A stretch of DNA of 64,000 nucleotides from contig NZ_FZNY01000002.1 in assembly GCF_900188275.1 (NCBI RefSeq), positions 186,001 to 250,000 on the forward strand, in the 5' to 3' direction. The translations under genes were made by a program, and so were the position numbers. Origin of the DNA: Dokdonia pacifica. Its GTDB lineage: Bacteria > Bacteroidota > Bacteroidia > Flavobacteriales > Flavobacteriaceae. The first letter of the stretch is position 1, and each line of letters opens with the position of its first letter. Under the pieces are notes generated by a model. That model did not search any database, was not told the DNA's origin, and saw only the letters and a list, made by a program, of their open reading frames with translations. Of this stretch, positions 1 through 64,000 are shown in pieces.

Positions 1-197
1 TGTTTTACTTTATCAGGTTGTTGTCTTGCCTTTGCTATTAAACTAGATTTACCAAACTCAACTAGCATTCGTTCGGTTCCTAAAGAAACTAAACTCTTAG
101 TAGTTCTTATTAATACTTGGCCACTCTTTACTTGTGGTGCTGGCACTTCTTCTAATATGGTTTCTCCTGTTTTGAAGGATTGTATAATTTGTTTCAT
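1..197 (-). CDS. bi-domain oxidoreductase, N-terminal part (cut by window edge)
   Basis: Only the first 65 codons are present; the gene runs off the left edge. The translated start (MKQIIQSFKTGETILEEVPA) followed by a stretch with SLGTER and KARQQPDKV resembles the zinc-alcohol-dehydrogenase-like N-terminal domain of the two-domain oxidoreductases found in surface-polysaccharide loci, where a second Gfo/Idh/MocA domain follows. The start codon abuts the stop codon of the acyltransferase gene upstream, so the two are surely co-transcribed. I infer a sugar-modifying redox role in the same polysaccharide pathway; the substrate cannot be told from this fragment. Confidence 0.65.
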   Translation of the reverse strand, partial: MKQIIQSFKTGETILEEVPAPQVKSGQVLIRTTKSLVSLGTERMLVEFGKSSLIAKARQQPDKVK

Positions 198-722
198 TTA
201 GTTTCTATTCTTAATAAATTTTGCTGGAATTCCACCAACGATTGTATAAGGTGCTACATCTTTTGTAACAACGCTTCCTGCAGCTACGACAGCTCCTTCT
301 CCTATTGTAACTCCTGCTACAATAACAGAATTCCCACCTATCCATGCATCTTTTCCTATACTCACTTTTTCAGGAACATGACCTGCACCAAATATTCTAC
401 CTTTATTTTCTGGAATTGTGTGATTAGCGGATGATATGATTGTTCTATACCCTATTAAAGTTCTATCTCCAATTTCTACTTCTCCTCCAGTAGTAATAAT
501 AACTCCCCAAGCTAAATCTACATGATCTCCTAGGGTTATATTTCTAGCAGGGTTGATACGTATACCCGGATAGTATGTAATTCCTTTACCAATTTTTGCT
601 CCTTGTATTCTCAAATAATTAGACTTAAAGAAGTTAAATAACTTATGCCTAGGTAAGTTAAACACAACAAAAGACATGCTTTCATATGTACACACTAAGA
701 AGTTTTTTACTGTTTTATTCAT
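198..722 (-). CDS. left-handed beta-helix (hexapeptide) acyltransferase
   Basis: This 174-residue protein has a short N-terminal lead-in and then hexapeptide repeats (about residues 40-160) of the LbetaH fold, ending in the typical segment with [10 protein letters not shown] and GGIPAKFI. His101 in SSANHTIP sits where the catalytic histidine of WbbJ/CatB-like O- or N-acetyltransferases lies. It probably moves an acetyl group from acetyl-CoA to a sugar of the repeat unit in the cytoplasm. It starts inside the end of the upstream glycosyltransferase gene (8-nt overlap), so it belongs to the operon. The acceptor sugar is unknown. It is one of three such enzymes in this locus. Confidence 0.85.
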
Positions 723-1857
723 TTAAAAGTTGTTGGAGGAACTCTATTTGTAAATTTACTTTTTCTTCAGGACTTGGATAATCTAAAAGAATTTTTTTAG
801 CATTTTTTATATACAAATCTTGTTTTTCTTTGTTTTTAATATACGTGTCTATTTGTTTTGCAATATCCTGTGCATTATCTCTATTTACATATATAGCGGC
901 GTCTTTACATATAGCCCTAGACCATTCGGCATCTGATATAAATAATGGTTTTTTGAAAAACCATGATTCAATTATATTATTACTAAAGCTTTCTAATAAG
1001 CTTAATAATCCTACACCGTCTATTTTATTATATAAATGAGGTAATTCATGAGGTCGAACACTTCCAATAAAAGATATGTGGTTGTCTACTTGTCGCGTTT
1101 TTGCATCACTAAGTAAAGCTTGCGATTCGGGGTGTGATTCAGCAACGGATATTACACAATTAACAGTGTTGCATCCTAACTTTTTTAATTCTTCTAAAAA
1201 TAAAGGAATCATTTGTAGATTCTTATTTTTATGCCACCCTGTAAGAAAAAGGATATTAAAATGATCAGTATTAATTCTTTTTAATCTTGTTTCTAACTCC
1301 TCGGATATAGGAGTATCAAGATATTCTGATATTGATGGCAAAATAAGTTTTGTTCTATTTTCAGGAACCTTAAATAATGAAATTGCTCTAGATTGCATTG
1401 CTGCATTTTCAAAGACTATAGCGTCAGATCTTAATGTTGATTTTAATCTATAGTAATCAATAAGCTTTAGTTTTACTTGTTTAAGCTTTGAATAAGCAGA
1501 CCAAAAGTCAATTTCGGGAAAAAACAAGTTAGAATAAGCACAGCCAGTAACCGTTTTAACACCATGTCCTTTAAGCGATGGACCAAAAAGTGTATAAATA
1601 ATATCTATATCATGTTTTTTAATTATTTTTTTTAAATCAAATAAATTAAATACTAGTCTTGATGTAGGTTTAGGATCAACTATAACAAAATTCACATTCT
1701 CAGAATTTTCTAAAAGCTTATGTATTTCTGTTCCTTTAGTGACTAAATATGTACAATTAATGGAATTAATTTTTTGAACATGTGTCACAAAATTAGTTGC
1801 GACTTGTTGACCGCCTCCCTTTTTAATAGGTATTAAGTTTATGAGTATATTTTTCAC
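715..1857 (-). CDS. glycosyltransferase, GT4/GT1-like fold
   Basis: The 380-residue protein begins with a [10 protein letters not shown] loop typical of GT-B glycosyltransferases. It carries a C-terminal nucleotide-sugar binding half: [10 protein letters not shown] near the domain start, [16 protein letters not shown], then [20 protein letters not shown], which matches the E-x7-E type motif of GT4 enzymes. It should add one sugar to the lipid-linked repeat unit at the inner face of the membrane. The start codon is GTG; no in-frame ATG lies near the N-terminus and the GT-B Rossmann strand begins at residue 2. It follows the GT2 gene by a few bases and overlaps the acyltransferase gene. Donor and linkage cannot be predicted. 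Confidence 0.85.
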
Positions 1858-1864
1858 AATTATG

Positions 1865-2848
1865 TTATGATATTTTCTTATACTTTAAATACATTTTTAA
1901 TAAAACGGGAACTCTAATCATCATATACATGACCATTGTTTTTTTATCTTTTAGAGTATCAGATGAATACGAGAAAGATTTTTTTAGAAGAGCTTGACTT
2001 CTTTTGATTGCTTTTTTAAAGTCATAATCTTTGCCTCTAATAATGTATTGTAATGAAAACTCTACGATTCTTTTATTCAAGAAAAGTTTATAGTCTTTGT
2101 CAAAATTGTTTTCTTCAAAAAAACTTACAATATCTGTTATTGAATTAAATGAATCCTCATGTTTTTGTTTTGACATTGAAGATTTACGACTTATAGAGTT
2201 CTCTCTATATACCCATCCATATTCGGGATTACTTACAAACAAAAAGGTAGTTGCTTTTGGAAAAATTTTACAAGATATATTCCAATCCTGGCTATATGGT
2301 AAATCAAGAAAGTGCACACCTTCTAATAGCTCTCTATTTATAAATCTAGCACAAATATTAGTTCCAAAATTATTTATTATAGTTTTATAATCAATGTTTA
2401 TGTCTAATAATTTATTTGGTTTTTGAAAATTATAGACTGTATTTTTAGAAGTGTATTTGTCATTTACATAAGTAGCATTTTCTAAGTTTAAAGAAATTAT
2501 ATCTATAGGTGTTTTTTTGAGTAGCGTTATAATTCTATCAAAACTAGAAGTATCATTTATTTGGTCATCACTATCAATAAAAAACACGTATGGTTTTGTA
2601 GAAGTACTGAATCCTAATTTTCTAGCATTATTTGCCCCTTTTTCCTCTGTATGGATAAACTTACAATCAATACTTCCATTAATTACAGTTTCCATAGATG
2701 CTTTAATCTCTTTAAATGCTGTTTCAGAAATAGAATTTCCTACAACAACTAATTCAAAGTCTTTAAATGTTTGATTTAATAAAGAAATCAACATTCCCTT
2801 TACATACTCATTATAAAAATAAACGGGGACTATTATTGAAAAACTCAT
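1865..2848 (-). CDS. family 2 glycosyltransferase
   Basis: The protein (327 residues) starts with SFSIIVPVYFYNEYVKGMLI, the first beta strand of the GT-A fold of GT2. FFIDSDDQIND near residue 90 carries the DxD-type metal/nucleotide-sugar motif. A helical C-terminal third contains no clear membrane segment. It should transfer one sugar from a nucleotide sugar to the growing repeat unit. Its ATG overlaps the TGA of the wzy gene (ATGA), which signals translational coupling. Donor sugar is unknown, though the locus supplies dTDP-rhamnose, UDP-ManNAcA and UDP-GalNAcA-type precursors. Confidence 0.87.
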   Translation of the reverse strand: MSFSIIVPVYFYNEYVKGMLISLLNQTFKDFELVVVGNSISETAFKEIKASMETVINGSIDCKFIHTEEKGANNARKLGFSTSTKPYVFFIDSDDQINDTSSFDRIITLLKKTPIDIISLNLENATYVNDKYTSKNTVYNFQKPNKLLDINIDYKTIINNFGTNICARFINRELLEGVHFLDLPYSQDWNISCKIFPKATTFLFVSNPEYGWVYRENSISRKSSMSKQKHEDSFNSITDIVSFFEENNFDKDYKLFLNKRIVEFSLQYIIRGKDYDFKKAIKRSQALLKKSFSYSSDTLKDKKTMVMYMMIRVPVLLKMYLKYKKIS

Positions 2849-4053
2849 TGTATACTATTTTTTTTCTGAAGTGAAATAAAAATTACGAGGATAAGCATAA
2901 AAACATTACCACTAAAAGAACCTAACCTAAAGTAAAATAACCCTGACACAATAAAATGTACATAGAATGTATATACCAATAAATATCGCAAACTGGAATT
3001 TTTAGATTTCTTAAATTGATATCTAAAATATTCTGTAAATAATACGCTTAGTATTATTAATGACAAAAAGCCATTTACATTATAGAAGTCTGTTAGAAAA
3101 GTCCCAAACGTCCACTCGTATGGCTCGGTTCTATCAAACTCTTCAATTGGTATTCCTAAGACACGATTAATCAATGGAAGTCGTAATGATGTTCCATAAT
3201 AATATTGATCTCCATACCCTTCTCTTTGTATAATATTTTCTGCAAAAACATATGGCTGTGTAGCAATATACCCCATAGTACCTGCATCAGAATCTCCAAA
3301 TCGGTCTTGAGTAAATGATCCCAAGACAAATACACCAATTGCTAATACAGAAAAACCAAAGATTTTAATTCTCTTTTTTAATCTATCATTAAAATAGCTC
3401 CAGTAATTTGTAACAAATATTGATCCAAAAATAATATAAAACAAAAACCCATCTCTAGCTGTATATGCAAGTGATACAACTATATAAGAAAGCGATGCTA
3501 TAAAAAGTAAATATCTCCAAGTTTTTGAAAGATTACTTTTTAAAGACATAAAAAAAACAGCTAAAAAGACTGAGAAAAATGATGCAAATGCAACAGCTAT
3601 GGTTGTAAATATAGAAATTGGTAATACTGTATTTGTTTTATCTTTTAAAAAACTATTTCTAATCTCTGAAGCTCCTAAAGCTACAGATTTAAATGCATGC
3701 GGAAATACATAGATAATAGCATAAATACCACCTAGAACTCCAAACATCAACAATCGTCTTTGATTTATGTTAAAGTTGACATGCTTAAGTTCAGGCTTAT
3801 ATTTAGGATTTCGTATGGTGTACAACGGACTTAGGCAGTAGCAAGCAAAAATACCATATAAGATAAAATATGAATCTGGATAATCGCTAAATCTTGTGAA
3901 CCCTCTTATGTCTCCAGGATCAAAGAAAAATGCTAGTACGCTAGACATAAAATATAAACCCCAAATGATAAACACATCAAGACTTGTTCCTTTTCTCAAC
4001 AGAGGAACAATAAAAATAATCGTTATTAATAAGTTTATAATTAATCCAAACAA
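2845..4053 (-). CDS. wzy: O-antigen/capsule polymerase, Wzy-like
   Basis: This is a 402-residue polytopic membrane protein with about 10-12 hydrophobic segments and a large loop after residue 240, the architecture of Wzy polymerases (oligosaccharide repeat unit polymerase). The motif around YTARDGFLFYIIFG resembles the conserved R/G-rich segment of the O-antigen polymerase family. It would join lipid-linked repeat units on the outer face of the inner membrane. The likely start is TTG, 13 nt inside the upstream flippase gene: the first ATG comes only at residue 36, after the first membrane helix, and a stop lies five codons upstream. Function rests on topology and context. Confidence 0.75.
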   Translation of the reverse strand: MFGLIINLLITIIFIVPLLRKGTSLDVFIIWGLYFMSSVLAFFFDPGDIRGFTRFSDYPDSYFILYGIFACYCLSPLYTIRNPKYKPELKHVNFNINQRRLLMFGVLGGIYAIIYVFPHAFKSVALGASEIRNSFLKDKTNTVLPISIFTTIAVAFASFFSVFLAVFFMSLKSNLSKTWRYLLFIASLSYIVVSLAYTARDGFLFYIIFGSIFVTNYWSYFNDRLKKRIKIFGFSVLAIGVFVLGSFTQDRFGDSDAGTMGYIATQPYVFAENIIQREGYGDQYYYGTSLRLPLINRVLGIPIEEFDRTEPYEWTFGTFLTDFYNVNGFLSLIILSVLFTEYFRYQFKKSKNSSLRYLLVYTFYVHFIVSGLFYFRLGSFSGNVFMLILVIFISLQKKNSIQ

Positions 4054-5489
4054 GACAATCTGATTTTAATTTTTACATTCGGGTCATATGTAATATACTT
4101 AAACAAAATAAGTAACAAACCATAAACAATAGATGTTATTACTATATCGAAAAATATATTCAACTCAATAGATATTATTTGTATTAGCTCGGATACAATA
4201 GTTCCTATAAATGCCGATAGAATAATTACAGATAATTTCTTGTAAGGTATTAATTCAAGTATAGAAACTCCAAACCCTTTTGAAATCACCGAAAGATTAA
4301 ATGGAACTGTCCAAAATAATACACTAATAATTAAACCATACGCAATACCATTTATGCCTGCTAATTGATAAAACAGTAAACTCAACACTAAACTTAGGAT
4401 TAACTCTATAAGACTCCTCTTTAAAAGTATTGATGCCTTATCAAGAGCTATTAACACATTCCCATATTGTATAATTCTAATGGGTAATAAAAAAAGATAA
4501 ACTTTAAATATATAATGACTTGCCTCATAAGTTTCTCCAAATAAAAGCAAAATTACATCCTTAGAATACCAAAATAAAAATGCAAAACTAGGAAAGAGCA
4601 CTAATGCAGATGTAATTGTTATTTTTTTAAATAATGATAATGCCAGCGTGTAATTTTTATCCTTACAATATTGAGTCATAACACCAAAAGTAGCACCAGC
4701 TATAGATGAAGTGACAATTGATATTAAAGGCACTTCAAACGCTCCGTTTATGTATATTGCATAATCCTCTGGACTCGTAAAATTTGAAACTAAAATTTTA
4801 TCGATTTTATAAGAAATCACTCCTACCAGCAACGACAATCCTACTGGATAAGAATACATAAATATTTTATTAAGATCTATTTTAAAATTACCCCAATTTT
4901 TATACTGAAAAATATAAGCCTTTGTTTGTAATAACATTAAAATAAAAATAATAGCAAATACTACAGTCCTGAAAATTAAGATAAACTCTAAAGAACTATA
5001 GTACATAGCCAAAAATAACATTCCAAGTAATAAAATGATATTACCAATAAAATTTATGACGAGGCTTGTTTTCGTTTTTTTGATCAAAATGAAATAAGAA
5101 TACATTACAGTATTTGACAATGAAAAAAATGAAAATAAGCCTAGTATATAGAAGTAATTAATTAATGAATCATTTTTTAGAAGTGTTGCTATATGATAAT
5201 CGGCACCTAAACTTATTATTAACTGAAATATTATAGAAATAACTAATACAATACTTAAACAAGTTTGAAGCAATTTAATTTTATTTTCAAAACGAGGAAA
5301 AAAATAAAAAATGGTATTTGATAACCCAAGCCCTAGAAGAGGCGCCAATACTTCAAATGGTAAAAAAAATTGCCTGTACGTGGCATAATCTTCTTGATCG
5401 AGAAAACGACTTAAAATAAGTACTAGAGCAAACTGCGTAGAAGAATTTACTAGATTAAATACAAATAATAAAATGACGTCCTTACGCAT
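4041..5489 (-). CDS. wzx: polysaccharide flippase, Wzx-like (MOP superfamily)
   Basis: The 482-residue protein has 12-14 predicted membrane helices. Its N-terminus (FNLVNSSTQFALVLILSRFL) and the loop with LGLGLSNTIFYFFPRF match polysaccharide transporters of the MOP/PST family. It should flip the undecaprenyl-linked repeat unit across the inner membrane before Wzy acts. Gene order wzx-wzy with overlapping ends fits this role. A second, unrelated-looking flippase-like gene lies 4 kb upstream in the same locus, so substrate division between the two is open. Confidence 0.85.
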   Translation of the reverse strand: MRKDVILLFVFNLVNSSTQFALVLILSRFLDQEDYATYRQFFLPFEVLAPLLGLGLSNTIFYFFPRFENKIKLLQTCLSIVLVISIIFQLIISLGADYHIATLLKNDSLINYFYILGLFSFFSLSNTVMYSYFILIKKTKTSLVINFIGNIILLLGMLFLAMYYSSLEFILIFRTVVFAIIFILMLLQTKAYIFQYKNWGNFKIDLNKIFMYSYPVGLSLLVGVISYKIDKILVSNFTSPEDYAIYINGAFEVPLISIVTSSIAGATFGVMTQYCKDKNYTLALSLFKKITITSALVLFPSFAFLFWYSKDVILLLFGETYEASHYIFKVYLFLLPIRIIQYGNVLIALDKASILLKRSLIELILSLVLSLLFYQLAGINGIAYGLIISVLFWTVPFNLSVISKGFGVSILELIPYKKLSVIILSAFIGTIVSELIQIISIELNIFFDIVITSIVYGLLLILFKYITYDPNVKIKIRLSCLD

Positions 5490-5500
5490 TGTACTTATTT

Positions 5501-6082
5501 CTAATTATTAGGGTGTTTTTTTGAATAAAAAAGATCTTGATTTGCAAGTTCTTCAAAGCGCTTCATATCCCTTTCTCCTACAACTCTTTGACCTTTACCT
5601 ACTACAATTTCCCCTGGTTTTACATCTTTAGAAATAATTGTTCCCATACCTATAATCGCTCCATCACCTATAGTCACTCCTGGAGTGATTGAAGCTCCCA
5701 TTCCTATCCACACACCTGAACCTATTGTAACTTTATCATGTATATAGTCATTAGAATAAGGAATCATAGTGCCATTATAATCATGATTGCTACTGTAAAT
5801 TGTAATTCTTCTAGATAAAATAGTATTACTCTTTATTTCTATCCCTCCTTTTCCATAAAGAAAGCAATCGTAGCCTATACGTACATTATCTCCTAAAATG
5901 ATATTTTCTGGATTCAAAAAGCGAGTGTATCCCATTACCTTTACATTCACTCCTTTGTTTTTTATTTTTCGAAGATTAGCAATACCCCAAGCTCTCTTTA
6001 TTCTGAACATTAAAAAACGCTCATAAAAAAACAAAAAAAAACTTAGTATAGTAGCAAATAGATTTTCTAAAGAATTTCTCAT
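5501..6082 (-). CDS. left-handed beta-helix acyltransferase with N-terminal hydrophobic segment
   Basis: The protein has 193 residues. An N-terminal hydrophobic stretch (about residues 8-27) may anchor it to the membrane and is followed by hexapeptide repeats from about residue 45. His100 in IYSSNHDYNG is the expected catalytic histidine, and GVWIGMGASITPGVTIGDGA is the usual C-terminal turn region. It likely acetylates (or otherwise acylates) a sugar of the repeat unit. It lies between wzx and the ManNAcA dehydrogenase gene with gaps of about 10 nt, so it is in the operon. It lacks the GGIPAK ending seen in the acyltransferase at the left edge; it ends with a charged tail. Confidence 0.83.
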   Translation of the reverse strand: MRNSLENLFATILSFFLFFYERFLMFRIKRAWGIANLRKIKNKGVNVKVMGYTRFLNPENIILGDNVRIGYDCFLYGKGGIEIKSNTILSRRITIYSSNHDYNGTMIPYSNDYIHDKVTIGSGVWIGMGASITPGVTIGDGAIIGMGTIISKDVKPGEIVVGKGQRVVGERDMKRFEELANQDLFYSKKHPNN

Positions 6083-6089
6083 TACTAAA

Positions 6090-7298
6090 TTATTTATTTA
6101 CACCTGCAAAATCTAAAATAATTTTATCTGATTTTTTAGGTAAGGTCTTAAATTCATCGTGAGCAACTAGGTATACTACGATTTCCGCTTTCGCGAAAGC
6201 ATCCTCATATTGCGTTAATTTAAAAACTTTATGTTCTTCTATATTTGGCTCTACAATATAAAATTCTTCATCATTTGCATCTTGCAATACCTTTTGAGCA
6301 ATATATTTTGCAGGAGACTCCCTTAAATCATCAATATTTGGTTTAAATGCAAGTCCCATTATTGCAATTTTTGGTTTACGACCATGATCTAATTGAAATT
6401 GAAGTTTTGCATTTTTAACCTGTTCTGCACACCAAAAAGATTTATAATTATTAATTTCTCTTGCTTTACCAATAATTTGAGATTCCATTGGGAAATCTGC
6501 AACTATAAAATAAGGATCTACTGCAATACAATGCCCTCCTACACCACAACCTGGTTGTAAAATATTAACACGAGGATGTTTATTTGCAAGATTAATAAGA
6601 TCCCAAACATTTATATCTGCTTTAGCACAAATAAGAGAAAGTTCATTAGCAAATGCGATTTGAACATCTCTAGAAGAGTTTTCTACAAGTTTACACATCT
6701 CGGCTGTTCTTGCATTGGTAGGATGTAATTCTCCTTTTACGTAACTACTATAAAAAGCAATTGCTTTTTCTGTACTTTCACTATTAACCCCTCCGATAAC
6801 TCTATCGTTATGAACTAATTCATACATAACATTACCTGGTAGAACACGCTCAGGACAATACGCTATATATAATTTATCTTTTAACTCTGGACGTTCTGAA
6901 TAAATCAAATCCATCATTTTTTCTGTAGTCCCAACAGGTGAAGTAGATTCAATAATATAGAGATCTCCTTCTTTTAATAATGGCAAGATTCCTTTTGTAG
7001 CAGCTTCTACAAAAGAGATATCCGGTTCATTTTTTCCTTTAAAAGGAGTAGGCACTACGATTAAATAATTATTTGCTTTAACAGCTTTTACATCGGCTTT
7101 AAGGAAACCTCTATTTACTGCCTTAGCAACAGCATCATCAAGTTCTGGTTCAACAATATGTATTTCTCCTCTATTAATGGTTTCTACAACCTTAGGGTTA
7201 ATATCTACTCCATGTACATTTACTCCATTTGAAGCAATTAGGGCTGCTGTTGGAAGGCCTATATATCCAAGGCCTATCATGACTACTTCTGGTTGCAT
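6090..7298 (-). CDS. wecC: UDP-N-acetyl-D-mannosaminuronate dehydrogenase
   Basis: This enzyme oxidises C6 of UDP-ManNAc twice with NAD+ to give UDP-ManNAcA. An N-terminal Rossmann motif (GLGYIG near residue 9), the ESTSPVGTT segment near 117 and the active-site GGHC with Cys257 are all present. The C-terminal UDP-binding domain begins near residue 305. Length 402 is normal for WecC. It follows wecB by 4 nt, giving the complete ManNAcA pathway. An in-frame copy of the genomic palindrome encodes AFAKA near the C-terminus, at a loop before the last strand, which the fold evidently tolerates. Confidence 0.93.
   Translation of the reverse strand: MQPEVVMIGLGYIGLPTAALIASNGVNVHGVDINPKVVETINRGEIHIVEPELDDAVAKAVNRGFLKADVKAVKANNYLIVVPTPFKGKNEPDISFVEAATKGILPLLKEGDLYIIESTSPVGTTEKMMDLIYSERPELKDKLYIAYCPERVLPGNVMYELVHNDRVIGGVNSESTEKAIAFYSSYVKGELHPTNARTAEMCKLVENSSRDVQIAFANELSLICAKADINVWDLINLANKHPRVNILQPGCGVGGHCIAVDPYFIVADFPMESQIIGKAREINNYKSFWCAEQVKNAKLQFQLDHGRKPKIAIMGLAFKPNIDDLRESPAKYIAQKVLQDANDEEFYIVEPNIEEHKVFKLTQYEDAFAKAEIVVYLVAHDEFKTLPKKSDKIILDFAGVNK
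6187..6200. repeat. genomic palindrome, in wecC
   Basis: GCTTTCGCGAAAGC. In wecC it encodes AFAKA. Confidence 0.9.
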
Positions 7299-7302
7299 GT
7301 AA

Positions 7303-8421
7303 TTATTTTTGGTTTTTTATGAATTCAACGACGCGTTTACAAGCTTTACCGTCTCCGTAAGGGTTATGTAATTTGCTCATTTTTGTAAAGCGATCTGGAT
7401 TATTTAATAAATCTAAAGTTTCTGATACAATTAAATCTTTATCAGTACCTACTAGTATAACTGTTCCTGCTTCTACAGCTTCTGGTCTTTCTGTAGTGTC
7501 TCTCATAACTAATACAGGTTTTCCTAAACTAGGCGCTTCCTCTTGTACCCCTCCACTATCTGTAATAATAAGTTTAGATCGATTCATTAACCATATAAAA
7601 TCTTGATAGGCTAATGGATCTATAAGCATTATATTAGTTACTTCTGAAAGAATACGTTTTACAGGTTCTTGAACTTTTGGATTAAGGTGTACTGGGTATA
7701 TAATAAGATGATTAGGTTTTTGTAGTGCGATTTCTTTTAATGCTTCACAAATTCTTACAAAACCATCTCCATGATTTTCTCTACGGTGACCAGTGACCAA
7801 GAGGACATCTTTTTGACCTATAGTAAGTTCTAAATCTTTAATAAGATCACTAGGATCACTATTCACTTTATTTACACTATCTAATAATGCGTCAATAACT
7901 GTATTACCTGTAACTATAATCTGATTAGATACTATATTTTCTTTAAGTAAATTTTGTTCTGACGTTATAGTAGGTGCGAAATGAAAATCTGCTATTCTAC
8001 CGGTTACTTGTCTATTAATTTCTTCTGGAAAAGGAGACCATTTATCATTTGTACGAAGTCCTGCCTCTATATGACATACTTTAGATTGGTTATAAAACCC
8101 CGCTATACTAGTAGCCATCGTGGTTGAAGTGTCACCATGAACAAATACATAATCAGGATTAAAAGATTCCAAAACTGGTTTCATACCTGTAATAATATCT
8201 GCTGTAAGTGAATAAAGGTTTTGACCCGGTTTCATTAGATTAAGATCAAAATCAGGAGTGATTTCAAAAAAGTCTAAAACTTGATCTAACATTTCTCTAT
8301 GTTGAGCAGTAACACATACCTTAGTTTCAAATATATCAGAAGAGCTTTGAAATGCTTTTACAAGTGGCGCCATTTTTATTGCCTCTGGTCTTGTGCCAAA
8401 TACTATCAGAACTTTTTTCAA
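7303..8421 (-). CDS. wecB: UDP-N-acetylglucosamine 2-epimerase (non-hydrolysing)
   Basis: WecB interconverts UDP-GlcNAc and UDP-ManNAc, the step before WecC. The protein (372 residues, normal length) shows the N-terminal FGTRPEAIKMAPL motif, HGDTSTTMA, HIEAGLRT with the catalytic glutamate, FPEEINRQ, GHRRENHG and SGGVQEE. The start is TTG: the conserved KKVLIVFGTRPEA begins right after it and no ATG precedes it. It is the first gene after a 160-bp gap that holds a good promoter element, so it may head its own transcription unit as well as being read from upstream. Confidence 0.95.
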   Translation of the reverse strand: MKKVLIVFGTRPEAIKMAPLVKAFQSSSDIFETKVCVTAQHREMLDQVLDFFEITPDFDLNLMKPGQNLYSLTADIITGMKPVLESFNPDYVFVHGDTSTTMATSIAGFYNQSKVCHIEAGLRTNDKWSPFPEEINRQVTGRIADFHFAPTITSEQNLLKENIVSNQIIVTGNTVIDALLDSVNKVNSDPSDLIKDLELTIGQKDVLLVTGHRRENHGDGFVRICEALKEIALQKPNHLIIYPVHLNPKVQEPVKRILSEVTNIMLIDPLAYQDFIWLMNRSKLIITDSGGVQEEAPSLGKPVLVMRDTTERPEAVEAGTVILVGTDKDLIVSETLDLLNNPDRFTKMSKLHNPYGDGKACKRVVEFIKNQK

Positions 8422-8465
8422 ATCAATTAAAATTTGGTTATTTATATATGTAAATAAGGGGGGTG

Positions 8466-8473
8466 CAAATATA
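8466..8473 (-). promoter_or_regulatory. promoter -7 element (TATATTTG) before wecB
   Basis: On the minus strand TATATTTG fits the Bacteroidota consensus TAnnTTTG. It lies about 45 nt before the wecB start, in the only gap longer than 150 bp inside the polysaccharide locus. I see no clear TTG at the -33 position. The rest of the gap (8422-8581) is AT-rich with no other structure that I can see. Confidence 0.5.
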
Positions 8474-8581
8474 AAGTCTTTATACTTGATAAACTAATTT
8501 TAAGATTTATCTACATATAATATTTAATATATTGATTTTCAGATAATTGACATTGACAGCTAAACCTCATTACATTCAAAT

Positions 8582-9703
8582 TTAACTTAGGCTAAATATT
8601 TTTTTAATATTCATATTAAAACATGGAATATCTTTCCCTAATTCCAAAGCGCGTTTTTTTAAAATATCTACTTCATTTTTATGCTCTGATAGATATATAA
8701 TTTTAGATTTTAAAGCATTAACATCATTATAATATAACCCTATTGCTACTTTAGTGTCTATTATTTTTTTAGCGCTTATAATCTCTTTATTTACAATAAT
8801 ACCTATACCAGTTTTTAAAGCATCTCCCCATTTATTTGAAGCAGCATATCTGTTAATTTCCGAAATAGGATCATAATATGTGAAAACAAAATCTGATGCA
8901 TAATATGAGGCCAATGCTTCTTGATTTGAAACTTCGCCTAAGTATTGTACATTACTTTTTTTTGAAAGTGAAATTGCCTCATCACAATCTAACTTGCCTG
9001 CCATAATAAAGCCTATATCATGATTTTTTAAAGAATCACATATTTCTAAAATAATAGCAAGTCCCCTACTTCTTGAAAGCCAACCATTAAGGTTAATTGT
9101 TAATGAGAACTTCTTCCATTCCTTATTATCATATATAGTTTTTGCTTCCTTTAATACGATATCACTTGGTACATTTTCGACCAAAAAGAAGTTTTTAGAC
9201 GTAAAGTTATACCGTTCAAAAGATGGGATAATATGTTTATAAACAAGCTTCGAAGTTAAAAACTCTAGTGTTTTGACGATGAATCGAAGTATCTTATTTT
9301 TGATCAACATAGAAAAACGATCTGCATCATCAAAACATAATGTATATCCTTTAATCATACTAGATAATAGCAATGGGAATGCACTTTCAAACCCTAATGC
9401 CCATACAACATCATTTCTTTTTATTTTAAAACCATAAAAAAAAACGTTAATCATCCATAACACATATAAATAACGTCTTCCACTACCATAACCCCCTCCT
9501 TTTAGAAGAATTTTTTTTTCAACTGGAAAATCAAGTCTATGTTCTATACATTCTCCTGGAAGACGCTCCCATGCAATGTGAGTGATTTGAGGACATTTAG
9601 TTTCAAATAAAAATAGTGCTAATTTATAAAGCCTTGTTCTTAAAGACAAAGAAGACAGAGGCGCAACAATTATAACATTTGATTTTAATGTAGTATCAGA
9701 CAA
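8582..9703 (-). CDS. glycosyltransferase, GT-B-like
   Basis: The 373-residue protein has an N-terminal VIIVAPLSS strand, then FDDADRFSML, a mid-protein SLTINLNGWLSRSRGLAIIL segment where the C-terminal Rossmann domain begins, and the typical YLGEVSNQEALASYYASDF segment of GT4-type enzymes. It should add one sugar to the lipid-linked repeat unit. The start is TTG, overlapping the flippase-like gene upstream by 8 nt; no ATG is available in the first 70 codons before conserved sequence. Family assignment is weaker than for the other two transferases because the motif after NRYAASNKWGDALK diverges. Confidence 0.72.
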   Translation of the reverse strand: MSDTTLKSNVIIVAPLSSLSLRTRLYKLALFLFETKCPQITHIAWERLPGECIEHRLDFPVEKKILLKGGGYGSGRRYLYVLWMINVFFYGFKIKRNDVVWALGFESAFPLLLSSMIKGYTLCFDDADRFSMLIKNKILRFIVKTLEFLTSKLVYKHIIPSFERYNFTSKNFFLVENVPSDIVLKEAKTIYDNKEWKKFSLTINLNGWLSRSRGLAIILEICDSLKNHDIGFIMAGKLDCDEAISLSKKSNVQYLGEVSNQEALASYYASDFVFTYYDPISEINRYAASNKWGDALKTGIGIIVNKEIISAKKIIDTKVAIGLYYNDVNALKSKIIYLSEHKNEVDILKKRALELGKDIPCFNMNIKKIFSLS

Positions 9704-10901
9704 CTGCTTTCTTATTTAGAATACGTTTTATATATATATTTGAAATAACAAATCTTGATATCCAGTTTATCAATGATAAAACTGAAATGATTTGTGCTGT
9801 AAATATACCTGAAAATAAAAATAATGCAACTACAACAGCAATCAAATATAACGCAGTAAATATTCCAAAATATCTAGCGATTCCTAATAATTCAGATTTA
9901 TTAGCATATAAACCTACATAGACAGAATTTGTAACATAAATGCCTCTAATAAAACTTACGCCTGATAAAATTAAAATTAAGGAAAAATCAAAATCTTGTA
10001 TTTCTATATCTAGGTAATATTTAAGAAACAAAACTCCAATGATAGATGAGAACAGCGTATTAACAATAGAAAAAAGGAATACTTTATGAAATAACTGCTT
10101 ATAACTTTTGTGAGATTTTGAGTTTGATTCTCTAATGATTTTTGGGCCTAGATAAAATCCTAAAAATCCATTTAAACTCAATGCAATCGGAGTGATAACT
10201 GCAAAATATTTAAATAAATGCGCAGATGCTATTTCATCACCACAGAGATTAATTAAAAATTGCTCTCCGTAAATAGCCAATAATAAAGTAACTGAGGTAA
10301 TTAAAAATGCTCTTGAAAGTCCTTCTGCTTCATTAACAGAGATATCATTAGTAAGAGTTTTATTATTTTTTGAGATATAACCTTTAAAGAAAAATACAAA
10401 AACCACTGTTATACTAAAAGCGATAATGAAGTATATAAATATATCTTGAACAAAATTACTCAGTAATAGAAGTAGAATGAAAAATTTCCAAAAGTTTTTT
10501 GAAAATTGAGATTTCCATAAATTATTATTTGCTCTAGACGCTGCTGTATTATAATTCATAAGTCCATATAGTACAATACCTAAGAAAATTAAAAATGCAT
10601 TCTCCCAAGAATAATCTTTTATAAAAAAGATTATTAATGTACTACACAATGAGACAACTAATGCTCGTAGAAAAAACTTCTTAAAATGAATTCTAATTAA
10701 TTTAGGATCTCTGAGTAAAACTTGATCATACCCTAAAAGAGTAAATGAACCAATTAAAATAATAGTAGATTTATAAAAGGCCCAATTTGCAATACTTGTT
10801 ACATTGTATTTTTTTATGATTACTATTTCAATTATAAGAAACGATAGTAATCCAATACCATATATACCAAATGAGGCTAATAAATCTATCTTTTTTCTCA
10901 T
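9696..10901 (-). CDS. second polysaccharide flippase-like membrane protein
   Basis: The 401-residue protein has about 12 hydrophobic segments with the layout of MOP/PST flippases. It shows an N-terminal helix pair, a loop carrying LGYDQVLLRDPKL and paired helices throughout. It is shorter than the Wzx at 4-5.5 kb and clearly not a copy of it. It may export a different glycan or an intermediate, or be a diverged paralogue with another role. It sits between an acyltransferase gene (1-nt overlap upstream) and a glycosyltransferase gene (8-nt overlap downstream). Annotation as a flippase is from topology and context only. Confidence 0.62.
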   Translation of the reverse strand: MRKKIDLLASFGIYGIGLLSFLIIEIVIIKKYNVTSIANWAFYKSTIILIGSFTLLGYDQVLLRDPKLIRIHFKKFFLRALVVSLCSTLIIFFIKDYSWENAFLIFLGIVLYGLMNYNTAASRANNNLWKSQFSKNFWKFFILLLLLSNFVQDIFIYFIIAFSITVVFVFFFKGYISKNNKTLTNDISVNEAEGLSRAFLITSVTLLLAIYGEQFLINLCGDEIASAHLFKYFAVITPIALSLNGFLGFYLGPKIIRESNSKSHKSYKQLFHKVFLFSIVNTLFSSIIGVLFLKYYLDIEIQDFDFSLILILSGVSFIRGIYVTNSVYVGLYANKSELLGIARYFGIFTALYLIAVVVALFLFSGIFTAQIISVLSLINWISRFVISNIYIKRILNKKAVV

Positions 10902-11428
10902 TAATCTAGAATCCTTCGGTTTGTAGTTTTTTGAGCTGGATTTCCAGTGTAAACACCGTAAGGCTCTGTATTTTTTGCAAGGATTGCCCCTGCTCCAATA
11001 ATAGACCCTTCAGCTATATGAGTTACAGAAGGTAATATAATTGAACCAGCACCTACCCAAACATAATCCTCTATTTTTAGTGATGAAAAAACAATAGGAT
11101 TCTGTTTCCAGTTTTTATGACCGTCATGGATCTTATGATTATGAGTAAAAATTTTAACGCCTTCAGAAATAGCTATTTTATCACCCATTGTAATACCTCC
11201 TGAATAATCAATATATGTATCTGCTCCTATATTAACTTCTCCTTTACATAAGAAATGGGCGTCTTTATTAAAATGAGCCATTGAAATGATTACTTTCTCA
11301 CCAACATATAGTTGTGGTGAACGATAATATGTACGATATAAAAACCATTTCAACCTTCTGAAGCCTCTTACATTAAACAATGGAGAGTTTCTCACTAAAA
11401 GAATAAATAATTTGATGATTTTTCTCAA
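10901..11428 (-). CDS. left-handed beta-helix acyltransferase
   Basis: This 175-residue hexapeptide-repeat protein is the third of its type in the locus. His98 in FTHNHKIHDG is the likely catalytic residue, DYVWVGAGSIILPSVTHI is the C-terminal coil turn, and it ends with GVYTGNPAQK, the usual last loop. It has the architecture of WcaF/WbbJ-type acetyltransferases. A TTG start is used; an ATG nearby is out of frame. It should acylate a repeat-unit sugar. It stands 116 bp downstream of the SGNH gene, a gap where I see no convincing promoter or terminator. Confidence 0.82.
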   Translation of the reverse strand: MRKIIKLFILLVRNSPLFNVRGFRRLKWFLYRTYYRSPQLYVGEKVIISMAHFNKDAHFLCKGEVNIGADTYIDYSGGITMGDKIAISEGVKIFTHNHKIHDGHKNWKQNPIVFSSLKIEDYVWVGAGSIILPSVTHIAEGSIIGAGAILAKNTEPYGVYTGNPAQKTTNRRILD

Positions 11429-11544
11429 GATGACATTCTGTTTCTAGATGCTGAATATAATCATATTATCCTTTAAATACATAGCCTTTAAAAAGATAAT
11501 AATGTAGGAAGATACTTTTTAAATTTTAATAACTAGCACATTAG

Positions 11545-12465
11545 TTATTGTAATAATTTCAATTCTTCTATAAGCTTATTATTAAAAATTGTTGCACCTT
11601 TTTGATTAAGGTGGTGTCTATCATAGAAATACGTGCTGTCAAGGGATAGTATTTTATTAAAATCATGGTATCCCCCATAGATATTCATCAAGGATTCAAA
11701 ATCTAGCTGTTTAGAAATGCTAGTATATAAGGGTTTTGTTATTGGCACATAAACTAAGTGATACGTAATGCCTTTATTTTCTAACAATGTAATTATTTCA
11801 TCAAATGCTTTTAACTGTATCTTTTTAAATTCAAAGTCAGTAATAATATATTGATTACCTCTATATCCAGTATCATTACTTTCTACATAACCTCCTGATA
11901 CATACACAGTACTAGCAAAGCTATTTTTTTCTTTGTAACTAGATTTTTTATTAAAAAAATCTTCAAATGAGGAATATATTAATGCATTACTCACATTGAT
12001 ATCTTTCAATTTTGTTGCCAAAGCTACTGATTGTATATCGACAAAATCATTAGAAACTATATCTACCGTAGATTCTACACCATCTATAGCAAAAATAAAA
12101 GGCGATACCTGTAATACAACTTCTTTAGGGATAACTTTATCTAAATAACGACTTAATAAAAATTTTGTCTGTAATGGTGTTTGAGCACTTGTTCCTAGAT
12201 TAAATGAAGTAATGCCTTTCTTTTCGTAAATACGTGTATCAAAGCCGTGATATGCATGGGAACTTCCTAAAAATAAAACATCAATATTAGAAACTGTTTT
12301 AACTTCCTGAAGCCTCGTAAATGTATATCCTCCTAAATTCTTTGTAGATTTTAAATTTGGTTTTAAGAATGGAGGCATTATTTCCCCAAAAACAAAAATT
12401 CCAATACAGTAAAAAACTATAAAAAAAGGAATAAATAATAATATTTGTTTGATAAACCGCCTCAT
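11545..12465 (-). CDS. SGNH-hydrolase-like partner of MBOAT (AlgJ/DltD-like)
   Basis: The protein has 306 residues with one N-terminal membrane helix (about residues 7-27), placing the rest in the periplasm. GSSHAYHGFD near Ser68/Ser69 gives the SGNH nucleophile block. YDRHHLNQKG near residues 281-290 supplies the C-terminal Asp/His pair. Proteins of this type work with MBOAT membrane acyltransferases to move acyl groups onto exported polysaccharide, as AlgJ/AlgX or DltD do. The ATG overlaps the stop of the MBOAT gene by one base, so the pair is co-translated. The acyl group is probably acetyl, by analogy. Confidence 0.8.
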   Translation of the reverse strand: MRRFIKQILLFIPFFIVFYCIGIFVFGEIMPPFLKPNLKSTKNLGGYTFTRLQEVKTVSNIDVLFLGSSHAYHGFDTRIYEKKGITSFNLGTSAQTPLQTKFLLSRYLDKVIPKEVVLQVSPFIFAIDGVESTVDIVSNDFVDIQSVALATKLKDINVSNALIYSSFEDFFNKKSSYKEKNSFASTVYVSGGYVESNDTGYRGNQYIITDFEFKKIQLKAFDEIITLLENKGITYHLVYVPITKPLYTSISKQLDFESLMNIYGGYHDFNKILSLDSTYFYDRHHLNQKGATIFNNKLIEELKLLQ

Positions 12466-13904
12466 TAAAATTGAAAATATATAAATGGTACTTCATCTGT
12501 ATTTGCATACATTCCAATAAAAAATAATAACAACGCATAAAAAGACCATCGTATCATTTTTATCCTATTGTAAAACAGGAGTTTAATAGCATATGGCTCT
12601 TCTCTTCCTCTCCACTCTACTATTAATAATACGGATATAAAAAATAACAGAACGCTAAGACTTCGAATATCTGTAAAATTTGGAATACTAAATAAAGAAA
12701 CAGAAAATAAGTTGCCTATGTATACAAAGGCATTGTCTAAACTTTCTGCTCTAAAGAAAATCCATGCAAATGACACTACAGAAAAAGTAATCAAAACCTG
12801 AATAACATATTTAAAGCCATACACTTTAGCTTTTGCTAAGTCCTTCCGTTTTCTCATAATATAATACGTTATTAAGTAGAGTATTGCATGAAAAAATCCC
12901 CAGAAAATAAATGTCCATGATGCGCCATGCCAAAAACCACTGATGATAAAAACCAAAAGAATATTACAGATAAAACGACTAGTACCCACCTTACTTCCAC
13001 CCAATGGAATATACACATAATCCCTGAACCATGTAGAAAGTGAGATATGCCATCGTTGCCAAAACTCAATGATAGACTTTGAAAAATAAGGTGTTGCAAA
13101 ATTTTGTTTAAGTTTAAAACCAAATAGTTTTGCTACTCCTATAGCGATATCTGAATATCCTGAAAAATCTGCATAAATCTGAAACGAAAAAAACAGAACT
13201 CCCAAAACTAAAGAGCTACTGGAATAATCAGACGAATTAGAAAATAGTATATCTACATAACGTCCACAATTATCTGCAATAACCATTTTTTTAAATAATC
13301 CCCAGAGTATTTGTTTCAAACCATCTACACCATCATTATAATTAAAATGGCGTTTCTTTTGAAATTGCGGCAATAGATGTTTTGCTCTCTCTATAGGACC
13401 AGCAACCAATTGCGGAAAGAAACAAACAAAAGCTGTAAAAGCAAAAAAATTAGTAGTAGGCTCGATGTTCCGTTTATACACATCAATACTATAAGACAGT
13501 GTTTGAAAAGTATAAAAACTAATTCCCACAGGTAAAATAAGATTTAAAGTAGATGCAGAAATATCTTTACCAAACAATGAAAAAGCATTTACAAAGCTTT
13601 CAACAAAGAAATTATAATATTTAAAAAACACCAGTATTCCTACATTAGTAATAATACTTAATACCAACAGCGCTTTTCTACTTTTTACTGAATGATACTT
13701 CTTGAGACCTATACCTACAAAAAAATCTACTAGTGTACTTGTTACAATCAAAAATAAAAAATGCCAATCCCACCACCCATAGAAAAGATAACTTGCAACT
13801 ACAATAAAGATGTTTTGAAGCTTAATAGACTTATGAGTAACACCCCAATAGAGTAAAAAAACTATAGGTAAAAACAGTGCAAAATCTACAGAGTTGAATA
13901 GCAT
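12465..13904 (-). CDS. MBOAT family membrane O-acyltransferase (AlgI/DltB-like)
   Basis: The 479-residue polytopic protein has the MBOAT signature SGFWHGASWTFIFWG, with the invariant histidine near residue 326, and the earlier IEFWQRWHISLSTWFRDYVY block. It takes an acyl group from a cytoplasmic donor and passes it across the inner membrane for O-acylation of polysaccharide. Its partner SGNH gene follows directly. Length and helix number (about 11-12) are normal. Position after the rhamnose genes suggests acylation of the exported glycan made by this locus, possibly the rhamnose, but that is a guess. Confidence 0.9.
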   Translation of the reverse strand: MLFNSVDFALFLPIVFLLYWGVTHKSIKLQNIFIVVASYLFYGWWDWHFLFLIVTSTLVDFFVGIGLKKYHSVKSRKALLVLSIITNVGILVFFKYYNFFVESFVNAFSLFGKDISASTLNLILPVGISFYTFQTLSYSIDVYKRNIEPTTNFFAFTAFVCFFPQLVAGPIERAKHLLPQFQKKRHFNYNDGVDGLKQILWGLFKKMVIADNCGRYVDILFSNSSDYSSSSLVLGVLFFSFQIYADFSGYSDIAIGVAKLFGFKLKQNFATPYFSKSIIEFWQRWHISLSTWFRDYVYIPLGGSKVGTSRFICNILLVFIISGFWHGASWTFIFWGFFHAILYLITYYIMRKRKDLAKAKVYGFKYVIQVLITFSVVSFAWIFFRAESLDNAFVYIGNLFSVSLFSIPNFTDIRSLSVLLFFISVLLIVEWRGREEPYAIKLLFYNRIKMIRWSFYALLLFFIGMYANTDEVPFIYFQF

Positions 13905-13912
13905 TATGCTTT

Positions 13913-14779
13913 TTATATAATTTGTTGCAACGCTTTATTCCAATCAGGGGAATTGACACCAAAGGTTTCAACTATTTTTGTGGAATCCAAGATACTGTTT
14001 TTTGGACGTTTTGCCACTGTAGGGTAAGCATCAGATGTTGTCGCTCGTAATTTTACATCTAATTGTGAATAATCAAATATCGCTTTCGCGAAAGCGTACC
14101 AAGTAGTAACACCGCTATTGCTATAATGATATATACCTCTATATGAATCATCAAATCGAGTGATCATTTGGAAGATCGCATCTGCCAAATCATTTGCGAA
14201 AGTTGGAATTCCATGTTGATCATTAACGACAGTAAGCTCCTCTCTTTCGTCACCTAAGCGTACCATCGTTTTATAAAAATTATGACCGTAACCACTAAAT
14301 AGCCATGAAGTACGCACTATAGCATACGTAAGATTATCTGTGTTTTGAATGGCATGTTCTCCTGCTAATTTTGACTTTCCATAAATAGTCTGAGGATTGG
14401 GTATATCTTCTTCTGTATAAGGTGTATCAGAATTCCCATCAAAAACATAATCTGTAGAGATGTGAATAAGTGTTATGGAATATGAGGCACATAATGTAGC
14501 CAAATGACCAACAGCATGTTCATTTAGCAAATATGCATCTTCTTGATGACTTTCTGCAGCATCTACTGCTGTGTATGCCGCTGTGTTAATTATGACATCT
14601 GGTTGATGTACCTCAATAGCATCTTTAATAGATGCAACAGCGGTTATATCAAGCATTTCTCTTGTGGCAAATACACATTCATAGGTAACAAACTGAGAAG
14701 CTATTTCTTGAAAAGCATTTCCTAACTGACCATTTGCACCAGTAATAAGAATTTTTTTATTTGATGTAGTAAGACGCAT
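13913..14779 (-). CDS. rmlD: dTDP-4-dehydrorhamnose reductase
   Basis: RmlD carries out the last step of dTDP-L-rhamnose synthesis, NADPH reduction of dTDP-4-keto-L-rhamnose. The extended SDR protein (288 residues) has GANGQLG at the nucleotide site, HISTDYVFDG and the catalytic YGKSKLAGE. The rmlB-A-C-D order is complete and compact with gaps of 0-9 nt and one 4-nt overlap. An in-frame palindrome copy encodes AFAKA in the C-terminal part, after the GVTTWY segment. Confidence 0.94.
   Translation of the reverse strand: MRLTTSNKKILITGANGQLGNAFQEIASQFVTYECVFATREMLDITAVASIKDAIEVHQPDVIINTAAYTAVDAAESHQEDAYLLNEHAVGHLATLCASYSITLIHISTDYVFDGNSDTPYTEEDIPNPQTIYGKSKLAGEHAIQNTDNLTYAIVRTSWLFSGYGHNFYKTMVRLGDEREELTVVNDQHGIPTFANDLADAIFQMITRFDDSYRGIYHYSNSGVTTWYAFAKAIFDYSQLDVKLRATTSDAYPTVAKRPKNSILDSTKIVETFGVNSPDWNKALQQII
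14081..14096. repeat. genomic palindrome, in rmlD
   Basis: CGCTTTCGCGAAAGCG, full copy. In rmlD it encodes AFAKA. Confidence 0.9.
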
Positions 14780-14783
14780 TGTC

Positions 14784-15335
14784 TTATAGTTGCTGTTTTA
14801 TAGTCTCAAAATCAGGAAGGTTTTGATCTTTTTCTGATAATATCAAATCATTAGCATCTAACTGCCAGTCAATTCCCAATTGCGGATCATTAAATTTGAG
14901 CCCTCTTTCACTTTCTTTATGATAATAATTATCACATTTATAAAAAAAAGTAGCTTTTTGGCTTAATACTAAAAAACCATGAGCAAATCCTTTAGGTATA
15001 AATAATTGCTTTTTATTTTCTGAAGATAATACAATAGAAAAAGACTGTCCAAATGTAGGCTCATCTTTACGAAGATCTACAACTACATCTAATACTTCTC
15101 CTTCTATGACACGTACTAATTTTGCTTGAGCCATTTCTCCAATTTGAAAATGCAATCCTCTTAGTACACCATATGTAGATTGTGACTGATTATCTTGTAC
15201 AAATTGTGGTGACAATCCCGTTTTTTCTTGGAAAATCGTGTCTTTATATGACTCATAAAAATACCCCCGTTCATCATTAAAAACGGTAGGTGTACAAATT
15301 ATTAAATCTTTAAAAGAAGTGTTTTTTACTTCCAT
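14784..15335 (-). CDS. rmlC: dTDP-4-dehydrorhamnose 3,5-epimerase
   Basis: RmlC epimerises C3 and C5 of dTDP-4-keto-6-deoxyglucose. The 183-residue cupin has the conserved FVQDNQSQS and GVLRGLHFQ segments, the latter with the catalytic histidine, then VVDLRKDEPTFG and FIPKGFAHGFLVLS. Size is standard. It begins one base before the rmlA stop region and ends 4 nt before rmlD, fitting the rhamnose cassette. Confidence 0.95.
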   Translation of the reverse strand: MEVKNTSFKDLIICTPTVFNDERGYFYESYKDTIFQEKTGLSPQFVQDNQSQSTYGVLRGLHFQIGEMAQAKLVRVIEGEVLDVVVDLRKDEPTFGQSFSIVLSSENKKQLFIPKGFAHGFLVLSQKATFFYKCDNYYHKESERGLKFNDPQLGIDWQLDANDLILSEKDQNLPDFETIKQQL

Positions 15336-16190
15336 TTATAGGGTTTTAATGTAATTTGCATAACTTCCTTTTCCATAACGCTTTGCGCTATCTTTCAATT
15401 CTTCATAAGAAATCCAAGACATTTTATATGCAATTTCTTCAAGGCAACTTATCATGGTACTTTGGTTACGTTGTAATACTCGTATAAACTCTGTTGCGTC
15501 ATCAAGAGCATCTACCGTTCCTGTATCAAACCATGACATACCACGACTCATAACAACTACATCTAGTTTTCCCTTAGAAAGGTATTCTTGATTTATAGCT
15601 GTAATTTCTTTTTCTCCTCTAGCAGAAGGAGTTATAGATTTAGCGATTTCTATCACATTATTATCATAAAAATACAAACCAGGCACGGCATAATTAGATT
15701 GTGGAGACTCCGGTTTTTCTTCAATACTAGTTGCCTTGTTATTTTCATCAAAAGTAACGACTCCAAAACGTTCTGGATCCCTTACAGGATATGCAAATAT
15801 AGCACCCCCATCAATTGCTGTCTTACTTTGAAGCATCTTGCTAAGACCGTTTCCATAAAAGATATTATCCCCTAGTACTAATGCTACTTTATCATTTCCA
15901 ATAAACTTTTCGCCTATAATAAATGCCTCTGCAAGACCATTAGGCTCTGGCTGAACAGCATATTGGAATTCACACCCTAAAGTACTACCATCGCCTAAGA
16001 GCTTTTTAAAGGAGTCTTGATCTTCTGGTGTAGTAATAATCAATATTTGTCGTATCCCAGCTAGCATAAGAACTGAGATAGGATAATAAATCATTGGTTT
16101 GTCGTATACAGGTAATAACTGTTTACTTACCGCTATTGTAAGTGGATATAATCTAGTGCCGGCACCACCTGCTAATACGATTCCTTTCAT
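15336..16190 (-). CDS. rmlA: glucose-1-phosphate thymidylyltransferase
   Basis: RmlA joins dTTP and glucose-1-phosphate to make dTDP-glucose, the entry to the rhamnose pathway. [20 protein letters not shown] is the nucleotide-binding signature with the catalytic Arg and Lys. LGDNIFYG carries the metal aspartate, and [13 protein letters not shown] and [11 protein letters not shown] are further family motifs. The 284-residue length is typical of short RmlA. Its ATG overlaps the rmlB stop by 4 nt. Confidence 0.95.
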
Positions 16191-17230
16191 GATGTATACA
16201 TTTTTGAGTAATACTCTTTATAGTCACCAGAAGTAACATTTGTTAACCACACTTTATTGTTCATGTACCAATCTACAGTAGCTTTTAATCCTTGTTCAAA
16301 GGTAACTGAGGGCTTCCACCCTAGCTCTTTGTTTATTTTTGATGCATCTATCGCATAACGTTTATCGTGACCAGGACGATCTTTTACATATGTAATAAGG
16401 GATGCAGATGTACCACGCTTTCGCGAAAGCGTATCATCCATCATTTCACATAACAAATGAACAAGATCAATATTTTTCCACTCATTAAAACCGCCTATAT
16501 TATAAGTTTCACCTATAGTTCCCTTATGCAGAATAGTGTCAATTGCAATCGCATGGTCTATTACATATAACCAATCTCTAGTGTAATTGCCATCTCCATA
16601 AACCGGTAAAGGTCGCATCTCTATGATATTATTGATAAATAATGGAATTAATTTCTCTGGAAAATGATTTGGCCCATAATTATTTGAGCAATTTGAGATA
16701 ATATAGGGCAAATCGTAAGTTTCTCCATAAGCTCTTACAAAATGATCAGAACTTGCTTTTGAAGCTGCATAAGGCGAATTAGGACTATAAGAAGTATTTT
16801 CTGTAAAAAGCCCTTCTGCTCCTAATGAACCATACACTTCATCTGTACTAATATGGTAAAATAAGTGCCCTTCTTTCTGTTGCCATATAGACTTGCAGGC
16901 ATTTAACAAATTCATGGTTCCCATGATATTTGTCTTTACAAATGCAAGTGGATCTTTAATAGATCTATCTACATGAGATTCGGCGGCTAGATGTATTACT
17001 TTATCAAATTTATAATTCTCAAAAAGGGTTTGTATATGAGATGCATCAGTAATATCTGCTTTGATAAAAGTATAATTAGGTAATGTGTCTATATCATGTA
17101 GGTTTTCTAGATTACCAGCATACGTCAAAGCATCTAGATTATAAATATGATATTCTGGATACAAAGTTACTAGCCTACGCACTACATGCGAGCCTATAAA
17201 ACCAGCGCCTCCTGTAACCAAAATCTTCAT
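16187..17230 (-). CDS. rmlB: dTDP-glucose 4,6-dehydratase
   Basis: RmlB converts dTDP-glucose to dTDP-4-keto-6-deoxyglucose with bound NAD+. The protein (347 residues) shows [11 protein letters not shown] at the N-terminus, HISTDEVYG with the Asp-Glu pair, and the catalytic [13 protein letters not shown] with Tyr and Lys. A palindrome copy inside the gene encodes LSRKR in an insert-like loop (about residues 265-275) where family members vary in length. That suggests the repeat was added without harm. Its ATG overlaps the stop of the dehydrogenase gene by one base. Confidence 0.95.
16416..16431. repeat. genomic palindrome, in rmlB
   Basis: CGCTTTCGCGAAAGCG, full copy, read in another frame than in rmlD, giving LSRKR. 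Confidence 0.9.
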
Positions 17231-18510
17231 TATAATTTTCCGTTTACAATATTTCCTAAAACACCTTTTACATCGTAAATAACTGACTTTTCCTTTTTGA
17301 AAGCCGTAATATCTATATCAGAAAATTCCTTGTGAGATACTGCGTGTACTATAGCATCAAACGTTGCATTAGGTGCTTCTGTAATAGCATCAAGGTTATA
17401 TTCGTGTTTTACCTCTTCTGGATTTACCCAAGGGTCATATACTGTAACATCTACTCCGTATTCTTTTAAATCCCTAATGACATCAACAACTTTAGTGTTA
17501 CGTACATCTGGACAGTTTTCTTTAAAAGTAATACCCAGCACTAATACTTTTGCATCTTTTACTCTAATATCATTTTGAAGCATCAATTTTACAACTTCTG
17601 ATGCTACATAGGCTCCCATACTATCATTAAGTCTTCTTCCTGCAAGGATAATTTCTGGATGGTACCCTAATTCTTGAGCTTTTTGTGCAAGGTAATAGGG
17701 ATCTACCCCTATACAATGTCCTCCTACTAATCCTGGTTTAAAAGGCAAGAAGTTCCATTTTGTTCCCGCTGCAGCTAGTACATCCTGTGTGTCTACCTCC
17801 ATTAGGTTAAATATTTTTGCTAATTCATTGACAAAAGCAATATTAATATCACGCTGAGAGTTTTCAATTACTTTAGCAGCTTCTGCTACTTTAATAGTAG
17901 GAGCCAAATGAGTACCCGCAGTAATTACTGATGCATATAAGTCGTCTACTTTCTTACCTATTTCAGGTGTACTTCCTGAAGTAACTTTAAGTATTTTATC
18001 TACCGTGTGTAATTTATCTCCTGGATTAATACGTTCTGGAGAATATCCAACAAAGAAATCTTTATTAAAGGTAAGTCCGCTTACTTTTTCTAGTACAGGC
18101 ACACACTCTTCTTCTGTTACACCCGGATATACAGTACTTTCATAAATAACGATATCTCCATTTTTAAGAACAGCCCCTACAGTCTCACTACTTTTATATA
18201 ATGGAGTAAGTACAGGTCTATTATTTTTATCTATGGGAGTTGGCACAGTTACAACAAAATAATTGCAACTTTCTAAATCTTTAATATCATTAGAGCAATA
18301 AAGTCCAACCTGATCTGAATTAGTAGTTTTTAATACCGATTGAAGATCTTCTTGAGATACCTCAAGCGTACTATCTATTCCTTTATTAAGCTCTGCTATT
18401 CTATCATCTTTTATATCAAACCCTATTACATCATAGGAAGTCGCAAATAGACGAGCAAGCGGTAATCCCACATATCCTAATCCAATAACTCCTATTTTAA
18501 TATCTTTCAT
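17230..18510 (-). CDS. nucleotide sugar 6-dehydrogenase, WbpO/TviB/CapL type
   Basis: This is a UDP-glucose/GDP-mannose dehydrogenase family member, 426 residues from the chosen [16 protein letters not shown] is the NAD+ site, [11 protein letters not shown] the sugar loop and [12 protein letters not shown] holds the catalytic Cys (residue 266). The sequence type and its pairing with the epimerase gene upstream resemble WbpO/WbpP or TviB/TviC, which make UDP-GalNAcA from UDP-GlcNAc. A TTG 13 codons earlier would overlap the upstream gene by 19 nt. I prefer the ATG because the Rossmann strand starts right after it. Exact substrate (GlcNAc versus GalNAc form) is inferred. Confidence 0.87.
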
Positions 18511-18530
18511 ATGTTCTTTGTCTTTGTGCT

Positions 18531-19529
18531 TTATTTTAAATTTTTCCAATACCAGGCTACCGAAGCTTCTAATCCATTTTTAAGATCAAAGTTAGGACTA
18601 TATCCTAACAATGTTTTTGCTTTTTCTATAGAAGCTAACGAATGAGGAATATCCCCTACTCGTTCAGGTCCGTGAATGGTTTGTATATTTTTAATCTCAT
18701 CATCATAATGAGATAATAAATCTTTTAATATATCAATAAGTTGATTGAGTGTTGTTTGTTCTCCATAAGCAACATTATAGACTGTATTCAAAGCTTCTTC
18801 ATTAGAAGCAAGCATTGATTTTACATTCATTTCTATAACATTATCTAAATAAGTAAAGTCCCTAGAAAAAGAACCATCACCATTAACTACTGGTGATTGG
18901 TGGTCTATTAATTGTTTAATAAATTTAGGAATTACGGCAGCATATGCTCCATTAGGATCCTGCTTACGTCCAAATACATTGAAATAACGCAAACCAATAG
19001 TATCTATACCGTATGTTTTATGAAAAATATCAGCATATAATTCATTTACATATTTTGTAATCGCATATGGAGATAAAGGCGCTCCTATAATATCTTCTTG
19101 TTTAGGTAATGATTCCGAATCTCCGTAAGTAGATGAACTTGCAGCATAAATAAACCGCTTTACTTTCTCATCTCTAGCAGCAGTAATCATATTTAAAAAC
19201 CCACCAATATTGACATCATTAGTTGTCTTTGGGTCTTTTATAGATCTAGGCACAGAACCCAAAGCTGCTTGATGCAATACATAATCTACAGAGGTAACAG
19301 CTCTTTTGCAGTCTTCAAAATTGCGTATATCCCCAATAAATAATGTAAAATTGGGGTGATCAAGTAACGAACTTATATTTTTCTTATGACCCGTAGCAAA
19401 ATTATCTAAGCAATGTACAATAGCCCCATGATCTAATAGATACTCACAAAGATTAGAGCCTATAAAGCCTGCACCTCCTGTTACTAGTACCTTTACATCT
19501 TTTAAGCCATCTACAATTATATTGGTCAT
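18531..19529 (-). CDS. UDP-GlcNAc 4-epimerase, WbpP/TviC type
   Basis: The extended SDR epimerase (332 residues) has [14 protein letters not shown] at the NAD+ site, [11 protein letters not shown] and the catalytic [13 protein letters not shown]. The spread of motifs ([21 protein letters not shown]) matches WbpP/TviC UDP-N-acetylhexosamine 4-epimerases. With the 6-dehydrogenase downstream it would supply UDP-GalNAcA. The ATG chosen lies just after a strong promoter element; a TTG eight codons upstream falls inside that element and cannot be the start if the promoter is real. It is the first gene of the polysaccharide operon. Confidence 0.85.
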
Positions 19530-19550
19530 ATATGCGTTATTTGAGCAGTG

Positions 19551-19558
19551 CAAATATA
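19551..19558 (-). promoter_or_regulatory. promoter -7 element heading the polysaccharide operon
   Basis: Minus-strand TATATTTG followed by CA fits the Bacteroidota consensus TAnnTTTG(C). Transcription would start about 17 nt before the epimerase ATG, leaving a very short leader without a Shine-Dalgarno sequence, as is normal in this phylum. I see no TTG at -33. Confidence 0.6.
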
Positions 19559-19726
19559 ATACTTCTTAAGATGTAGATTGCATTATATATAAGACTCAAT
19601 TATAACTATTTTTTATCTAATGATTTGTCCCATAAAGTAAGGTTTTACAAAAAAAATGAACCAAACATAATAGACATTACATACCTTTACTTCTATTACA
19701 CCATTTTATACTATTGATATAAACAC

Positions 19727-20608
19727 ATGAAGTTGTTTTCAACACTTATTTTTCTCACACTAGTAGTAACACAATGCCAACCGCAAGATTATGGAGTATT
19801 AGATTACTATATGACACTACCTGATCTATTGGAAGAAAATTCAGGTATTTCTATCTCTCAGAATAAGACTCATATATATGCCATTAATGATTCAGGAGGT
19901 ACAGCAACTGTATTTTCAATAAATATAAAGCATCAAGAAATCACTCAAGACATTACAATCACCAATGCTCAAAACATAGATTGGGAAGATCTCGCTAGTG
20001 ATGGAAATAATTTATTTATAGGTGATTTTGGGAATAATGAAAATAAGAGAAAGGATCAAACCATATATTGGATAGAAAATATTGATCAAACTAAACCTGG
20101 TTCTTTTTCCGCTTTCGCGAAAAAGACCACATTCATTTTTGAAGATCAAAAGAAATACCCTCCTAAAAAAGGAAATCAAAATTTTGATGTAGAAGCTTTT
20201 ATAGTATTCAAGTCTCATTTTTATTTATTTACCCGTAATCGTTCAAGTCACAAAAAATTTGACGGCACAACCAAAGTCTATAAAGTTCCTGTAAAAGAGG
20301 GACCACAAACAGCTATTCTTATAGATGAATTTAAAACCTGTCCAGACCGTGATGATTGCCAGGTAACTAGTGCTGCTATCCATCCAGAAACGGGAAAAAT
20401 TGCACTTTTAAGCTATAATAAAGTTTGGATACTTGAGGGATATAAAGAGGATCGTTTCTTTTCAGGATCTGTAACTAAAATTAAACTAAAACATAGCTCT
20501 CAGAAAGAAAGCGTTACTTTTAAAGATGCCAATACACTCTTTATTTCTGAAGAGGCATCTTCAAAAAAACAAGGAAATCTATATACGTTAGATTTAAAAA
20601 AAATCTGA
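19727..20608 (+). CDS. exported protein of unknown function, beta-propeller-like
   Basis: The protein (293 residues) has a hydrophobic N-terminus ending at Cys17. It may be a lipoprotein, but the Gln before Cys is unusual for a lipobox. The rest is rich in short beta strands with recurring patterns (NIDWEDLASDGNNLFIGDFG, FDVEAFIVFKSHFYLFTRN, ESVTFKDANTLFISEE). That resembles six-bladed propeller proteins of the SdiA-regulated or phytase-like esterase type. A palindrome copy encodes AFAK at residues 129-132. The gene is divergent from the polysaccharide operon. I cannot name an activity. Confidence 0.75.
   Translation: MKLFSTLIFLTLVVTQCQPQDYGVLDYYMTLPDLLEENSGISISQNKTHIYAINDSGGTATVFSINIKHQEITQDITITNAQNIDWEDLASDGNNLFIGDFGNNENKRKDQTIYWIENIDQTKPGSFSAFAKKTTFIFEDQKKYPPKKGNQNFDVEAFIVFKSHFYLFTRNRSSHKKFDGTTKVYKVPVKEGPQTAILIDEFKTCPDRDDCQVTSAAIHPETGKIALLSYNKVWILEGYKEDRFFSGSVTKIKLKHSSQKESVTFKDANTLFISEEASSKKQGNLYTLDLKKI
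20111..20122. repeat. genomic palindrome, partial
   Basis: GCTTTCGCGAAA with the last arm cut; it encodes AFAK in the beta-propeller-like gene. Confidence 0.85.
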
Positions 20609-20664
20609 ATATTCGCTGTTAGTATTGATCTTAAATGCCGACTTAAGCGTGTAAATCAATCATT

Positions 20665-21168
20665 ATGAAAGCATCCATTTCTATTCTAGTAGTATTATTT
20701 TCAAGTTTTTTTGCGCAAGCACAAATGACCAATGAATTATTAGAAGAAATTCTTACAAGAGAAGTAGATAGTATTGAAGGCTATAGCGGAAGATGGCAAA
20801 TGAAACTAAAAGAACTTCCCATGATTGTTCTTACGGATGAAACAAACGACCGTATGCGTATCATAGCTCCTATCATTGAAGCTTCAAGACTAGATGAAGA
20901 TCTTTTATTAGATTGTATGACTGCAAATTTTCACTCAGCATTAGATGTAAAATATGCAATTTCTGATGGAATCTTATGGTCTGTATATATTCATCCATTA
21001 AGTCCACTTAATGAAGAACAAGTAAAAAGTGCTATAGAACAAGTATTTTTAGCAGCTGCTACTTTTGGCACCAGTTTTTCCAGTACTCCCTTGTTATTTG
21101 GTGGTGGAGATCAATCGCAGCAAAATGTTCCTGCAAAAAAAGACTCTCTCATTTTTAAGAAAACCTAA
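20665..21168 (+). CDS. secreted protein of unknown function
   Basis: This 167-residue protein has a clear signal peptide (MKASISILVVLFSSFFAQAQ), so it is probably periplasmic. The mature part alternates helices and strands (LPMIVLTDETNDRMRIIAPI, YAISDGILWSVYIHPLSPL), a pattern like YbjN or type III secretion chaperone-like folds, but the match is only visual. It ends in a Gly/Gln/Ser-rich tail. It lies 56 nt after the propeller-like gene on the same strand and converges with the PlsC gene 12 nt away. Confidence 0.65.
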   Translation: MKASISILVVLFSSFFAQAQMTNELLEEILTREVDSIEGYSGRWQMKLKELPMIVLTDETNDRMRIIAPIIEASRLDEDLLLDCMTANFHSALDVKYAISDGILWSVYIHPLSPLNEEQVKSAIEQVFLAAATFGTSFSSTPLLFGGGDQSQQNVPAKKDSLIFKKT

Positions 21169-21180
21169 GGAAGTTTGTAA

Positions 21181-21735
21181 TTACTTATTAGGTGTAAAAC
21201 TATATTCAGGTACTTTACCAACTGCGCCTTCAAAAAAATCATGAATCATTGCCATATCTTGTTCCAAACTACCAGAAGGGTATAAAGGCTTTGATATACG
21301 ATGTTCTTTTTTACCAAAATCGAAAGCAACCATAATGATAGGTACTTTTGCTTCCAGTGCGATATAATAAAAACCAGTTTTAAGTTTATCTACCTTTTTA
21401 CGAGTACCTTCTGGAGCTAGTGTAAGTCTAAATTCTTCTTTATTTTCAAATACTTGCGCAATAGATTTTACTTTATCTTGACCCGAAGTTCTATCTATAG
21501 GAGCACCTCCCATCGCTCTAAAAAAATAACCAAAAGGCCATTTGAAAAGTTCTTTTTTTCCAACAAATCCTATTTTAACACCTAAGGTTGTACGCAGCAA
21601 TACACCCATATAGAAATCATGCCAACTTGTATGAGGCACAGCAATTACGATACATTTTTTTACAGTATCTTCAGAGAAGTCACCTATAGACTTCCATCCA
21701 AGTACACTTTTATATATCCATTTTGATAATCCCAT
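21181..21735 (-). CDS. 1-acyl-sn-glycerol-3-phosphate acyltransferase family (PlsC-like)
   Basis: The 184-residue protein has the acyltransferase motif I HTSWHD (HX4D), the substrate block with GGAPIDRTSG, and APEGTRKKVDKLKTGFYYIA (motif III EGTR). It should transfer an acyl chain to a lysophospholipid or related acceptor at the membrane. It is shorter than classical PlsC (about 240), as is usual for this cytosol-facing Bacteroidota subgroup. It lies 6 nt after kdsB, so the two share an operon with an envelope-lipid theme. Confidence 0.85.
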   Translation of the reverse strand: MGLSKWIYKSVLGWKSIGDFSEDTVKKCIVIAVPHTSWHDFYMGVLLRTTLGVKIGFVGKKELFKWPFGYFFRAMGGAPIDRTSGQDKVKSIAQVFENKEEFRLTLAPEGTRKKVDKLKTGFYYIALEAKVPIIMVAFDFGKKEHRISKPLYPSGSLEQDMAMIHDFFEGAVGKVPEYSFTPNK

Positions 21736-21741
21736 ATATTC

Positions 21742-22485
21742 CTATTTCTCTATAAGTTGACGTGCTTTTTCTAAATCTTCGGGAGTATCTATCCCGATAG
21801 CTATATTATGAGAACGCACCATTTTTATTTTTTTTCCGTACTCTAAAAACCGAATGCATTCTATTTTTTCGGCAGCTTCTAAAGGGCGCATTTCCAAAAG
21901 AGAAAAATCTATAATTGCCTGTTTTCTAAACGCATAAATCCCTTTATGTTTATAAACCGTTAAAGGTGACTTAGGATCTCGTACATATGGTAAGGGTGAT
22001 CTAGAAAAGTATAACGCATAATCCATTGCATCTACAATTACCTTTACATTATTTGGATTTTGGATGTCTTCTTCAGTTTCTAACGGAGTCATGACACTTG
22101 CTAGGTCAATTTGAGAAGCATCATCTCCATAAAACACTTGTAATACAGGAGCCAAATCTTCTCTCGTTGTAAAAGGTTCATCACCCTGTACATTTACTAC
22201 GATATCACAATCTATTGCAGCTACTGCCTCGGCAATACGATCGCTACCACACTCATGATCTTCACGACTCATCAGTGCTTTTCCTCCTTCTGCAATGACT
22301 GCATCATAAATTACAGTACTATCTGTAACCACATATACATCATCAAAAAGTTGTGTCGCTACAGTACTTTCATACGTACGTACGATTACTGGTTTTCCTG
22401 CTAAATCTTTCATCATTTTACCAGGAAAACGAGACGCTGCATATCGCGCAGGAATCATTGCTATAATTTTTAATGATGTGCTCAT
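21742..22485 (-). CDS. kdsB: 3-deoxy-manno-octulosonate cytidylyltransferase
   Basis: KdsB activates Kdo with CTP to form CMP-Kdo for lipopolysaccharide core synthesis. The 247-residue protein shows IPARYAASRFPGKMM (CTP-binding), EGGKALMSREDHECGSDRIA, NVQGDEPF and SRSPLPYVRD. Length is standard. The last gene of its operon is a PlsC-like acyltransferase. A full copy of the genomic palindrome sits 12 nt before the start codon, in the expected leader. Confidence 0.95.
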   Translation of the reverse strand: MSTSLKIIAMIPARYAASRFPGKMMKDLAGKPVIVRTYESTVATQLFDDVYVVTDSTVIYDAVIAEGGKALMSREDHECGSDRIAEAVAAIDCDIVVNVQGDEPFTTREDLAPVLQVFYGDDASQIDLASVMTPLETEEDIQNPNNVKVIVDAMDYALYFSRSPLPYVRDPKSPLTVYKHKGIYAFRKQAIIDFSLLEMRPLEAAEKIECIRFLEYGKKIKMVRSHNIAIGIDTPEDLEKARQLIEK

Positions 22486-22496
22486 GATGTTGTATA

Positions 22497-22512
22497 CGCT
22501 TTCGCGAAAGCG
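22497..22512. repeat. genomic palindrome, upstream of kdsB
   Basis: CGCTTTCGCGAAAGCG, intergenic, 12 nt before the kdsB start. Confidence 0.9.
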
Positions 22513-22562
22513 TAAAATTTAAGATTAAATACAGATGCAAACATAGGTAAATTCATTTCGAA

Positions 22563-23123
22563 TCAAGAACGTCTTAACTTTTTAATAAAACGCCAGATTC
22601 CTACTACTAATATTAGTACCACAATAAGCGCAATAAATGGAGAAAACACACTAGCAACTGAGATTGTTGTCGCTGCACCCGCCTCTGCTGTGGCCACTAC
22701 AGGATTTGCGATCCCTCCTGTAGTTGCGGTAGAGGTAAGTCGTGTAGCTCCTGTAGTACCTGAAATAGCTGCCGCAGCTCCGCCACCTGCTACAATAGCA
22801 AGCGCCCAAGTAAATGCGGGATTTACATCTCCCATCGTTGCCACCATTAGCAAGGTGCCTGCAATGCCCGCTAAGGGCACAGAAACAGTATCTAAAAGGT
22901 TATCTAACCAAGGGATAAAGTAAGCAAACGTCTCAATAACCGCTGCAATCCCTAATAACCATAAAGCGGCACTACTGCCTACCCATTGCCAATTTTCATC
23001 GACCGGAAACCATCCATAATGAGCAGATAAACTCATAACAAGTAAAGGGATAAAGATTCTAAACCCTGCAGCTGCAGCGAGAGAGAAACCTAATACGATA
23101 CTTACAATTAATTCAAAATTCAT
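22563..23123 (-). CDS. DUF4126 family membrane protein
   Basis: This 186-residue protein has about four hydrophobic segments and many Ala/Gly/Thr residues. The N-terminal LGFSLAAAAGFRIFIPLLVM matches DUF4126, and a Gly/Ala/Thr-rich central part (GGGAAAAISGTTGATRLTST) joins the last helix with a basic tail. Function of the family is unknown. It lies alone between kdsB and the helicase gene, both on the same strand. Confidence 0.8.
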   Translation of the reverse strand: MNFELIVSIVLGFSLAAAAGFRIFIPLLVMSLSAHYGWFPVDENWQWVGSSAALWLLGIAAVIETFAYFIPWLDNLLDTVSVPLAGIAGTLLMVATMGDVNPAFTWALAIVAGGGAAAAISGTTGATRLTSTATTGGIANPVVATAEAGAATTISVASVFSPFIALIVVLILVVGIWRFIKKLRRS

Positions 23124-23165
23124 ATAATAATAGTATAGAATACTGTTAAGATACAGTATTTGTTC

Positions 23166-24599
23166 TTATTCTTCTACAAACATATCTCCTTTAAACCCTA
23201 TAAGATATACTTTTGATTTTGCTCTGGTTACAGCAGTATATAACCATCTCAAGTAATCTCTATTCATTCCATCAGGAAGATAAGGTTGTTCTATAAACAC
23301 CCTTTCCCACTGCCCTCCTTGAGATTTATGACACGTGACTGCATACGAAAACTTTATCTGAAGCGCATTAAAAAACTTATTGTTTTTAATTTTTAAAAAG
23401 CGTTTATAGTTTGCCTTCTCATCTGCATAGTCTTTTTGTACTTCTTGATATAATCTATTTGAATCTTCATAAGGTAACGAAGGAGTTTCCATAGATAATA
23501 CATCTAGCATGACAACGGTATCAAATGGTTTCATTGTTGGGTAATCGATCATTTGTACTTTTACCTCTGCAAATCTGAAGCCATATAATTCTTTTATAGC
23601 ATAAATCTCTAAGATTTTAATAATATCACCATTAGCTATAAAACCTGCATCACTCTTTGCATCTATCCAGAAGTAGTTATTTTTTACTACCATAAGATGA
23701 TCTCCTGCAGATATTTCTTCTTCTTGAAAGAGAATACGTGATCGTATTTGCTGATTATAAAGGTTTGCTCTTTTATTAGAACGCACAATAATTGCTGTTT
23801 CTTCATTGCCTACTTGATCATATGAATCTTGTATAGCATCCATGATCTCATGACCATCTATAAGTCTGACAATATCTTCAAAACCGTGTAAATCAAATTT
23901 ATAATCTTCATAAAAACCTTCGGCCAGATGTTCTCGTAATGTTGTTGCATTGGAGAGAATACCGCTACTTTCTGCCTGACGCATAACTTCATCAAGCTGT
24001 AAACTTTCTATTTCTTTATTGTATTGTAATGACAAAACATTTCTATCTAACGCGGGAGAGATATCTAATTTTACAGGCGGTAGCTGTGCGTCATCCCCAA
24101 TCAAAATAAGTTTGCATTTATGACCACTATACACATATTGCATCATATCATCTAGCAAAGAACCATTTTCAAATAATTTAGATTCACTAACCCTATCAGA
24201 TATCATAGACGCCTCATCAACAATAAAAACACAATTACGATGCTTATTAGGTTGTAATGTAAAGGAAACACCTCCTCCTCTATCTTTTTTAGGGAAATAA
24301 ATTTTTCTGTGTATTGTAAAAGCTTGTCGTTTGCTATAATTACTTATCACCTTAGCAGCTCTACCTGTAGGTGCCATAAGTACTGAAGACAATTGAGCTT
24401 TCCATAAATTTTTAACTAAAGTTCCAATAATTGTTGTTTTTCCTGTTCCTGCATAACCTTTTAATAAAAAAACGGTATCATATTTGCTGTCTAAAAGGAA
24501 ATTTGAAAGCTTTTGCAAAAGTATATCTTGCTTAACTGTAGGGGTATACGGGAAGTCTGTTTGCAATAGTTTATAAAAGGACGAAGGGTCTGTAGACAT
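23166..24599 (-). CDS. RecD-like ATP-dependent DNA helicase
   Basis: The protein (477 residues) is a superfamily 1 helicase. GYAGTGKTTIIGTL (about residues 48-61) is Walker A, VFIVDEASMIS is Walker B, and LIGDDAQLPPV is motif III. TCHKSQGGQWERVFI with LYTAVTRAKSKVYLIG gives motifs V and VI of the UvrD/RecD C-terminal domain. It corresponds to the short RecD2-like helicases of Bacteroidota, smaller than RecD2 (about 700-800) and without its N-terminal region. It likely acts in DNA repair or recombination with no RecBC partner nearby. Confidence 0.87.
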   Translation of the reverse strand: MSTDPSSFYKLLQTDFPYTPTVKQDILLQKLSNFLLDSKYDTVFLLKGYAGTGKTTIIGTLVKNLWKAQLSSVLMAPTGRAAKVISNYSKRQAFTIHRKIYFPKKDRGGGVSFTLQPNKHRNCVFIVDEASMISDRVSESKLFENGSLLDDMMQYVYSGHKCKLILIGDDAQLPPVKLDISPALDRNVLSLQYNKEIESLQLDEVMRQAESSGILSNATTLREHLAEGFYEDYKFDLHGFEDIVRLIDGHEIMDAIQDSYDQVGNEETAIIVRSNKRANLYNQQIRSRILFQEEEISAGDHLMVVKNNYFWIDAKSDAGFIANGDIIKILEIYAIKELYGFRFAEVKVQMIDYPTMKPFDTVVMLDVLSMETPSLPYEDSNRLYQEVQKDYADEKANYKRFLKIKNNKFFNALQIKFSYAVTCHKSQGGQWERVFIEQPYLPDGMNRDYLRWLYTAVTRAKSKVYLIGFKGDMFVEE

Positions 24600-24672
24600 A
24601 AAAGATTATTAGCTGGGTTAAATATAACGAAGGAAAATATCTTAATATGTTTTTACGAATAAAAAAAAATTG

Positions 24673-24680
24673 TAGATTTG
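24673..24680 (+). promoter_or_regulatory. promoter -7 element (TAGATTTG)
   Basis: TAGATTTG fits TAnnTTTG and lies about 35 nt before the start of the small membrane-anchored protein gene that leads the DUF3822-rsmD operon. No clear -33 TTG is seen. A minus-strand TATATTTA nearby could serve the divergent helicase gene. Confidence 0.5.
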
Positions 24681-24714
24681 CGAGTATACGTAAACTAATA
24701 TAAAAACTCTACGA

Positions 24715-25368
24715 ATGAAAATTGTTTTACAAATTGTACTTTGGGTAATCATAGGTGTGTTATCATACTTACTTTTTAATGCCATCTATGGAGAAGTGAA
24801 ATTTAATGAGATAAAAGAAAAAAGGTACAAAATGGCTATTGAAAACTTACGTGACTTACGTATTTCTCAAATAGCACATAAAACAGTTACTGGAACTTAT
24901 GAAGCTGATTTTGATAAATTAGTTCGTTTTATTGACACTGCTCAATTTACATTAACACAACGTAGAGATTCTATTGTACGTGATGAAGAGCAAAGTAAAC
25001 TCTTTAGTGTAGATATAAATAAAGAAATAACTATTATAGACACATTAGGCTATAAATCTGTAAAAGACTCTTTATTTGGAACTTCAGATCGTTATAAAAC
25101 AATGATCAATGTTCCTATCGAAGGTGCAAATGCTAAATTCGAAATGAAAACAGGAACTATTAATAAAAGTAATATTGACTTTCCTGTATTTGAAATCAAA
25201 GTACTTAAAGAAGTATTATTATATGATCAGCCTAAAGATTTCTTAACAAAAGAAAAGCAAGTAATTTCTGTAGATGGTGTAAATGGAGATGCACTTACAG
25301 TAGGATCACTTTATAAAATTGATACAAACGGAAACTGGCCGAAGAGTTACGGTGCAAATGACGAATAA
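24715..25368 (+). CDS. membrane-anchored protein of unknown function
   Basis: The 217-residue protein has one N-terminal membrane helix (about residues 3-23), then a helical stretch (KRYKMAIENLRDLRISQIAH) and a domain of alternating strands in the periplasm. The KxxA-LR-IR-aq segment after the helix recalls pilin-like or conserved Bacteroidota hypothetical proteins found before DUF3822. I do not recognise a function. It is first of a three-gene operon and overlaps the DUF3822 gene by 11 nt. Confidence 0.7.
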   Translation: MKIVLQIVLWVIIGVLSYLLFNAIYGEVKFNEIKEKRYKMAIENLRDLRISQIAHKTVTGTYEADFDKLVRFIDTAQFTLTQRRDSIVRDEEQSKLFSVDINKEITIIDTLGYKSVKDSLFGTSDRYKTMINVPIEGANAKFEMKTGTINKSNIDFPVFEIKVLKEVLLYDQPKDFLTKEKQVISVDGVNGDALTVGSLYKIDTNGNWPKSYGANDE

Positions 25369-26152
25369 TAATCAATCACATACCATATCAAAGAAATTGT
25401 CCATCCAAGTATGCTTAGATGGACTTTCTTTTTTTACTCAAGCTATCGCTTCAAAAGAAGTGATAAGTTATAAAGCTATTGTATTTGAACAAAAAGTAGA
25501 TCCTGCTTCTTTGCTAACAGAAATCACTACTATTTTCAATACATACCCTGAATTAAAAACATCCTACTCTAAAGTAGAAGTCGTCTATAGTAATCAATTA
25601 TTTACATTGGTTCCTAAAGCTGTATTTGATCCTGAAAAACTAACAGATTATTTAAAGTTCAATACTAAAATCTTAGCAACAGATTTTATAGCGTATGATC
25701 ATATAGAAACACAGGATATAGTTACTGTATATATCCCATATACAAACATCAATAACTTCTTTTTTGACACCTTTGGCTCCTTTGATTACTATCATGGAAT
25801 GTCACTTTTTATCAAAAAAACATTGGAAAAAGATGCGCAGTATGAAGACCCAAGAGTACACATTCATGTCCATAAAAATAGTTTTGACCTAGTGGTTACT
25901 CAAAAAAAGAAACTACTCCTTGCAAATGCATTTGATTTCCGTTCTAAAGAAGATTTTATGTATTACACATTATTTACTCTAGAACAATTAGAACTAAATC
26001 CTGATACTATAGAAGTATTCCTTACCGGAGCTATACAAAAAAACGATGCCTTATTTGAATTAGCCTATACCTATATTCGAAATATAGAGATCAAAGAAGA
26101 TTCAACAACTAGTATTCCTACAACAGACTATATTTTAAGTTCGCTTTTATGA
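25358..26152 (+). CDS. DUF3822 family protein
   Basis: This 264-residue soluble protein matches DUF3822, a Bacteroidota family almost always found before rsmD. Conserved-looking segments are KKLSIQVCLDGLSFF near the N-terminus, LVPKAVFDPEKLTDYLKFN, and FYYHGMSLFI-like strands in the middle. The fold looks actin-like/ASKHA-like to me, but that is speculative. The ATG chosen is inside the preceding gene's end; a longer in-frame extension exists but has no support. The stop overlaps the rsmD start (ATGA), so the pair is coupled. Confidence 0.83.
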   Translation: MTNNNQSHTISKKLSIQVCLDGLSFFTQAIASKEVISYKAIVFEQKVDPASLLTEITTIFNTYPELKTSYSKVEVVYSNQLFTLVPKAVFDPEKLTDYLKFNTKILATDFIAYDHIETQDIVTVYIPYTNINNFFFDTFGSFDYYHGMSLFIKKTLEKDAQYEDPRVHIHVHKNSFDLVVTQKKKLLLANAFDFRSKEDFMYYTLFTLEQLELNPDTIEVFLTGAIQKNDALFELAYTYIRNIEIKEDSTTSIPTTDYILSSLL

Positions 26153-26712
26153 CACGCATTATCTCTGGAAAATATAAAGGACGCCGTATACAGGCTCCTA
26201 AGAAACTACCGGTACGACCTACCACAGATATGGCAAAAGAAGCCTTATTTAATATCATACGTAGTCAATTTCATATCAGTGCATTAAGAATATTAGATCT
26301 TTTTGCAGGTACTGGAAATATAAGCTATGAATTTGCATCTAGAGGTTCACAGCAAATCGTAGCTGTAGATGCCAACTATAACTGTGTAAAGTTTATAAAT
26401 AAAACAGCCAACGAATTTGGTTTTGATGCCATACAAACTATCAAAAGTGATGTGTTCAAATATTTAGAACGAGTACCTGGTAACTATGATATTATTTTTG
26501 CAGATCCACCATATGATATTTCTATAGAAGACTTTGAGAAAATAGCGGTCCTTATTTTTGAAAATCAATTATTAGATCAAGATGGCACCCTTATTATAGA
26601 ACATAGCAAGCATACTAAAATGGATCATGTAAAAAACTATGTGGAGACAAGACATTATGGTGGAAATGCATTTAGCTTTTTTGTATGGCCAGAAAGCGAT
26701 GAAGAAGAATAA
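26149..26712 (+). CDS. rsmD: 16S rRNA (guanine(966)-N(2))-methyltransferase
   Basis: RsmD methylates N2 of G966 in 16S rRNA using SAM. The 187-residue protein begins with TRIISGKYKGRRIQAPKK and PTTDMAKEALFNII, has the SAM-binding LDLFAGTGNISYEFASRG and the catalytic FADPPYD. Length and motif order are normal. It is the third gene of its operon. A perfect 17-bp palindrome 15 nt past the stop lacks a T run, so I do not call it a terminator. Confidence 0.95.
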   Translation: MTRIISGKYKGRRIQAPKKLPVRPTTDMAKEALFNIIRSQFHISALRILDLFAGTGNISYEFASRGSQQIVAVDANYNCVKFINKTANEFGFDAIQTIKSDVFKYLERVPGNYDIIFADPPYDISIEDFEKIAVLIFENQLLDQDGTLIIEHSKHTKMDHVKNYVETRHYGGNAFSFFVWPESDEEE

Positions 26713-26782
26713 TATTATTTTTATTTTTTCGCTTAAAGCGAAATGATATACTACTACCCCTATTGAGTTTACTCGTATATAC

Positions 26783-26809
26783 AAAAAAGCAGTATGCTAT
26801 ACATACTGC
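26783..26809 (-). terminator. rho-independent terminator of the 84-residue gene
   Basis: A perfect 8-bp stem (GCAGTATG/CATACTGC) with a 5-nt loop is followed on the minus strand by six T. It serves the gene that ends at 26849. Confidence 0.75.
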
Positions 26810-26848
26810 CCTTTCCCCCAACTTTTTAGTAAAATTAGTTTTACTTTT

Positions 26849-27103
26849 TTAACTTTCTTCTTCTCCTACAGATTCTGTTTGTGTTGTCACAGATCCTGTA
26901 GTTGAATTACCATAAACAGGAGTTTCATTTCTTAAAATATCGATCACTCTTGCAAAATTCTCTGCATTCATATATGGTGTTTCTTCTCTTTTACCTTGAA
27001 ATGTAGTAAAGTAAAACTTCCCTAAATCGATTTTTGGATCCCAAAGAGCTTGATAGCTATTTAACTTTGTCCAACCAGTGGTTCCTTGTGCATGATGTGG
27101 CAT
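26849..27103 (-). CDS. small protein of unknown function (84 residues)
   Basis: The protein has no signal peptide and no membrane helix. It is polar, with a QGTTGWTKLNSYQALWDPKI N-terminal half and a Thr/Ser/Glu-rich tail. I do not recognise a family. It is real in my view: it has a good promoter, a terminator and a leader that matches 23 of 24 bases just before the start of the T9SS protein gene at 38220. That suggests shared control with that secreted protein. It stands alone between rsmD and the unfamiliar region that follows. Confidence 0.65.
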   Translation of the reverse strand: MPHHAQGTTGWTKLNSYQALWDPKIDLGKFYFTTFQGKREETPYMNAENFARVIDILRNETPVYGNSTTGSVTTQTESVGEEES

Positions 27104-27127
27104 AATTCATAATTGTTTTAGTGAGAT
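27104..27127 (-). promoter_or_regulatory. conserved 5' leader, copy 1
   Basis: The 24 nt immediately before the ATG match those before the gene at 38220 at 23 of 24 positions. The leader contains an AAAACAATTAT core, an A/T-rich tract of the kind that drives strong translation in Bacteroidota, which lack Shine-Dalgarno sites. Confidence 0.6.
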
Positions 27128-27154
27128 AAAATTGAATGTGTTTCAATTCTGATG

Positions 27155-27162
27155 CAAAACTA
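27155..27162 (-). promoter_or_regulatory. promoter -7 element (TAGTTTTG)
   Basis: Minus-strand TAGTTTTG matches TAnnTTTG. It lies about 52 nt before the ATG of the 84-residue gene and 29 nt downstream of a GGGG/CCCC-type inverted repeat. Confidence 0.55.
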
Positions 27163-27184
27163 AGGCAGGAATCCTTTCTTACAA

Positions 27185-27203
27185 TAGGGCATTTACCCCT
27201 TTT
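27185..27203 (-). promoter_or_regulatory. possible operator, imperfect AGGG/CCCT inverted repeat
   Basis: The minus strand reads AGGGGTAAATGCCCT. It resembles the perfect palindrome TAGGGGCA-AA-TGCCCCTA before the gene at 38220. Both lie upstream of a TAnnTTTG element. Confidence 0.45.
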
Positions 27204-27523
27204 AGTAGGGATATAAGAACTGAAAATGAAAAGTAGATGTATATATTAGCTTCCATATTCATTTTTATAGTTGCCATCAGATCATTTAAAAACTCACCTC
27301 TTATAATCATATTATGAACATATATAATGTTTTTGTAACCCTATTATTTAGTAAGTTAGCGTATGTAAAATTGTATATTAGTTTTATGCTAATATTACTC
27401 ACAACTATTATAAAACCGTAATATTGATGAACTTAATAGTTAACTAACTGATAAGCATAGTTCACTCAATCTGATTTTTTAATTTGAACAAACAGAATTA
27501 GTTTCGTGGAAACTGATGAAACA
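27204..27523. other. AT-rich intergenic stretch before the unknown exported gene
   Basis: No ORF or RNA gene is visible. A short hairpin (ATTAGTTTTATGCTAAT) and the sequence ACTATTATAAAACCGTAA (about 27403-27420) resemble the sequence found before the next ORF at 29576-29598, which is discussed as a cassette-like boundary. Confidence 0.35.
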
Positions 27524-29509
27524 ATGAGAAAATCACTTTTACTTATAACATTAATTTTACCACTAGTAATATTTTGTCAAGAAAATTATTTAGCAAACCT
27601 GCCAATAAGTGGAGGGATTTCAGAAATAGGAATTTCACCTTCCGAAAGTATTTGGGTTGCAACAACAGCTGGTAACACATATTACACAAATAAAATAGGC
27701 GAACTATGGTCTATGGGGCCTTTCGGTTCTTTTGATACTTATAATTTTAGTTCAGGAAAAACCTTTGAAAGAGTAAATTTTTTTGATGATAATACCTTAA
27801 TGATTTCTGGATTTATACAAGAAGACGGGAAACAAGATTTTATTTTTCGTTCAACTGACAAAGGAATGACTTGGAATAAAGTAAAATTCGGTAAAAGCAG
27901 TTGGATTGATGCAGCTTACATTAATGATAACGGGAAAGCCTGGATGAGTGGAAATTCCCAACTTATTTACTATACTGAAAATAATGGGAAAACTTGGAAA
28001 AGCTTTGATAAAGCAGGTAATGAAAATGCATTGAGATTTGCAACCATTCATTTTGCTAAAGATGAAAAAACAGGTTTGTTTGGTTCTTTTTGGAACGTGC
28101 TATATAAAACGACTGACAATTGTTTAACTTGGGAAAGAGTATCAACACCTTTAGATCAAAAAAAATATAATAGACTTTCTAAAAAACATAGACCAGACAT
28201 AAGAAAAATAAGGGTATTTGGAGACTATTACATTATCAATCAACAGGGAAACATTTTCTATACAAAAAGTAACAATATAGACTGGATAGAATTACCAAAA
28301 ATAGTCGACTTTGAAACTACATCTGATGAGTCTATTTATTTAATTGACACAGATTTGAAAATAGACTTAAGAAACTCAAATTTCGTTTCTATTTGGCAAT
28401 CCAAGAAACAATTGAGAAGTTTACCAATAGCCATAAACACAAAGAATAATAGCCTTTTTGCTTTTACTAACAGTGAAATTTATAAAATCAACAAAAACGA
28501 TTTTATTGTTTCAAAACTTATGACAAATGAAATCCCAATTAGAGTGCCTTATTTAAAGGTGAATTTCAGAGGTGAAGAAATTGGTTTTGATGAAAATACA
28601 GTTTTAAGATTTGATGAAAAGAGAGCAAAATGGTATCGATTTATGGAACTGCCTATCAATGTTTCAAATGCAGTTATTTTCAAAAATCAAATTGTAGTTG
28701 CAGACAATTATTTAGACCAAAGGTTGATTGTAGATATTGATGAACAAAAAACTACTAAATACGAACTTCCAAAATCACTATTCAATCTATTGAAAAATAA
28801 TATCGATAAATTTTCTATAGAAATAGGTAGTCAAGGTTGTTTTCATAATGTCAGACAATTTAAAGAGTATCACTTAAAAAATAATTCATTTAAGCTCCAA
28901 AAAAATGGTAAACGATTTTTACCCAAAATGAATAAAGAAATAAATCCTCAATTATTAAATAAAATAGTTGAAGAGATTAACGATTCTCGTTTCAAGAAAC
29001 TAACAGTAAGTGATTTAGAAGTTTCGAAGGAAGACTTAAAAAACTTTAAAGACTTTATAGATCATGAGGAACAAAAAATAAAGAAAAAAGGTTACGACCA
29101 TTTTGACTATGAAAATTACTATACGTTCCCAGGTGAAAATACAAATTTCAGTTTTTATAAAAATGTTGCTGACAGATTTGATTTGATTCCAGATACTGTG
29201 ATTAACAAAGTGTTTAATACTAGATATGGAAATTGGAGTACTACAACTGATTGGAGAAAAATAACAATCGAATTTAAAAATGGAGAAATTTTGACAATCA
29301 AAAATTTAGATGATAAACCAAATTATTTATACACACCTTGGCATATAAATTTTAATGGACTAATTATTAAAAGTAACTCACTAAAATTGGGTCAAATGAT
29401 TAATGAACTAACCGAAGGTAATTTATATTCTGACGTTACAAAAGATAAGAATTATGCTATTTATAAAGTAGCGGATTTTCTTTACAAACAAGCATTGAAC
29501 AAAAAATAA
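27524..29509 (+). CDS. exported BNR-repeat-like protein of unknown function
   Basis: The protein (661 residues from the chosen ATG) has a signal peptide (MRKSLLLITLILPLVIFCQ). The first half has BNR/Asp-box-like units: RSTDKGMTWNKV, YTENNGKTWKSF and YKTTDNCLTWERV, the pattern of sialidase-like or Ycf48-like beta-propellers. The second half (about residues 330-661) has no motif I know; it is rich in Lys/Asn/Asp and shows a helix-forming EEQKIKKKGYDHFDYENYY stretch. An ATG six codons upstream exists; I prefer this one because the signal peptide starts here. Very A/T-rich, Lys/Asn-heavy coding unlike its neighbours hints at acquisition. Confidence 0.7.
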   Translation: MRKSLLLITLILPLVIFCQENYLANLPISGGISEIGISPSESIWVATTAGNTYYTNKIGELWSMGPFGSFDTYNFSSGKTFERVNFFDDNTLMISGFIQEDGKQDFIFRSTDKGMTWNKVKFGKSSWIDAAYINDNGKAWMSGNSQLIYYTENNGKTWKSFDKAGNENALRFATIHFAKDEKTGLFGSFWNVLYKTTDNCLTWERVSTPLDQKKYNRLSKKHRPDIRKIRVFGDYYIINQQGNIFYTKSNNIDWIELPKIVDFETTSDESIYLIDTDLKIDLRNSNFVSIWQSKKQLRSLPIAINTKNNSLFAFTNSEIYKINKNDFIVSKLMTNEIPIRVPYLKVNFRGEEIGFDENTVLRFDEKRAKWYRFMELPINVSNAVIFKNQIVVADNYLDQRLIVDIDEQKTTKYELPKSLFNLLKNNIDKFSIEIGSQGCFHNVRQFKEYHLKNNSFKLQKNGKRFLPKMNKEINPQLLNKIVEEINDSRFKKLTVSDLEVSKEDLKNFKDFIDHEEQKIKKKGYDHFDYENYYTFPGENTNFSFYKNVADRFDLIPDTVINKVFNTRYGNWSTTTDWRKITIEFKNGEILTIKNLDDKPNYLYTPWHINFNGLIIKSNSLKLGQMINELTEGNLYSDVTKDKNYAIYKVADFLYKQALNKK

Positions 29510-29575
29510 CTGTAGGCGATAATGTATAAAAATAATTTCTCAATTTTGAACTTAACCAAATGGTAATAATCCGCC

Positions 29576-29598
29576 ACTATTCTTATACAAAACTGTTA
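29576..29598 (+). repeat. cassette-boundary-like sequence between two unknown genes
   Basis: The sequence ACTATTCTTATACAAAACTG forms an imperfect inverted pair with GATAATGTATAA at 29519-29530 and resembles the stretch at 27403-27420 before the preceding ORF. Confidence 0.35.
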
Positions 29599-29617
29599 TC
29601 ATAAATTATTGAAACCT

Positions 29618-30151
29618 ATGAATAAAGTTAACATTCTTCTTCTGATTTGTATGTTTGGATTTTTTATAGAATCCTTTTGCCAAAATGAAGGTTTAGAAAT
29701 TTATTTAACGAACCTAGACAACCCGTTTAATAGAGAATATAAATCGAATGAATGTGTTTGCTGTCTTGAGCCAAAACCAAATAATCTTATCGGAGAACCT
29801 ATTCTGCTAGATTCAGATATTGAATCCTTTAATTGGAGTAAACAGATAATTTATTTGAATGAATCAGGGTTAAAAAAAATTACTGAATTTGATTTTATGA
29901 AACCTGGAAGATTACCTGGTGTTCCAGCCGCAATCACTTTATTCAAGATTCCAATATATGGCTTTATGATTTACCCTTATGATTCTTCATACGGATGTGA
30001 TCGAGTTTTTACGCGATTCAATTCAAAGGAAATTATTTTAAGATTCGGTTCAGGAAAAAAATCGACAGAAGGTGAATGGAGATATGGTCTTGATCCAAGG
30101 TTTGACAAGCGAATAAAGCACTATTTAGATAATCGCTCGAGTAATAACTAG
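29618..30151 (+). CDS. exported protein of unknown function
   Basis: The protein has 177 residues from the ATG used; a TTG three codons earlier is less likely. It has a signal peptide ending near FFIESFCQN. The mature part has a cysteine group (ECVCCLEPKP), a segment with RLPGVPAAITLFKIPIYGFM that would be a strand or short hydrophobic hairpin, and CDRVFTRFNSKEIILRFGSG. No family comes to mind. It follows the BNR-like gene across a 108-nt spacer holding the boundary-like inverted repeat. Real coding is supported by length, signal peptide and codon use. Confidence 0.6.
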   Translation: MNKVNILLLICMFGFFIESFCQNEGLEIYLTNLDNPFNREYKSNECVCCLEPKPNNLIGEPILLDSDIESFNWSKQIIYLNESGLKKITEFDFMKPGRLPGVPAAITLFKIPIYGFMIYPYDSSYGCDRVFTRFNSKEIILRFGSGKKSTEGEWRYGLDPRFDKRIKHYLDNRSSNN

Positions 30152-30211
30152 TCACAATATTATAGTTTTTGAGTAGATCTCACAGATGTATATATAGTAA
30201 GTTTTTATAAA

Positions 30212-30520
30212 AAAAGCAGGTCTATAAGCCGGATTCTGTATTACACGAGTGTAACCCTTATCATTTATCTGGGATGATTATTACTAAGCACCTCTATCTG
30301 CCTACCCTCCCGCAACGCGCGAGTAACACTTAACTGCGGGTATACTTGACATTGCACCGCATAGAGTTTACCTGATTGCACTACAGCATTACCTGTACAT
30401 TCTTTCTGTTGCACTTGTCCTATCACGCATAAACGTGACGACGGCCGTTAGCCGCTATGCTACTCTAAGGTGTCCGGACTTTCCTATCACAAAGTGATCG
30501 ATAAGGCGACCTGCTTAGGC
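30212..30520 (-). ncRNA. rnpB: RNase P RNA, bacterial class A
   Basis: RNase P RNA cleaves the 5' leader from pre-tRNA. On the minus strand the 5' end has AAGCAGGTC (P1), then GGAAAGTCCGGAC, and the 3' end has ACAGAATCCGGCTTA, the universal signature, followed by GACCTGCTT closing P1. The 3' end runs into a T7 tract, which would terminate it. Internal sequence is complex and GC-richer than the flanks, as expected. Ends are set by P1 and may be off by a few bases. It lies downstream of the 2TM gene cluster on the same strand, but has its own promoter. Confidence 0.93.
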
Positions 30521-30527
30521 AAAGGTA
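30520..30527 (-). promoter_or_regulatory. promoter -7 element of rnpB (TACCTTTG)
   Basis: Minus-strand TACCTTTG matches TAnnTTTG and ends right before the P1 strand, so the start of transcription would fall a few bases into or just before P1. Confidence 0.65.
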
Positions 30528-30570
30528 CAATATAAATTATGCTATTATAAGTATTTTAAAAGGTAGTTTT

Positions 30571-30876
30571 TTAACTTTCTTCATCCATTTCCATAAACTC
30601 TCTAAGCTTACGTTCTTCCCATTTCACAAAGGGTTTAAAACGACCTAAAACGACAAGACCATGAATCAAAACACCAATTCCCCAAGGGATAAATCCAAGA
30701 AGATTCATCCAATGATTATCAGAAAAGCAAAAAAAACAAATCGTAAAGTTTAAAAATGGACCTACTACAGCTATAAGTACCACAAAAATATAAATAGCGA
30801 GATGTCCATAAAAACCACGAATACGTTTTACAGCATCTTTTGCACGTAAATACCTTAATTCATTGTTATTTCTCAT
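30571..30876 (-). CDS. 2TM-domain protein
   Basis: This 101-residue protein has a short charged N-terminus (AKDAVKRIRGFYGHLAIYIF), two membrane helices and a C-terminal KWEERKLREFMEMDEES tail. That is the pattern of the 2TM domain (PF13239-type) found next to or fused to LytS-like kinases in Bacteroidota. It lies just after the second 2TM gene with an 11-nt overlap. The shorter start (ATG) is used because 2TM proteins begin near the R-A-K motif. Role unknown; it probably assists the neighbouring kinase. Confidence 0.8.
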   Translation of the reverse strand: MRNNNELRYLRAKDAVKRIRGFYGHLAIYIFVVLIAVVGPFLNFTICFFCFSDNHWMNLLGFIPWGIGVLIHGLVVLGRFKPFVKWEERKLREFMEMDEES

Positions 30877-31162
30877 AGCGATCTTCTTTATCAATATATT
30901 CCTTAATCTTACGTTCTTCCCAATCTCGCCCAAAGAATGCTGATTTGCTAAAAAGTTTATATGCTTTAAATATAAGTCCTATACCCCATCCAAAAGCTGG
31001 CCACAAAAACCACATATAACGCCAATCATTAAAGTAATAGTTAATTCCAGCAAGCACAGCCATAAACAAGAAGTAGCTCATGATCTCGCCATAAAACTTC
31101 TTCAAGTCAGCTACACGCTCTTTTGCTCGTTCATATTTATCTCGTTTCTCTTCTGGTGTCAT
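30866..31162 (-). CDS. 2TM-domain protein
   Basis: A 98-residue protein of the same design as its downstream neighbour: KYERAKERVADLKKFYGEI, two membrane helices separated by a short YFNDWRYMWFLWPAFGWGIG segment, then a charged FGRDWEERKIKEYIDKED tail. The charged tail matches the tails of the other 2TM protein and of the kinase C-terminus, so the three domains share descent. It starts 24 nt after the kinase gene stop and overlaps the next gene. Confidence 0.82.
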   Translation of the reverse strand: MTPEEKRDKYERAKERVADLKKFYGEIMSYFLFMAVLAGINYYFNDWRYMWFLWPAFGWGIGLIFKAYKLFSKSAFFGRDWEERKIKEYIDKEDRYEK

Positions 31163-31186
31163 CGCTAGTATTATTTATATAATTCC

Positions 31187-32515
31187 TTAAAAATCATCAT
31201 CATTCATGAGCTCGTCTATCTTTTTAGCCTCCCATGCTTTATTAAAAATAGGATTCCATCCAAAAGTTTCTGCTGCATGCCCTATGACACCCCAACCCCA
31301 TCCTCCTATAGGAAATATAGCCCAAGGAAAAGAACCAGAACGTGCATTTAAAAAGATAAAAACAGGCACCATAATCAAGTAAATAGTAAAGTGAATATAA
31401 AACCCTTTTAATTTCTCCACCTTCTCTTTAGCTCGCTTATAACGCTTATCTTCAATATATTCCTTTTGTTTAGGTACAAATGCTTTTTGTTCTATAAGCA
31501 TAGGAATCGCAATCTCAAACGTAGCTCCATCATTTTTAATTCTAACTTCAGAATCTGTTAGTAAATGGTAACGTTGTTTGATATTATGCAATCCTACACC
31601 ACTACTCTTTTTGACTACTTGTTTTGCTTGAATATTATTTTTTACCACTAGCCTATTCCCATCTTCATAAATTTGAATATGTAATTTTTTACTAGGAGTT
31701 ACCATATTATGCTTTACAGCATTTTCAAGTAATAACTGTAATGATAATGGTACTACTTTCAACTCAGAATTTGATATATGATCAGGTATCTCTACAATGA
31801 TACTATCTTCAAAACGCATTTTGATCAAGTTCATATACGTACGAGCAAAAGCTAGTTCTTCATCTACAGGAACCAATTCTTTATTCTTTTGTTCAAGTAC
31901 ATAACGATATACTTTAGAGAGAGATGTAGTAAACTTCTGAGCTTGTCTTGGATTTTCTTCTATAAGACTCGCCAATACATTCAAGCTATTGAATAAGAAA
32001 TGCGGGTCTAATTGGTTTTTGAGTGCATCAAATTTCGCGGAAGCGGTTTTAGCAATAATCTTAGACTGCTTGACTTTACGATCTTGTATGTTTTTCCAAT
32101 AATAAAAACCATAAAAAAGCCCTGTAGAAACTAATGCGATGATAATGGATAAATAATAATCTTGTAAACGTTCACTTTCTAGGAAGGTTTCTAGAGGTTT
32201 ACCAGCTCTTATAACTTGTAAGAACACACGTATTAAAAATACCGTGATAAAAGTAGCCATCACACCGCTAAGTAGTCCAACAGCCACATTACGCATTTTC
32301 CAAAACTCAACACCATAACGGTCTATAAATGTTTTAAAAACAAACATATTGACCATATAAAGCGTTACAGAATACACTTGGTTTTGAAAAAAGAACTCAA
32401 AAACTTCTCCGCCATACCATGGGTTTCCTATAAGATATAGGATAATCCCGTGAACTATAAAGAAGACAAGTCCAAATACAAATGCTTTACCAAACTCTTT
32501 TAGGATATCCTTCAT
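31187..32515 (-). CDS. LytS-type histidine kinase fused to a 2TM domain
   Basis: The 442-residue protein has four N-terminal membrane helices (about residues 10-140), then the His_kinase (LytS/YehU) domain. KNQLDPHFLFNSLNVLASL carries phospho-acceptor His172, LQLLLENAVKHNM is the N-box, and GVGLHNIKQRY is the G-box. From about residue 355 a 2TM domain follows (RYKRAKEKVEKLKGFY, two helices, AWEAKKIDELMNDDDF). Kinases of this family normally phosphorylate LytTR response regulators; none lies within this cluster. It is 14 nt after the TPR-like secreted protein gene and 24 nt before the 2TM genes, so one operon is likely. Confidence 0.88.
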   Translation of the reverse strand: MKDILKEFGKAFVFGLVFFIVHGIILYLIGNPWYGGEVFEFFFQNQVYSVTLYMVNMFVFKTFIDRYGVEFWKMRNVAVGLLSGVMATFITVFLIRVFLQVIRAGKPLETFLESERLQDYYLSIIIALVSTGLFYGFYYWKNIQDRKVKQSKIIAKTASAKFDALKNQLDPHFLFNSLNVLASLIEENPRQAQKFTTSLSKVYRYVLEQKNKELVPVDEELAFARTYMNLIKMRFEDSIIVEIPDHISNSELKVVPLSLQLLLENAVKHNMVTPSKKLHIQIYEDGNRLVVKNNIQAKQVVKKSSGVGLHNIKQRYHLLTDSEVRIKNDGATFEIAIPMLIEQKAFVPKQKEYIEDKRYKRAKEKVEKLKGFYIHFTIYLIMVPVFIFLNARSGSFPWAIFPIGGWGWGVIGHAAETFGWNPIFNKAWEAKKIDELMNDDDF

Positions 32516-32529
32516 CAGTGGTTTTGTTC

Positions 32530-33162
32530 TTATTTATTACACGCTGCATACGCTTCTTCTGCACGTTCTAAGCCGTAACTAGGATGAAACTCTGTAGCTG
32601 GTTTAAAGGTAGCAAAAAGATCTATGGCGCGTTTTATTTCATTACAATAGGGTGTTGTATCACTTCCAAAATAACGAGCAGCTCCTATATCCCACTCTGC
32701 TTTATTAAAAATAAATATAGGATTTTCTGGTTCTGCTTTTTGTGCTTGCGTATATAATTCTGAAACTTTTCCAGAATATTTCATTCCATACTTGGCACCG
32801 TCATATGCTACCCAAACGGTATATAATTGGGCTTGCATCTGTTTTGCATAAGGATTCTCTTTATCTATCGCAAGGATATTATTAACATGCTCTTGTGCCT
32901 TATCTAGATTGACCTTTAAAGTTTCTTCTTTTCGGTCTTCCCAAGTACTCCAGCATTTTAATACGTGTATTTGTGCAATGTAGTAATCTGGAAGCCATTG
33001 TTCTTCTTCTGCAGCAGCAATACGTGCAAAAAGATTAGAAGCATCATCCATTTTATTTGCCTCCCAAAGTTCAAAAGCTTTGCGCATTCCTTTCTCATAT
33101 GGAGTTTGTGAAATGCCTAAAGTTGTAATAAAAAGAAATGCAAAAGTGATTATAGTTTTCAT
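32530..33162 (-). CDS. secreted helical-repeat (TPR-like) protein
   Basis: The protein (210 residues) has a signal peptide (MKTIITFAFLFITTLGISQ) and then an all-helical, TPR-like pattern (MRKAFELWEANKMDDASNLF, YAKQMQAQLYTVW). It contains Trp/Cys pairs such as LKCWSTWEDR and a closing EAYAACNK. It would be periplasmic. It heads the LytS-2TM operon and could sense or bind a ligand for the kinase, though that is inference. Its upstream region carries two palindrome copies, one exact and one degenerate. Confidence 0.75.
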   Translation of the reverse strand: MKTIITFAFLFITTLGISQTPYEKGMRKAFELWEANKMDDASNLFARIAAAEEEQWLPDYYIAQIHVLKCWSTWEDRKEETLKVNLDKAQEHVNNILAIDKENPYAKQMQAQLYTVWVAYDGAKYGMKYSGKVSELYTQAQKAEPENPIFIFNKAEWDIGAARYFGSDTTPYCNEIKRAIDLFATFKPATEFHPSYGLERAEEAYAACNK

Positions 33163-33449
33163 CTGTGTTGTTTTTTGATGGTGTAAAAGTGTGCATTTAT
33201 ACGCTTTCGCGAAAGCAAAAACAACCCAACTGTCATTTTTAGCGACCGAACTGTTATTCTAAAATGAATCAAGACCTACATAAATTAAGAATCATGACTA
33301 TAGCGTCGTCTTAATTTCTAAATCTTAAAGCGATCATGTGCCATTTTCGCGGAAGCGAAACAAAAATTAATATGTTAAAAAGTGCTAAAAAACAACGAAT
33401 CTGTAAGCAAGACTGCTTATAAAAGACTTAATTTCAAAAAAGAATTGCT
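33163..33449. other. divergent intergenic region with two palindrome copies
   Basis: This 287-bp region separates the LytS-2TM operon from the thioredoxin-like gene. It holds the exact palindrome at 33202-33216 and a variant GCTTCCGCGAAA on the minus strand at 33345-33360, plus AT-rich spacer. I see no strong TAnnTTTG element on either strand. Confidence 0.4.
33202..33216. repeat. genomic palindrome, intergenic
   Basis: CGCTTTCGCGAAAGC between the TPR-like gene and the thioredoxin-like gene; a degenerate copy lies at 33345-33360. Confidence 0.85.
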
Positions 33450-34439
33450 ATGAAGAATAATCATCTTACACTTATCGGAATCTTAGTTTGTTGTTTTTCA
33501 TTTCTATCGCTTACTGCACAAGAGCGCACCAATGCTTTACAACAGGAACAAGAGCTAGGAAAAGTAAGTTGGTATCGTGATTATGACATTGCTACTTCCC
33601 TATCTGAAAAAGAAAATAAACCCGTATTAATTCTTTTTCAAGAAATACCAGGTTGTGCAACCTGTCGTAATTATGGGGATAATGTATTAAGTAATCCTTT
33701 ATTGGTAGAAGCTATTGAAGATTTATTTATTCCATTAGTCATTCATAATAATAAAGGAGGAAAAGATCGTGTGATTTTAAATCAATTTAATGAGCCCAGT
33801 TGGAATAACCCTGTGGTACGCATAGTAGATGCAAATGGAAATGCATTAGCGCCTAGAGTCGCTGGTAATTACTCTACCAAAGGATTATATAATGCGATGC
33901 ATACCGCGTTAGCCAAAACGTATACAGAGATTCCTGAGTATATGACCTTATTAGGAAAGGAATTAAGTGCGGTACATAGTACCAAAGAGAAATATTACGC
34001 TATGTACTGTTTCTGGACTGGTGAAAAACAATTAGGTGCACCAGAAGGAGTACTCAATACGGAAGCAGGGTTTATGAAAGGCCGTGAAGTGGTAAAAGTA
34101 ACCTATGATGATCGTAAAGTAGATATAAAAGAACTGGATACGTATGCAAAACGAAATAACTTCACTCCTATTACTGAAGATAACTCCTATCTTCCAGCAC
34201 GTAATGACGAAGATTATTATTTGCGACACACACTTTATAAATACCTTCCTTTAAGTAATTTACAAAAAACAAAAATCAATAGTGCTTTAGGAAAACGTAA
34301 AGATGCAACGGTGTATTTGAGTCCGCGACAGCAAGAATGGCTTAAAGAAATACAAGCCCAAAAAGCAAAACGTGAAGTTTTATTTGATAAATCATTTGCG
34401 ACAGCTTGGGAACGTAAACTCGTGTTAAGTAAGGGATAA
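33450..34439 (+). CDS. thioredoxin-like / MsrA-like fusion protein, secreted
   Basis: The protein (329 residues) has a signal peptide (about 1-24) and a thioredoxin-like domain with GCATC (Cys69 and Cys72) after the strand ENKPVLILFQEIPG. It also has a C-terminal part (about 183-245) that resembles the peptide methionine sulfoxide reductase A fold: YCFWTGEKQL (Cys187), EGVLNTEAGFMKG, REVVKVTYDD. Similar proteins with an IPG-C or VPG-U centre are annotated as VPGUxxT thioredoxin-like (seleno)proteins; here the site is Cys. A role in repairing oxidised periplasmic proteins is likely. A palindrome copy follows the stop codon. Confidence 0.65.
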   Translation: MKNNHLTLIGILVCCFSFLSLTAQERTNALQQEQELGKVSWYRDYDIATSLSEKENKPVLILFQEIPGCATCRNYGDNVLSNPLLVEAIEDLFIPLVIHNNKGGKDRVILNQFNEPSWNNPVVRIVDANGNALAPRVAGNYSTKGLYNAMHTALAKTYTEIPEYMTLLGKELSAVHSTKEKYYAMYCFWTGEKQLGAPEGVLNTEAGFMKGREVVKVTYDDRKVDIKELDTYAKRNNFTPITEDNSYLPARNDEDYYLRHTLYKYLPLSNLQKTKINSALGKRKDATVYLSPRQQEWLKEIQAQKAKREVLFDKSFATAWERKLVLSKG

Positions 34440-34445
34440 AGAATT

Positions 34446-34458
34446 CGCTTTCGCGAAA
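34446..34458. repeat. genomic palindrome, partial, intergenic
   Basis: CGCTTTCGCGAAA just after the thioredoxin-like gene stop. Confidence 0.8.
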
Positions 34459-34543
34459 TAAAAAACGATATGAATTAGAAAAAACACTATGAGTAATTTA
34501 TAATTGCATTAACACCTAAAGTAACCTACTCAATTTAGTGTTA

Positions 34544-34580
34544 AGAGACAATCATTTGGATCATGATTGTCTCTTTTTTA
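34544..34580 (+). terminator. rho-independent terminator after the thioredoxin-like gene
   Basis: A 12-bp stem (AGAGACAATCAT/ATGATTGTCTCT) around a 7-nt loop is followed by a T6 run. Confidence 0.85.
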
Positions 34581-34685
34581 TATACAAACTGCTAGTTATG
34601 TGTTGAATGTTGAGTAAATAAAAAATAGTCAAGTTTTAGTCTATATTCCATTCTCTATGTTCTAAAAGCAAAGCGGTCTTAAAAA

Positions 34686-35120
34686 CTACATATTAATTTC
34701 TATAATGGCAGTAGTATCACTAAGTATAAACTTAGCATCTTTCCATTTAGGAGCGCTCATAAAACCCTTCGCATTATTAGAGCACCCTGTGTCTTCCTTA
34801 GGAATTCCCATAAAATTAGTATCTAACTTCTGATTGCTATTCTCGTCATGAAATACAGTAACAGCATACGTACCTTCAGGAATATCTTGAAAACTCACAA
34901 CTACTTTCCCATCTTTGATGTTGCTTCTAGTACCTTTATAGCGCTTACTTAAAAACGTATCTTCACTATTGTATAGTCCAATATAAAGCATTCCTTCATC
35001 GCTATCTATATCAGTAATAGTCACATGAATATCCTGTAGATTATCAGAAAGATCTTGTTGTGCATATATAGTAGTAGTTCCAATAATAAGTACGATTATA
35101 AATTTTATAAGAGTAGTCAT
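34686..35120 (-). CDS. DUF2141 family secreted protein
   Basis: The 144-residue protein has a signal peptide and the DUF2141 core: MLYIGLYNSEDTFLSKRYKG, IPEGTYAVTVFHDENSNQKL and DTNFMGIPKEDTGCSNNAKG. The family is small, beta-rich, exported, and of unknown function; it is common in Bacteroidota and Proteobacteria. It stands alone on the minus strand and converges with the thioredoxin-like gene. Confidence 0.88.
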   Translation of the reverse strand: MTTLIKFIIVLIIGTTTIYAQQDLSDNLQDIHVTITDIDSDEGMLYIGLYNSEDTFLSKRYKGTRSNIKDGKVVVSFQDIPEGTYAVTVFHDENSNQKLDTNFMGIPKEDTGCSNNAKGFMSAPKWKDAKFILSDTTAIIEINM

Positions 35121-35308
35121 AACAGCTTGTTTTTAATTGATGGTTCAAAAGTCCTTTAAAAATATGTGGTTTTAAAAGGGAATCTGCTGAACTGTCGAAA
35201 TGATAGGATGAGTTGTTTTTTTTGATTCTACCGATCATAGATAGATTCGTAAAATAGCCATAGAACCCCTTTATAGTACATTATAAGCTATTAAAAATCA
35301 AAATTTTA

Positions 35309-35337
35309 TTGTGTTTTATGAAATAACCATATCTTTA
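35309..35337 (+). promoter_or_regulatory. promoter, TTG-N18-TATCTTTA
   Basis: TTG at -33, an 18-bp spacer and TATCTTTA (one change from TAnnTTTG) make a full Bacteroidota promoter. The start codon comes only 4 nt after the -7 box, so transcription would begin at or inside the ATG and give a leaderless mRNA. Confidence 0.6.
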
Positions 35338-35341
35338 CTCT

Positions 35342-35722
35342 ATGTATACACTGCATCATCTTAAACACAAACTATTATCTGTATGGCTTCTCATAGGGAT
35401 TTCGCTTGCGTTTGGATATGAAACACAAGCACAAACATCGGTAATTACTCCTGTTGAATTAGTTGAGTCATATGCTACGACTACGAAGTCACGGGTTGTA
35501 TCCTACACCAAGCTTGTTAATGCAATTGATATTACAAAACATGCAGCTCCCTATACATTATTTTCTTTTACTACTTTCTTAGCAGTACAGCAACAGACAT
35601 TACACTGTCAAACGAAAGTACTTGAAGAAGTATTTTTACACACAAAACCTTCTTTAAGAATACGTTTACTACAGCGTATTTCCTTACCAAATGATACAGA
35701 AGATCATCTTAAGTTGTCTTAA
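35342..35722 (+). CDS. secreted protein of unknown function
   Basis: This 126-residue protein has a signal-like hydrophobic segment (about residues 10-30, ending in ETQAQ) and no recognisable domain after it; the mature part contains VESYATTTKSRVVSYTKLVN and a single Cys. It is followed 71 nt later by a tiny membrane protein gene on the same strand. Real coding is supported by the promoter and codon use. Confidence 0.55.
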   Translation: MYTLHHLKHKLLSVWLLIGISLAFGYETQAQTSVITPVELVESYATTTKSRVVSYTKLVNAIDITKHAAPYTLFSFTTFLAVQQQTLHCQTKVLEEVFLHTKPSLRIRLLQRISLPNDTEDHLKLS

Positions 35723-35793
35723 TTCAAAGACATTTTAGAGTATTCACTTATTGTATCATCATACGCTATCACTAGCGTAACAACTTTTATTCA

Positions 35794-35970
35794 ATGAAAT
35801 TTAAACGTTTTCTGCGCTTATTGGCGCTTATACTCATGGTTGCTATTGCAGCTGCCATTCCTGTACCTTTCAAATTTGCTTTTAAAGATGATTTACCTAA
35901 AAACCTATCAGAACAAGTTGATACTAAAGAAGAAGATGACGAGGAGGATGAACAAGAATATATTATGTAA
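35794..35970 (+). CDS. 58-residue membrane protein with acidic tail
   Basis: A short ORF starts with MKFKRFLRLLALILMVAIAA, a basic start followed by one hydrophobic helix, and ends with an acidic run (TKEEDDEEDEQEYIM). The basic N-terminus would stay in the cytoplasm, with the acidic end outside. Such small acidic-tailed membrane proteins occur in Bacteroidota without known function. It lies after the secreted unknown and before SulP. Codon use and the membrane pattern argue for a real gene, though it is too short to be certain. Confidence 0.5.
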   Translation: MKFKRFLRLLALILMVAIAAAIPVPFKFAFKDDLPKNLSEQVDTKEEDDEEDEQEYIM

Positions 35971-36030
35971 ATATATGAGGTATACGCTTTATCACTTCGC
36001 TCTTCTTAAGGGTCGTGAATTTCATAGGTT

Positions 36031-36046
36031 CGCTTTCGCGAAAGCG
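36031..36046. repeat. genomic palindrome, intergenic
   Basis: CGCTTTCGCGAAAGCG, between the small membrane protein gene and SulP. Confidence 0.9.
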
Positions 36047-36113
36047 TAAAAACCTCTCGAAAACGCTATCGTAAAAACACTAGTTTCTACTAGGGCTTCG
36101 TAATAGAATACTA

Positions 36114-36121
36114 TATCTTTG
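36114..36121 (+). promoter_or_regulatory. promoter -7 element (TATCTTTG) of the SulP gene
   Basis: TATCTTTG matches TAnnTTTG and lies 20 nt before the ATG of the SulP gene. No clean -33 TTG is present. Confidence 0.6.
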
Positions 36122-36141
36122 CACGCTTAAAATTTACCGTA

Positions 36142-37788
36142 ATGCAACGTATATTCAAAAATTTTACATTTAATCCTAAAGATGATATCCTCTCTGGACT
36201 TACGGTTGCTCTGGCATTGGTGCCAGAAGCTGTAGCATTTGCTTTTGTAGCAGGTATTGATCCATTAGTGGGATTGTATGGTGCTTTTATGATGGGGATT
36301 GTAACAGCACTCTTTGGAGGACGACCAGGTATGATTTCTGGAGCTACAGGAGCCATGGCGGTTGTCATGGTGCATATGATTCAGAAAGGAAATGAAGTAG
36401 GTGATGCACTAGCAACGCCCATTGATAATTTAGGATTACAATGGTTGTTTATTACACTTCTTTTTGTGGGAGCTATACAGATTACAGCTGGAATTTTTAA
36501 GCTTGGAAAATTTGTACGTTTAATTCCACATCCCGTAATGATGGGATTTGTAAACGGTCTTGCAATAGTTATTTTTCTATCTCAATTAGGTTTATTTCCT
36601 AAAACAGGTACTAAAGATATTTCGATTTGGTCACAAACAGGAGAATGGTTTTCTACTATTTTTTCAAATGGCGCTTTATGGATGATGCTTGCGTTTGTAG
36701 GTCTTACCATGGCTATTATGTATTTCTTACCTAAGATTACAAAAAAAGTTCCCGCAGCACTAACTGCTATTGTTGTGGTAGCTGCTATAGTAATCTTTGG
36801 GAAACTAGATATGAGTACCGTAGGTTCATTTATACGTGATGGAGGTGGTACTGGATTAGAAGGAGGTTTACCTACATTTCAATTTCAGATTTTTGGTCTC
36901 CTAGATACATTAGAAGGCCATTGGGGATTAATTGTCTCTACTGCTTTTATACTTGCTGCTGTTGGATTAATTGAATCATTAATGACATTAAATCTTATCG
37001 ATGAGATGACAGAAACTCGTGGTAGTGGTAATCGTGAGTGTGTGGCACAAGGAAGCGCAAATATTCTGAATGGACTTTTTGGAGGTATGGGAGGTTGTGC
37101 TATGATTGGACAATCTATTATTAATGTAAATTCTGGAGGGCGCGGACGTTTATCTGGTGCTGTAGCAGCTGTCGCTCTTTTATGTTTTATATTATTTGCA
37201 GCTCCTCTTATTGAACAAATCCCAATCGCTGCATTGGTAGGTGTGATGTTTATGGTGGTTATCGGAACTTTTGCATGGTCGAGTTTTAGAATTCTTCATA
37301 AAATCCCTCTAGCTGATGCTTTTGTACTTATTGCTGTATCGGCGATAACGGTTTGGAAAGATCTTGCTGTAGCGGTAATTGCAGGAGTTATTATGAGTGC
37401 ATTGGTTTTTGCATGGAAAAATGCAACTATGATTCGTGCTCGTAAGCGTATCAAAGAAGATGGTACCAAAGTGTATGAAATATGGGGACCTTTGTTCTTC
37501 GGGTCTATTCAAAATTTCAATTCCAAATTTGATGTGAAAAATGATCCTGATATTGTAGAAATTGATTTTATAGAATCTCGTGTAAATGATCATTCTGGAA
37601 TTGAAGCTTTGCGAAGTATTGCGAACAAATACTTAGATGCTGGCAAACAAGTGAAATTAACACATCTTAGTCCAGAATGTAAAGCTCTATTGTTAAAAGC
37701 AAACCCAAAATTTGAACAAGTAATCGCTACTGCGGTAGATGATCCTCGTTATCACGTAGTGACAGATTTATTAGATACAGAAGTATAA
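36142..37788 (+). CDS. SulP family anion transporter with STAS domain
   Basis: The 548-residue protein has 11-12 membrane helices and the SulP signature in GLTVALALVPEAVAFAFVAG, then the GGRPGMISGATGAMA segment. From about residue 440 a cytoplasmic STAS domain follows (YEIWGPLFFGSIQNF, IVEIDFIESRVNDHSGIEAL). It should move sulfate, bicarbonate or a related anion across the inner membrane. No carbonic anhydrase or sulfur gene is next to it. A rho-independent terminator follows. Confidence 0.93.
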   Translation: MQRIFKNFTFNPKDDILSGLTVALALVPEAVAFAFVAGIDPLVGLYGAFMMGIVTALFGGRPGMISGATGAMAVVMVHMIQKGNEVGDALATPIDNLGLQWLFITLLFVGAIQITAGIFKLGKFVRLIPHPVMMGFVNGLAIVIFLSQLGLFPKTGTKDISIWSQTGEWFSTIFSNGALWMMLAFVGLTMAIMYFLPKITKKVPAALTAIVVVAAIVIFGKLDMSTVGSFIRDGGGTGLEGGLPTFQFQIFGLLDTLEGHWGLIVSTAFILAAVGLIESLMTLNLIDEMTETRGSGNRECVAQGSANILNGLFGGMGGCAMIGQSIINVNSGGRGRLSGAVAAVALLCFILFAAPLIEQIPIAALVGVMFMVVIGTFAWSSFRILHKIPLADAFVLIAVSAITVWKDLAVAVIAGVIMSALVFAWKNATMIRARKRIKEDGTKVYEIWGPLFFGSIQNFNSKFDVKNDPDIVEIDFIESRVNDHSGIEALRSIANKYLDAGKQVKLTHLSPECKALLLKANPKFEQVIATAVDDPRYHVVTDLLDTEV

Positions 37789-37812
37789 TTTTATATAACT
37801 AGTATATTCAAG

Positions 37813-37843
37813 GCCTCAAATAAAAGCTTATTTGAGGCTTTTT
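37813..37843 (+). terminator. rho-independent terminator after SulP
   Basis: A stem GCCTCAAATA/TATTTGAGGC with a 6-nt loop is followed by a T5 run. Confidence 0.85.
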
Positions 37844-38122
37844 AATGTTATAAAGTCTTTTAGATCTCTCAATGCTTTAAGTTTTCTACCATTACGCTAA
37901 ACCCATAGTAATTAAATAGAATTTTCTTTCAAAAGTTCTTAAAATCATTTACATTTTTGATAACTAGACAGTTACTTAATTATTTCTATAAAGAGTATTC
38001 CTAACCTTATTAAACACAGGTCTGACATGCTTTTAGGAAAATTGACATGCGTAAAATCTTACAATAAATATAGTAATTGCCACAAAACCATTATAAATCA
38101 TTATACGTACGGAGGTTAGAAA

Positions 38123-38140
38123 TAGGGGCAAATGCCCCTA
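38123..38140 (+). promoter_or_regulatory. perfect 18-bp palindrome, likely operator
   Basis: TAGGGGCA-AA-TGCCCCTA has 8-bp perfect arms and is 37 bp from the -7 box. It matches an imperfect AGGGG/CCCT repeat before the gene at 26849. An unidentified dimeric regulator probably binds both. Confidence 0.55.
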
Positions 38141-38177
38141 TTTACTATAAAAAGTACTAGTGAAAGATTTTTTTGTG

Positions 38178-38185
38178 TAGATTTG
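38178..38185 (+). promoter_or_regulatory. promoter -7 element (TAGATTTG)
   Basis: TAGATTTG matches TAnnTTTG and lies 34 nt before the T9SS gene start. No TTG is present at -33, which fits an activator-dependent promoter. Confidence 0.6.
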
Positions 38186-38195
38186 TATCATAATT

Positions 38196-38219
38196 ATCTC
38201 ACTAAAACAATTATTAATT
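38196..38219 (+). promoter_or_regulatory. conserved 5' leader, copy 2
   Basis: The 24 nt just before the ATG agree with the leader of the gene at 26849 at 23 of 24 positions. The two coding regions are unrelated, so the leader itself is under selection or was spread by recombination. Confidence 0.65.
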
Positions 38220-39920
38220 ATGAAAATTTTTACTCTAAAGAGTGCATTACTATGCGCACTTTTAACAACTTTTGTAGGTTTCTCTCAAGGAACAGGAACT
38301 ACAGACAATTCAACAAACGTACCGATAGGAATTCAAAACAACCATGGTGTTGAAGATACACGTGGAGCAGAAGTGCCTTCTGTACTAGTAGCTGCAGCTC
38401 CTGGAAATGCTGATTGGATTGATGATGTAGAAGCAAAACTAGATGGAACAGGTCTTGTTGCTGCTGATACTTTCTTAACAGGTGCTGGAACTCCTACCCT
38501 TGCAGAGCTTCAATCGTATGATGCTGTATTAGTATTTACAGATGCTGGTGTTGCAGACCCTATGGGATTTGGAGACATTTTAGCACAGTACATTGATGGT
38601 GGTGGTGCTGTAGTAGATGCTACATTTACACCTAATGTTTCTATCACTGGTGGATTTACAGCGTATGAGTTATATTCTAACTCTGGACAATCTAATGGTG
38701 CAAATTTAGGAATAGGTACTATTAATGAGCCTAACCATCCTATTTTAGATGGTGTTTCTTCTTTTGATGGAGGAACTGCTTCTTTCCATAATACGGGAGG
38801 AACTATTGCTGGGGATGCTACTGTAATTGCAGAGTATACAACAGCAGCTCCATTTATTATTGTTCAAGAGAATGTAGGTCCTGCAAGTGCAAGACGTACT
38901 TTCCTGAATTTTTATCCACCTTCTATCGATGCGCGTGATGATTTTTGGGATACAGCATCAGATGGTGCTTTAATTATGGCAAATGCGTTACGTTGGACTT
39001 CTTTTTTCAGTGATGGGCCTTCTGTACTTATTGTAGCCTCTCCAGGTAATCCTGATTGGATTTTTGATGTAAGATCTAAATTAGAAGAAACAGGTACGTT
39101 AAATGCTGACACCTTCCAAAGTGGTAGTGGTACACCTACGCTTGCACAACTTCAAAATTATGACGCGGTATTCTTATTTACAGATGCTGGTGCAGCAGAT
39201 CCTGCGGCATTAGGAGATGTACTTGAAGATTATATCGATTCTGGAAAACCTGTTGTAGATGCAACATTTACACCTAATGTTGCAATTACTGGTGGATTTA
39301 CGCAGTATGAGTTATACTCAAATTCTGGCCAGTCTACGGGTACTAACTTAGGGTTTGGTACAATCTTAGAACCAGGAGATCCTATTCTTACTGATGTAAA
39401 TACATTTGATGGAGGAACTGCTTCTTTCCATAATACAGGAGGAACCATTGCAAGTGGAGCTACAGTAATTGCAGAATATGCAGATGGTTCTCCATTACTA
39501 ATCAGAGATAGTAATGTAGGTCCTGCAAATACAAGACGTGTATTTATTAACTTTTATCCACCATCTATCGATGCGCGTGATGATTTTTGGGATACAACAT
39601 CAGACGGAGCGTTAATTATGCGTAATGCATTATTATGGGCTATCAATGGTGTGGTACTTAACACAGATGATAATGAGTTAGGTATTGATATTTCTGTATA
39701 TCCTAATCCTGCTCAGAATGAGTTAAATATTACGAATACATCTGGTGTTTCTATAGAGAAAACACAAATTATTGACATGGTAGGTCGCATTGTAACAACT
39801 ATCGAGCCTAGTAATGCTGTCAATAGAACTATTGATATTTCAAACTTAACTACAGGTATTTACTTCTTACGCTTAGAAAGTGTAGATGCTAGTAGTGTAG
39901 TCAAATTTATTAAGAAATAA
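38220..39920 (+). CDS. secreted two-repeat protein with T9SS sorting domain
   Basis: The 566-residue protein has a signal peptide (MKIFTLKSALLCALLTTFVG), two tandem 214-residue repeats (about 53-266 and 267-480) and a type IX secretion C-terminal domain (about 488-566, with ISVYPNPAQNELNI and TTGIYFLRLESVDASSVVKF). Each repeat has a PSVLV-strand, a DAVLVFTDAGVADP segment and an EYTNVGPA-(R)RTFLNFYPPSIDARDDF segment. The repeats are similar at DNA level, too. It goes to the cell surface or medium. Repeat fold looks like a class I glutamine amidotransferase/ThuA-like Rossmann variant, by eye only. Confidence 0.85.
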   Translation: MKIFTLKSALLCALLTTFVGFSQGTGTTDNSTNVPIGIQNNHGVEDTRGAEVPSVLVAAAPGNADWIDDVEAKLDGTGLVAADTFLTGAGTPTLAELQSYDAVLVFTDAGVADPMGFGDILAQYIDGGGAVVDATFTPNVSITGGFTAYELYSNSGQSNGANLGIGTINEPNHPILDGVSSFDGGTASFHNTGGTIAGDATVIAEYTTAAPFIIVQENVGPASARRTFLNFYPPSIDARDDFWDTASDGALIMANALRWTSFFSDGPSVLIVASPGNPDWIFDVRSKLEETGTLNADTFQSGSGTPTLAQLQNYDAVFLFTDAGAADPAALGDVLEDYIDSGKPVVDATFTPNVAITGGFTQYELYSNSGQSTGTNLGFGTILEPGDPILTDVNTFDGGTASFHNTGGTIASGATVIAEYADGSPLLIRDSNVGPANTRRVFINFYPPSIDARDDFWDTTSDGALIMRNALLWAINGVVLNTDDNELGIDISVYPNPAQNELNITNTSGVSIEKTQIIDMVGRIVTTIEPSNAVNRTIDISNLTTGIYFLRLESVDASSVVKFIKK

Positions 39921-39960
39921 ATTTGATGTAGTTTCTAATATATATTTATGATTATAATAG

Positions 39961-39990
39961 TAAACCTCGCCTTTGGCGGGGTTTATTATT
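39961..39990 (+). terminator. hairpin terminator after the T9SS protein gene
   Basis: A stem AAACC-T-CGCC/GGCG-G-GGTTT around a TTT loop is followed by a TTATTATTT stretch, a weak T run. Confidence 0.65.
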
Positions 39991-40123
39991 TCATAGTATT
40001 TGGTAGTGTAACGAGGTTAATAGTATCTATAATGAAAGCTAGTTATAAGATGTTTTTTTAAGATAAATAGAGTGAATACATACTTTTTAGTAACTTTATA
40101 TGATCAACCCCAAAATTTAAAAC

Positions 40124-40495
40124 ATGTCAAAAAATACAGATCTAGGTTTATTGATATTACGTGTAGGTGTTTCAGGATTAATGCTTACCCATGGTCTTCC
40201 CAAATTATTAAAATTACTTCAAGGAAACTTTGAATTTGCAGATCCCATAGGATTAGGTAGTACAATCTCTCTTATTTTAATAGTTATTGCAGAAGTAATC
40301 TGCCCGGTACTTATTCTTGTAGGAATAAAAACACGTATCGCTACCATCCCTCCTATTATTGCAATGGCTGTTGCAGCTTTTATGGTACATGGAGCTGATC
40401 CTATAGGTACAAAAGAAAAAGCGTTACTCTATTTAGTTGCCTTTATAGCCATAGGTCTTATGGGAGCTGGAAAATTATCTTTAGATAAAAAATAA
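40124..40495 (+). CDS. DoxX family membrane protein
   Basis: This 123-residue protein has four membrane helices with the DoxX pattern: LLILRVGVSGLMLTHGLPKL at the start, then IAEVICPVLILVGIKTRIAT and a C-terminal GAGKLSLDKK tail. DoxX proteins are linked to respiratory or redox membrane functions; the exact role is unknown. It is a single gene between two terminators. Confidence 0.88.
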   Translation: MSKNTDLGLLILRVGVSGLMLTHGLPKLLKLLQGNFEFADPIGLGSTISLILIVIAEVICPVLILVGIKTRIATIPPIIAMAVAAFMVHGADPIGTKEKALLYLVAFIAIGLMGAGKLSLDKK

Positions 40496-40534
40496 TATCG
40501 ATTCACAATACATACATTTTCTATTATATACATG

Positions 40535-40563
40535 AAAAAACCTCGTCGCCAAACGAGGTTTTT
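40535..40563. terminator. bidirectional terminator between DoxX and DUF4252 genes
   Basis: The stem AAAACCTCGT/ACGAGGTTTT around a 6-nt loop has an A-run on one side and T-run on the other, so it can stop both converging genes. Confidence 0.85.
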
Positions 40564-40612
40564 ATTGTTTACATTCTAAAATATACAGATATCTAGTATC
40601 TGATCATATGAC

Positions 40613-41161
40613 TTATTGCTGATTAAAAACATCCATTACTCCATCAAATTGAGATACATCTATATCTCCTGCTTGGATGGTCTTGGCAAGATTTGCCATG
40701 TCTGCAATATTCATATCATTTCCTAATAAACGAGCTAATACAAACCCTTTAGAATCTTCTGAAGCAAAGACAATTACTTCGTCTATTGCATCTTCTTCTC
40801 CTCTAAAATAAAGCTTCATATTTCCCATATCAGAATTAACTTTCATTAATTCTTCATAATCATCACTAGCAAGTATGGTTGATACTTTTGCTACTTCACT
40901 GTCAAAAGTTGCCGTGGTTCCATCTTTTAAAGGATACGCCATGATATTAATTTTACGTACCGTTTCAAGAACTTCTTTTTGTTTTGCGTCTAATGCTTCT
41001 GAATCCTTACTTATTAAACTAGTAGGTACATCTACTAAGATAAAGTTGGTGTTGTCTTGATTTGCTACATAATATTCTTGTAGCGTTTCTCCATTGTTAC
41101 AACTTGTAAGGGTTATACCAGCAAATAAGACGATGGCTATTATTTTTACTATTCCTTTCAT
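40613..41161 (-). CDS. DUF4252 lipoprotein
   Basis: The protein (182 residues) has a lipobox (LTSC, Cys21) and then the DUF4252 core: VNSDMGNMKLYFRGEEDAID, VIVFASEDSKGFVLARLLGN and NIADMANLAKTIQAG. The family is Bacteroidota-specific with unknown function. It is the last gene of a sigma factor operon and pairs with a second, non-lipidated DUF4252 protein upstream. Confidence 0.87.
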   Translation of the reverse strand: MKGIVKIIAIVLFAGITLTSCNNGETLQEYYVANQDNTNFILVDVPTSLISKDSEALDAKQKEVLETVRKINIMAYPLKDGTTATFDSEVAKVSTILASDDYEELMKVNSDMGNMKLYFRGEEDAIDEVIVFASEDSKGFVLARLLGNDMNIADMANLAKTIQAGDIDVSQFDGVMDVFNQQ

Positions 41162-41164
41162 GAT

Positions 41165-41701
41165 TTATCCTTTTTTTGCTTTATCTACATCCTTAAGTGC
41201 TTCACTTCCTTTAAAGTTTAGCTCTTGTGCAAGTTTTGAAATTTGTTTTAAATCTATGTTTCCTGTTACTTGAAAGAATACAGTGCGGTCTTCACCATCT
41301 ATATCACCATTAAGAAACATCACAAATTCTTTTACATAATCATCATTACTTCCTGGCTTGTAATAGAACTTTACATTCTTACCATCATCTGTAGCTCTTA
41401 AAAGCTCTTCAAGATTAGAAGAAGAAATATAGTTATTCATGGTGCTATTCATTTGAGATGCTAAGTTTTCTTTGGTAGTCGTAAACATTTTTACATTTTC
41501 AAGATTGTTTACTAAGTCTATATAAGCTTGCATTTCAGGATCTGATGAGTTAAGATCTACTTTACTCAATAATTTGAACATTTTTTGATTCATCACCATA
41601 GATGAAACACCTTTCATAGATTCAAATTTATCAAACTGATTTTGTGCGACCATCGTCATAGATGATACTAACAATACTACTGCAATAATTATTTTTTTCA
41701 T
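41165..41701 (-). CDS. DUF4252 secreted protein
   Basis: The 178-residue protein has a signal peptide (MKKIIIAVVLLVSSMTMVAQ) and the DUF4252 core: SNLEELLRATDDGKNVKFYY, EFVMFLNGDIDGEDRTVFFQ and IDLKQISKLAQELNF. It is paired with a lipidated paralogue downstream, 3 nt away. Co-transcription with an ECF sigma factor and its anti-sigma-like protein suggests envelope stress control, by context. Confidence 0.85.
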   Translation of the reverse strand: MKKIIIAVVLLVSSMTMVAQNQFDKFESMKGVSSMVMNQKMFKLLSKVDLNSSDPEMQAYIDLVNNLENVKMFTTTKENLASQMNSTMNNYISSSNLEELLRATDDGKNVKFYYKPGSNDDYVKEFVMFLNGDIDGEDRTVFFQVTGNIDLKQISKLAQELNFKGSEALKDVDKAKKG

Positions 41702-41713
41702 TTTTTGTATTTT

Positions 41714-42166
41714 TTATTGTTTAAAAAAGTTGCTGGTTGTTGTATTAAATTCATTTACTGCACCCAGCTGTGCAGTGCTTTCACTAAACATTTTTCCCAT
41801 TAATCCTAATGCTTGTTTGGTTTTTAGGACACCTACTTCTTCAGGTACGTTCCCAACATATTCTCCAGTATTAAAATTATCAGGTTCACTATCGATTTGA
41901 GTTGCAATTCCTATGGCAAGTATGACTACGGCTGCTACTCCAGAAATCCAACGAAGCATAGGCTTCTTTTGCTTTGGTAAGTGTATAGGAATATCATAGG
42001 TGTCTTGCGATGCAATCGCAAAGGCTGTAAATAAATCTCTATAACTTTCTAAATGAGGTGCGACAAGATCACTTGTAAAATACGTGCGTAGTTGCTTTTC
42101 TTGTGCAAGCGTTGTTGCTCCCTCAAAATAGGCTTCCAGTAACTGCTCAACTTTATTGGATTCCAT
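41714..42166 (-). CDS. anti-sigma-like membrane protein
   Basis: This 150-residue protein has a cytoplasmic N-terminal helical region (EQLLEAYFEGATTLAQEKQL), one membrane helix (about residues 72-90, WISGVAAVVILAIGIA) and a short outer part. Position and topology match the anti-sigma factors found beside ECF sigma genes in Bacteroidota (including those that guard DUF4252 operons). It overlaps the sigma gene by 14 nt, so translational coupling would set the stoichiometry. Confidence 0.72.
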   Translation of the reverse strand: MESNKVEQLLEAYFEGATTLAQEKQLRTYFTSDLVAPHLESYRDLFTAFAIASQDTYDIPIHLPKQKKPMLRWISGVAAVVILAIGIATQIDSEPDNFNTGEYVGNVPEEVGVLKTKQALGLMGKMFSESTAQLGAVNEFNTTTSNFFKQ

Positions 42167-42662
42167 AGTTTTGTTTTTTAATTAATGCTTCTCTTATGGT
42201 TTTTCTAGCTCGTGATAATGCAACGCGAACTGCTGTTTCATTCATTTCTAACATAGCGGCAATTTCTGAATTATCAAATTGCTCTACATCTCTTAATTGC
42301 AGGATTAACTGCTGTTGTTCGGGTAAATTTTTCATTAACTTATATACCCATTCTACTTCATTTGAAGCTTCAATTTGTCTTCCAGTATTACGAGAATGAT
42401 CTTCGTAATTATTGTGAACTATTCTAAGGTTATTATTTCGTTTTGCCTTTAATGAGTCGTAACAATAATTTTTTGTCATAGTCATCGCAAATGCTTCGAC
42501 ACTTCTGTATTGCTTCATTTTAGATCTACGTGTCCACAAACGCAACAAAATTTCTTGAGTTGCATCTTGTGCTTCATCTTCAGAGATAAGTAATCGTTTG
42601 GCCACACGATATATTTTATCTTTAAAAGGGTTTACAAGATCTATGAACGTTGTTTGATCCAT
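42153..42662 (-). CDS. ECF RNA polymerase sigma factor
   Basis: The 169-residue protein has sigma70 region 2 (about residues 10-75: DEAQDATQEILLRLWTRRSK) and region 4 (about 110-160: LPEQQQLILQLRDVEQF, then NSEIAAMLEMNETAVRVALS). It recognises promoters of its own operon and probably others. It is first of four genes with an anti-sigma-like gene and two DUF4252 genes. No obvious self-type promoter could be picked out, because its consensus is unknown. Confidence 0.92.
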   Translation of the reverse strand: MDQTTFIDLVNPFKDKIYRVAKRLLISEDEAQDATQEILLRLWTRRSKMKQYRSVEAFAMTMTKNYCYDSLKAKRNNNLRIVHNNYEDHSRNTGRQIEASNEVEWVYKLMKNLPEQQQLILQLRDVEQFDNSEIAAMLEMNETAVRVALSRARKTIREALIKKQNYGIQ

Positions 42663-42827
42663 TTGTTATTTCGGTTAGTTACTAGGGAGACGAGTTGCTA
42701 TATATTTTGTTACAGCAAACTTTATTTTTTTTTATAAAAAAGTTAATTTTTAAAGATTCTCCTTCAAAAATAAGTACATTCAATACGACTAATAATTTAG
42801 CAATCAATATATAAAGAAAGTGGTATA

Positions 42828-42843
42828 CGCTTTCGCGAAAGCG
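42828..42843. repeat. genomic palindrome, intergenic
   Basis: CGCTTTCGCGAAAGCG, 64 nt before the YbjQ-type gene; it creates a false upstream extension of that reading frame. Confidence 0.9.
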
Positions 42844-42906
42844 TACTCAGCACCCTACTTTGTAACATCTTGGTTCGTTCTAATACTAATTAGCAAAGCA
42901 ATATAT

Positions 42907-43227
42907 ATGATCTTAACAACTACGAACAGTATAGACGGAAAACAAGTTACTAATTACCTTGGAATCATTGTTGGAACTACCTATACATCAAATACAGGAG
43001 CCACAAAAGGAATGTCTTTTAAAGATATATTTAACTCTAAAAAGTATTATGAAAACTATGAAAAAGGACTTGAAGCAGCAAAAGAAAGTGCCTTTGACAA
43101 ATTAAAAGTACAGGCTTTAGAAAAACAAGCCAATGCTATTATTGGAGTTTCAATAGACATAGAAATGATGAGCACAACTGGAGTTACCATGATATCTGTT
43201 ATAGGAACTGCAGTAAGAGTACAATAA
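42907..43227 (+). CDS. YbjQ-family (heavy-metal-binding-domain-like) protein
   Basis: This 106-residue protein matches the YbjQ/DUF74 fold: LTTTNSIDGKQVTNYLGIIV at the start, then KAQALEKQANAIIGVSIDIE-like pattern and a closing VTMISVIGTAVRVQ. It forms pentamers in known structures; the role is unclear. The ATG at the conserved start is chosen; an upstream in-frame ATG would run through an intergenic palindrome copy and is not supported. It lies 8 nt before the GNAT gene. Confidence 0.85.
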   Translation: MILTTTNSIDGKQVTNYLGIIVGTTYTSNTGATKGMSFKDIFNSKKYYENYEKGLEAAKESAFDKLKVQALEKQANAIIGVSIDIEMMSTTGVTMISVIGTAVRVQ

Positions 43228-43235
43228 TAAAAACA

Positions 43236-43681
43236 ATGATATGTAAAAGAACAACCTCTCAACATCCAGATTTTATACAATTAGTTCAATATTTAGATGC
43301 AGAATTAGCCGAAAGAGATGGTGATGAACATGCATTTTATCATCAGTTTAATAGTATTGACTCATTACAACATTGCATTGTTTTATATGAAGGATCTGAA
43401 GCAGTAGGCTGTGGCGCTATAAAAACGTATGATCATACAACTGTAGAAGTAAAACGCATGTATGTCACAAATACTCAAAGAGGTAAAGGCTTGGCAACAC
43501 AGGTATTGATGCATTTAGAAGCGTGGGCTACAGAATTAGGTTTTCAAAGATGTGTATTAGAAACTGGAATACGACAACCAGAAGCGATTGCATTGTATAA
43601 AAAAATGGATATCATCAAATTCCTAATTACGGTCAATATATAGGCGTAGAAAACAGTGTCTGTTTTGAAAAGCTTTTATAG
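43236..43681 (+). pseudogene. GNAT N-acetyltransferase with a one-base frameshift near the 3' end
   Basis: GNAT enzymes transfer acetyl from acetyl-CoA to an amine. The frame is intact to residue 123 with the acetyl-CoA loop NTQRGKGLATQVLMHLEAW and ETGIRQPEAIALYKK. Then an A7 run (43599-43605) is one base short. The 7-A version reads MDIIKFLITVNI and stops at 43643. With eight A the frame would continue as NGYHQIPNYGQYIGVENSVC and end at 43681, restoring the usual GNAT C-terminus (148 residues). This may be a sequencing error, phase variation in the A-run, or a fresh mutation. The next gene starts 9 nt later. Confidence 0.75.
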
Positions 43682-43690
43682 ATTTGAGCC

Positions 43691-44755
43691 ATGAAAGAGA
43701 ATGTCTTAATTATTGGCGCTGGATTAACAGGGCTATTACTTGCCCATCGTCTTAAAAAACAAGGAGTTCCAGTTATAGTACTAGAAGCAAGAGATCGTAT
43801 AGGAGGACGTATTTATACACATCTTTCTGCTCAAGAAACACCTATAGAAATGGGAGCTACTTGGTTAGGAAGACAACACACAGCTTTAGTTAGTTTACTA
43901 CAAGAATTAGATATTTCAATATATCCTCAATACACTGAAGGGTCTGCTTGGTATGAACCAGCACCAATGCAAGCTCCTCAAGAAGTACTATTGCCTCCTA
44001 ATGAGAGCCCTAGTTACAGAATACAAGGCGGAAGCAGTGTATTAACTCATACGCTAGGTAAAGCCTTAGGTACAGATGTTATTCTTCTAGATACAATTGT
44101 CACTAGTATAAAAGCTACTGACAAGGCAATAGAAGTGCACACAAAAGATAAAGTGTATACAGCATCTAAAGTAGTAAGTACCTTGCCTCCTAACCTATTA
44201 ACCACATCCATACAATTTTCACCTACACTCCCTGAGGACATTACAGCTATTGCAAAGAAAACACATACTTGGATGGGAGAATCTATTAAATTTGGTATTT
44301 CGTATGCCAGTCCATTTTGGAAAGAACACCATTGGTCAGGGACGCTATTTAGCAATATAGGGCCTATTACAGAAATGTATGACCATACCACATTAGAAAG
44401 TGGTAAATACGCCTTAAAAGGCTTCCTAAACAGTAATTTATCTATAGTAACAAAGGAGATACGCCAAGAAAAGGTATTTGCACAACTTAAACGAACCTTT
44501 GGCGAGAAAGCATTGGAATACATCGCCTATGAAGAAACCGTATGGCAAGAACAAACATTTTCATATGCTCCTTATGAAAATTATGTATTACCACATCAAA
44601 ATAATGGGCAAGCATGTTATCAAGAAACACATTATGACAATCGATTTTACATAGCTGGGTCAGAAACAGCTTCCTATTATGGTGGATATATGGAAGGTGC
44701 TGTACAAAGTGCGCAACAATGTTATGAACATATCCTCAAAAACATAAGCTATTAA
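43691..44755 (+). CDS. FAD-dependent amine oxidase family protein
   Basis: The protein (354 residues) starts with VLIIGAGLTGLLLAHRLKKQ, the dinucleotide-binding motif, then EARDRIGGRIYTH, the family loop, and GSSVLTHTLGKAL. It ends with FYIAGSETASYYGGYMEGA, the FAD-binding end of flavin monoamine oxidases. It likely oxidises an amine or related substrate; the substrate is unknown. It is shorter than mammalian MAO and has no membrane tail. It follows the broken GNAT gene closely. Confidence 0.88.
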   Translation: MKENVLIIGAGLTGLLLAHRLKKQGVPVIVLEARDRIGGRIYTHLSAQETPIEMGATWLGRQHTALVSLLQELDISIYPQYTEGSAWYEPAPMQAPQEVLLPPNESPSYRIQGGSSVLTHTLGKALGTDVILLDTIVTSIKATDKAIEVHTKDKVYTASKVVSTLPPNLLTTSIQFSPTLPEDITAIAKKTHTWMGESIKFGISYASPFWKEHHWSGTLFSNIGPITEMYDHTTLESGKYALKGFLNSNLSIVTKEIRQEKVFAQLKRTFGEKALEYIAYEETVWQEQTFSYAPYENYVLPHQNNGQACYQETHYDNRFYIAGSETASYYGGYMEGAVQSAQQCYEHILKNISY

Positions 44756-44814
44756 AGTGTTTCGTTGTGTATAAAACATAACTATATGTTCATATTTAGA
44801 TGCAATAATCGGCG

Positions 44815-44822
44815 TATCTTTG
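44815..44822 (+). promoter_or_regulatory. promoter -7 element (TATCTTTG), leaderless geometry
   Basis: TATCTTTG lies 4 nt before the ATG at 44827, so the transcript would begin at the start codon. The same spacing occurs at 35330-35337 and 46903-46910. Confidence 0.6.
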
Positions 44823-44826
44823 CAAT

Positions 44827-46794
44827 ATGCGCACTTATCAAATCATCTTAAGCGCTTGTTTAGCTATAGCAACCTATACTACTCAAGCACAAATTGTTAT
44901 CAATGAATTAGATTCTGACACTCCTAGTACCGATACGATGGAGTTTATAGAATTAAAGTCAGATACCCCAGAAATGTCATTAGACGGTTTTGTTTTGGTC
45001 TTATTTAATGGCTCAACAAGTGGAAATGACTCTAGTTATTTCACTTTAGATCTAGACGGGTTTACCACAGATATTAATGGGATATTCCTGATCTCCAATA
45101 ATGATGTATCGCCTGTAGGTGGTTTTATATTATTTGATAGCACCATACAAAATGGTGCAGATGCTGTCGCTATTTATCAAGGAAATGCATCCGACTTTCC
45201 TGATGGTACACTAGCCACTACTACCAATCTCGTTGATGCATTAGCACATGATACAAATGATGCCGATGACACTGTTCTATTGGGATTATTAGGCCTCACT
45301 GAACAGATCAATGAAGGAGAAAATGGTAATCAAACAACAGAATCTATACAATTAGATAATGACGGAACTTATTTTGTTGCAACTCCTACCCCAGGCGTTC
45401 TAAATGATGGTTCTGGTCAATTTATAAATGGAATTGGGTTTACAACAAGTAATGATCAATATACAGAAGGAGATAGTTTTGATATTGTATTCAGTACTGT
45501 AGAAGAGGTCACTGAAGAACTTACTTTTGAATTTTCGCTTTCTAATGGAAGCTTTAATACGTCAGATTATACAGGAGCTACTACTATTACGATTCCTAAT
45601 GGATCAAATACAGCGACTACAACAATTCAGCTTGTGGATGATAGTGATGATGAAGGTGATGAAGTATTACAAATCACTTTTGGAGAACTTCCTGATACCT
45701 TTAGCCGATTAAATGATAATAATCAAATAAGAGTGATTGATAATGATTTTACAGTTGCTGCATGGGGTACACCACTCAATCCTACTTTTGATCAAGTAGA
45801 AAGTACACAACCAGAAGGATATTATGACACTTTAGACGGACTGGCTGGTGATGAGCTTGTACAAGCAATTCAAGACATTATTGCAAATCCTGACGTAGTA
45901 CGTGCACAAACATATGCAGATGTCATTGATATCATAAATGAGGCAGACCAAAGTCCATTAAATAGCAATCAAGTATGGTTAGTGTATACAGAGCAACAAC
46001 GAGCCAAATTAGACTTTCAAACCTCTGGAGGAAGTAATGTAGGGCTTTGGAATAGAGAACATACCTACCCTAGATCACGTGGTGGTTTTGATGATATTGA
46101 TATCGATGAAATTGCCGATGGTATAGATGTATTTATTACTACCGAAGCAGATTCATTACGTCATGCAAATAGTGATGCTCATGGGTTACGTGCTGCCGAT
46201 GGCCCTGAAAATAGTAATCGTGGAAACTCAGATTATGGAGAATATTCAGGTCCTGAAAATACACAAGGAAGTTGGCAAGGCGATGTAGCGAGAGGGATTT
46301 TCTTTTTAACCATACGCTATAATGGTCTAGAAGTCGTTTCTGGAAACCCTCCTAATAGTACCGTGGGAGAATTAGGTGATTTAGACATCTTATTAGATTG
46401 GTATCGTAATGATCCTCCAGATGACTACGAACTCAACCGAAACAATGTAGTATATACTTGGCAATTCAATAGAAATCCATTTATAGACCTTCCTGATCTT
46501 GCAGAATTTATTTGGGGAGAAAACGCTGGAGAGGTATACAATCTTCCATTAAGTACAGAGACATTTACAACTTCCAATATTCGTATGTACCCAAATCCTG
46601 CAAAAGAGATTCTTACCTTAGAAACTCCAAACCTTTCTGGGGAAGCTAGTATCTATACCCTTGTAGGGCAAAAAGTACTCACAACGTCTATTCATCATAC
46701 CACACGTATTCCGCTTACATTATCGACAGGAATCTATTTAGTACAAGTAACCACTCAGGAAGGAATAGAGACATTACGTTTGGTAATAGAATAG
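44827..46794 (+). CDS. secreted endonuclease I family nuclease with T9SS domain
   Basis: The 655-residue protein has a signal peptide and an N-terminal lamin-tail-domain-like region (INELDSDTPSTDTMEFIELK). A Calx-beta-like repeat (about residues 200-310) and the endonuclease I fold (EndA/NucM) follow. NREHTYPRSRGGFDDIDID near residue 409 carries the catalytic His, and RHANSDAHGLRAADGPENSN the metal/active-site part. The last 75 residues (NIRMYPNPAKEILTLETPNL on) form a T9SS sorting domain. It should degrade extracellular DNA at the cell surface or outside, for nutrients or biofilm use. Confidence 0.88.
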   Translation: MRTYQIILSACLAIATYTTQAQIVINELDSDTPSTDTMEFIELKSDTPEMSLDGFVLVLFNGSTSGNDSSYFTLDLDGFTTDINGIFLISNNDVSPVGGFILFDSTIQNGADAVAIYQGNASDFPDGTLATTTNLVDALAHDTNDADDTVLLGLLGLTEQINEGENGNQTTESIQLDNDGTYFVATPTPGVLNDGSGQFINGIGFTTSNDQYTEGDSFDIVFSTVEEVTEELTFEFSLSNGSFNTSDYTGATTITIPNGSNTATTTIQLVDDSDDEGDEVLQITFGELPDTFSRLNDNNQIRVIDNDFTVAAWGTPLNPTFDQVESTQPEGYYDTLDGLAGDELVQAIQDIIANPDVVRAQTYADVIDIINEADQSPLNSNQVWLVYTEQQRAKLDFQTSGGSNVGLWNREHTYPRSRGGFDDIDIDEIADGIDVFITTEADSLRHANSDAHGLRAADGPENSNRGNSDYGEYSGPENTQGSWQGDVARGIFFLTIRYNGLEVVSGNPPNSTVGELGDLDILLDWYRNDPPDDYELNRNNVVYTWQFNRNPFIDLPDLAEFIWGENAGEVYNLPLSTETFTTSNIRMYPNPAKEILTLETPNLSGEASIYTLVGQKVLTTSIHHTTRIPLTLSTGIYLVQVTTQEGIETLRLVIE

Positions 46795-46809
46795 TATTAT
46801 GGCGATATA

Positions 46810-46825
46810 CGCTTTCGCGAAAGCG
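46810..46825. repeat. genomic palindrome, intergenic, with extended arms
   Basis: CGCTTTCGCGAAAGCG extended outward by TATA on each side, giving 24 bp of perfect symmetry between the nuclease and GH9 genes. Confidence 0.9.
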
Positions 46826-46902
46826 TATACCACATCATAACCATAGCGAAAACGTTATCGGCGAAATTGATCCCAAAAACGGTCATAAAACCTAGTATTC
46901 TG

Positions 46903-46910
46903 TATCTTTA
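46903..46910 (+). promoter_or_regulatory. promoter -7 element (TATCTTTA), leaderless geometry
   Basis: TATCTTTA (one change from TAnnTTTG) lies 4 nt before the chosen ATG of the GH9 gene. The spacing equals that of the nuclease and 35342 genes. Confidence 0.5.
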
Positions 46911-46914
46911 TGGA

Positions 46915-48615
46915 ATGAGAAACTTCATACTATTACTAGCCATCCTAACATTGGTAAGCTCTTGTAAAGAAGCCTTACCAGAATACACAATAGCAAATGC
47001 AAATACCATTAGACTTAATCAAGTTGGGTATTATCCACAGGCTTCAAAAAAAGCCATTATAACAGATACAACACAGGCAACTGTTTTCTATCTTGTTGAT
47101 CAACAATCACATGAATCTATATTTCAAGGAACTCTTTCTGAAAAACTAACTTGGAAACTTGCGGGCGAAACGGTACGAGTTGCTGATTTTTCAACCTTCA
47201 CAACACCTGGAAATTATAGTGTATATATAGAAAATGTAGGGTACTCCTACCCTTTTGAAATAAAAGAACATGTGCTCTCCGATGCTTTTACAGCAAGTGT
47301 CAAATCCTTATATTATCAACGTGCAAGTATTGCTTTAGAAGAAAAGCATGCAGGCGTTTGGGCACGTAATGCAGGACATCTAGATAAAGCGGTTACATTT
47401 CACTCTTCATCAGGTCGCGAAGGCACAAAAGACGCTCCAGGAGGTTGGTATGATGCCGGAGATTTTGGAAAGTATGTTATTAATGGTGCATTTCCATTAG
47501 GGCAAATGATGACATTATATGAACAATATCCTTCAGTATTACCCGACACGAGTCTTAATATTCCTGAAAGCGGTAATAAAACACCAGATATTCTAGATGA
47601 ATTTAAATATGAACTTGATTGGTTATTAACCATGCAAGATGATGATGGAGGTGTATTTTTTAAATTGACTACCAAGCGTTTTACAGGGATGACACTTCCT
47701 GAAAAAGGAAAAGAAGAACGTTTTATTATAGGGAAAGGTACTGCGTCAAGTCTTGATTTTGCAGCAGTAGCTGCAAAAGGCTATCGACTTTTTAAAGAGA
47801 TAGATGCTGCGTATGCAAATAAATGTCTCGCTTCCGCGAAAAAAGCCTGGGAATGGTCAAAAGCAAATCCTACGGTTGCCTTTTCAAATCCAGAAGATAT
47901 CGTTACTGGAGAGTACGGAGATGGCAATTTTTCTGAAGAATGGTTTTGGGCCGCTGCCGAGTTATATCTAAGTACTGGAGATGAAGAGTATGTAACCTCT
48001 CTTAAGCAAAGCACTGTCAATCTCAATAATTATAAAGGCGGGAGTTGGAATAATTATATGAAATACATTGGGGCTTTTGCATTGATAGATCAGTCTAAAG
48101 ATGAAGCCATCGTGAATGTATTAAAGAACAATATTGTACAAGCGGCAGATAAGCTTGTATCTACTGCAACAACCAATGATTACTTTCAACCTATTACGGT
48201 TTTTAATTGGGGTTCTAATAGTGATGTTTTAAATGCAGCTATGATTATTGCACAGGCATATCGTATTACTAAAAAACCAGAATACTTAGTAGCTGTACAG
48301 GAAATCACAGATTATGTGTTTGGTAAAAATGCGATTGGTTATAGTTTTATTACTGGACATGGCGATAAAACGCCTCTATATATCCATCACAGGCAAAGTG
48401 CTGGAGATGGCATAGAAGCACCTGTACCAGGTTTTATTTCTGGCGGACCTAACAATGCAAAACAAGATCGTAACGATGTTACGTATCCTGAAAACACCTC
48501 TCCTATGAATTCATGGGTAGATCAAACACCAAGTTATGCGAGTAACGAAATTTGCTTGAACTGGAACTCGGCTGCTGTATATGTTTTAGGGTTTCTAGAA
48601 CAGGAAAGTAAATAA
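46915..48615 (+). CDS. GH9 family cellulase lipoprotein
   Basis: The protein (566 residues) has a lipobox with Cys17 (LTLVSSC), an N-terminal Ig-like CelD domain (about 35-115) and a GH9 (alpha/alpha)6-barrel catalytic domain. Near residue 175 GGWYDAGDFGKYV holds the catalytic base Asp. IHHRQS near residue 487 and ASNEICLNWNSAAVYVLGF near residue 543 give the conserved His/Arg and the catalytic Glu. It should hydrolyse beta-1,4-glucan or a related beta-glucan at the cell surface. The ATG at the lipoprotein signal is chosen over one 16 codons upstream. A palindrome variant encodes ASAKKAW in the middle. Confidence 0.9.
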   Translation: MRNFILLLAILTLVSSCKEALPEYTIANANTIRLNQVGYYPQASKKAIITDTTQATVFYLVDQQSHESIFQGTLSEKLTWKLAGETVRVADFSTFTTPGNYSVYIENVGYSYPFEIKEHVLSDAFTASVKSLYYQRASIALEEKHAGVWARNAGHLDKAVTFHSSSGREGTKDAPGGWYDAGDFGKYVINGAFPLGQMMTLYEQYPSVLPDTSLNIPESGNKTPDILDEFKYELDWLLTMQDDDGGVFFKLTTKRFTGMTLPEKGKEERFIIGKGTASSLDFAAVAAKGYRLFKEIDAAYANKCLASAKKAWEWSKANPTVAFSNPEDIVTGEYGDGNFSEEWFWAAAELYLSTGDEEYVTSLKQSTVNLNNYKGGSWNNYMKYIGAFALIDQSKDEAIVNVLKNNIVQAADKLVSTATTNDYFQPITVFNWGSNSDVLNAAMIIAQAYRITKKPEYLVAVQEITDYVFGKNAIGYSFITGHGDKTPLYIHHRQSAGDGIEAPVPGFISGGPNNAKQDRNDVTYPENTSPMNSWVDQTPSYASNEICLNWNSAAVYVLGFLEQESK

Positions 48616-48622
48616 ATACCTT

Positions 48623-49252
48623 ATGGATTCGTATGAAGAAACCCATGAAACATGGAATCGTATGGCAAAGCTGTATGAAGAAGTGTTTATGGATCTTGAT
48701 ATATATAACGCTTCTTATGATCAATTTTGTGAGCTTATAGGTACCGAAGAAGCGGCTATACTCGAAATAGGTTGTGGGCCAGGGAACATTACGAAATACC
48801 TATCTAAACAACAGCCTAGCTATAAGATACTCACAACAGATGTAGCTCCAAATATGATAGCCTTAGCTCAGAAAAACGTACCAAATGCTACGTTTAAGAT
48901 TTTAGACATAAGGCAACTACATACGTTAAAAAAGCTCTTCCATGGGGTTATTATTGGTTTTGCTCTTCCCTATATCTCAAAAGAAGATACGATACAGCTT
49001 TTCAAAAATGTCTATGAAAAATTGTATTCAGAGGGAATTTTATATATAAGTTTTGTCGCTGGTAATTATAAAGATTCTGGATTTATAATCGGTAGCTCAG
49101 GAGATCGTTCTTATTTTTATTATCATCATATAGATGCTATTACGGAAGCACTATTATCACAAGGGTTTATAATTAAAAGGCACCTTGAAGTGCCCTACAA
49201 AAAAAGAAATGATACTACTGAAATACATACCATACTTATTCTTCAGAAGTAG
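48623..49252 (+). CDS. class I SAM-dependent methyltransferase
   Basis: The 209-residue protein has the SAM-binding motif I AAILEIGCGPGNITKYLSKQ near residues 45-65, then TTDVAPNMIALAQ (motif II) and IIGFALPYISKEDTIQLFKN (motif IV-like). Overall design matches the Methyltransf_25/31 group; substrate is unknown. It follows the GH9 gene by 7 nt and may be in one operon with it. Confidence 0.85.
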   Translation: MDSYEETHETWNRMAKLYEEVFMDLDIYNASYDQFCELIGTEEAAILEIGCGPGNITKYLSKQQPSYKILTTDVAPNMIALAQKNVPNATFKILDIRQLHTLKKLFHGVIIGFALPYISKEDTIQLFKNVYEKLYSEGILYISFVAGNYKDSGFIIGSSGDRSYFYYHHIDAITEALLSQGFIIKRHLEVPYKKRNDTTEIHTILILQK

Positions 49253-49317
49253 TCTTTAACATTTTTTTGGCTTAATTATTGGTGAAGAGTATGCATCATC
49301 ATACTAACCATTTTTTT

Positions 49318-49746
49318 ATGAAGTCAATTATTACGCTACTACTGGTTACCAGTGCTATTTTACCATCTTCACAAACAACTCCTTATTCAGGAGAATACGC
49401 TAATAAAAACAAAACTGAAAATGGAGAAGTCTATGAATGGCATCTTTCCCTTAAAGAAGATGGCACATTCTTATACCATTTTTATAGAGATTTAAACTGT
49501 AATCAATGTATTGAAGAGCATTTTTATGGAAAAGGAACTTGGAAAGGATCTAAGAAAGTGATTACATTTTATGCAAAAGAAACAGATATAGATGTAAATC
49601 ATACCATCAACTTCAACAAATCTAAAGCACGAGTTTATAAAAAGACTTCTAAAAATAAATCCAAAAAAAATCACAAACAATCAATTTGGTTTTATGCTTC
49701 TGAAACTCCTTCTATCAAAGGATTACAGTTATATAAGGAGAAATAA
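49318..49746 (+). CDS. secreted protein of unknown function
   Basis: The protein (142 residues from the ATG used) has a signal peptide (MKSIITLLLVTSAILPSSQ) and a mature domain with strands such as VYEWHLSLKEDGTFLYHFY, then NCNQCIEEHFYGKGTWKG, and a lysine-rich tail. The GTF/GTW spacing suggests a small lipocalin-like or META-like beta barrel, by pattern only. Two cysteines may pair. It lies between the methyltransferase and another secreted protein on the same strand. A start 13 codons earlier is possible but would hide the signal peptide. Confidence 0.6.
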   Translation: MKSIITLLLVTSAILPSSQTTPYSGEYANKNKTENGEVYEWHLSLKEDGTFLYHFYRDLNCNQCIEEHFYGKGTWKGSKKVITFYAKETDIDVNHTINFNKSKARVYKKTSKNKSKKNHKQSIWFYASETPSIKGLQLYKEK

Positions 49747-49788
49747 ATTAAAATGTATATTAGTACTCTTAATTCAATATATTACCAA

Positions 49789-50346
49789 ATGATGAGATTT
49801 TTTATTTTGCTTGGACTTATACTTATAACCTCTGTTACACATGCTCAAAAAGAAGGGCAAACATTTTGTGAAGCCTATGCAGAAGATAGTTACTTTCCAT
49901 TAAGTATTAAGGTGAAAAAAATCTTTTGGCAAGACACACATTACACAGAAAAACGTTTAGAAACTAAGACCATAAATGGTAAAGAATATATAGGATTTTC
50001 ACAGCTTTGGAAAGAAGGCAACTCAGATACTATGTATTTAAGAGAAGAAAACGGTATTGTATATCAATATGAAGAATGTTGCGAGACGGAAACAGTACGT
50101 TTTGATCCTTCATTTAAAGAAGGGCATACTTGGACTACTGTTGACAAGGGAGCAACATATACGATAGACACACTAAATGGAACGCTTAAAACCCCATTCT
50201 GTGAATACAAAAACCTTATTGTTATAGATTTTAAATTAACCACATTTCAATGTAAGTTCTACTACAAAAAAGGATATGGATACATTGGTGCTACATTTAA
50301 AGATACTCTTATCTCATGTGTAACACCAACATTTGATTTGGATTAA
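49789..50346 (+). CDS. secreted protein of unknown function
   Basis: This 185-residue protein has a signal peptide (MMRFFILLGLILITSVTHAQ) and a mature part with four cysteines (TFCEAYAEDS, EECCETE, TPFCEYKNL) and strands like KTINGKEYIGFSQLWKEGN and ATFKDTLISCVTPTF. Weak similarity to DUF4595/ lipocalin-like secreted proteins cannot be confirmed. It begins 42 nt after the preceding secreted protein gene. The start used is the ATG just before the hydrophobic core. Confidence 0.6.
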   Translation: MMRFFILLGLILITSVTHAQKEGQTFCEAYAEDSYFPLSIKVKKIFWQDTHYTEKRLETKTINGKEYIGFSQLWKEGNSDTMYLREENGIVYQYEECCETETVRFDPSFKEGHTWTTVDKGATYTIDTLNGTLKTPFCEYKNLIVIDFKLTTFQCKFYYKKGYGYIGATFKDTLISCVTPTFDLD

Positions 50347-50448
50347 TAATAATAATACTATGTTTTAATATCATCAACGCAACCCTTCATATAATCTAAA
50401 GTCTTTTTAATGTGTATACACTAACATTAACAAAGACAAAATAATTAT

Positions 50449-52215
50449 ATGATACAACAACTCAAAAAACTAGTATTTCTCGTCTTAATTATTACAGCGA
50501 TAGCCTGCGAAAAAGATGATGCTATTATAGATTCTGAAGTAACAACACCAACTATCGAAACACCGTTTCTTGAAGGTTTTTCAGATAACTTTGGGGCAGA
50601 AATCACACGTTCGTTTATAGGAACAATTATAGATAATAATCGACAACCTATTGATGGTGTTCAAGTTACCATAGGAAGTAGCACAGCAATAACCGATACC
50701 AATGGAATATTCATTATTGATGATGCGACTGTCAATGAACGATTTGCCTATATAAAAGCCTCTAAAATAGGATATATACATGGTTCTCGCGCTTTAGTTC
50801 CAACACTTGGGGCAAATAAAGTAACCATCATGCTACTGGAAGAAACTGTTGCAGGAACAACAACTAGCGGCACTTCAGAAACTATTAGTTTAAGTAACGG
50901 AGCATCTGTAAGTCTTAACGGTGAATACATAAAAGAAGATGGGAGTCCATACCAAGGAACTGTCGATGTCATCCTACATCATCTAGACCCAGTAGATCCA
51001 GAAGTCAACGAGCAAATGCCAGGTATGTTATATGCTGCAAATGCTAATGGCGAAGAACGTTTATTACAGACATTAGGAATGCTTGCCGTAGAATTACGGG
51101 GAACTAATGGAGAAGATATAAACTTAGCAGATGGAACTACCGCAGAAATTAGAATTCCTGTAGATGCTTCCTTAATGGATAGTGCACCTAATATAATTCC
51201 GCTTTGGTATTTTGATGAAGAAAGAGGATTTTGGGTAGAAGACGGAGAAGCTACACTTATAGGAAACGAGTATGTAGGAACAGTCACACATTTTTCTTTT
51301 TGGAATTGTGATATCCCAGCAGAGGCGATCTCTCTTTGCATTACTATAACCTCACAAGATGGAGGCCCTTTATCTAATACATATGTTGGTATCACTAGTG
51401 AAAATTATGGAACCAGATATGGCATAACTAATTCTTTAGGAATTGTATGTGGATTAGTCCCTCACAATGAAAGTCTAATAGTAAGCGGAGGATTAAATTG
51501 TAGTGCCGGGGATACTATTTTCTCCGAAAATATTGGTCCATTTTCTTCAGATACTAATATAGAAATCACCCCTACATACAGTGAGGCAAACGAAGAAACT
51601 ATCACTGGGATATTTACTAATTGTGATGGCGATCTAATTACCAATGGATATGTAGAAGTTACTCATGGAGGCAATCAATATGTAGATCTAGTACAGGATG
51701 GAACTTATGAAATTAACTTTATTCGTTGTTCGGAAGATGAAGTGTTTACTATTAACGCAGTTAATAATGACACTTTTCAATCTAGCGGAGAAATTAATTA
51801 CACATTTACCTCTCCTATAACTAATCTCACTGCTATATCTTCCTGTGATGAAATAATACAATTTATCACCTATCAAATTGATGATAATCCGACTATTAGC
51901 TATTTATCTATAACACAAGCATTTGATGATCCAAACCTTTTTTTAAGTGGATCTAGCCAAGATGGAGCTATATCTTTTGCTATAGCTAACATTACCAATA
52001 GTGAATCTGAATTACTAACTATCTTTTTAGAAGATGCTAATGGAGATAGTATTGATCCACCTTTAGGGGACACTTTAAATATGACACTAAATGTAACTTC
52101 TGTTGGAGAATATGAAGAATACATAGACGCTAACTTTTCTGGAACATATACAAATATTAGTGATAATACGACACATACTTTGGACGGTGCTATTCATGTA
52201 ATACGATACTTTTAA
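50449..52215 (+). CDS. lipoprotein with carboxypeptidase-regulatory-like domain
   Basis: The 588-residue protein is a lipoprotein (Cys20 in IITAIACEKDD). A carboxypeptidase regulatory-like/CarboxypepD_reg domain follows (about residues 50-115: SFIGTIIDNNRQPIDGVQVT, KASKIGYIHGSRAL). Beta-sandwich units follow, with GEYIKEDGSPYQGTVDVIL and further Ig-like repeats with GGPLSNTYVGITSENYGTRY. It probably sits on the outer membrane and binds or holds something; no enzyme motif is visible. A bidirectional terminator follows. Confidence 0.8.
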   Translation: MIQQLKKLVFLVLIITAIACEKDDAIIDSEVTTPTIETPFLEGFSDNFGAEITRSFIGTIIDNNRQPIDGVQVTIGSSTAITDTNGIFIIDDATVNERFAYIKASKIGYIHGSRALVPTLGANKVTIMLLEETVAGTTTSGTSETISLSNGASVSLNGEYIKEDGSPYQGTVDVILHHLDPVDPEVNEQMPGMLYAANANGEERLLQTLGMLAVELRGTNGEDINLADGTTAEIRIPVDASLMDSAPNIIPLWYFDEERGFWVEDGEATLIGNEYVGTVTHFSFWNCDIPAEAISLCITITSQDGGPLSNTYVGITSENYGTRYGITNSLGIVCGLVPHNESLIVSGGLNCSAGDTIFSENIGPFSSDTNIEITPTYSEANEETITGIFTNCDGDLITNGYVEVTHGGNQYVDLVQDGTYEINFIRCSEDEVFTINAVNNDTFQSSGEINYTFTSPITNLTAISSCDEIIQFITYQIDDNPTISYLSITQAFDDPNLFLSGSSQDGAISFAIANITNSESELLTIFLEDANGDSIDPPLGDTLNMTLNVTSVGEYEEYIDANFSGTYTNISDNTTHTLDGAIHVIRYF

Positions 52216-52233
52216 AAAGAACTGCTCTGAAAA

Positions 52234-52270
52234 AGTAAAACCCACCTTTAATAAGTGGGTTTTACTTTTT
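52234..52270. terminator. bidirectional terminator
   Basis: A 12-bp stem (AGTAAAACCCAC/GTGGGTTTTACT) with a 9-nt loop has T runs on both outer sides. It sits between the carboxypeptidase-regulatory lipoprotein gene and the convergent coiled-coil protein gene. Confidence 0.85.
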
Positions 52271-52281
52271 ATGTAAGTATA

Positions 52282-53094
52282 TCACTCCTTTTTAACTTCT
52301 CTAGTTTTAAATGGCTTTGAAAGGCTACTACGTCCTAAAATATATCCTGAGATTCCTCCAAGTAGCGCAGAAATCTCTTTACCACCTAGAATCTCCGTAA
52401 TTCCAAATAAGATAATGGCAATAATGATAGAAAATATCGTAATAAATTGTAACCCTGCATCTCCAGTAAATATGGATTTACGTATCTGATCATCCCTATT
52501 TGCAATAATAAAGAAACCCACAATCACAATACCTACTAAAAAAGCAAATGACCAGCTAATTTGTTTTTTGAAATTCTGTCCCACATAAGATGTATTGTTA
52601 AGCTCAGTCACCTTTGCCCCAACACTTGATAATTCATCTGTCTTTTTAAGAACATGCTGTACCTTATTTTCTATAATACGTCTAAAGCCTTCTGAAACAC
52701 TCATAGATTCTAAATCTAAAGAACTTACATCAATATCAGAACTAAGTGCTGGCAAAATGATCTGTGTTTTAATATCTTGAAGACGTTTGAGTTGTAACTC
52801 ATGATCTGTGGCAAACATGCTAGTATCTCGATGAGTTTTCTTTAGCTCTTCATAATTTTTTACCAATTTTTCTAAGCTCTCTGATCGCTCTAATTCTGTA
52901 AAAAGACTACTAATTTCATACATCATCCCATACATATTTGAGATGAGTTCCAGACGTTCTATTTCCAACTCATGTAAGTCATTAGGGAGTACTACTTTAT
53001 CGTTTGATGGGTAAGAAGTCTCGTCTATTTGACCGAATGAATTATGAATAATAAAGAATAACAGAAAAAACAAAACTGATTGGATAGTTTTCAT
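52282..53094 (-). CDS. membrane protein with long coiled-coil, unknown function
   Basis: The 270-residue protein has a signal peptide (MKTIQSVLFFLLFFIIHNSFG), a long helical region (about residues 35-165, KNYEELKKTHRDTSM and DELSSVGAKVTELNN) and two C-terminal membrane helices (about 180-200 and 212-232). A third short hydrophobic stretch (GGKEISALLGGISGYILG) follows. The design resembles sensor-like or scaffolding proteins without a known domain. A large perfect inverted repeat lies just upstream. Confidence 0.7.
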   Translation of the reverse strand: MKTIQSVLFFLLFFIIHNSFGQIDETSYPSNDKVVLPNDLHELEIERLELISNMYGMMYEISSLFTELERSESLEKLVKNYEELKKTHRDTSMFATDHELQLKRLQDIKTQIILPALSSDIDVSSLDLESMSVSEGFRRIIENKVQHVLKKTDELSSVGAKVTELNNTSYVGQNFKKQISWSFAFLVGIVIVGFFIIANRDDQIRKSIFTGDAGLQFITIFSIIIAIILFGITEILGGKEISALLGGISGYILGRSSLSKPFKTREVKKE

Positions 53095-53142
53095 ACGTAG
53101 TATGGATTAGAGGTTAGAAATCCAATCTAACTACTATCCGTT

Positions 53143-53176
53143 ACAAATAAACAGGTATTTATACCTGTTTATTTGT
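53143..53176. repeat. 34-bp inverted repeat with 16-bp perfect arms
   Basis: ACAAATAAACAGGTAT and its exact reverse complement are separated by only TT. It lies between the metallophosphoesterase gene stop and the coiled-coil gene start, both on the minus strand. It can fold into a strong hairpin that would act as terminator of the former, or serve as a dimer binding site before the latter. Confidence 0.6.
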
Positions 53177-53219
53177 AAAAAAGTATGTATTACTCATCCT
53201 ACAAAAAGGCATACAATGG

Positions 53220-56200
53220 CTATAGTCGTAATCCAAAGCCAAAATTAATTCGGAGGCCATCATCAGAGTTAAAAGCTCCAAACTGCCCAGATATCATATC
53301 GACAGCATTTATCCAGAAACCGCCTCCTACAGAAGTGTGCCACACATCTCTATTACTTGTAAAATCATCAGGAAACCATACTCGCCCAATATCGGCGCCT
53401 CCAAAAATTCCTATTTGAATAGGTAGTAATCCTGTTTTAAAACGATTAAAACTATATCTTAGATCAGCGCTTCCCGCTAAGGCAGATTTTCCAGTAAATC
53501 GCTCATTTCTAAAACCACGTAATCCATTACGCGCTCCAAGCGTTGCGCCTTGATAGAATTCAAAAGAATCGCCTAGATTAAATTGCCCTTGTACTTTTGT
53601 TTTTAGTACCAGTTTTTTATTTCGCGAAAGCGAGTTATAAAACCCAAGGGAAGGTGCGATATATCCATAACCACTTTTGGTATCTTCAAGATTTAATTTT
53701 GATCCTATTTTAAACAAAAACTCCATTCCTTTAGAAGGGTTTGCTGGGTTATTTGAACTTAAAAATTCATAAGCAAATTCTACACCTCCAAAAAACTGAG
53801 CATCAAAAACACTAGAGAATGAAGGATTAAAGGCTTCAGTAATAAAACGACCCTCTGTTGCTTCTACTTCTATACGTTCTACTTTTGCTGTAGCACTTAA
53901 CCTACTTCCATAATTATTATCCTTGACAACGCCTATATGTGCTTCAGAAATACTTGTTTTAACACGGTTAAAATCCAAATCTAAATCATCATCAAAGTTT
54001 TCTGTTCCATTTCCGAAACCAAAAAAGTTTAAAGCAAAGTTCTCACTAGTAAATCGAGCGCCTACTTTAAGATTCCACTCCCCTAGCGAGTTTGCAAACT
54101 CTCCATTATAACTAAAATCAAAACCACTGGTTGCAAAGAAATACCCTGCTTTAAAAACGTGCTTTCTATGAAAAGGATCATTCTTAAATCCTTTTACAGT
54201 ATAGGTGTCTTGAAGCCCAATTACAATACCATCATCTGGATTAAAACCAATAGATGGTAATACACTGTTTACTTTGGTAATGGTTTTATTGAAATCATAG
54301 GTATTATGAGAATAAATATTTGATTTTTTAATGTGAGCGCCTCCTCTTTTTACAATCGTATTAGGTTTTGTTTTATGATCGTAAATTTTGATTTTACGTC
54401 CATCTTCAATTGTATACGTATCATTATTCTGACCTCCTATAATACGTGTGAAAATTGGTTTTCTCCCTTTTCCGCTTACGCGAAAAGTATCATCGTCATC
54501 TAATCCGTAAATCCATAATTCTTTAGTCTCATTTGGATTAATCAATCTATCAATATATGGTTCTTGAACTCCTCCATTTTTAATACGTGATACTCGTACA
54601 CGTGTCCCATTTGCCTCTCTAGTGATTTCAAAATGATCGTCTTTATCGGTTCCTTTAATGACTACTAGTTTTGAAAGATGATCGTAATATCTAGCTGCAA
54701 TATCTACGAGATTCCCTCTACGTTCTTTGAGTTTGCTTTTGATGGTTTCTAGAACATCATCTTGAACTTCTTCTGGAAAAGCTAAGAAGGCATTATCAAT
54801 AACTGCATCTGTTAAGTTTTCTTGAATATATGTGGCTTGAGCGATCCAATGCGCTTTTGTGGAATTAGGCAATAATGCGTGGTCTAGCTTGCTTCCTGCT
54901 ATATTTACCCATTTTATATCATCTAACGTTCCATCATATTCCTGAAATTGTCTTGCTGGAGGGATTAACGCTCTTGTAAAATCTAATAGACGTCCATCAT
55001 AATTTGAAAAAGCTTGATCACGGTCTCTAGGAATAGGTTTGTACTCTTTAATACCATTAGCATCAAAACGTGCCCAACGCCACTGATCTGCATGACGATC
55101 CCAATCGCCTAATAACATATCAAATAAACGTGCTTTTATGAATGCTCCTTCATGTATTTGGTATTCTTCATCTTTTCTAAGATGCTCAAGAACATCTGAA
55201 GTGCTTTCAATCTTATCTGGTTTTCCAAAAGAAGCCACATCTAGAAAACCATCATCTGGACGTTCTTCTATAATATATAATTCGTCTCCATATGTCTCAT
55301 TATATTTTCCTAAAGCTGGATGTTTAGGCATCCATACTAGTTGAGGATTTGTATGGTATACATCTATAGCATCTGCAAGATCTCCTATTGCAAGACTTGC
55401 ATATGGATGGCTTGATGTATAAAAATCAAGAATCACCTCTTCTGTAAACGTATCTCTAAACTCTTCTTGTACAAAGTTGTCTTTAAACACTACTGATTGT
55501 AAAAATTGCACCGCGCTCTTTTTAACAGCACGTAGGGCAAAATTTCTTCCGTCTTTATCTACTAATCGTAGTGATCTAGTTTGGTGTCCGCCTCCTTTAC
55601 GATCTATAGTAACGCCTCCCATTAGGGTATCTAATGTCAAAACGGGGACTTTAACATCAGTTCCATATACGTAGCGATAATGATCTCCCCATAGTCTAGT
55701 GTACGACGCACTTTTTTCTGTATCTTCTTTGGAATAGGCTGTTGCTTTTTTTGTAGGGTCAAAACGTGAAGGTAATCCGCTAGCATCATAGGTAGCAGTT
55801 TTGGGATGTACTTCAGTTTCAAATAAAAACGATGCATTTCCATCTTTTGCACTATAGTAACGCACTTTTGAAGAACCATCATTATAAACATCTAGTACCG
55901 CAAAACCTTGCCCTCCGTAAGCAAATAGTCCATTATCTCGTAAAGTTACTGCCGATTTTTTTGCACCAGATCCACTTACAATCTGTTTAATTCCGTTATT
56001 ATCTATATACTGCAAATTATGCTCATGACCAGAAACAAAAATGGCCTTATTCGTATCATACGCCAATGTTTCCAATCGACTCATAAGCTCATCATATCTT
56101 TGATTTGCTCTATCTTGAGGTGATACGCCTCCTTGGCTACGTATTTGAGTTATTAAGGTAGCTAATCCAGGTAATGGAATCTTTGATTGAAATGGAAACA

Positions 56201-56927
56201 AATGTTTTTCTAAGGCATACGCACCTCCATGAATACCGTTAGTATACATAGGGTGATGCATCGCAATAAGAATCGTTTTTTCATTATTCTTTTTAAATTT
56301 ACTTTCTATCTCTAAGAAAAACTCATTTCTAGTTCGGATGTCACACTCGTCATTCATAGTGGGGTTTTTATCCCAATCTTCAAGATACCACTGTGTATCT
56401 ATAAGGAGTAATTCAATTTCATCCGAAACAGAAACCGTTTCTATAGGACATCCGTTTTCTGGTAAGAATGTGTTTTTGCCTAATACATCTTCTACATATT
56501 TTTCTTGTCGTTTTAGGCCTTTTAAACCATCTCCAAACCAATCATGATTCCCCGGAATAAAGACAACCTTTCCATTAAAATTCTCAACAATATTTAGTTG
56601 GGCTTTTAATTTATGTTCTGCATCTGCCCTATCCTCTGATGTTTTTGTTGGTAGTCCTTCTTCATAAATATTATCTCCTAAAAAAATGGTATAATCATTT
56701 GTAGAAGTTACCGTATCCAATACTTTTTCTAAAGCAATTAATGCATCTGTGCTTCCATTAGGTACCGCACCACCGGCATCGCCTATTAAGTAAAAGGAAG
56801 CCGTTTTTTTATGCTTTCGCGAAAGCGTACTTTGCCCATTAACCTCTACATATTGAGGCATATAAGTAGCACAACCAAGCATAAAAATGAGAATAAAACT
56901 ATAAACAAAAAGGTATTTTATCTTCAT
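53220..56927 (-). CDS. metallophosphoesterase fused to a BamA-like beta barrel
   Basis: The 1235-residue protein is a predicted lipoprotein/signal-peptide protein (Cys19, LGCATYMPQ). Residues about 40-360 are a calcineurin-like phosphoesterase: FYLIGDAGG, LGDNIYEEG, IPGNHDWFGDG, MHHPMYTNG and GHEHNLQY give all metal-binding motifs. A middle region with unknown fold follows (RDRDQAFSNYDGRLLDF). The end (about 900-1235) is a BamA/Omp85-type 16-stranded barrel (GLRGFRNERFTGKSALAG). It would sit in the outer membrane with a phosphoesterase on one side. A palindrome copy lies near the N-terminus (LSRK) and a 13-bp part in the barrel. Confidence 0.88.
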   Translation of the reverse strand: MKIKYLFVYSFILIFMLGCATYMPQYVEVNGQSTLSRKHKKTASFYLIGDAGGAVPNGSTDALIALEKVLDTVTSTNDYTIFLGDNIYEEGLPTKTSEDRADAEHKLKAQLNIVENFNGKVVFIPGNHDWFGDGLKGLKRQEKYVEDVLGKNTFLPENGCPIETVSVSDEIELLLIDTQWYLEDWDKNPTMNDECDIRTRNEFFLEIESKFKKNNEKTILIAMHHPMYTNGIHGGAYALEKHLFPFQSKIPLPGLATLITQIRSQGGVSPQDRANQRYDELMSRLETLAYDTNKAIFVSGHEHNLQYIDNNGIKQIVSGSGAKKSAVTLRDNGLFAYGGQGFAVLDVYNDGSSKVRYYSAKDGNASFLFETEVHPKTATYDASGLPSRFDPTKKATAYSKEDTEKSASYTRLWGDHYRYVYGTDVKVPVLTLDTLMGGVTIDRKGGGHQTRSLRLVDKDGRNFALRAVKKSAVQFLQSVVFKDNFVQEEFRDTFTEEVILDFYTSSHPYASLAIGDLADAIDVYHTNPQLVWMPKHPALGKYNETYGDELYIIEERPDDGFLDVASFGKPDKIESTSDVLEHLRKDEEYQIHEGAFIKARLFDMLLGDWDRHADQWRWARFDANGIKEYKPIPRDRDQAFSNYDGRLLDFTRALIPPARQFQEYDGTLDDIKWVNIAGSKLDHALLPNSTKAHWIAQATYIQENLTDAVIDNAFLAFPEEVQDDVLETIKSKLKERRGNLVDIAARYYDHLSKLVVIKGTDKDDHFEITREANGTRVRVSRIKNGGVQEPYIDRLINPNETKELWIYGLDDDDTFRVSGKGRKPIFTRIIGGQNNDTYTIEDGRKIKIYDHKTKPNTIVKRGGAHIKKSNIYSHNTYDFNKTITKVNSVLPSIGFNPDDGIVIGLQDTYTVKGFKNDPFHRKHVFKAGYFFATSGFDFSYNGEFANSLGEWNLKVGARFTSENFALNFFGFGNGTENFDDDLDLDFNRVKTSISEAHIGVVKDNNYGSRLSATAKVERIEVEATEGRFITEAFNPSFSSVFDAQFFGGVEFAYEFLSSNNPANPSKGMEFLFKIGSKLNLEDTKSGYGYIAPSLGFYNSLSRNKKLVLKTKVQGQFNLGDSFEFYQGATLGARNGLRGFRNERFTGKSALAGSADLRYSFNRFKTGLLPIQIGIFGGADIGRVWFPDDFTSNRDVWHTSVGGGFWINAVDMISGQFGAFNSDDGLRINFGFGLRL
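53620..53632. repeat. genomic palindrome, partial, in the BamA-like barrel
   Basis: TTTCGCGAAAGCG; encodes SLSRN in the barrel. Confidence 0.85.
56813..56827. repeat. genomic palindrome, in metallophosphoesterase N-terminus
   Basis: GCTTTCGCGAAAGCG; encodes LSRKH just after the lipoprotein part. Confidence 0.9.
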
Positions 56928-56976
56928 ATGTAATTTTTAGTGTAATTTTAGGTCTAAGAAAAATAAAATTCTACGT

Positions 56977-58170
56977 ATGACATCTTTGGTTGAAAAAACT
57001 GATGCTTTTGTTGCTGATCTTTTAGAGAAACAGCTTCCAAAAACATGCATTTATCATAATTATGTTCACGCAAAACGCGTTTATAAAAGTACTAAAGAAA
57101 TTATAGAAAAGAGTACTCTTACCCCAGAAGAAAGACAGGACATTCTTCTTGCTGCATTATTACATGATACTGGATATATACATGGAAGAGATGATCACGA
57201 AGAAAACTCTGTAAAAATCGCTGAAGATTTCTTAACACAAGAAGCATATCCTAAAGATCGAATCGCTCGCATATCACAAGCGATTATGGCCACTAAGATG
57301 GAGAATACTCCCGAAAGTGAAATAGATAAAGTTTTACGAGATGCAGATGCATCGCACTTTGCAAAGAGTTACTTTGAAGAAGCGAGTGAGTATTTACGAC
57401 AAGAACTTCGTATTCAGGGTATTGCTGAGCATTCTCTAGAAGATTGGCGTAAGTGTAATATTGAGATGTTTACAACAGCACATCATTACTATACTCCATA
57501 TGCTATAGAACATTGGAAACCTAAAAAAGATGCAAATCTTTTAAAAATGATTAAGGAACAAAAAGAGATAAAAAAGGCAAAGAAAAAAGAAAAACTCAAA
57601 GCCAAATTAAAAGATGAAAGCCCTGAAAAAGGAGTGCAATCTATGTTCCGTATCACGTTACGTAATCACATAAAACTAAGTGATATTGCAGATACAAAGG
57701 CTAATATCTTATTATCAGTAAATGCCATTATTTTATCTATGGCATTATCAAATTTAATCCCAAAACTAGATAATCCATCAAACTCCTATCTGATTATTCC
57801 AACTGTTGTTTTTATTGTATTTAGTATCATCTCAATGATCTTATCGGTATTAGCTACACGACCTAATGTAACGATGGGCAAATTTACAAGAGAAGATGTT
57901 GAACAAAAGAAAGTAAATTTATTGTTCTTTGGTAATTTTCATAAAATGAGTCTTACAGATTTTGAGTGGGCTATTAATGAAATGATGCAAGACAAAGATT
58001 ATATCTACTCTGCACTTACAAAGGATTTATATTTCTTAGGAATTGTATTAGATAGAAAGTATCGCATTTTAAGAATTACGTATACGGTATTTATAGTAGG
58101 TATTATCGCCTCTGTAATTGCATTTGCCATTTATTTCAAAATGCAAGAGCCTGCTACAGTAATCACATAA
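56977..58170 (+). CDS. HD-domain phosphohydrolase fused to a Pycsar-TM (DUF5706) effector domain
   Basis: Residues about 25-175 form an HD domain: His31, the LLHDTGYIHG pair His63-Asp64, and Asp122 in LRDADASHF are metal ligands, as in cyclic-nucleotide or ppGpp phosphohydrolases. A charged helical linker (about 186-216) leads to a membrane domain: SDIADTKANILLSVNAIILS (about 235-254), two helix pairs and a final helix (about 370-388). This matches DUF5706/PycTM, the membrane effector of Pycsar antiphage systems. No uridylate or cytidylate cyclase gene is beside it, so defence is not proved; HD-DUF5706 fusions are common core-like genes in flavobacteria. It converges with the GAF gene. Confidence 0.85.
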   Translation: MTSLVEKTDAFVADLLEKQLPKTCIYHNYVHAKRVYKSTKEIIEKSTLTPEERQDILLAALLHDTGYIHGRDDHEENSVKIAEDFLTQEAYPKDRIARISQAIMATKMENTPESEIDKVLRDADASHFAKSYFEEASEYLRQELRIQGIAEHSLEDWRKCNIEMFTTAHHYYTPYAIEHWKPKKDANLLKMIKEQKEIKKAKKKEKLKAKLKDESPEKGVQSMFRITLRNHIKLSDIADTKANILLSVNAIILSMALSNLIPKLDNPSNSYLIIPTVVFIVFSIISMILSVLATRPNVTMGKFTREDVEQKKVNLLFFGNFHKMSLTDFEWAINEMMQDKDYIYSALTKDLYFLGIVLDRKYRILRITYTVFIVGIIASVIAFAIYFKMQEPATVIT

Positions 58171-58186
58171 TTTTACATCAAATCAT

Positions 58187-58220
58187 AAAAAATGCCTAGT
58201 ATAATTACTAGGCATTTTTT
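58187..58220. terminator. bidirectional terminator
   Basis: AATGCCTAGTA/TACTAGGCATT with a 4-nt loop and flanking A6/T7 runs separates the HD-PycTM gene from the convergent GAF gene; it overlaps the GAF gene stop codon. Confidence 0.9.
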
Positions 58221-60595
58221 TAAGATCTAATCTCTTCTATAAGATCTTCGTAGGTATAATATTGTTTGTTTTCGTTTTTAGTAGGTATCTTATATAATAC
58301 TTCTACTCGAATCGCTTTTAAACCTGTTACTGCCTGCAAATCTTGTAATTCTACAATTTCAACAGTGTCACCTAAGTATTGTTTTGCTTGTAAAAACTTG
58401 ATATAACGCATATACTCGCGTTCATCATCTTTTTGGCTGTATACAATGGCTATTTTACCTGGTTGCGTTACACGCTCACTAGTCCCTTTTATATACGCTT
58501 TATCTACACGTTTTTTGACGACCTCATAACGAGCGTTATAAGTACCATCTACATCAAAACGCTTTTCATCCATTCTAAATCGAACAGACAAAGACGTATT
58601 AAAGACCAAGATCATAGATGCAACATCTAGTGGGTGTGGCAACTGTTTTGAAAGTTCATAATGTGCGTTTTCCATCTCACACATGGCCTGTAATTGCCAT
58701 AGTCTAAGATTATAAAGGTAAATTTTATTAAAGCTATTCTCTCTTGTAATAGACTCACCTATATACATATTATGCTCTACTCCGTCTGTTTTAAAACGTT
58801 CAAAAAAGTGAGGATACATACGTTGCGCTTCTTCTTGCTTCTGATCTAGTACAGAAGCCATACGCTTATTGATAAGCATCACTGACTCATCATAATCTTT
58901 TCTGTATTTATAAATAAGCCCCATAGCATCTTCTAGTGACTCATTGTATTTTTTAATAAGTGATGTAAGTATACCTTCTTTCTTTTTTAAATGATCAAAT
59001 AACGGATGGATATCATGATTTAAGAAATTAAGGATACCTCGCTCACTATCTACTTGCAATCCTTCATTTAAATCTCTAGTAAAAGACGCTATACGATATA
59101 AAAACTCTTCATAAACTGGAAGTTGTTGGTCTTTATTTGCAAATTCAATAATGTTTTTCACCTCATTGAGTTGTAACAATAAATCTTTTTGCACAGCCGT
59201 ATTCCTTGCATTAGAAGATCCTTTAATATCTACTTGTCCAAACAAGGGGTATACTTCTTTAAAAATAATATCTCTAAAAGAAACAGAGATTTCTCCATCT
59301 ATCTGAGCCGTCATAACCCTTTTTGCTTCTTTTCTAAATTTCCAATAAACACTAGGATGAATAGAAGTACACTCTTTTTGAATAATCACTTCTTGTTCAT
59401 TTTCTAATTGTTCTCTAGAACGTTTTACTGAATCCAAAAGGTATGGCATCACATCTAATAACTTATTAGCATTAATACTATTAAGTTCTCCTTTATGAGG
59501 TGATACTATTTCTAAAAGTCCTAAAAAATTATCTCCATCAGAGATCGGTGCAAAAATGGCACTCTTTATATTTTGATCTAGTAAATTTTTATAAAAATGC
59601 TCTGAAGGATCTGAGCTCAAATAGCGCTCAACATCAGAAACAGCAAAGAATTGTTTTTGTGTGAATATGGTATAAAAAGATCCACTACACAAAGCACTTT
59701 TACATGCTCTCTTTTGCTCTGCATTTAAAACAAAGCTTTCTACATTATTATAAGGAACCCTTTCTAATGTTTCTTCTTCTTCATTATAATTAGAAAACCC
59801 TACTTTAATTTCAGGAAGATTAAATATTGCTTGAAATATATTATGAAAACCTTCTATAAAATCAACATCGCTCTTGTCATATTTTAAAAGACTTGTTTTA
59901 AATTCAGATAATGACACATCTGAAGTTGCGTCATAAAGATTTGCAAGTATAAACCCTTTAAAAATCCAGCTACGAGGTGGAAATTTTTCTTTCCACATCT
60001 CTATATTATCAAAATTATCAAGTAGTTCTTCTACATCACTATCTGTAATATCTGGAGCATCTGGTCCTTTCTCTACACCCACATAATCAGCATTATATAA
60101 CATTCTATAATACCTCATAATCCCATCTGCATCCGGAATATCATAAAAGAAAGGGCGTCTAAAGTCTATTTTATAACCTGACATCTTTAAGATAATACTA
60201 CATCCCATGATGTACATATGATCTTTATCAAAATTACTAATCTCTACTTGGTAATCATCCCCTGCCTCCTTTATGATCTTCTTATAACGCCTAGATGATT
60301 TAATGATAAACTCATTAAAAGGTAAGCATGCAATTTTAATTTCGTTTTGTTGCAAAATATCAGAAAACAAATCTGCAAGAAGCAAATCTATTTGTGGCTG
60401 CAGGTCTTGTACTTGTTGGATACTAGTAAGACCATCTATTAATTCTGGATACTCTTTTGCAATAGCAATAACACGATTAGCACGTTCTATATGAAGTGCA
60501 TCACTATCATCTGTAAGGTATGTCTTATAAGATTCTATTAACTTCTCAAAGCTAACGTGAATCTGCATCGGAAAATCTTCTTCTAAAAAAGCCAT
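58220..60595 (-). CDS. large GAF-domain protein of unknown output
   Basis: The 791-residue cytoplasmic protein has a helical N-terminus (about 1-220), a GAF domain (about 275-390, with LCSGSFYTIFTQKQFFAVSD and IFAPISDGDNFLGLLEIVSP) and a long mostly helical C-terminal half (LLKKYNESLEDAMGLIYKYR-like stretches). The end (HPLDVASMILVFNTSLSVRF) is a conserved-looking block. No kinase, cyclase or HTH domain is visible. GAF domains bind small ligands such as cyclic nucleotides, so a sensor role is possible. It has its own terminator and converges with the HD-PycTM gene. Confidence 0.75.
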   Translation of the reverse strand: MAFLEEDFPMQIHVSFEKLIESYKTYLTDDSDALHIERANRVIAIAKEYPELIDGLTSIQQVQDLQPQIDLLLADLFSDILQQNEIKIACLPFNEFIIKSSRRYKKIIKEAGDDYQVEISNFDKDHMYIMGCSIILKMSGYKIDFRRPFFYDIPDADGIMRYYRMLYNADYVGVEKGPDAPDITDSDVEELLDNFDNIEMWKEKFPPRSWIFKGFILANLYDATSDVSLSEFKTSLLKYDKSDVDFIEGFHNIFQAIFNLPEIKVGFSNYNEEEETLERVPYNNVESFVLNAEQKRACKSALCSGSFYTIFTQKQFFAVSDVERYLSSDPSEHFYKNLLDQNIKSAIFAPISDGDNFLGLLEIVSPHKGELNSINANKLLDVMPYLLDSVKRSREQLENEQEVIIQKECTSIHPSVYWKFRKEAKRVMTAQIDGEISVSFRDIIFKEVYPLFGQVDIKGSSNARNTAVQKDLLLQLNEVKNIIEFANKDQQLPVYEEFLYRIASFTRDLNEGLQVDSERGILNFLNHDIHPLFDHLKKKEGILTSLIKKYNESLEDAMGLIYKYRKDYDESVMLINKRMASVLDQKQEEAQRMYPHFFERFKTDGVEHNMYIGESITRENSFNKIYLYNLRLWQLQAMCEMENAHYELSKQLPHPLDVASMILVFNTSLSVRFRMDEKRFDVDGTYNARYEVVKKRVDKAYIKGTSERVTQPGKIAIVYSQKDDEREYMRYIKFLQAKQYLGDTVEIVELQDLQAVTGLKAIRVEVLYKIPTKNENKQYYTYEDLIEEIRS

Positions 60596-60680
60596 GAGTC
60601 TGTTGGGTATATTATTTTCTAACGACTACTTAGTACCTATAAAACAAAGTACGATCATAGTATATTAGACGGATAATAAT

Positions 60681-60688
60681 TACTTTTG
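60681..60688 (+). promoter_or_regulatory. promoter -7 element (TACTTTTG)
   Basis: TACTTTTG matches TAnnTTTG, 21 nt before the TlpA-like gene ATG. No strong -33 TTG is seen. Confidence 0.55.
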
Positions 60689-60709
60689 TTACTCAAATTT
60701 ACGCATTTT

Positions 60710-61846
60710 ATGAAAAGAATATTCATAGCCGCTCTAGGACTTTTGGTTTTTGCTTGCGCGAAAAAAGAAAACTATAGTATAAAAGGTACTGCAATTGGCA
60801 TTCCAGACGGTACCGAAATATATCTTCAAGAGCTAGGAAAAAACAACAAACGTAATTCGTTAGATACTGCCAAGGTAATGGACGAAAGTTTTGTATTTAC
60901 AAAACCTTCAGCTGAAGGTAAAGGATTACTCCTACTTTCTACGGCCTTAGATAGACAGCAACTCATCCTTGTAAAAGATCAAGCGCCTCTTACAGTTACA
61001 TTATACAAAGATAGTATCCCGTCTTCTATTGTAACAGGAAGTGCAGAGAATGAGCTTTTTAATACGTACACTAAAAAAAGCAGACAACTAAATAAGAAAA
61101 AAGCTGAACTCAGATTAGCATTAAATAAGGCTAGACAAGAAACTGATGGTATCATGGTTACTGAGTACTCGTCTCAAATACAAGAACTTGATAAACAATA
61201 CATCAATTCTAAAAAAGAAATCATAGATGGCAATTCTAATAGTATGGTAGCCATTATGGCGCTGTCTGATCTTATAAACGCTAAAGCGCTTAAAATAGAA
61301 GAAACAGAAAACTATTATGACGGATTAGCTTCAGACATACGTAAAACTACCTTAGGAAATAGTATCAAAGGATATATTGCACAAAGTAAATCACAACGTG
61401 CTGCATCTAATTTGGCAAGTGTAGGTAATAAAGCTCCTGCGTTTAGTGCACAAACCCCAGATGGGAAAGAATTAGCATTATCAGAAACTCTTGGAAAATA
61501 TACTATTGTAGATTTTTGGGCATCTTGGTGTAAGCCTTGTCGTTTAGAGAATCCTAATGTAGTACGTGTCTATAACAAATATCACGACAAAGGATTAAAT
61601 ATCATAAGTGTTTCTTTAGACAGACCTGGACACAAAGAACGATGGATCAGAGCTATTGAAAAAGATCAAATGGATTGGTATCACGTTTCTAATCTTCAAC
61701 ATTGGCAAGACCCGATTCCAAAATCGTATGGTGTTCGTGCAATTCCTGCTACTTTCTTATTAGATGAAGAAGGCACTATTATCGCAAAAAACCTACGAGG
61801 ACAAGCCTTAGAGAATAAGATTGCTGAGTTGTTGGGAGATAGTTAA
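60710..61846 (+). CDS. TlpA-like thioredoxin lipoprotein with DUF4369-like N-terminus
   Basis: The protein (378 residues) is a lipoprotein (Cys16, LLVFACAKK). It has a DUF4369-like N-terminal domain (about 25-110: YSIKGTAIGIPDGTEIYLQ), a helical middle region (about 120-215) and a C-terminal thioredoxin/AhpC-TSA domain. WASWCKPCRLENP near residue 274 is the redox CxxC, and AIPATFLLDEEG has the cis-Pro loop. It is a periplasmic disulfide reductase of the TlpA/ResA kind. Chosen start is the ATG before the lipobox; a longer frame exists. Confidence 0.87.
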   Translation: MKRIFIAALGLLVFACAKKENYSIKGTAIGIPDGTEIYLQELGKNNKRNSLDTAKVMDESFVFTKPSAEGKGLLLLSTALDRQQLILVKDQAPLTVTLYKDSIPSSIVTGSAENELFNTYTKKSRQLNKKKAELRLALNKARQETDGIMVTEYSSQIQELDKQYINSKKEIIDGNSNSMVAIMALSDLINAKALKIEETENYYDGLASDIRKTTLGNSIKGYIAQSKSQRAASNLASVGNKAPAFSAQTPDGKELALSETLGKYTIVDFWASWCKPCRLENPNVVRVYNKYHDKGLNIISVSLDRPGHKERWIRAIEKDQMDWYHVSNLQHWQDPIPKSYGVRAIPATFLLDEEGTIIAKNLRGQALENKIAELLGDS

Positions 61847-61870
61847 TCATCTATACTATAAAACTTAAAA

Positions 61871-61901
61871 AAGCTCAAGTAGATCCTACTTGAGCTTTTT
61901 T
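61871..61901 (+). terminator. terminator after the TlpA-like gene
   Basis: A perfect 12-bp stem (AAGCTCAAGTAG/CTACTTGAGCTT) with a 3-nt loop is followed by a T run. Confidence 0.9.
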
Positions 61902-61979
61902 AGTTTTTAATCATATAATAACTGTGATTGTTTTCTACCTATGGACTCTTTTATGTAGTCAAAAATTAATATAACTGAT

Positions 61980-62125
61980 AACGGAAAGTTTCATTTTTTT
62001 TGTACATCAAAAAATTACAAAAAAAAGTAAAACAACCACCCCTATCACTGGTAAGAATCAAGGATACAATAAACTCTCTACCACGCGATAGTCTATACTA
62101 CTATCATCATTGATAAAGTATTCAA
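61980..62125 (-). repeat. direct repeat copy A (paralogue-tail remnant)
   Basis: The copy matches 62138-62282 with about 12-15 differences and one indel; period 158. On the minus strand it still encodes FINDDSSIDYRVVESLLYP and a stop, then a terminator hairpin (61988-62033). Confidence 0.8.
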
Positions 62126-62137
62126 AGAAAAATTAGA

Positions 62138-62282
62138 AACGGAAAGTTTCATTTTTTTTGTACATCAAAAAATTACAAAAAAAGTGAAACAACCACCCCT
62201 ATCGTTAGTAATAATCAAGGATACAACAAGCTCTCTACCACACGATAGTCTATACTATTATCGTCATTGATAAAGTATTCAA
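62138..62282 (-). repeat. direct repeat copy B (end of the intact gene and its terminator)
   Basis: This copy covers the last 22 codons of the gene at 62215 plus its downstream hairpin (62146-62190). Confidence 0.8.
62146..62190 (-). terminator. terminator of the 162-residue gene
   Basis: Arms GTTTCATTTTTTTTGTA and TACAAAAAAAGTGAAAC pair with one mismatch around an 11-nt loop on the minus strand; A/T-rich with a T run, suitable for termination. Confidence 0.6.
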
Positions 62283-62703
62283 TTAACAATTCTCCCCAAG
62301 TATTGCCATCAGAAAAATCAGCAATAATCCAGCGATGGTTTAAAAGATGTACTTGATTTACTTGAAAAGGACGTTCATCTCCTTCATAAGGAATAAAGTC
62401 ATTTCCAGACGAAGTATTCTTTCCTATAATACCATCAGTAACTTGTTGTGTGACAAAATTAATATCTATAGTGTCATTTTCATAGTACTCATATGCATTA
62501 GAATTGGTTCGCAAACCAAAGTAGGTTGCTTCTTCCAAACGTTCTTGTAATACACCAATACTATCTATAGCCGTTTGATGTTTAACTTCCAACTTTGTCA
62601 TTATTTTTTGCTGACTCTCATAAAACTTTTTGTTATGTACATATTGATATACAATCCATAAAGCAGCAAATAAAAATAGATATAAAAAGATATTACGTTT
62701 CAT
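62215..62703 (-). CDS. membrane-anchored protein of unknown function
   Basis: The 162-residue protein has an N-terminal membrane helix (NIFLYLFLFAALWIVYQYV), a coiled-coil segment (about 30-60) and a small folded domain (EGDERPFQVNQVHLLNHRWI, DFSDGNTWGELLIEYFINDD). No family is recognised. It starts at the stop of the MBL hydrolase gene (1-nt overlap), so both are co-transcribed. Its last 22 codons recur as a fragment 158 bp away, which suggests a former tandem paralogue. Confidence 0.75.
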   Translation of the reverse strand: MKRNIFLYLFLFAALWIVYQYVHNKKFYESQQKIMTKLEVKHQTAIDSIGVLQERLEEATYFGLRTNSNAYEYYENDTIDINFVTQQVTDGIIGKNTSSGNDFIPYEGDERPFQVNQVHLLNHRWIIADFSDGNTWGELLIEYFINDDNSIDYRVVESLLYP

Positions 62704-63497
62704 TAGGGTATCGTTAATGTTAATCCATCATAAGCAAGATGCACATTGTCAGGAAGTTTAGCCTCTACTTCAGCATGGAATCCCATATGATGACTTATAT
62801 GTGTAAAATAGGTTTTCTTTGGTTGAATTTGTTTTATAAGTTCTAATGCTTCTGCAACATTTAAATGTGTGTAATGTTCTTCATAACGTAATGCATTGAT
62901 CACAAGTATGTCGAGTCCCTGTAATTTTTTTAACTCTTCAGAAGCAATGGTTTTTATATCTGTTAAATATGCGATTTTATCAAACCGATATCCAAACACT
63001 TGCAACTTACCATGATACCCTTCGATTGGAATTACTTCCATCTCTCCTAGAGATAATGACTCATTATTTAGTACTTCATGTGTAGATACACTCGGTGCGC
63101 CTGGGTATCTATTTTCGGTAGCAAATATATAGTCAAAACGTTCTTTTAGAGTAGTTAACACCCGTCGATGTGCATAAATAGAGATCGCTCCTTGTCTAAA
63201 AACAAAAGGGCGTATATCATCTAGACCTGCCACATGATCTGCGTGTTCATGCGTAAATAAAATACCATCAAGAGAAACAAGATCTCCTGAAGGTGTTCGC
63301 TTTCGCGAAAGCGTACCCAGCATTTGTGCCCTAAAATCAGGACCACAATCTATCACATAATGATACTGATCCCATTCGATAAGAACCGAAACACGAAGAC
63401 GTGTATCTCTAGGATCATCACTTAAACATACAGGATGATCACTTCCTATAACAGGAATGCCTTGAGATGTGCCAGTACCTAAAAATGTAATTGTCAA
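62703..63497 (-). CDS. MBL-fold metallo-hydrolase, PhnP-like
   Basis: The 264-residue protein has the metallo-beta-lactamase motif FTHEHADHVAGLDDIRPF near residue 78, an N-terminal TFLGTGTSQGIPVIGSDHPV, and HISHHMGFHAEVE near the C-terminus with the remaining metal His. It resembles PhnP (phosphodiesterase of the phosphonate pathway), but no phosphonate genes are nearby. The start is TTG with the conserved GTGTSQG right after it. A palindrome copy encodes LSRKR (about residues 63-67) in a loop before the metal motif. A good TAnnTTTG element lies upstream. Confidence 0.87.
   Translation of the reverse strand: MTITFLGTGTSQGIPVIGSDHPVCLSDDPRDTRLRVSVLIEWDQYHYVIDCGPDFRAQMLGTLSRKRTPSGDLVSLDGILFTHEHADHVAGLDDIRPFVFRQGAISIYAHRRVLTTLKERFDYIFATENRYPGAPSVSTHEVLNNESLSLGEMEVIPIEGYHGKLQVFGYRFDKIAYLTDIKTIASEELKKLQGLDILVINALRYEEHYTHLNVAEALELIKQIQPKKTYFTHISHHMGFHAEVEAKLPDNVHLAYDGLTLTIP
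63298..63313. repeat. genomic palindrome, in MBL hydrolase
   Basis: CGCTTTCGCGAAAGCG, full copy; encodes LSRKR. Confidence 0.9.
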
Positions 63498-63540
63498 ATC
63501 TGTGAGTTATTACAAGTAGTTTCTGTATAAAATTATGATG

Positions 63541-63548
63541 CAAAAATA
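63541..63548 (-). promoter_or_regulatory. promoter -7 element (TATTTTTG) of the MBL gene
   Basis: TATTTTTG on the minus strand matches TAnnTTTG and lies 44 nt before the TTG start of the MBL gene. Confidence 0.55.
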
Positions 63549-63560
63549 CAGTTAATTTTT

Positions 63561-63589
63561 TTGGGTACTCTAGCTATTTAGTATATTTG
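63561..63589 (+). promoter_or_regulatory. promoter, TTG-N18-TATATTTG
   Basis: TTG at -33, an 18-bp spacer and TATATTTG make a textbook Bacteroidota promoter 32 nt before the start codon of the last gene. It is the best-formed promoter in the window. Confidence 0.75.
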
Positions 63590-63620
63590 AAGAACCTACT
63601 AAAAAGGCAAACAGTAAGCT

Positions 63621-64000
63621 ATGGCAATTACAATTTTGGGAGATAAGGAATTTGAAAAAGTACCTTCCATAAAGAACAAAGTATTAAGAGTAAATCTTAA
63701 CGAAAACATATACGGTACCTTTGCAGAAATAGGTGCTGGTCAAGAAACCGTGCGTCATTTCTTTAGAGCTGGCGGTGCAAGTGGTACTATTGCAAAGGCA
63801 ATGAGTGCTTATGATAAAGACTTTAGTGATGCCATTTATGGCATAGAAGATGACGGGCGTTATGTAACTGAAAAACGTCTCAAGAAAATGCTTACCCATG
63901 AGATGCAGCTTATAGAAGATCGTATCTCTCGTTATAAAGAACCAAACAAAATCTTCTTTACCTATGCAAATACAGTTGCAACGATAGATTTTGCCAAAAA
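63621..64000 (+). CDS. conserved protein of unknown function, N-terminal part (cut by window edge)
   Basis: The first 126 codons are present (MAITILGDKEFEKVPSIKNK). IGAGQETVRHFFRAGGASGT and SAYDKDFSDAIYGIEDDGRY belong to a well conserved family that runs about 480 residues in flavobacteria. The family is often mislabelled as a TonB-dependent receptor or a nicotinate-nucleotide adenylyltransferase; neither fits the visible sequence. There is no signal peptide. Function unknown. Confidence 0.75.
   Translation, partial: MAITILGDKEFEKVPSIKNKVLRVNLNENIYGTFAEIGAGQETVRHFFRAGGASGTIAKAMSAYDKDFSDAIYGIEDDGRYVTEKRLKKMLTHEMQLIEDRISRYKEPNKIFFTYANTVATIDFAK

Follow-up and report, generated by a model that had tools for sequence, protein, structure and literature searches.

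A directional 12-bp unit iterated across Dokdonia genomes: a possible DNA-uptake sequence in Bacteroidota

Introduction

What function could be served by one short palindrome repeated throughout a flavobacterial chromosome, within genes as well as between them? The question is raised by a stretch of 64,000 nucleotides (the window), analysed here as a whole together with its genome and related genomes. Few highly iterated genomic words have a known job, and no report of this repeat was found in the open-access literature. Our analysis shows that a directional 12-bp unit, GCTTNCGCGAAA, is present in Dokdonia genomes in numbers from hundreds to approximately 1200. In kind, the repeat most resembles the DNA-uptake sequences known as DUS and USS.

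Copy Number in the Window and in Related Genomes

The window contains 13 exact copies of the 10-bp core TTTCGCGAAA, starting at positions 6189, 14084, 16419, 20113, 22500, 33205, 34449, 36034, 42831, 46813, 53620, 56815 and 63301; seven of them lie in ORFs and six between ORFs, and the first-pass annotation had given the same numbers. Its estimate of well under one expected copy also held, as dinucleotide shuffles (n = 100) averaged 0.04 copies and never exceeded 1, and Markov models expected 0.05-0.06 (orders 1-3) or 0.23 (order 4). The expectations at orders 5 and 6 (4.4 and 11.6) are high because tables of those orders are filled by the repeat itself. The GC content of the window, put at about 35% earlier, is slightly lower (32.9%).

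The over-representation claimed for the window extends to the genome (5.52 Mb), which contains 1195 copies of TTTCGCGAAA and 15 of a reversed control, and to all 17 congeners searched (481-1107 per genome), whose assignment to Dokdonia we infer; G009, a complete genome, has 1074 copies. Thus, the count is not near background, nor is the word missing from relatives. Hundreds of copies were also found in two further genera, while 40 of 41 other relatives have 0-12. No dispersed word of comparable density was detected in 100-kb samples from four non-host genera; iterated words in G030 and G024, considered as possible equivalents, proved to be mostly local tandem arrays. In other Flavobacteriaceae, the word also occurs on islands bearing metal-efflux genes, and copies altered by point mutation are seen there. 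The 14-mer was encountered in at least 120 stretches of viral contigs, a number that is uninformative, the rough chance estimate for such a collection being about two hundred.

Structure of the Unit

The minimal unit is directional, and the palindromes consist of two overlapping units placed head to head. The usual Dokdonia form is such a double site, GCTTTCGCGAAAGC, within a longer degenerate palindrome. In the window, double sites are found in a UDP-glucose/GDP-mannose dehydrogenase-type gene (6187..6200; gene 6090-7298, minus strand), an RmlD-type gene (14082..14095; 13913-14779, minus strand) and a sugar-nucleotide dehydratase-type gene (16417..16430; 16187-17230, minus strand), near the start of a metallo-beta-lactamase-fold gene (63299..63312; 62703-63497, minus strand), and near the N-terminus of the product of gene 53220-56927 (56813..56826). 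Others are located between ORFs (22498..22511 and 42829..42842), between divergent ORFs (33203..33216), upstream of the plus-strand ORF 36142-37788 (36032..36045) and, with long symmetric arms, between two plus-strand ORFs (46811..46824). Single units GCTTTCGCGAAA occur on the plus strand at 20111..20122, in the plus-strand ORF 19727-20608, and at 34447..34458, directly past the plus-strand ORF 33450-34439; a minus-strand single unit with one arm lost is at 53620..53631, in the minus-strand gene 53220-56927.

Five one-base variants had been listed at 32033, 33345, 47829, 54473 and 60752, and these positions are right within one base. They are not products of random decay: all five read GCTT[A/C/G]CGCGAAA, a regular class of single units with N other than T. 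They comprise GCTTCCGCGAAA (N = C) at 32033..32044 (minus strand, ORF 31187-32515), at 33345..33356 (minus strand, approximately 140 bp from the double site 33203..33216) and at 47830..47841 (plus strand, in the plus-strand GH9-type gene 46867-48615), as well as GCTTACGCGAAA at 54474..54485 (plus strand, gene 53220-56927) and GCTTGCGCGAAA at 60752..60763 (plus strand).

Units of the form GCTTVCGCGAAA number 39 in 1.24 Mb against approximately 0.3 expected, and every one of the 18 Dokdonia genomes searched has 37-134 of them (0-3 for the reversed control). There are 37 units that lack the far arm, and the mirror arrangement without an intact unit on the other strand was found once. The asymmetry of the unit rests on this N-position test because the arms alone are not significant: the proposal that every site keeps one or both GC arms was dropped, as 1 of 355 sites has neither against approximately 3 expected (Fisher P 0.23). 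In G027 (perhaps Nonlabens) both the flanking C and G are present at 586 of 595 cores, making the symmetric form nearly obligatory; therefore, tolerance of a single arm may be a Dokdonia trait.

The core is strict and the flank is graded and symmetric. Forms with one mismatch at non-N positions number 26 in the host genomes against a background of approximately 14, together about 1.8 times background, and the earlier idea of degenerate copies is not supported; these figures replace a 12-mer mismatch table that had also counted sites intact on the opposite strand.

These features bear on the likeness to HIP1 proposed by the first-pass annotation. HIP1 and the alternate HIPs of cyanobacteria are likewise extremely iterated, GC-rich, palindrome-like words in coding and non-coding DNA, and a HIP1-like word made and kept by methylation-directed mismatch repair (the Elhai model) would account for thousand-fold iteration of a GC-rich near-palindrome in AT-rich DNA, as well as for saturation at a set distance, which section 3.4 of PMC4390886 gives as a prediction of the model. 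Section 2.6 of the same source describes one-off forms as common for HIP1, whereas they are rare for the Dokdonia repeat, which belongs to another phylum. The recognised HIP word is itself a palindrome; the Dokdonia unit is asymmetric and 12 bp long, although in G027 the symmetric form is near-obligatory. With 11 specified bases, the unit is also longer than any methyltransferase site known to us. As to a partner enzyme, PF00145, PF01555 and PF02086 were each searched in 59 genomes: they matched 8, 4 (1 above the cut-off) and 12 of the 18 Dokdonia genomes, respectively, with zero matches to all three in G005, G009 and G010, so that none of the three families is conserved across the genus. The HIP1 label is therefore only partly right, since the unit is asymmetric and candidates from the three families are not shared by the hosts, and we consider a methylation-directed origin improbable.

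Distribution along the Chromosome

The sites are spaced more evenly than expected by chance (index of dispersion 0.36, 0.22 and 0.38 in samples of three genomes, combined P 1.7e-7), with mean spacings of 3.2 and 4.6 kb. Gaps shorter than 1 kb number 2 of 94 against 21.7 ± 3.6 under a null that preserves coding and intergenic classes, and 3 of 66 in G016 against approximately 18 for an exponential distribution. Single units with N other than T keep no distance from other sites in the window's genome and in G009 (G016 differs), and in each of the three samples the evenness of spacing drops somewhat when they are included.

Between ORFs the density of sites is approximately tenfold higher, with tandem, divergent and convergent gaps alike. 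Coding sites are found in all fifths of genes, the first fifth being the commonest (14 of 45 in a 462-kb sample of the window's genome; 22 of 74 in the G016 sample). Of the two reading frames reported for coding copies, AFAK-type (3) and LSR-type (4) do account for those in the window, but a third frame, RFRES, is used elsewhere, by 12 of the 45 and 19 of the 74 coding sites in these samples.

A Chi-like signal for the recombination helicase-nuclease in break repair would also be a directional word met about once per 3-5 kb, and double units would act from both sides. Single units, however, show no replichore bias as judged by local GC skew (16 vs 12 among 28 in G016, 19 vs 18 among 37 in G009), and the exclusion below 1 kb would be left unexplained. 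Known Chi sites are 5-8 bases long, shorter than the Dokdonia word. We regard this role as distinctly improbable.

Density is level around the chromosome in the samples of G016 (5-9 sites per 20 kb; 20 windows of 20 kb) and G009 (3-9; 19 windows). The main rival to DNA uptake, a lineage-specific nucleoid or segregation protein that binds the sites and needs an anchor every few kilobases, would be expected to give even spacing, and the exclusion below 1 kb, the indifference to gene orientation, the level density, the strict core with its graded symmetric flank and the dominance of double sites are all in its favor. Still, signals such as Noc, matS and KOPS are distributed regionally or in a polar manner from origin to terminus, and the G016 and G009 samples display no such bias. 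Moreover, the ParB family is not expanded (1-2 members across 13 Dokdonia genomes and 1-3 across 25 other genomes), so a ParB paralogue was rejected as the reader; the four non-host genera sampled lack a dispersed equivalent; and an asymmetric minimal unit is unlike a simple homodimer operator. The two sites that lie nearest each other, with 33 bp between them in G016, were inspected for an autoregulated binder, and no regulator was seen among their neighbors. A chromosome-organising protein is a contender that we find rather unlikely.

The neighbors of this pair are a surE-like gene (identified by eye) and a 95-aa ORF without a Pfam match, with a ComEC-type gene farther on. The largest site-free gaps may be accessory DNA. 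The three largest are overlapped by 28 ORFs of at least 200 aa; of ten scanned, two were assigned to subtilases, five to HTH_18, ABC, radical SAM, histidine kinase and beta-lactamase fold (one ORF per class), and three had no match at 1e-10.

Origin, Retention and Turnover of Sites

Gene 53220-56927 bears on how sites arise. The core is whole at 53620..53631 in 10 of 21 aligned genes, the window's included, and at 56813..56826 in 13 of 21; for the unit at 54474..54485, G001, G005, G007 and G017 have an intact counterpart at the corresponding codons. At two sites the orthologues differ by codon substitutions with zero indels, and a third lies where the alignment has gaps. Judging from these comparisons, the word arose by point substitution at the two sites, and the insertion entertained earlier is not supported.

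An element spread by movement or copying, such as a REP, a MITE or a terminator hairpin, would be dispersed, near-palindromic and denser between genes, as the repeat is. Its copies would arise by insertion, however, at odds with the two sites of this gene; mismatches in one arm are matched by mismatches in the other no more often than chance predicts, palindromes with an altered spacer number 0 or 1, and all three kinds of gap are occupied. This origin is hardly credible, and a hairpin or terminator was rejected specifically, the arms showing no covariation and no single kind of gap being preferred.

Sites are retained as DNA in all of the 94 comparisons made at identities of at least 84%, in agreement with the earlier claim that constraint acts on DNA and not on protein; in other genera they decay. 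At one locus, represented by 17 Dokdonia genes, a site 393-480 bp before the stop is kept in 10, and six of the seven genes lacking it have another site at +48, +161 to +163 or +539. Lost sites are thus replaced nearby at this locus, where sites were placed by distance to the gene stop because local alignment onto one reference had misplaced several. Together with the asymmetric unit and the even spacing with exclusion below 1 kb, this replacement suggests that spacing itself is seen by selection or drive.

Discussion

DNA uptake is, in our view, the likeliest explanation of this pattern. The DUS of Neisseriaceae and the USS of Pasteurellaceae share with the Dokdonia repeat a short directional word in about a thousand or more copies, even spacing (three genome samples here), non-coding preference, origin by point mutation (two sites of one gene here), lack of strand bias, restriction to certain lineages, and flanks differing between clades. 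PMC1939737 and PMC7811141 describe, for USS/DUS, even spacing without orientation bias, non-coding copies above expectation, point-mutation origin, a steep fall from zero to one mismatch, and uptake that does not rise when another site lies within 100 bp. That the known uptake sequences are non-palindromic counts against the uptake reading; the minimal Dokdonia unit is itself non-palindromic, while G027 is mostly symmetric. In contrast to DUS/USS, the Dokdonia repeat belongs to another phylum, has an unrelated word, consists mostly of fused head-to-head pairs with fewer one-mismatch copies and stricter mismatch tolerance, and its uptake role is putative.

On this basis, we see close to an even chance that the word serves as a tag of self-recognition in DNA uptake by natural transformation. 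Some protein would read the unit in one direction, the requirement being one unit every few kilobases of chromosome, and the unit would most likely be read when DNA is bound during natural transformation. Self DNA fragments that bear units would be preferentially imported and then recombined, a molecular drive by which sites would accumulate and spread out until their spacing roughly equals the length of the fragments that transform the cell; double units would permit entry from either side. More tentatively, the first DNA-uptake sequence of Bacteroidota may be present in Dokdonia, in a genus resembling Nonlabens and in a third genus: a directional 12-mer, mostly in fused two-way double sites, evenly spaced by drive in the kilobase range.

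As to competence itself, DprA is encoded in 38 of 38 genomes examined and does not separate hosts from non-hosts, being at most a necessary part; a ComEC-type gene is present in G016. A literature search for Dokdonia and natural competence returned no paper, and we know of neither a naturally competent host species nor a candidate uptake receptor for this phylum. According to PMC7965970, two Riemerella species, which that paper places in Flavobacteriaceae, are naturally competent and R. columbina favors its own DNA; the same study found no competence in Flavobacterium johnsoniae.

The repeat supplies a precise word with which culturable marine bacteria can be probed for DNA uptake, for binding proteins by pull-down and for modification. 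The word may also mark DNA that passed through the host genera, as in the metal-efflux islands mentioned above. If the proposed role is true, an uptake word would account for discrimination between own and foreign DNA in these genera.

Distribution of the repeat

The 13 copies of the core TTTCGCGAAA listed by the first-pass annotation are all present in the window at the noted positions, against 0.04 expected from shuffling. The genome of D. pacifica (5,520,745 bases, 31 contigs) contains 1195 copies vs. 15 of the pattern read backwards. In a search of 59 genomes, 17 congeners had 481–1107 copies each; among 41 non-congeners, one (G027, perhaps Nonlabens) had 595 and the other 40 had 0–12. A broader sample, comprising 299 genomes from the family, was searched with the 12-mer CTTTCGCGAAAG, and more than 400 copies were found in five of them, namely D. 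pacifica, the congener G011, G027, G248, and G203, the remaining 294 having 0–21. G027 and G248 belong to one genus, perhaps Nonlabens, and G203 to another. An exact 20-mer of the repeat occurs in at least 98 stretches of named genomes; among the 80 loci listed, 75 are from Dokdonia or Nonlabens, and the rest are from Flavobacteria bacterium BBFL7 (three), Muricauda sp. TY007 (one), and a Flavobacteriaceae MAG (one). An RpoB tree built from 30 genomes groups its nine Dokdonia with G203 in one clade (support 0.997) and places G027 and G248 outside it on a long branch with weak support (0.80 and 0.55); given this weak placement, the repeat may have had either one origin or two.

Near-complete Dokdonia genomes of 3.3 to 5.5 Mb mostly contain about 1000–1200 copies, with the exceptions of G013 (4.3 Mb, 663 copies), G010 (3.1 Mb, 700), and G004 and G017 (about 3 Mb, 832 and 821). 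As the copy number is about level across genome sizes, larger genomes are marked more sparsely; the marking in D. pacifica is sparser, yet evenly spread. The repeat was not found described among the mainly open-access papers listed on the word itself, on iterated palindromes in Flavobacteriaceae, Bacteroidetes, and Dokdonia, on uptake sequences in Flavobacteria, on Dokdonia competence and transformation, and on Nonlabens repeats.

Other repeats were seen as well. GCTTTCGCGBAA, possibly a related one, occurs 16 times in G023 of the same family, vs. only two copies of TTTCGCGAAA. In L369 and its neighbors (G030:C15, about 33–37 kb), CAGTTCGAGTGTCC and TTCTCGATAC recur in tandem roughly every 180 bp, and a local array of GAGATCACTG with steps of 58 and about 420 bp lies in L373 (G024:C14, about 102.9–104.9 kb).

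Structure of the recognized word

Aligned sites of D. pacifica form a long near-palindrome, roughly TATACGCTTTCGCGAAAGCGTATA, with information dropping outward; its flank differs from those in the congeners G016 and G009. In 1.24 Mb sampled from these three genomes there are 355 cores, of which 294 are flanked by GC at both ends, 60 at a single end, and one at no end. The same samples contain 39 copies of GCTT[A/C/G]CGCGAAA (about 0.3 expected), and in 37 of these the far-side GC is absent, so that both palindrome halves are damaged, with the center-crossing word GCTT-N-CGCG-AAA intact. The mirror case, in which similar changes leave neither strand with the whole word, was found once. A common class retaining the whole center word, set against a single mirror case, argues that the recognized word is directional and that the palindromes are two units overlapping head to head. 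By these counts the minimal word is asymmetric, not the palindrome proposed initially, and the five supposed one-base variants are members of this class, with a whole unit across the center.

In 18 Dokdonia genomes the class amounts to 1744 copies (37–134 each; reversed control, 0–3) and the mirror pattern to 337; comparison of position lists in G016 showed that 20 of 25 mirror matches overlap a whole unit on the opposite strand. In the whole of G016 the far arm is present in 20 of 109 class units, a higher share than in the sampled DNA (2 of 39). C and G flank the core on both sides in 586 of 595 cases in G027 vs. 933 of 1195 in D. pacifica (P = 1e-38); hence both head-to-head units seem to be needed in G027, which limits the single-unit reading.

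The three samples contain 687 whole units (0.4 expected) and 26 one-mismatch forms at non-N positions not overlapping a whole unit (about 14 expected), position 8 alone accounting for 13 (3 expected). The fall from zero to one mismatch is thus some 900-fold, compared, by differing methods, with 92-fold in Haemophilus influenzae and 82-fold in Neisseria gonorrhoeae uptake sequences in the cited portion of PMC1939737.

Conservation and replacement of sites

A single 20-kb locus was compared between aligned genomes in directed, non-independent pairs: 94 of 94 sites were conserved at alignment identities of at least 84% (control 10-mers, 30–59%), fractions of 0.58–0.88 were kept in bins from 66 to 80% (controls, 0.03–0.14), and 0 of 7 sites in the 63–65% bin. 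One site in a gene for a 1235-aa protein (53220–56927) falls in a conserved FYNALSRN stretch, encoded by CTT TCG CGA AA(T/C) in ten genes, the rest encoding the same or similar peptides otherwise; no indel separates the aligned genes with and without the site codons. Where this gene has the unit at 54474, other genes have CAC, CAT, or AAA codons instead, and the site at 56813 sits within a gapped alignment region. Elsewhere in the window, the sugar-nucleotide genes at 6090–17230, of the UDP-glucose dehydrogenase, RmlD, and dehydratase types, likely form a polysaccharide cluster.

At the locus of this 1235-aa protein, ten of 17 Dokdonia genes have a site at −393 from the gene stop (two: −405 and −480) and no unit from there to +1.4 kb. 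Seven genes lack this site. In four of these genomes (G009, G006, G012, and G008) a site lies instead at +161 to +163, in G010 at +48, and in G004 at +539; G013 has no site within 3 kb of this stop. The three differing replacement positions suggest at least three replacement events at this single locus.

Sites outside the hosts

Word clusters were found at L188–L204 in ten low-copy genomes (G116, G111, G224, G128, G326, G029, G121, G129, G337, and G191). Among the matches listed, many of these stretches are mutually homologous across genera (67–95%). L188 and L189, the two read gene by gene, encode metal efflux (RND pumps, P-type ATPase, CusB-like proteins); L189, L190, L191, and L193 share two sites separated by 933 bp, which in L189 fall within an efflux outer-membrane gene. 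The 17 stretches outside the hosts, whose ten genomes represent nine other genera, contain 35 whole 14-mers and 7 with one core change, vs. 270 and 5 in Dokdonia loci, orthologous copies included (Fisher P = 2e-4), indicating that outside its hosts the word decays. Island sites are nevertheless kept better than control 10-mers (28 of 49 vs. 0.11 at 75–79% identity; 12 of 38 vs. 0.07 at 70–74%), which speaks against simple decay: either the islands pass often through hosts, or the sites would still be read there.

Spacing and possible readers of the word

When genes are defined by a simple ORF rule, intergenic sites are about ten times denser than genic ones (1.10 vs. 0.11 per kb in the D. pacifica sample, 1.90 vs. 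0.20 in G016), tandem, divergent, and convergent gaps being alike; coding copies use all three frames. Dispersion indices in 20-kb windows are 0.36 (D. pacifica, n = 22), 0.22 (G016, n = 20), and 0.38 (G009, n = 19), combined well below Poisson (chi-square 18.5 with 58 df; P = 1.7e-7, lower tail). Four contiguous pieces of the D. pacifica genome have 2 of 94 gaps below 1 kb vs. 21.7 ± 3.6 in 5000 re-placements preserving coding and intergenic classes, none of which reached so low a gap CV. Counts per 20-kb window around the chromosome range from 5 to 9 in G016 and from 3 to 9 in G009. In neither of these two genomes is the orientation of single units biased with respect to local GC skew. With N-not-T units added, the windows are still sub-Poisson yet somewhat less even (0.54, 0.33, and 0.47). 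In G016 these units avoid the other sites (P = 1e-5); in D. pacifica and G009 they do not. Taken together, spacing and replacement say that a nearby second site would add nothing and that a long site-free stretch would be disfavored.

A chromosome-organizing protein, our second choice, seems rather unlikely as the reader; no expansion of ParB was found. A HIP-type process, with the repeat as a by-product of repair, is third and improbable. In the cited part of Elhai's model (PMC4390886) such a by-product could saturate in a like manner, but a methyltransferase is needed, and of the three methyltransferase families searched in 18 Dokdonia genomes PF00145 occurs in 8, PF01555 in 4, and PF02086 in 12; G005, G009, and G010 have none of the three, and G009 nevertheless has 1074 copies. 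A Chi-like signal, fourth, is slightly less probable still.

A second DprA-family stretch in D. pacifica (G000:C17:386981-387592) has an in-frame stop. In G016 two cores 33 bp apart (L228:9679-9721) follow a surE-like gene, and a ComEC-type competence gene lies about 2 kb downstream of them.

DprA itself is present in 38 of 38 genomes searched. In the cited section of a Riemerella study (PMC7965970), self-preferring transformation exists in Riemerella columbina, and Flavobacterium johnsoniae was non-competent. As this transformation exists, and as uptake sequences, in the cited parts of PMC7811141 and PMC1939737, have the same set of traits as the Dokdonia repeat, we tentatively put DNA uptake first: the word may serve these bacteria as an uptake sequence.
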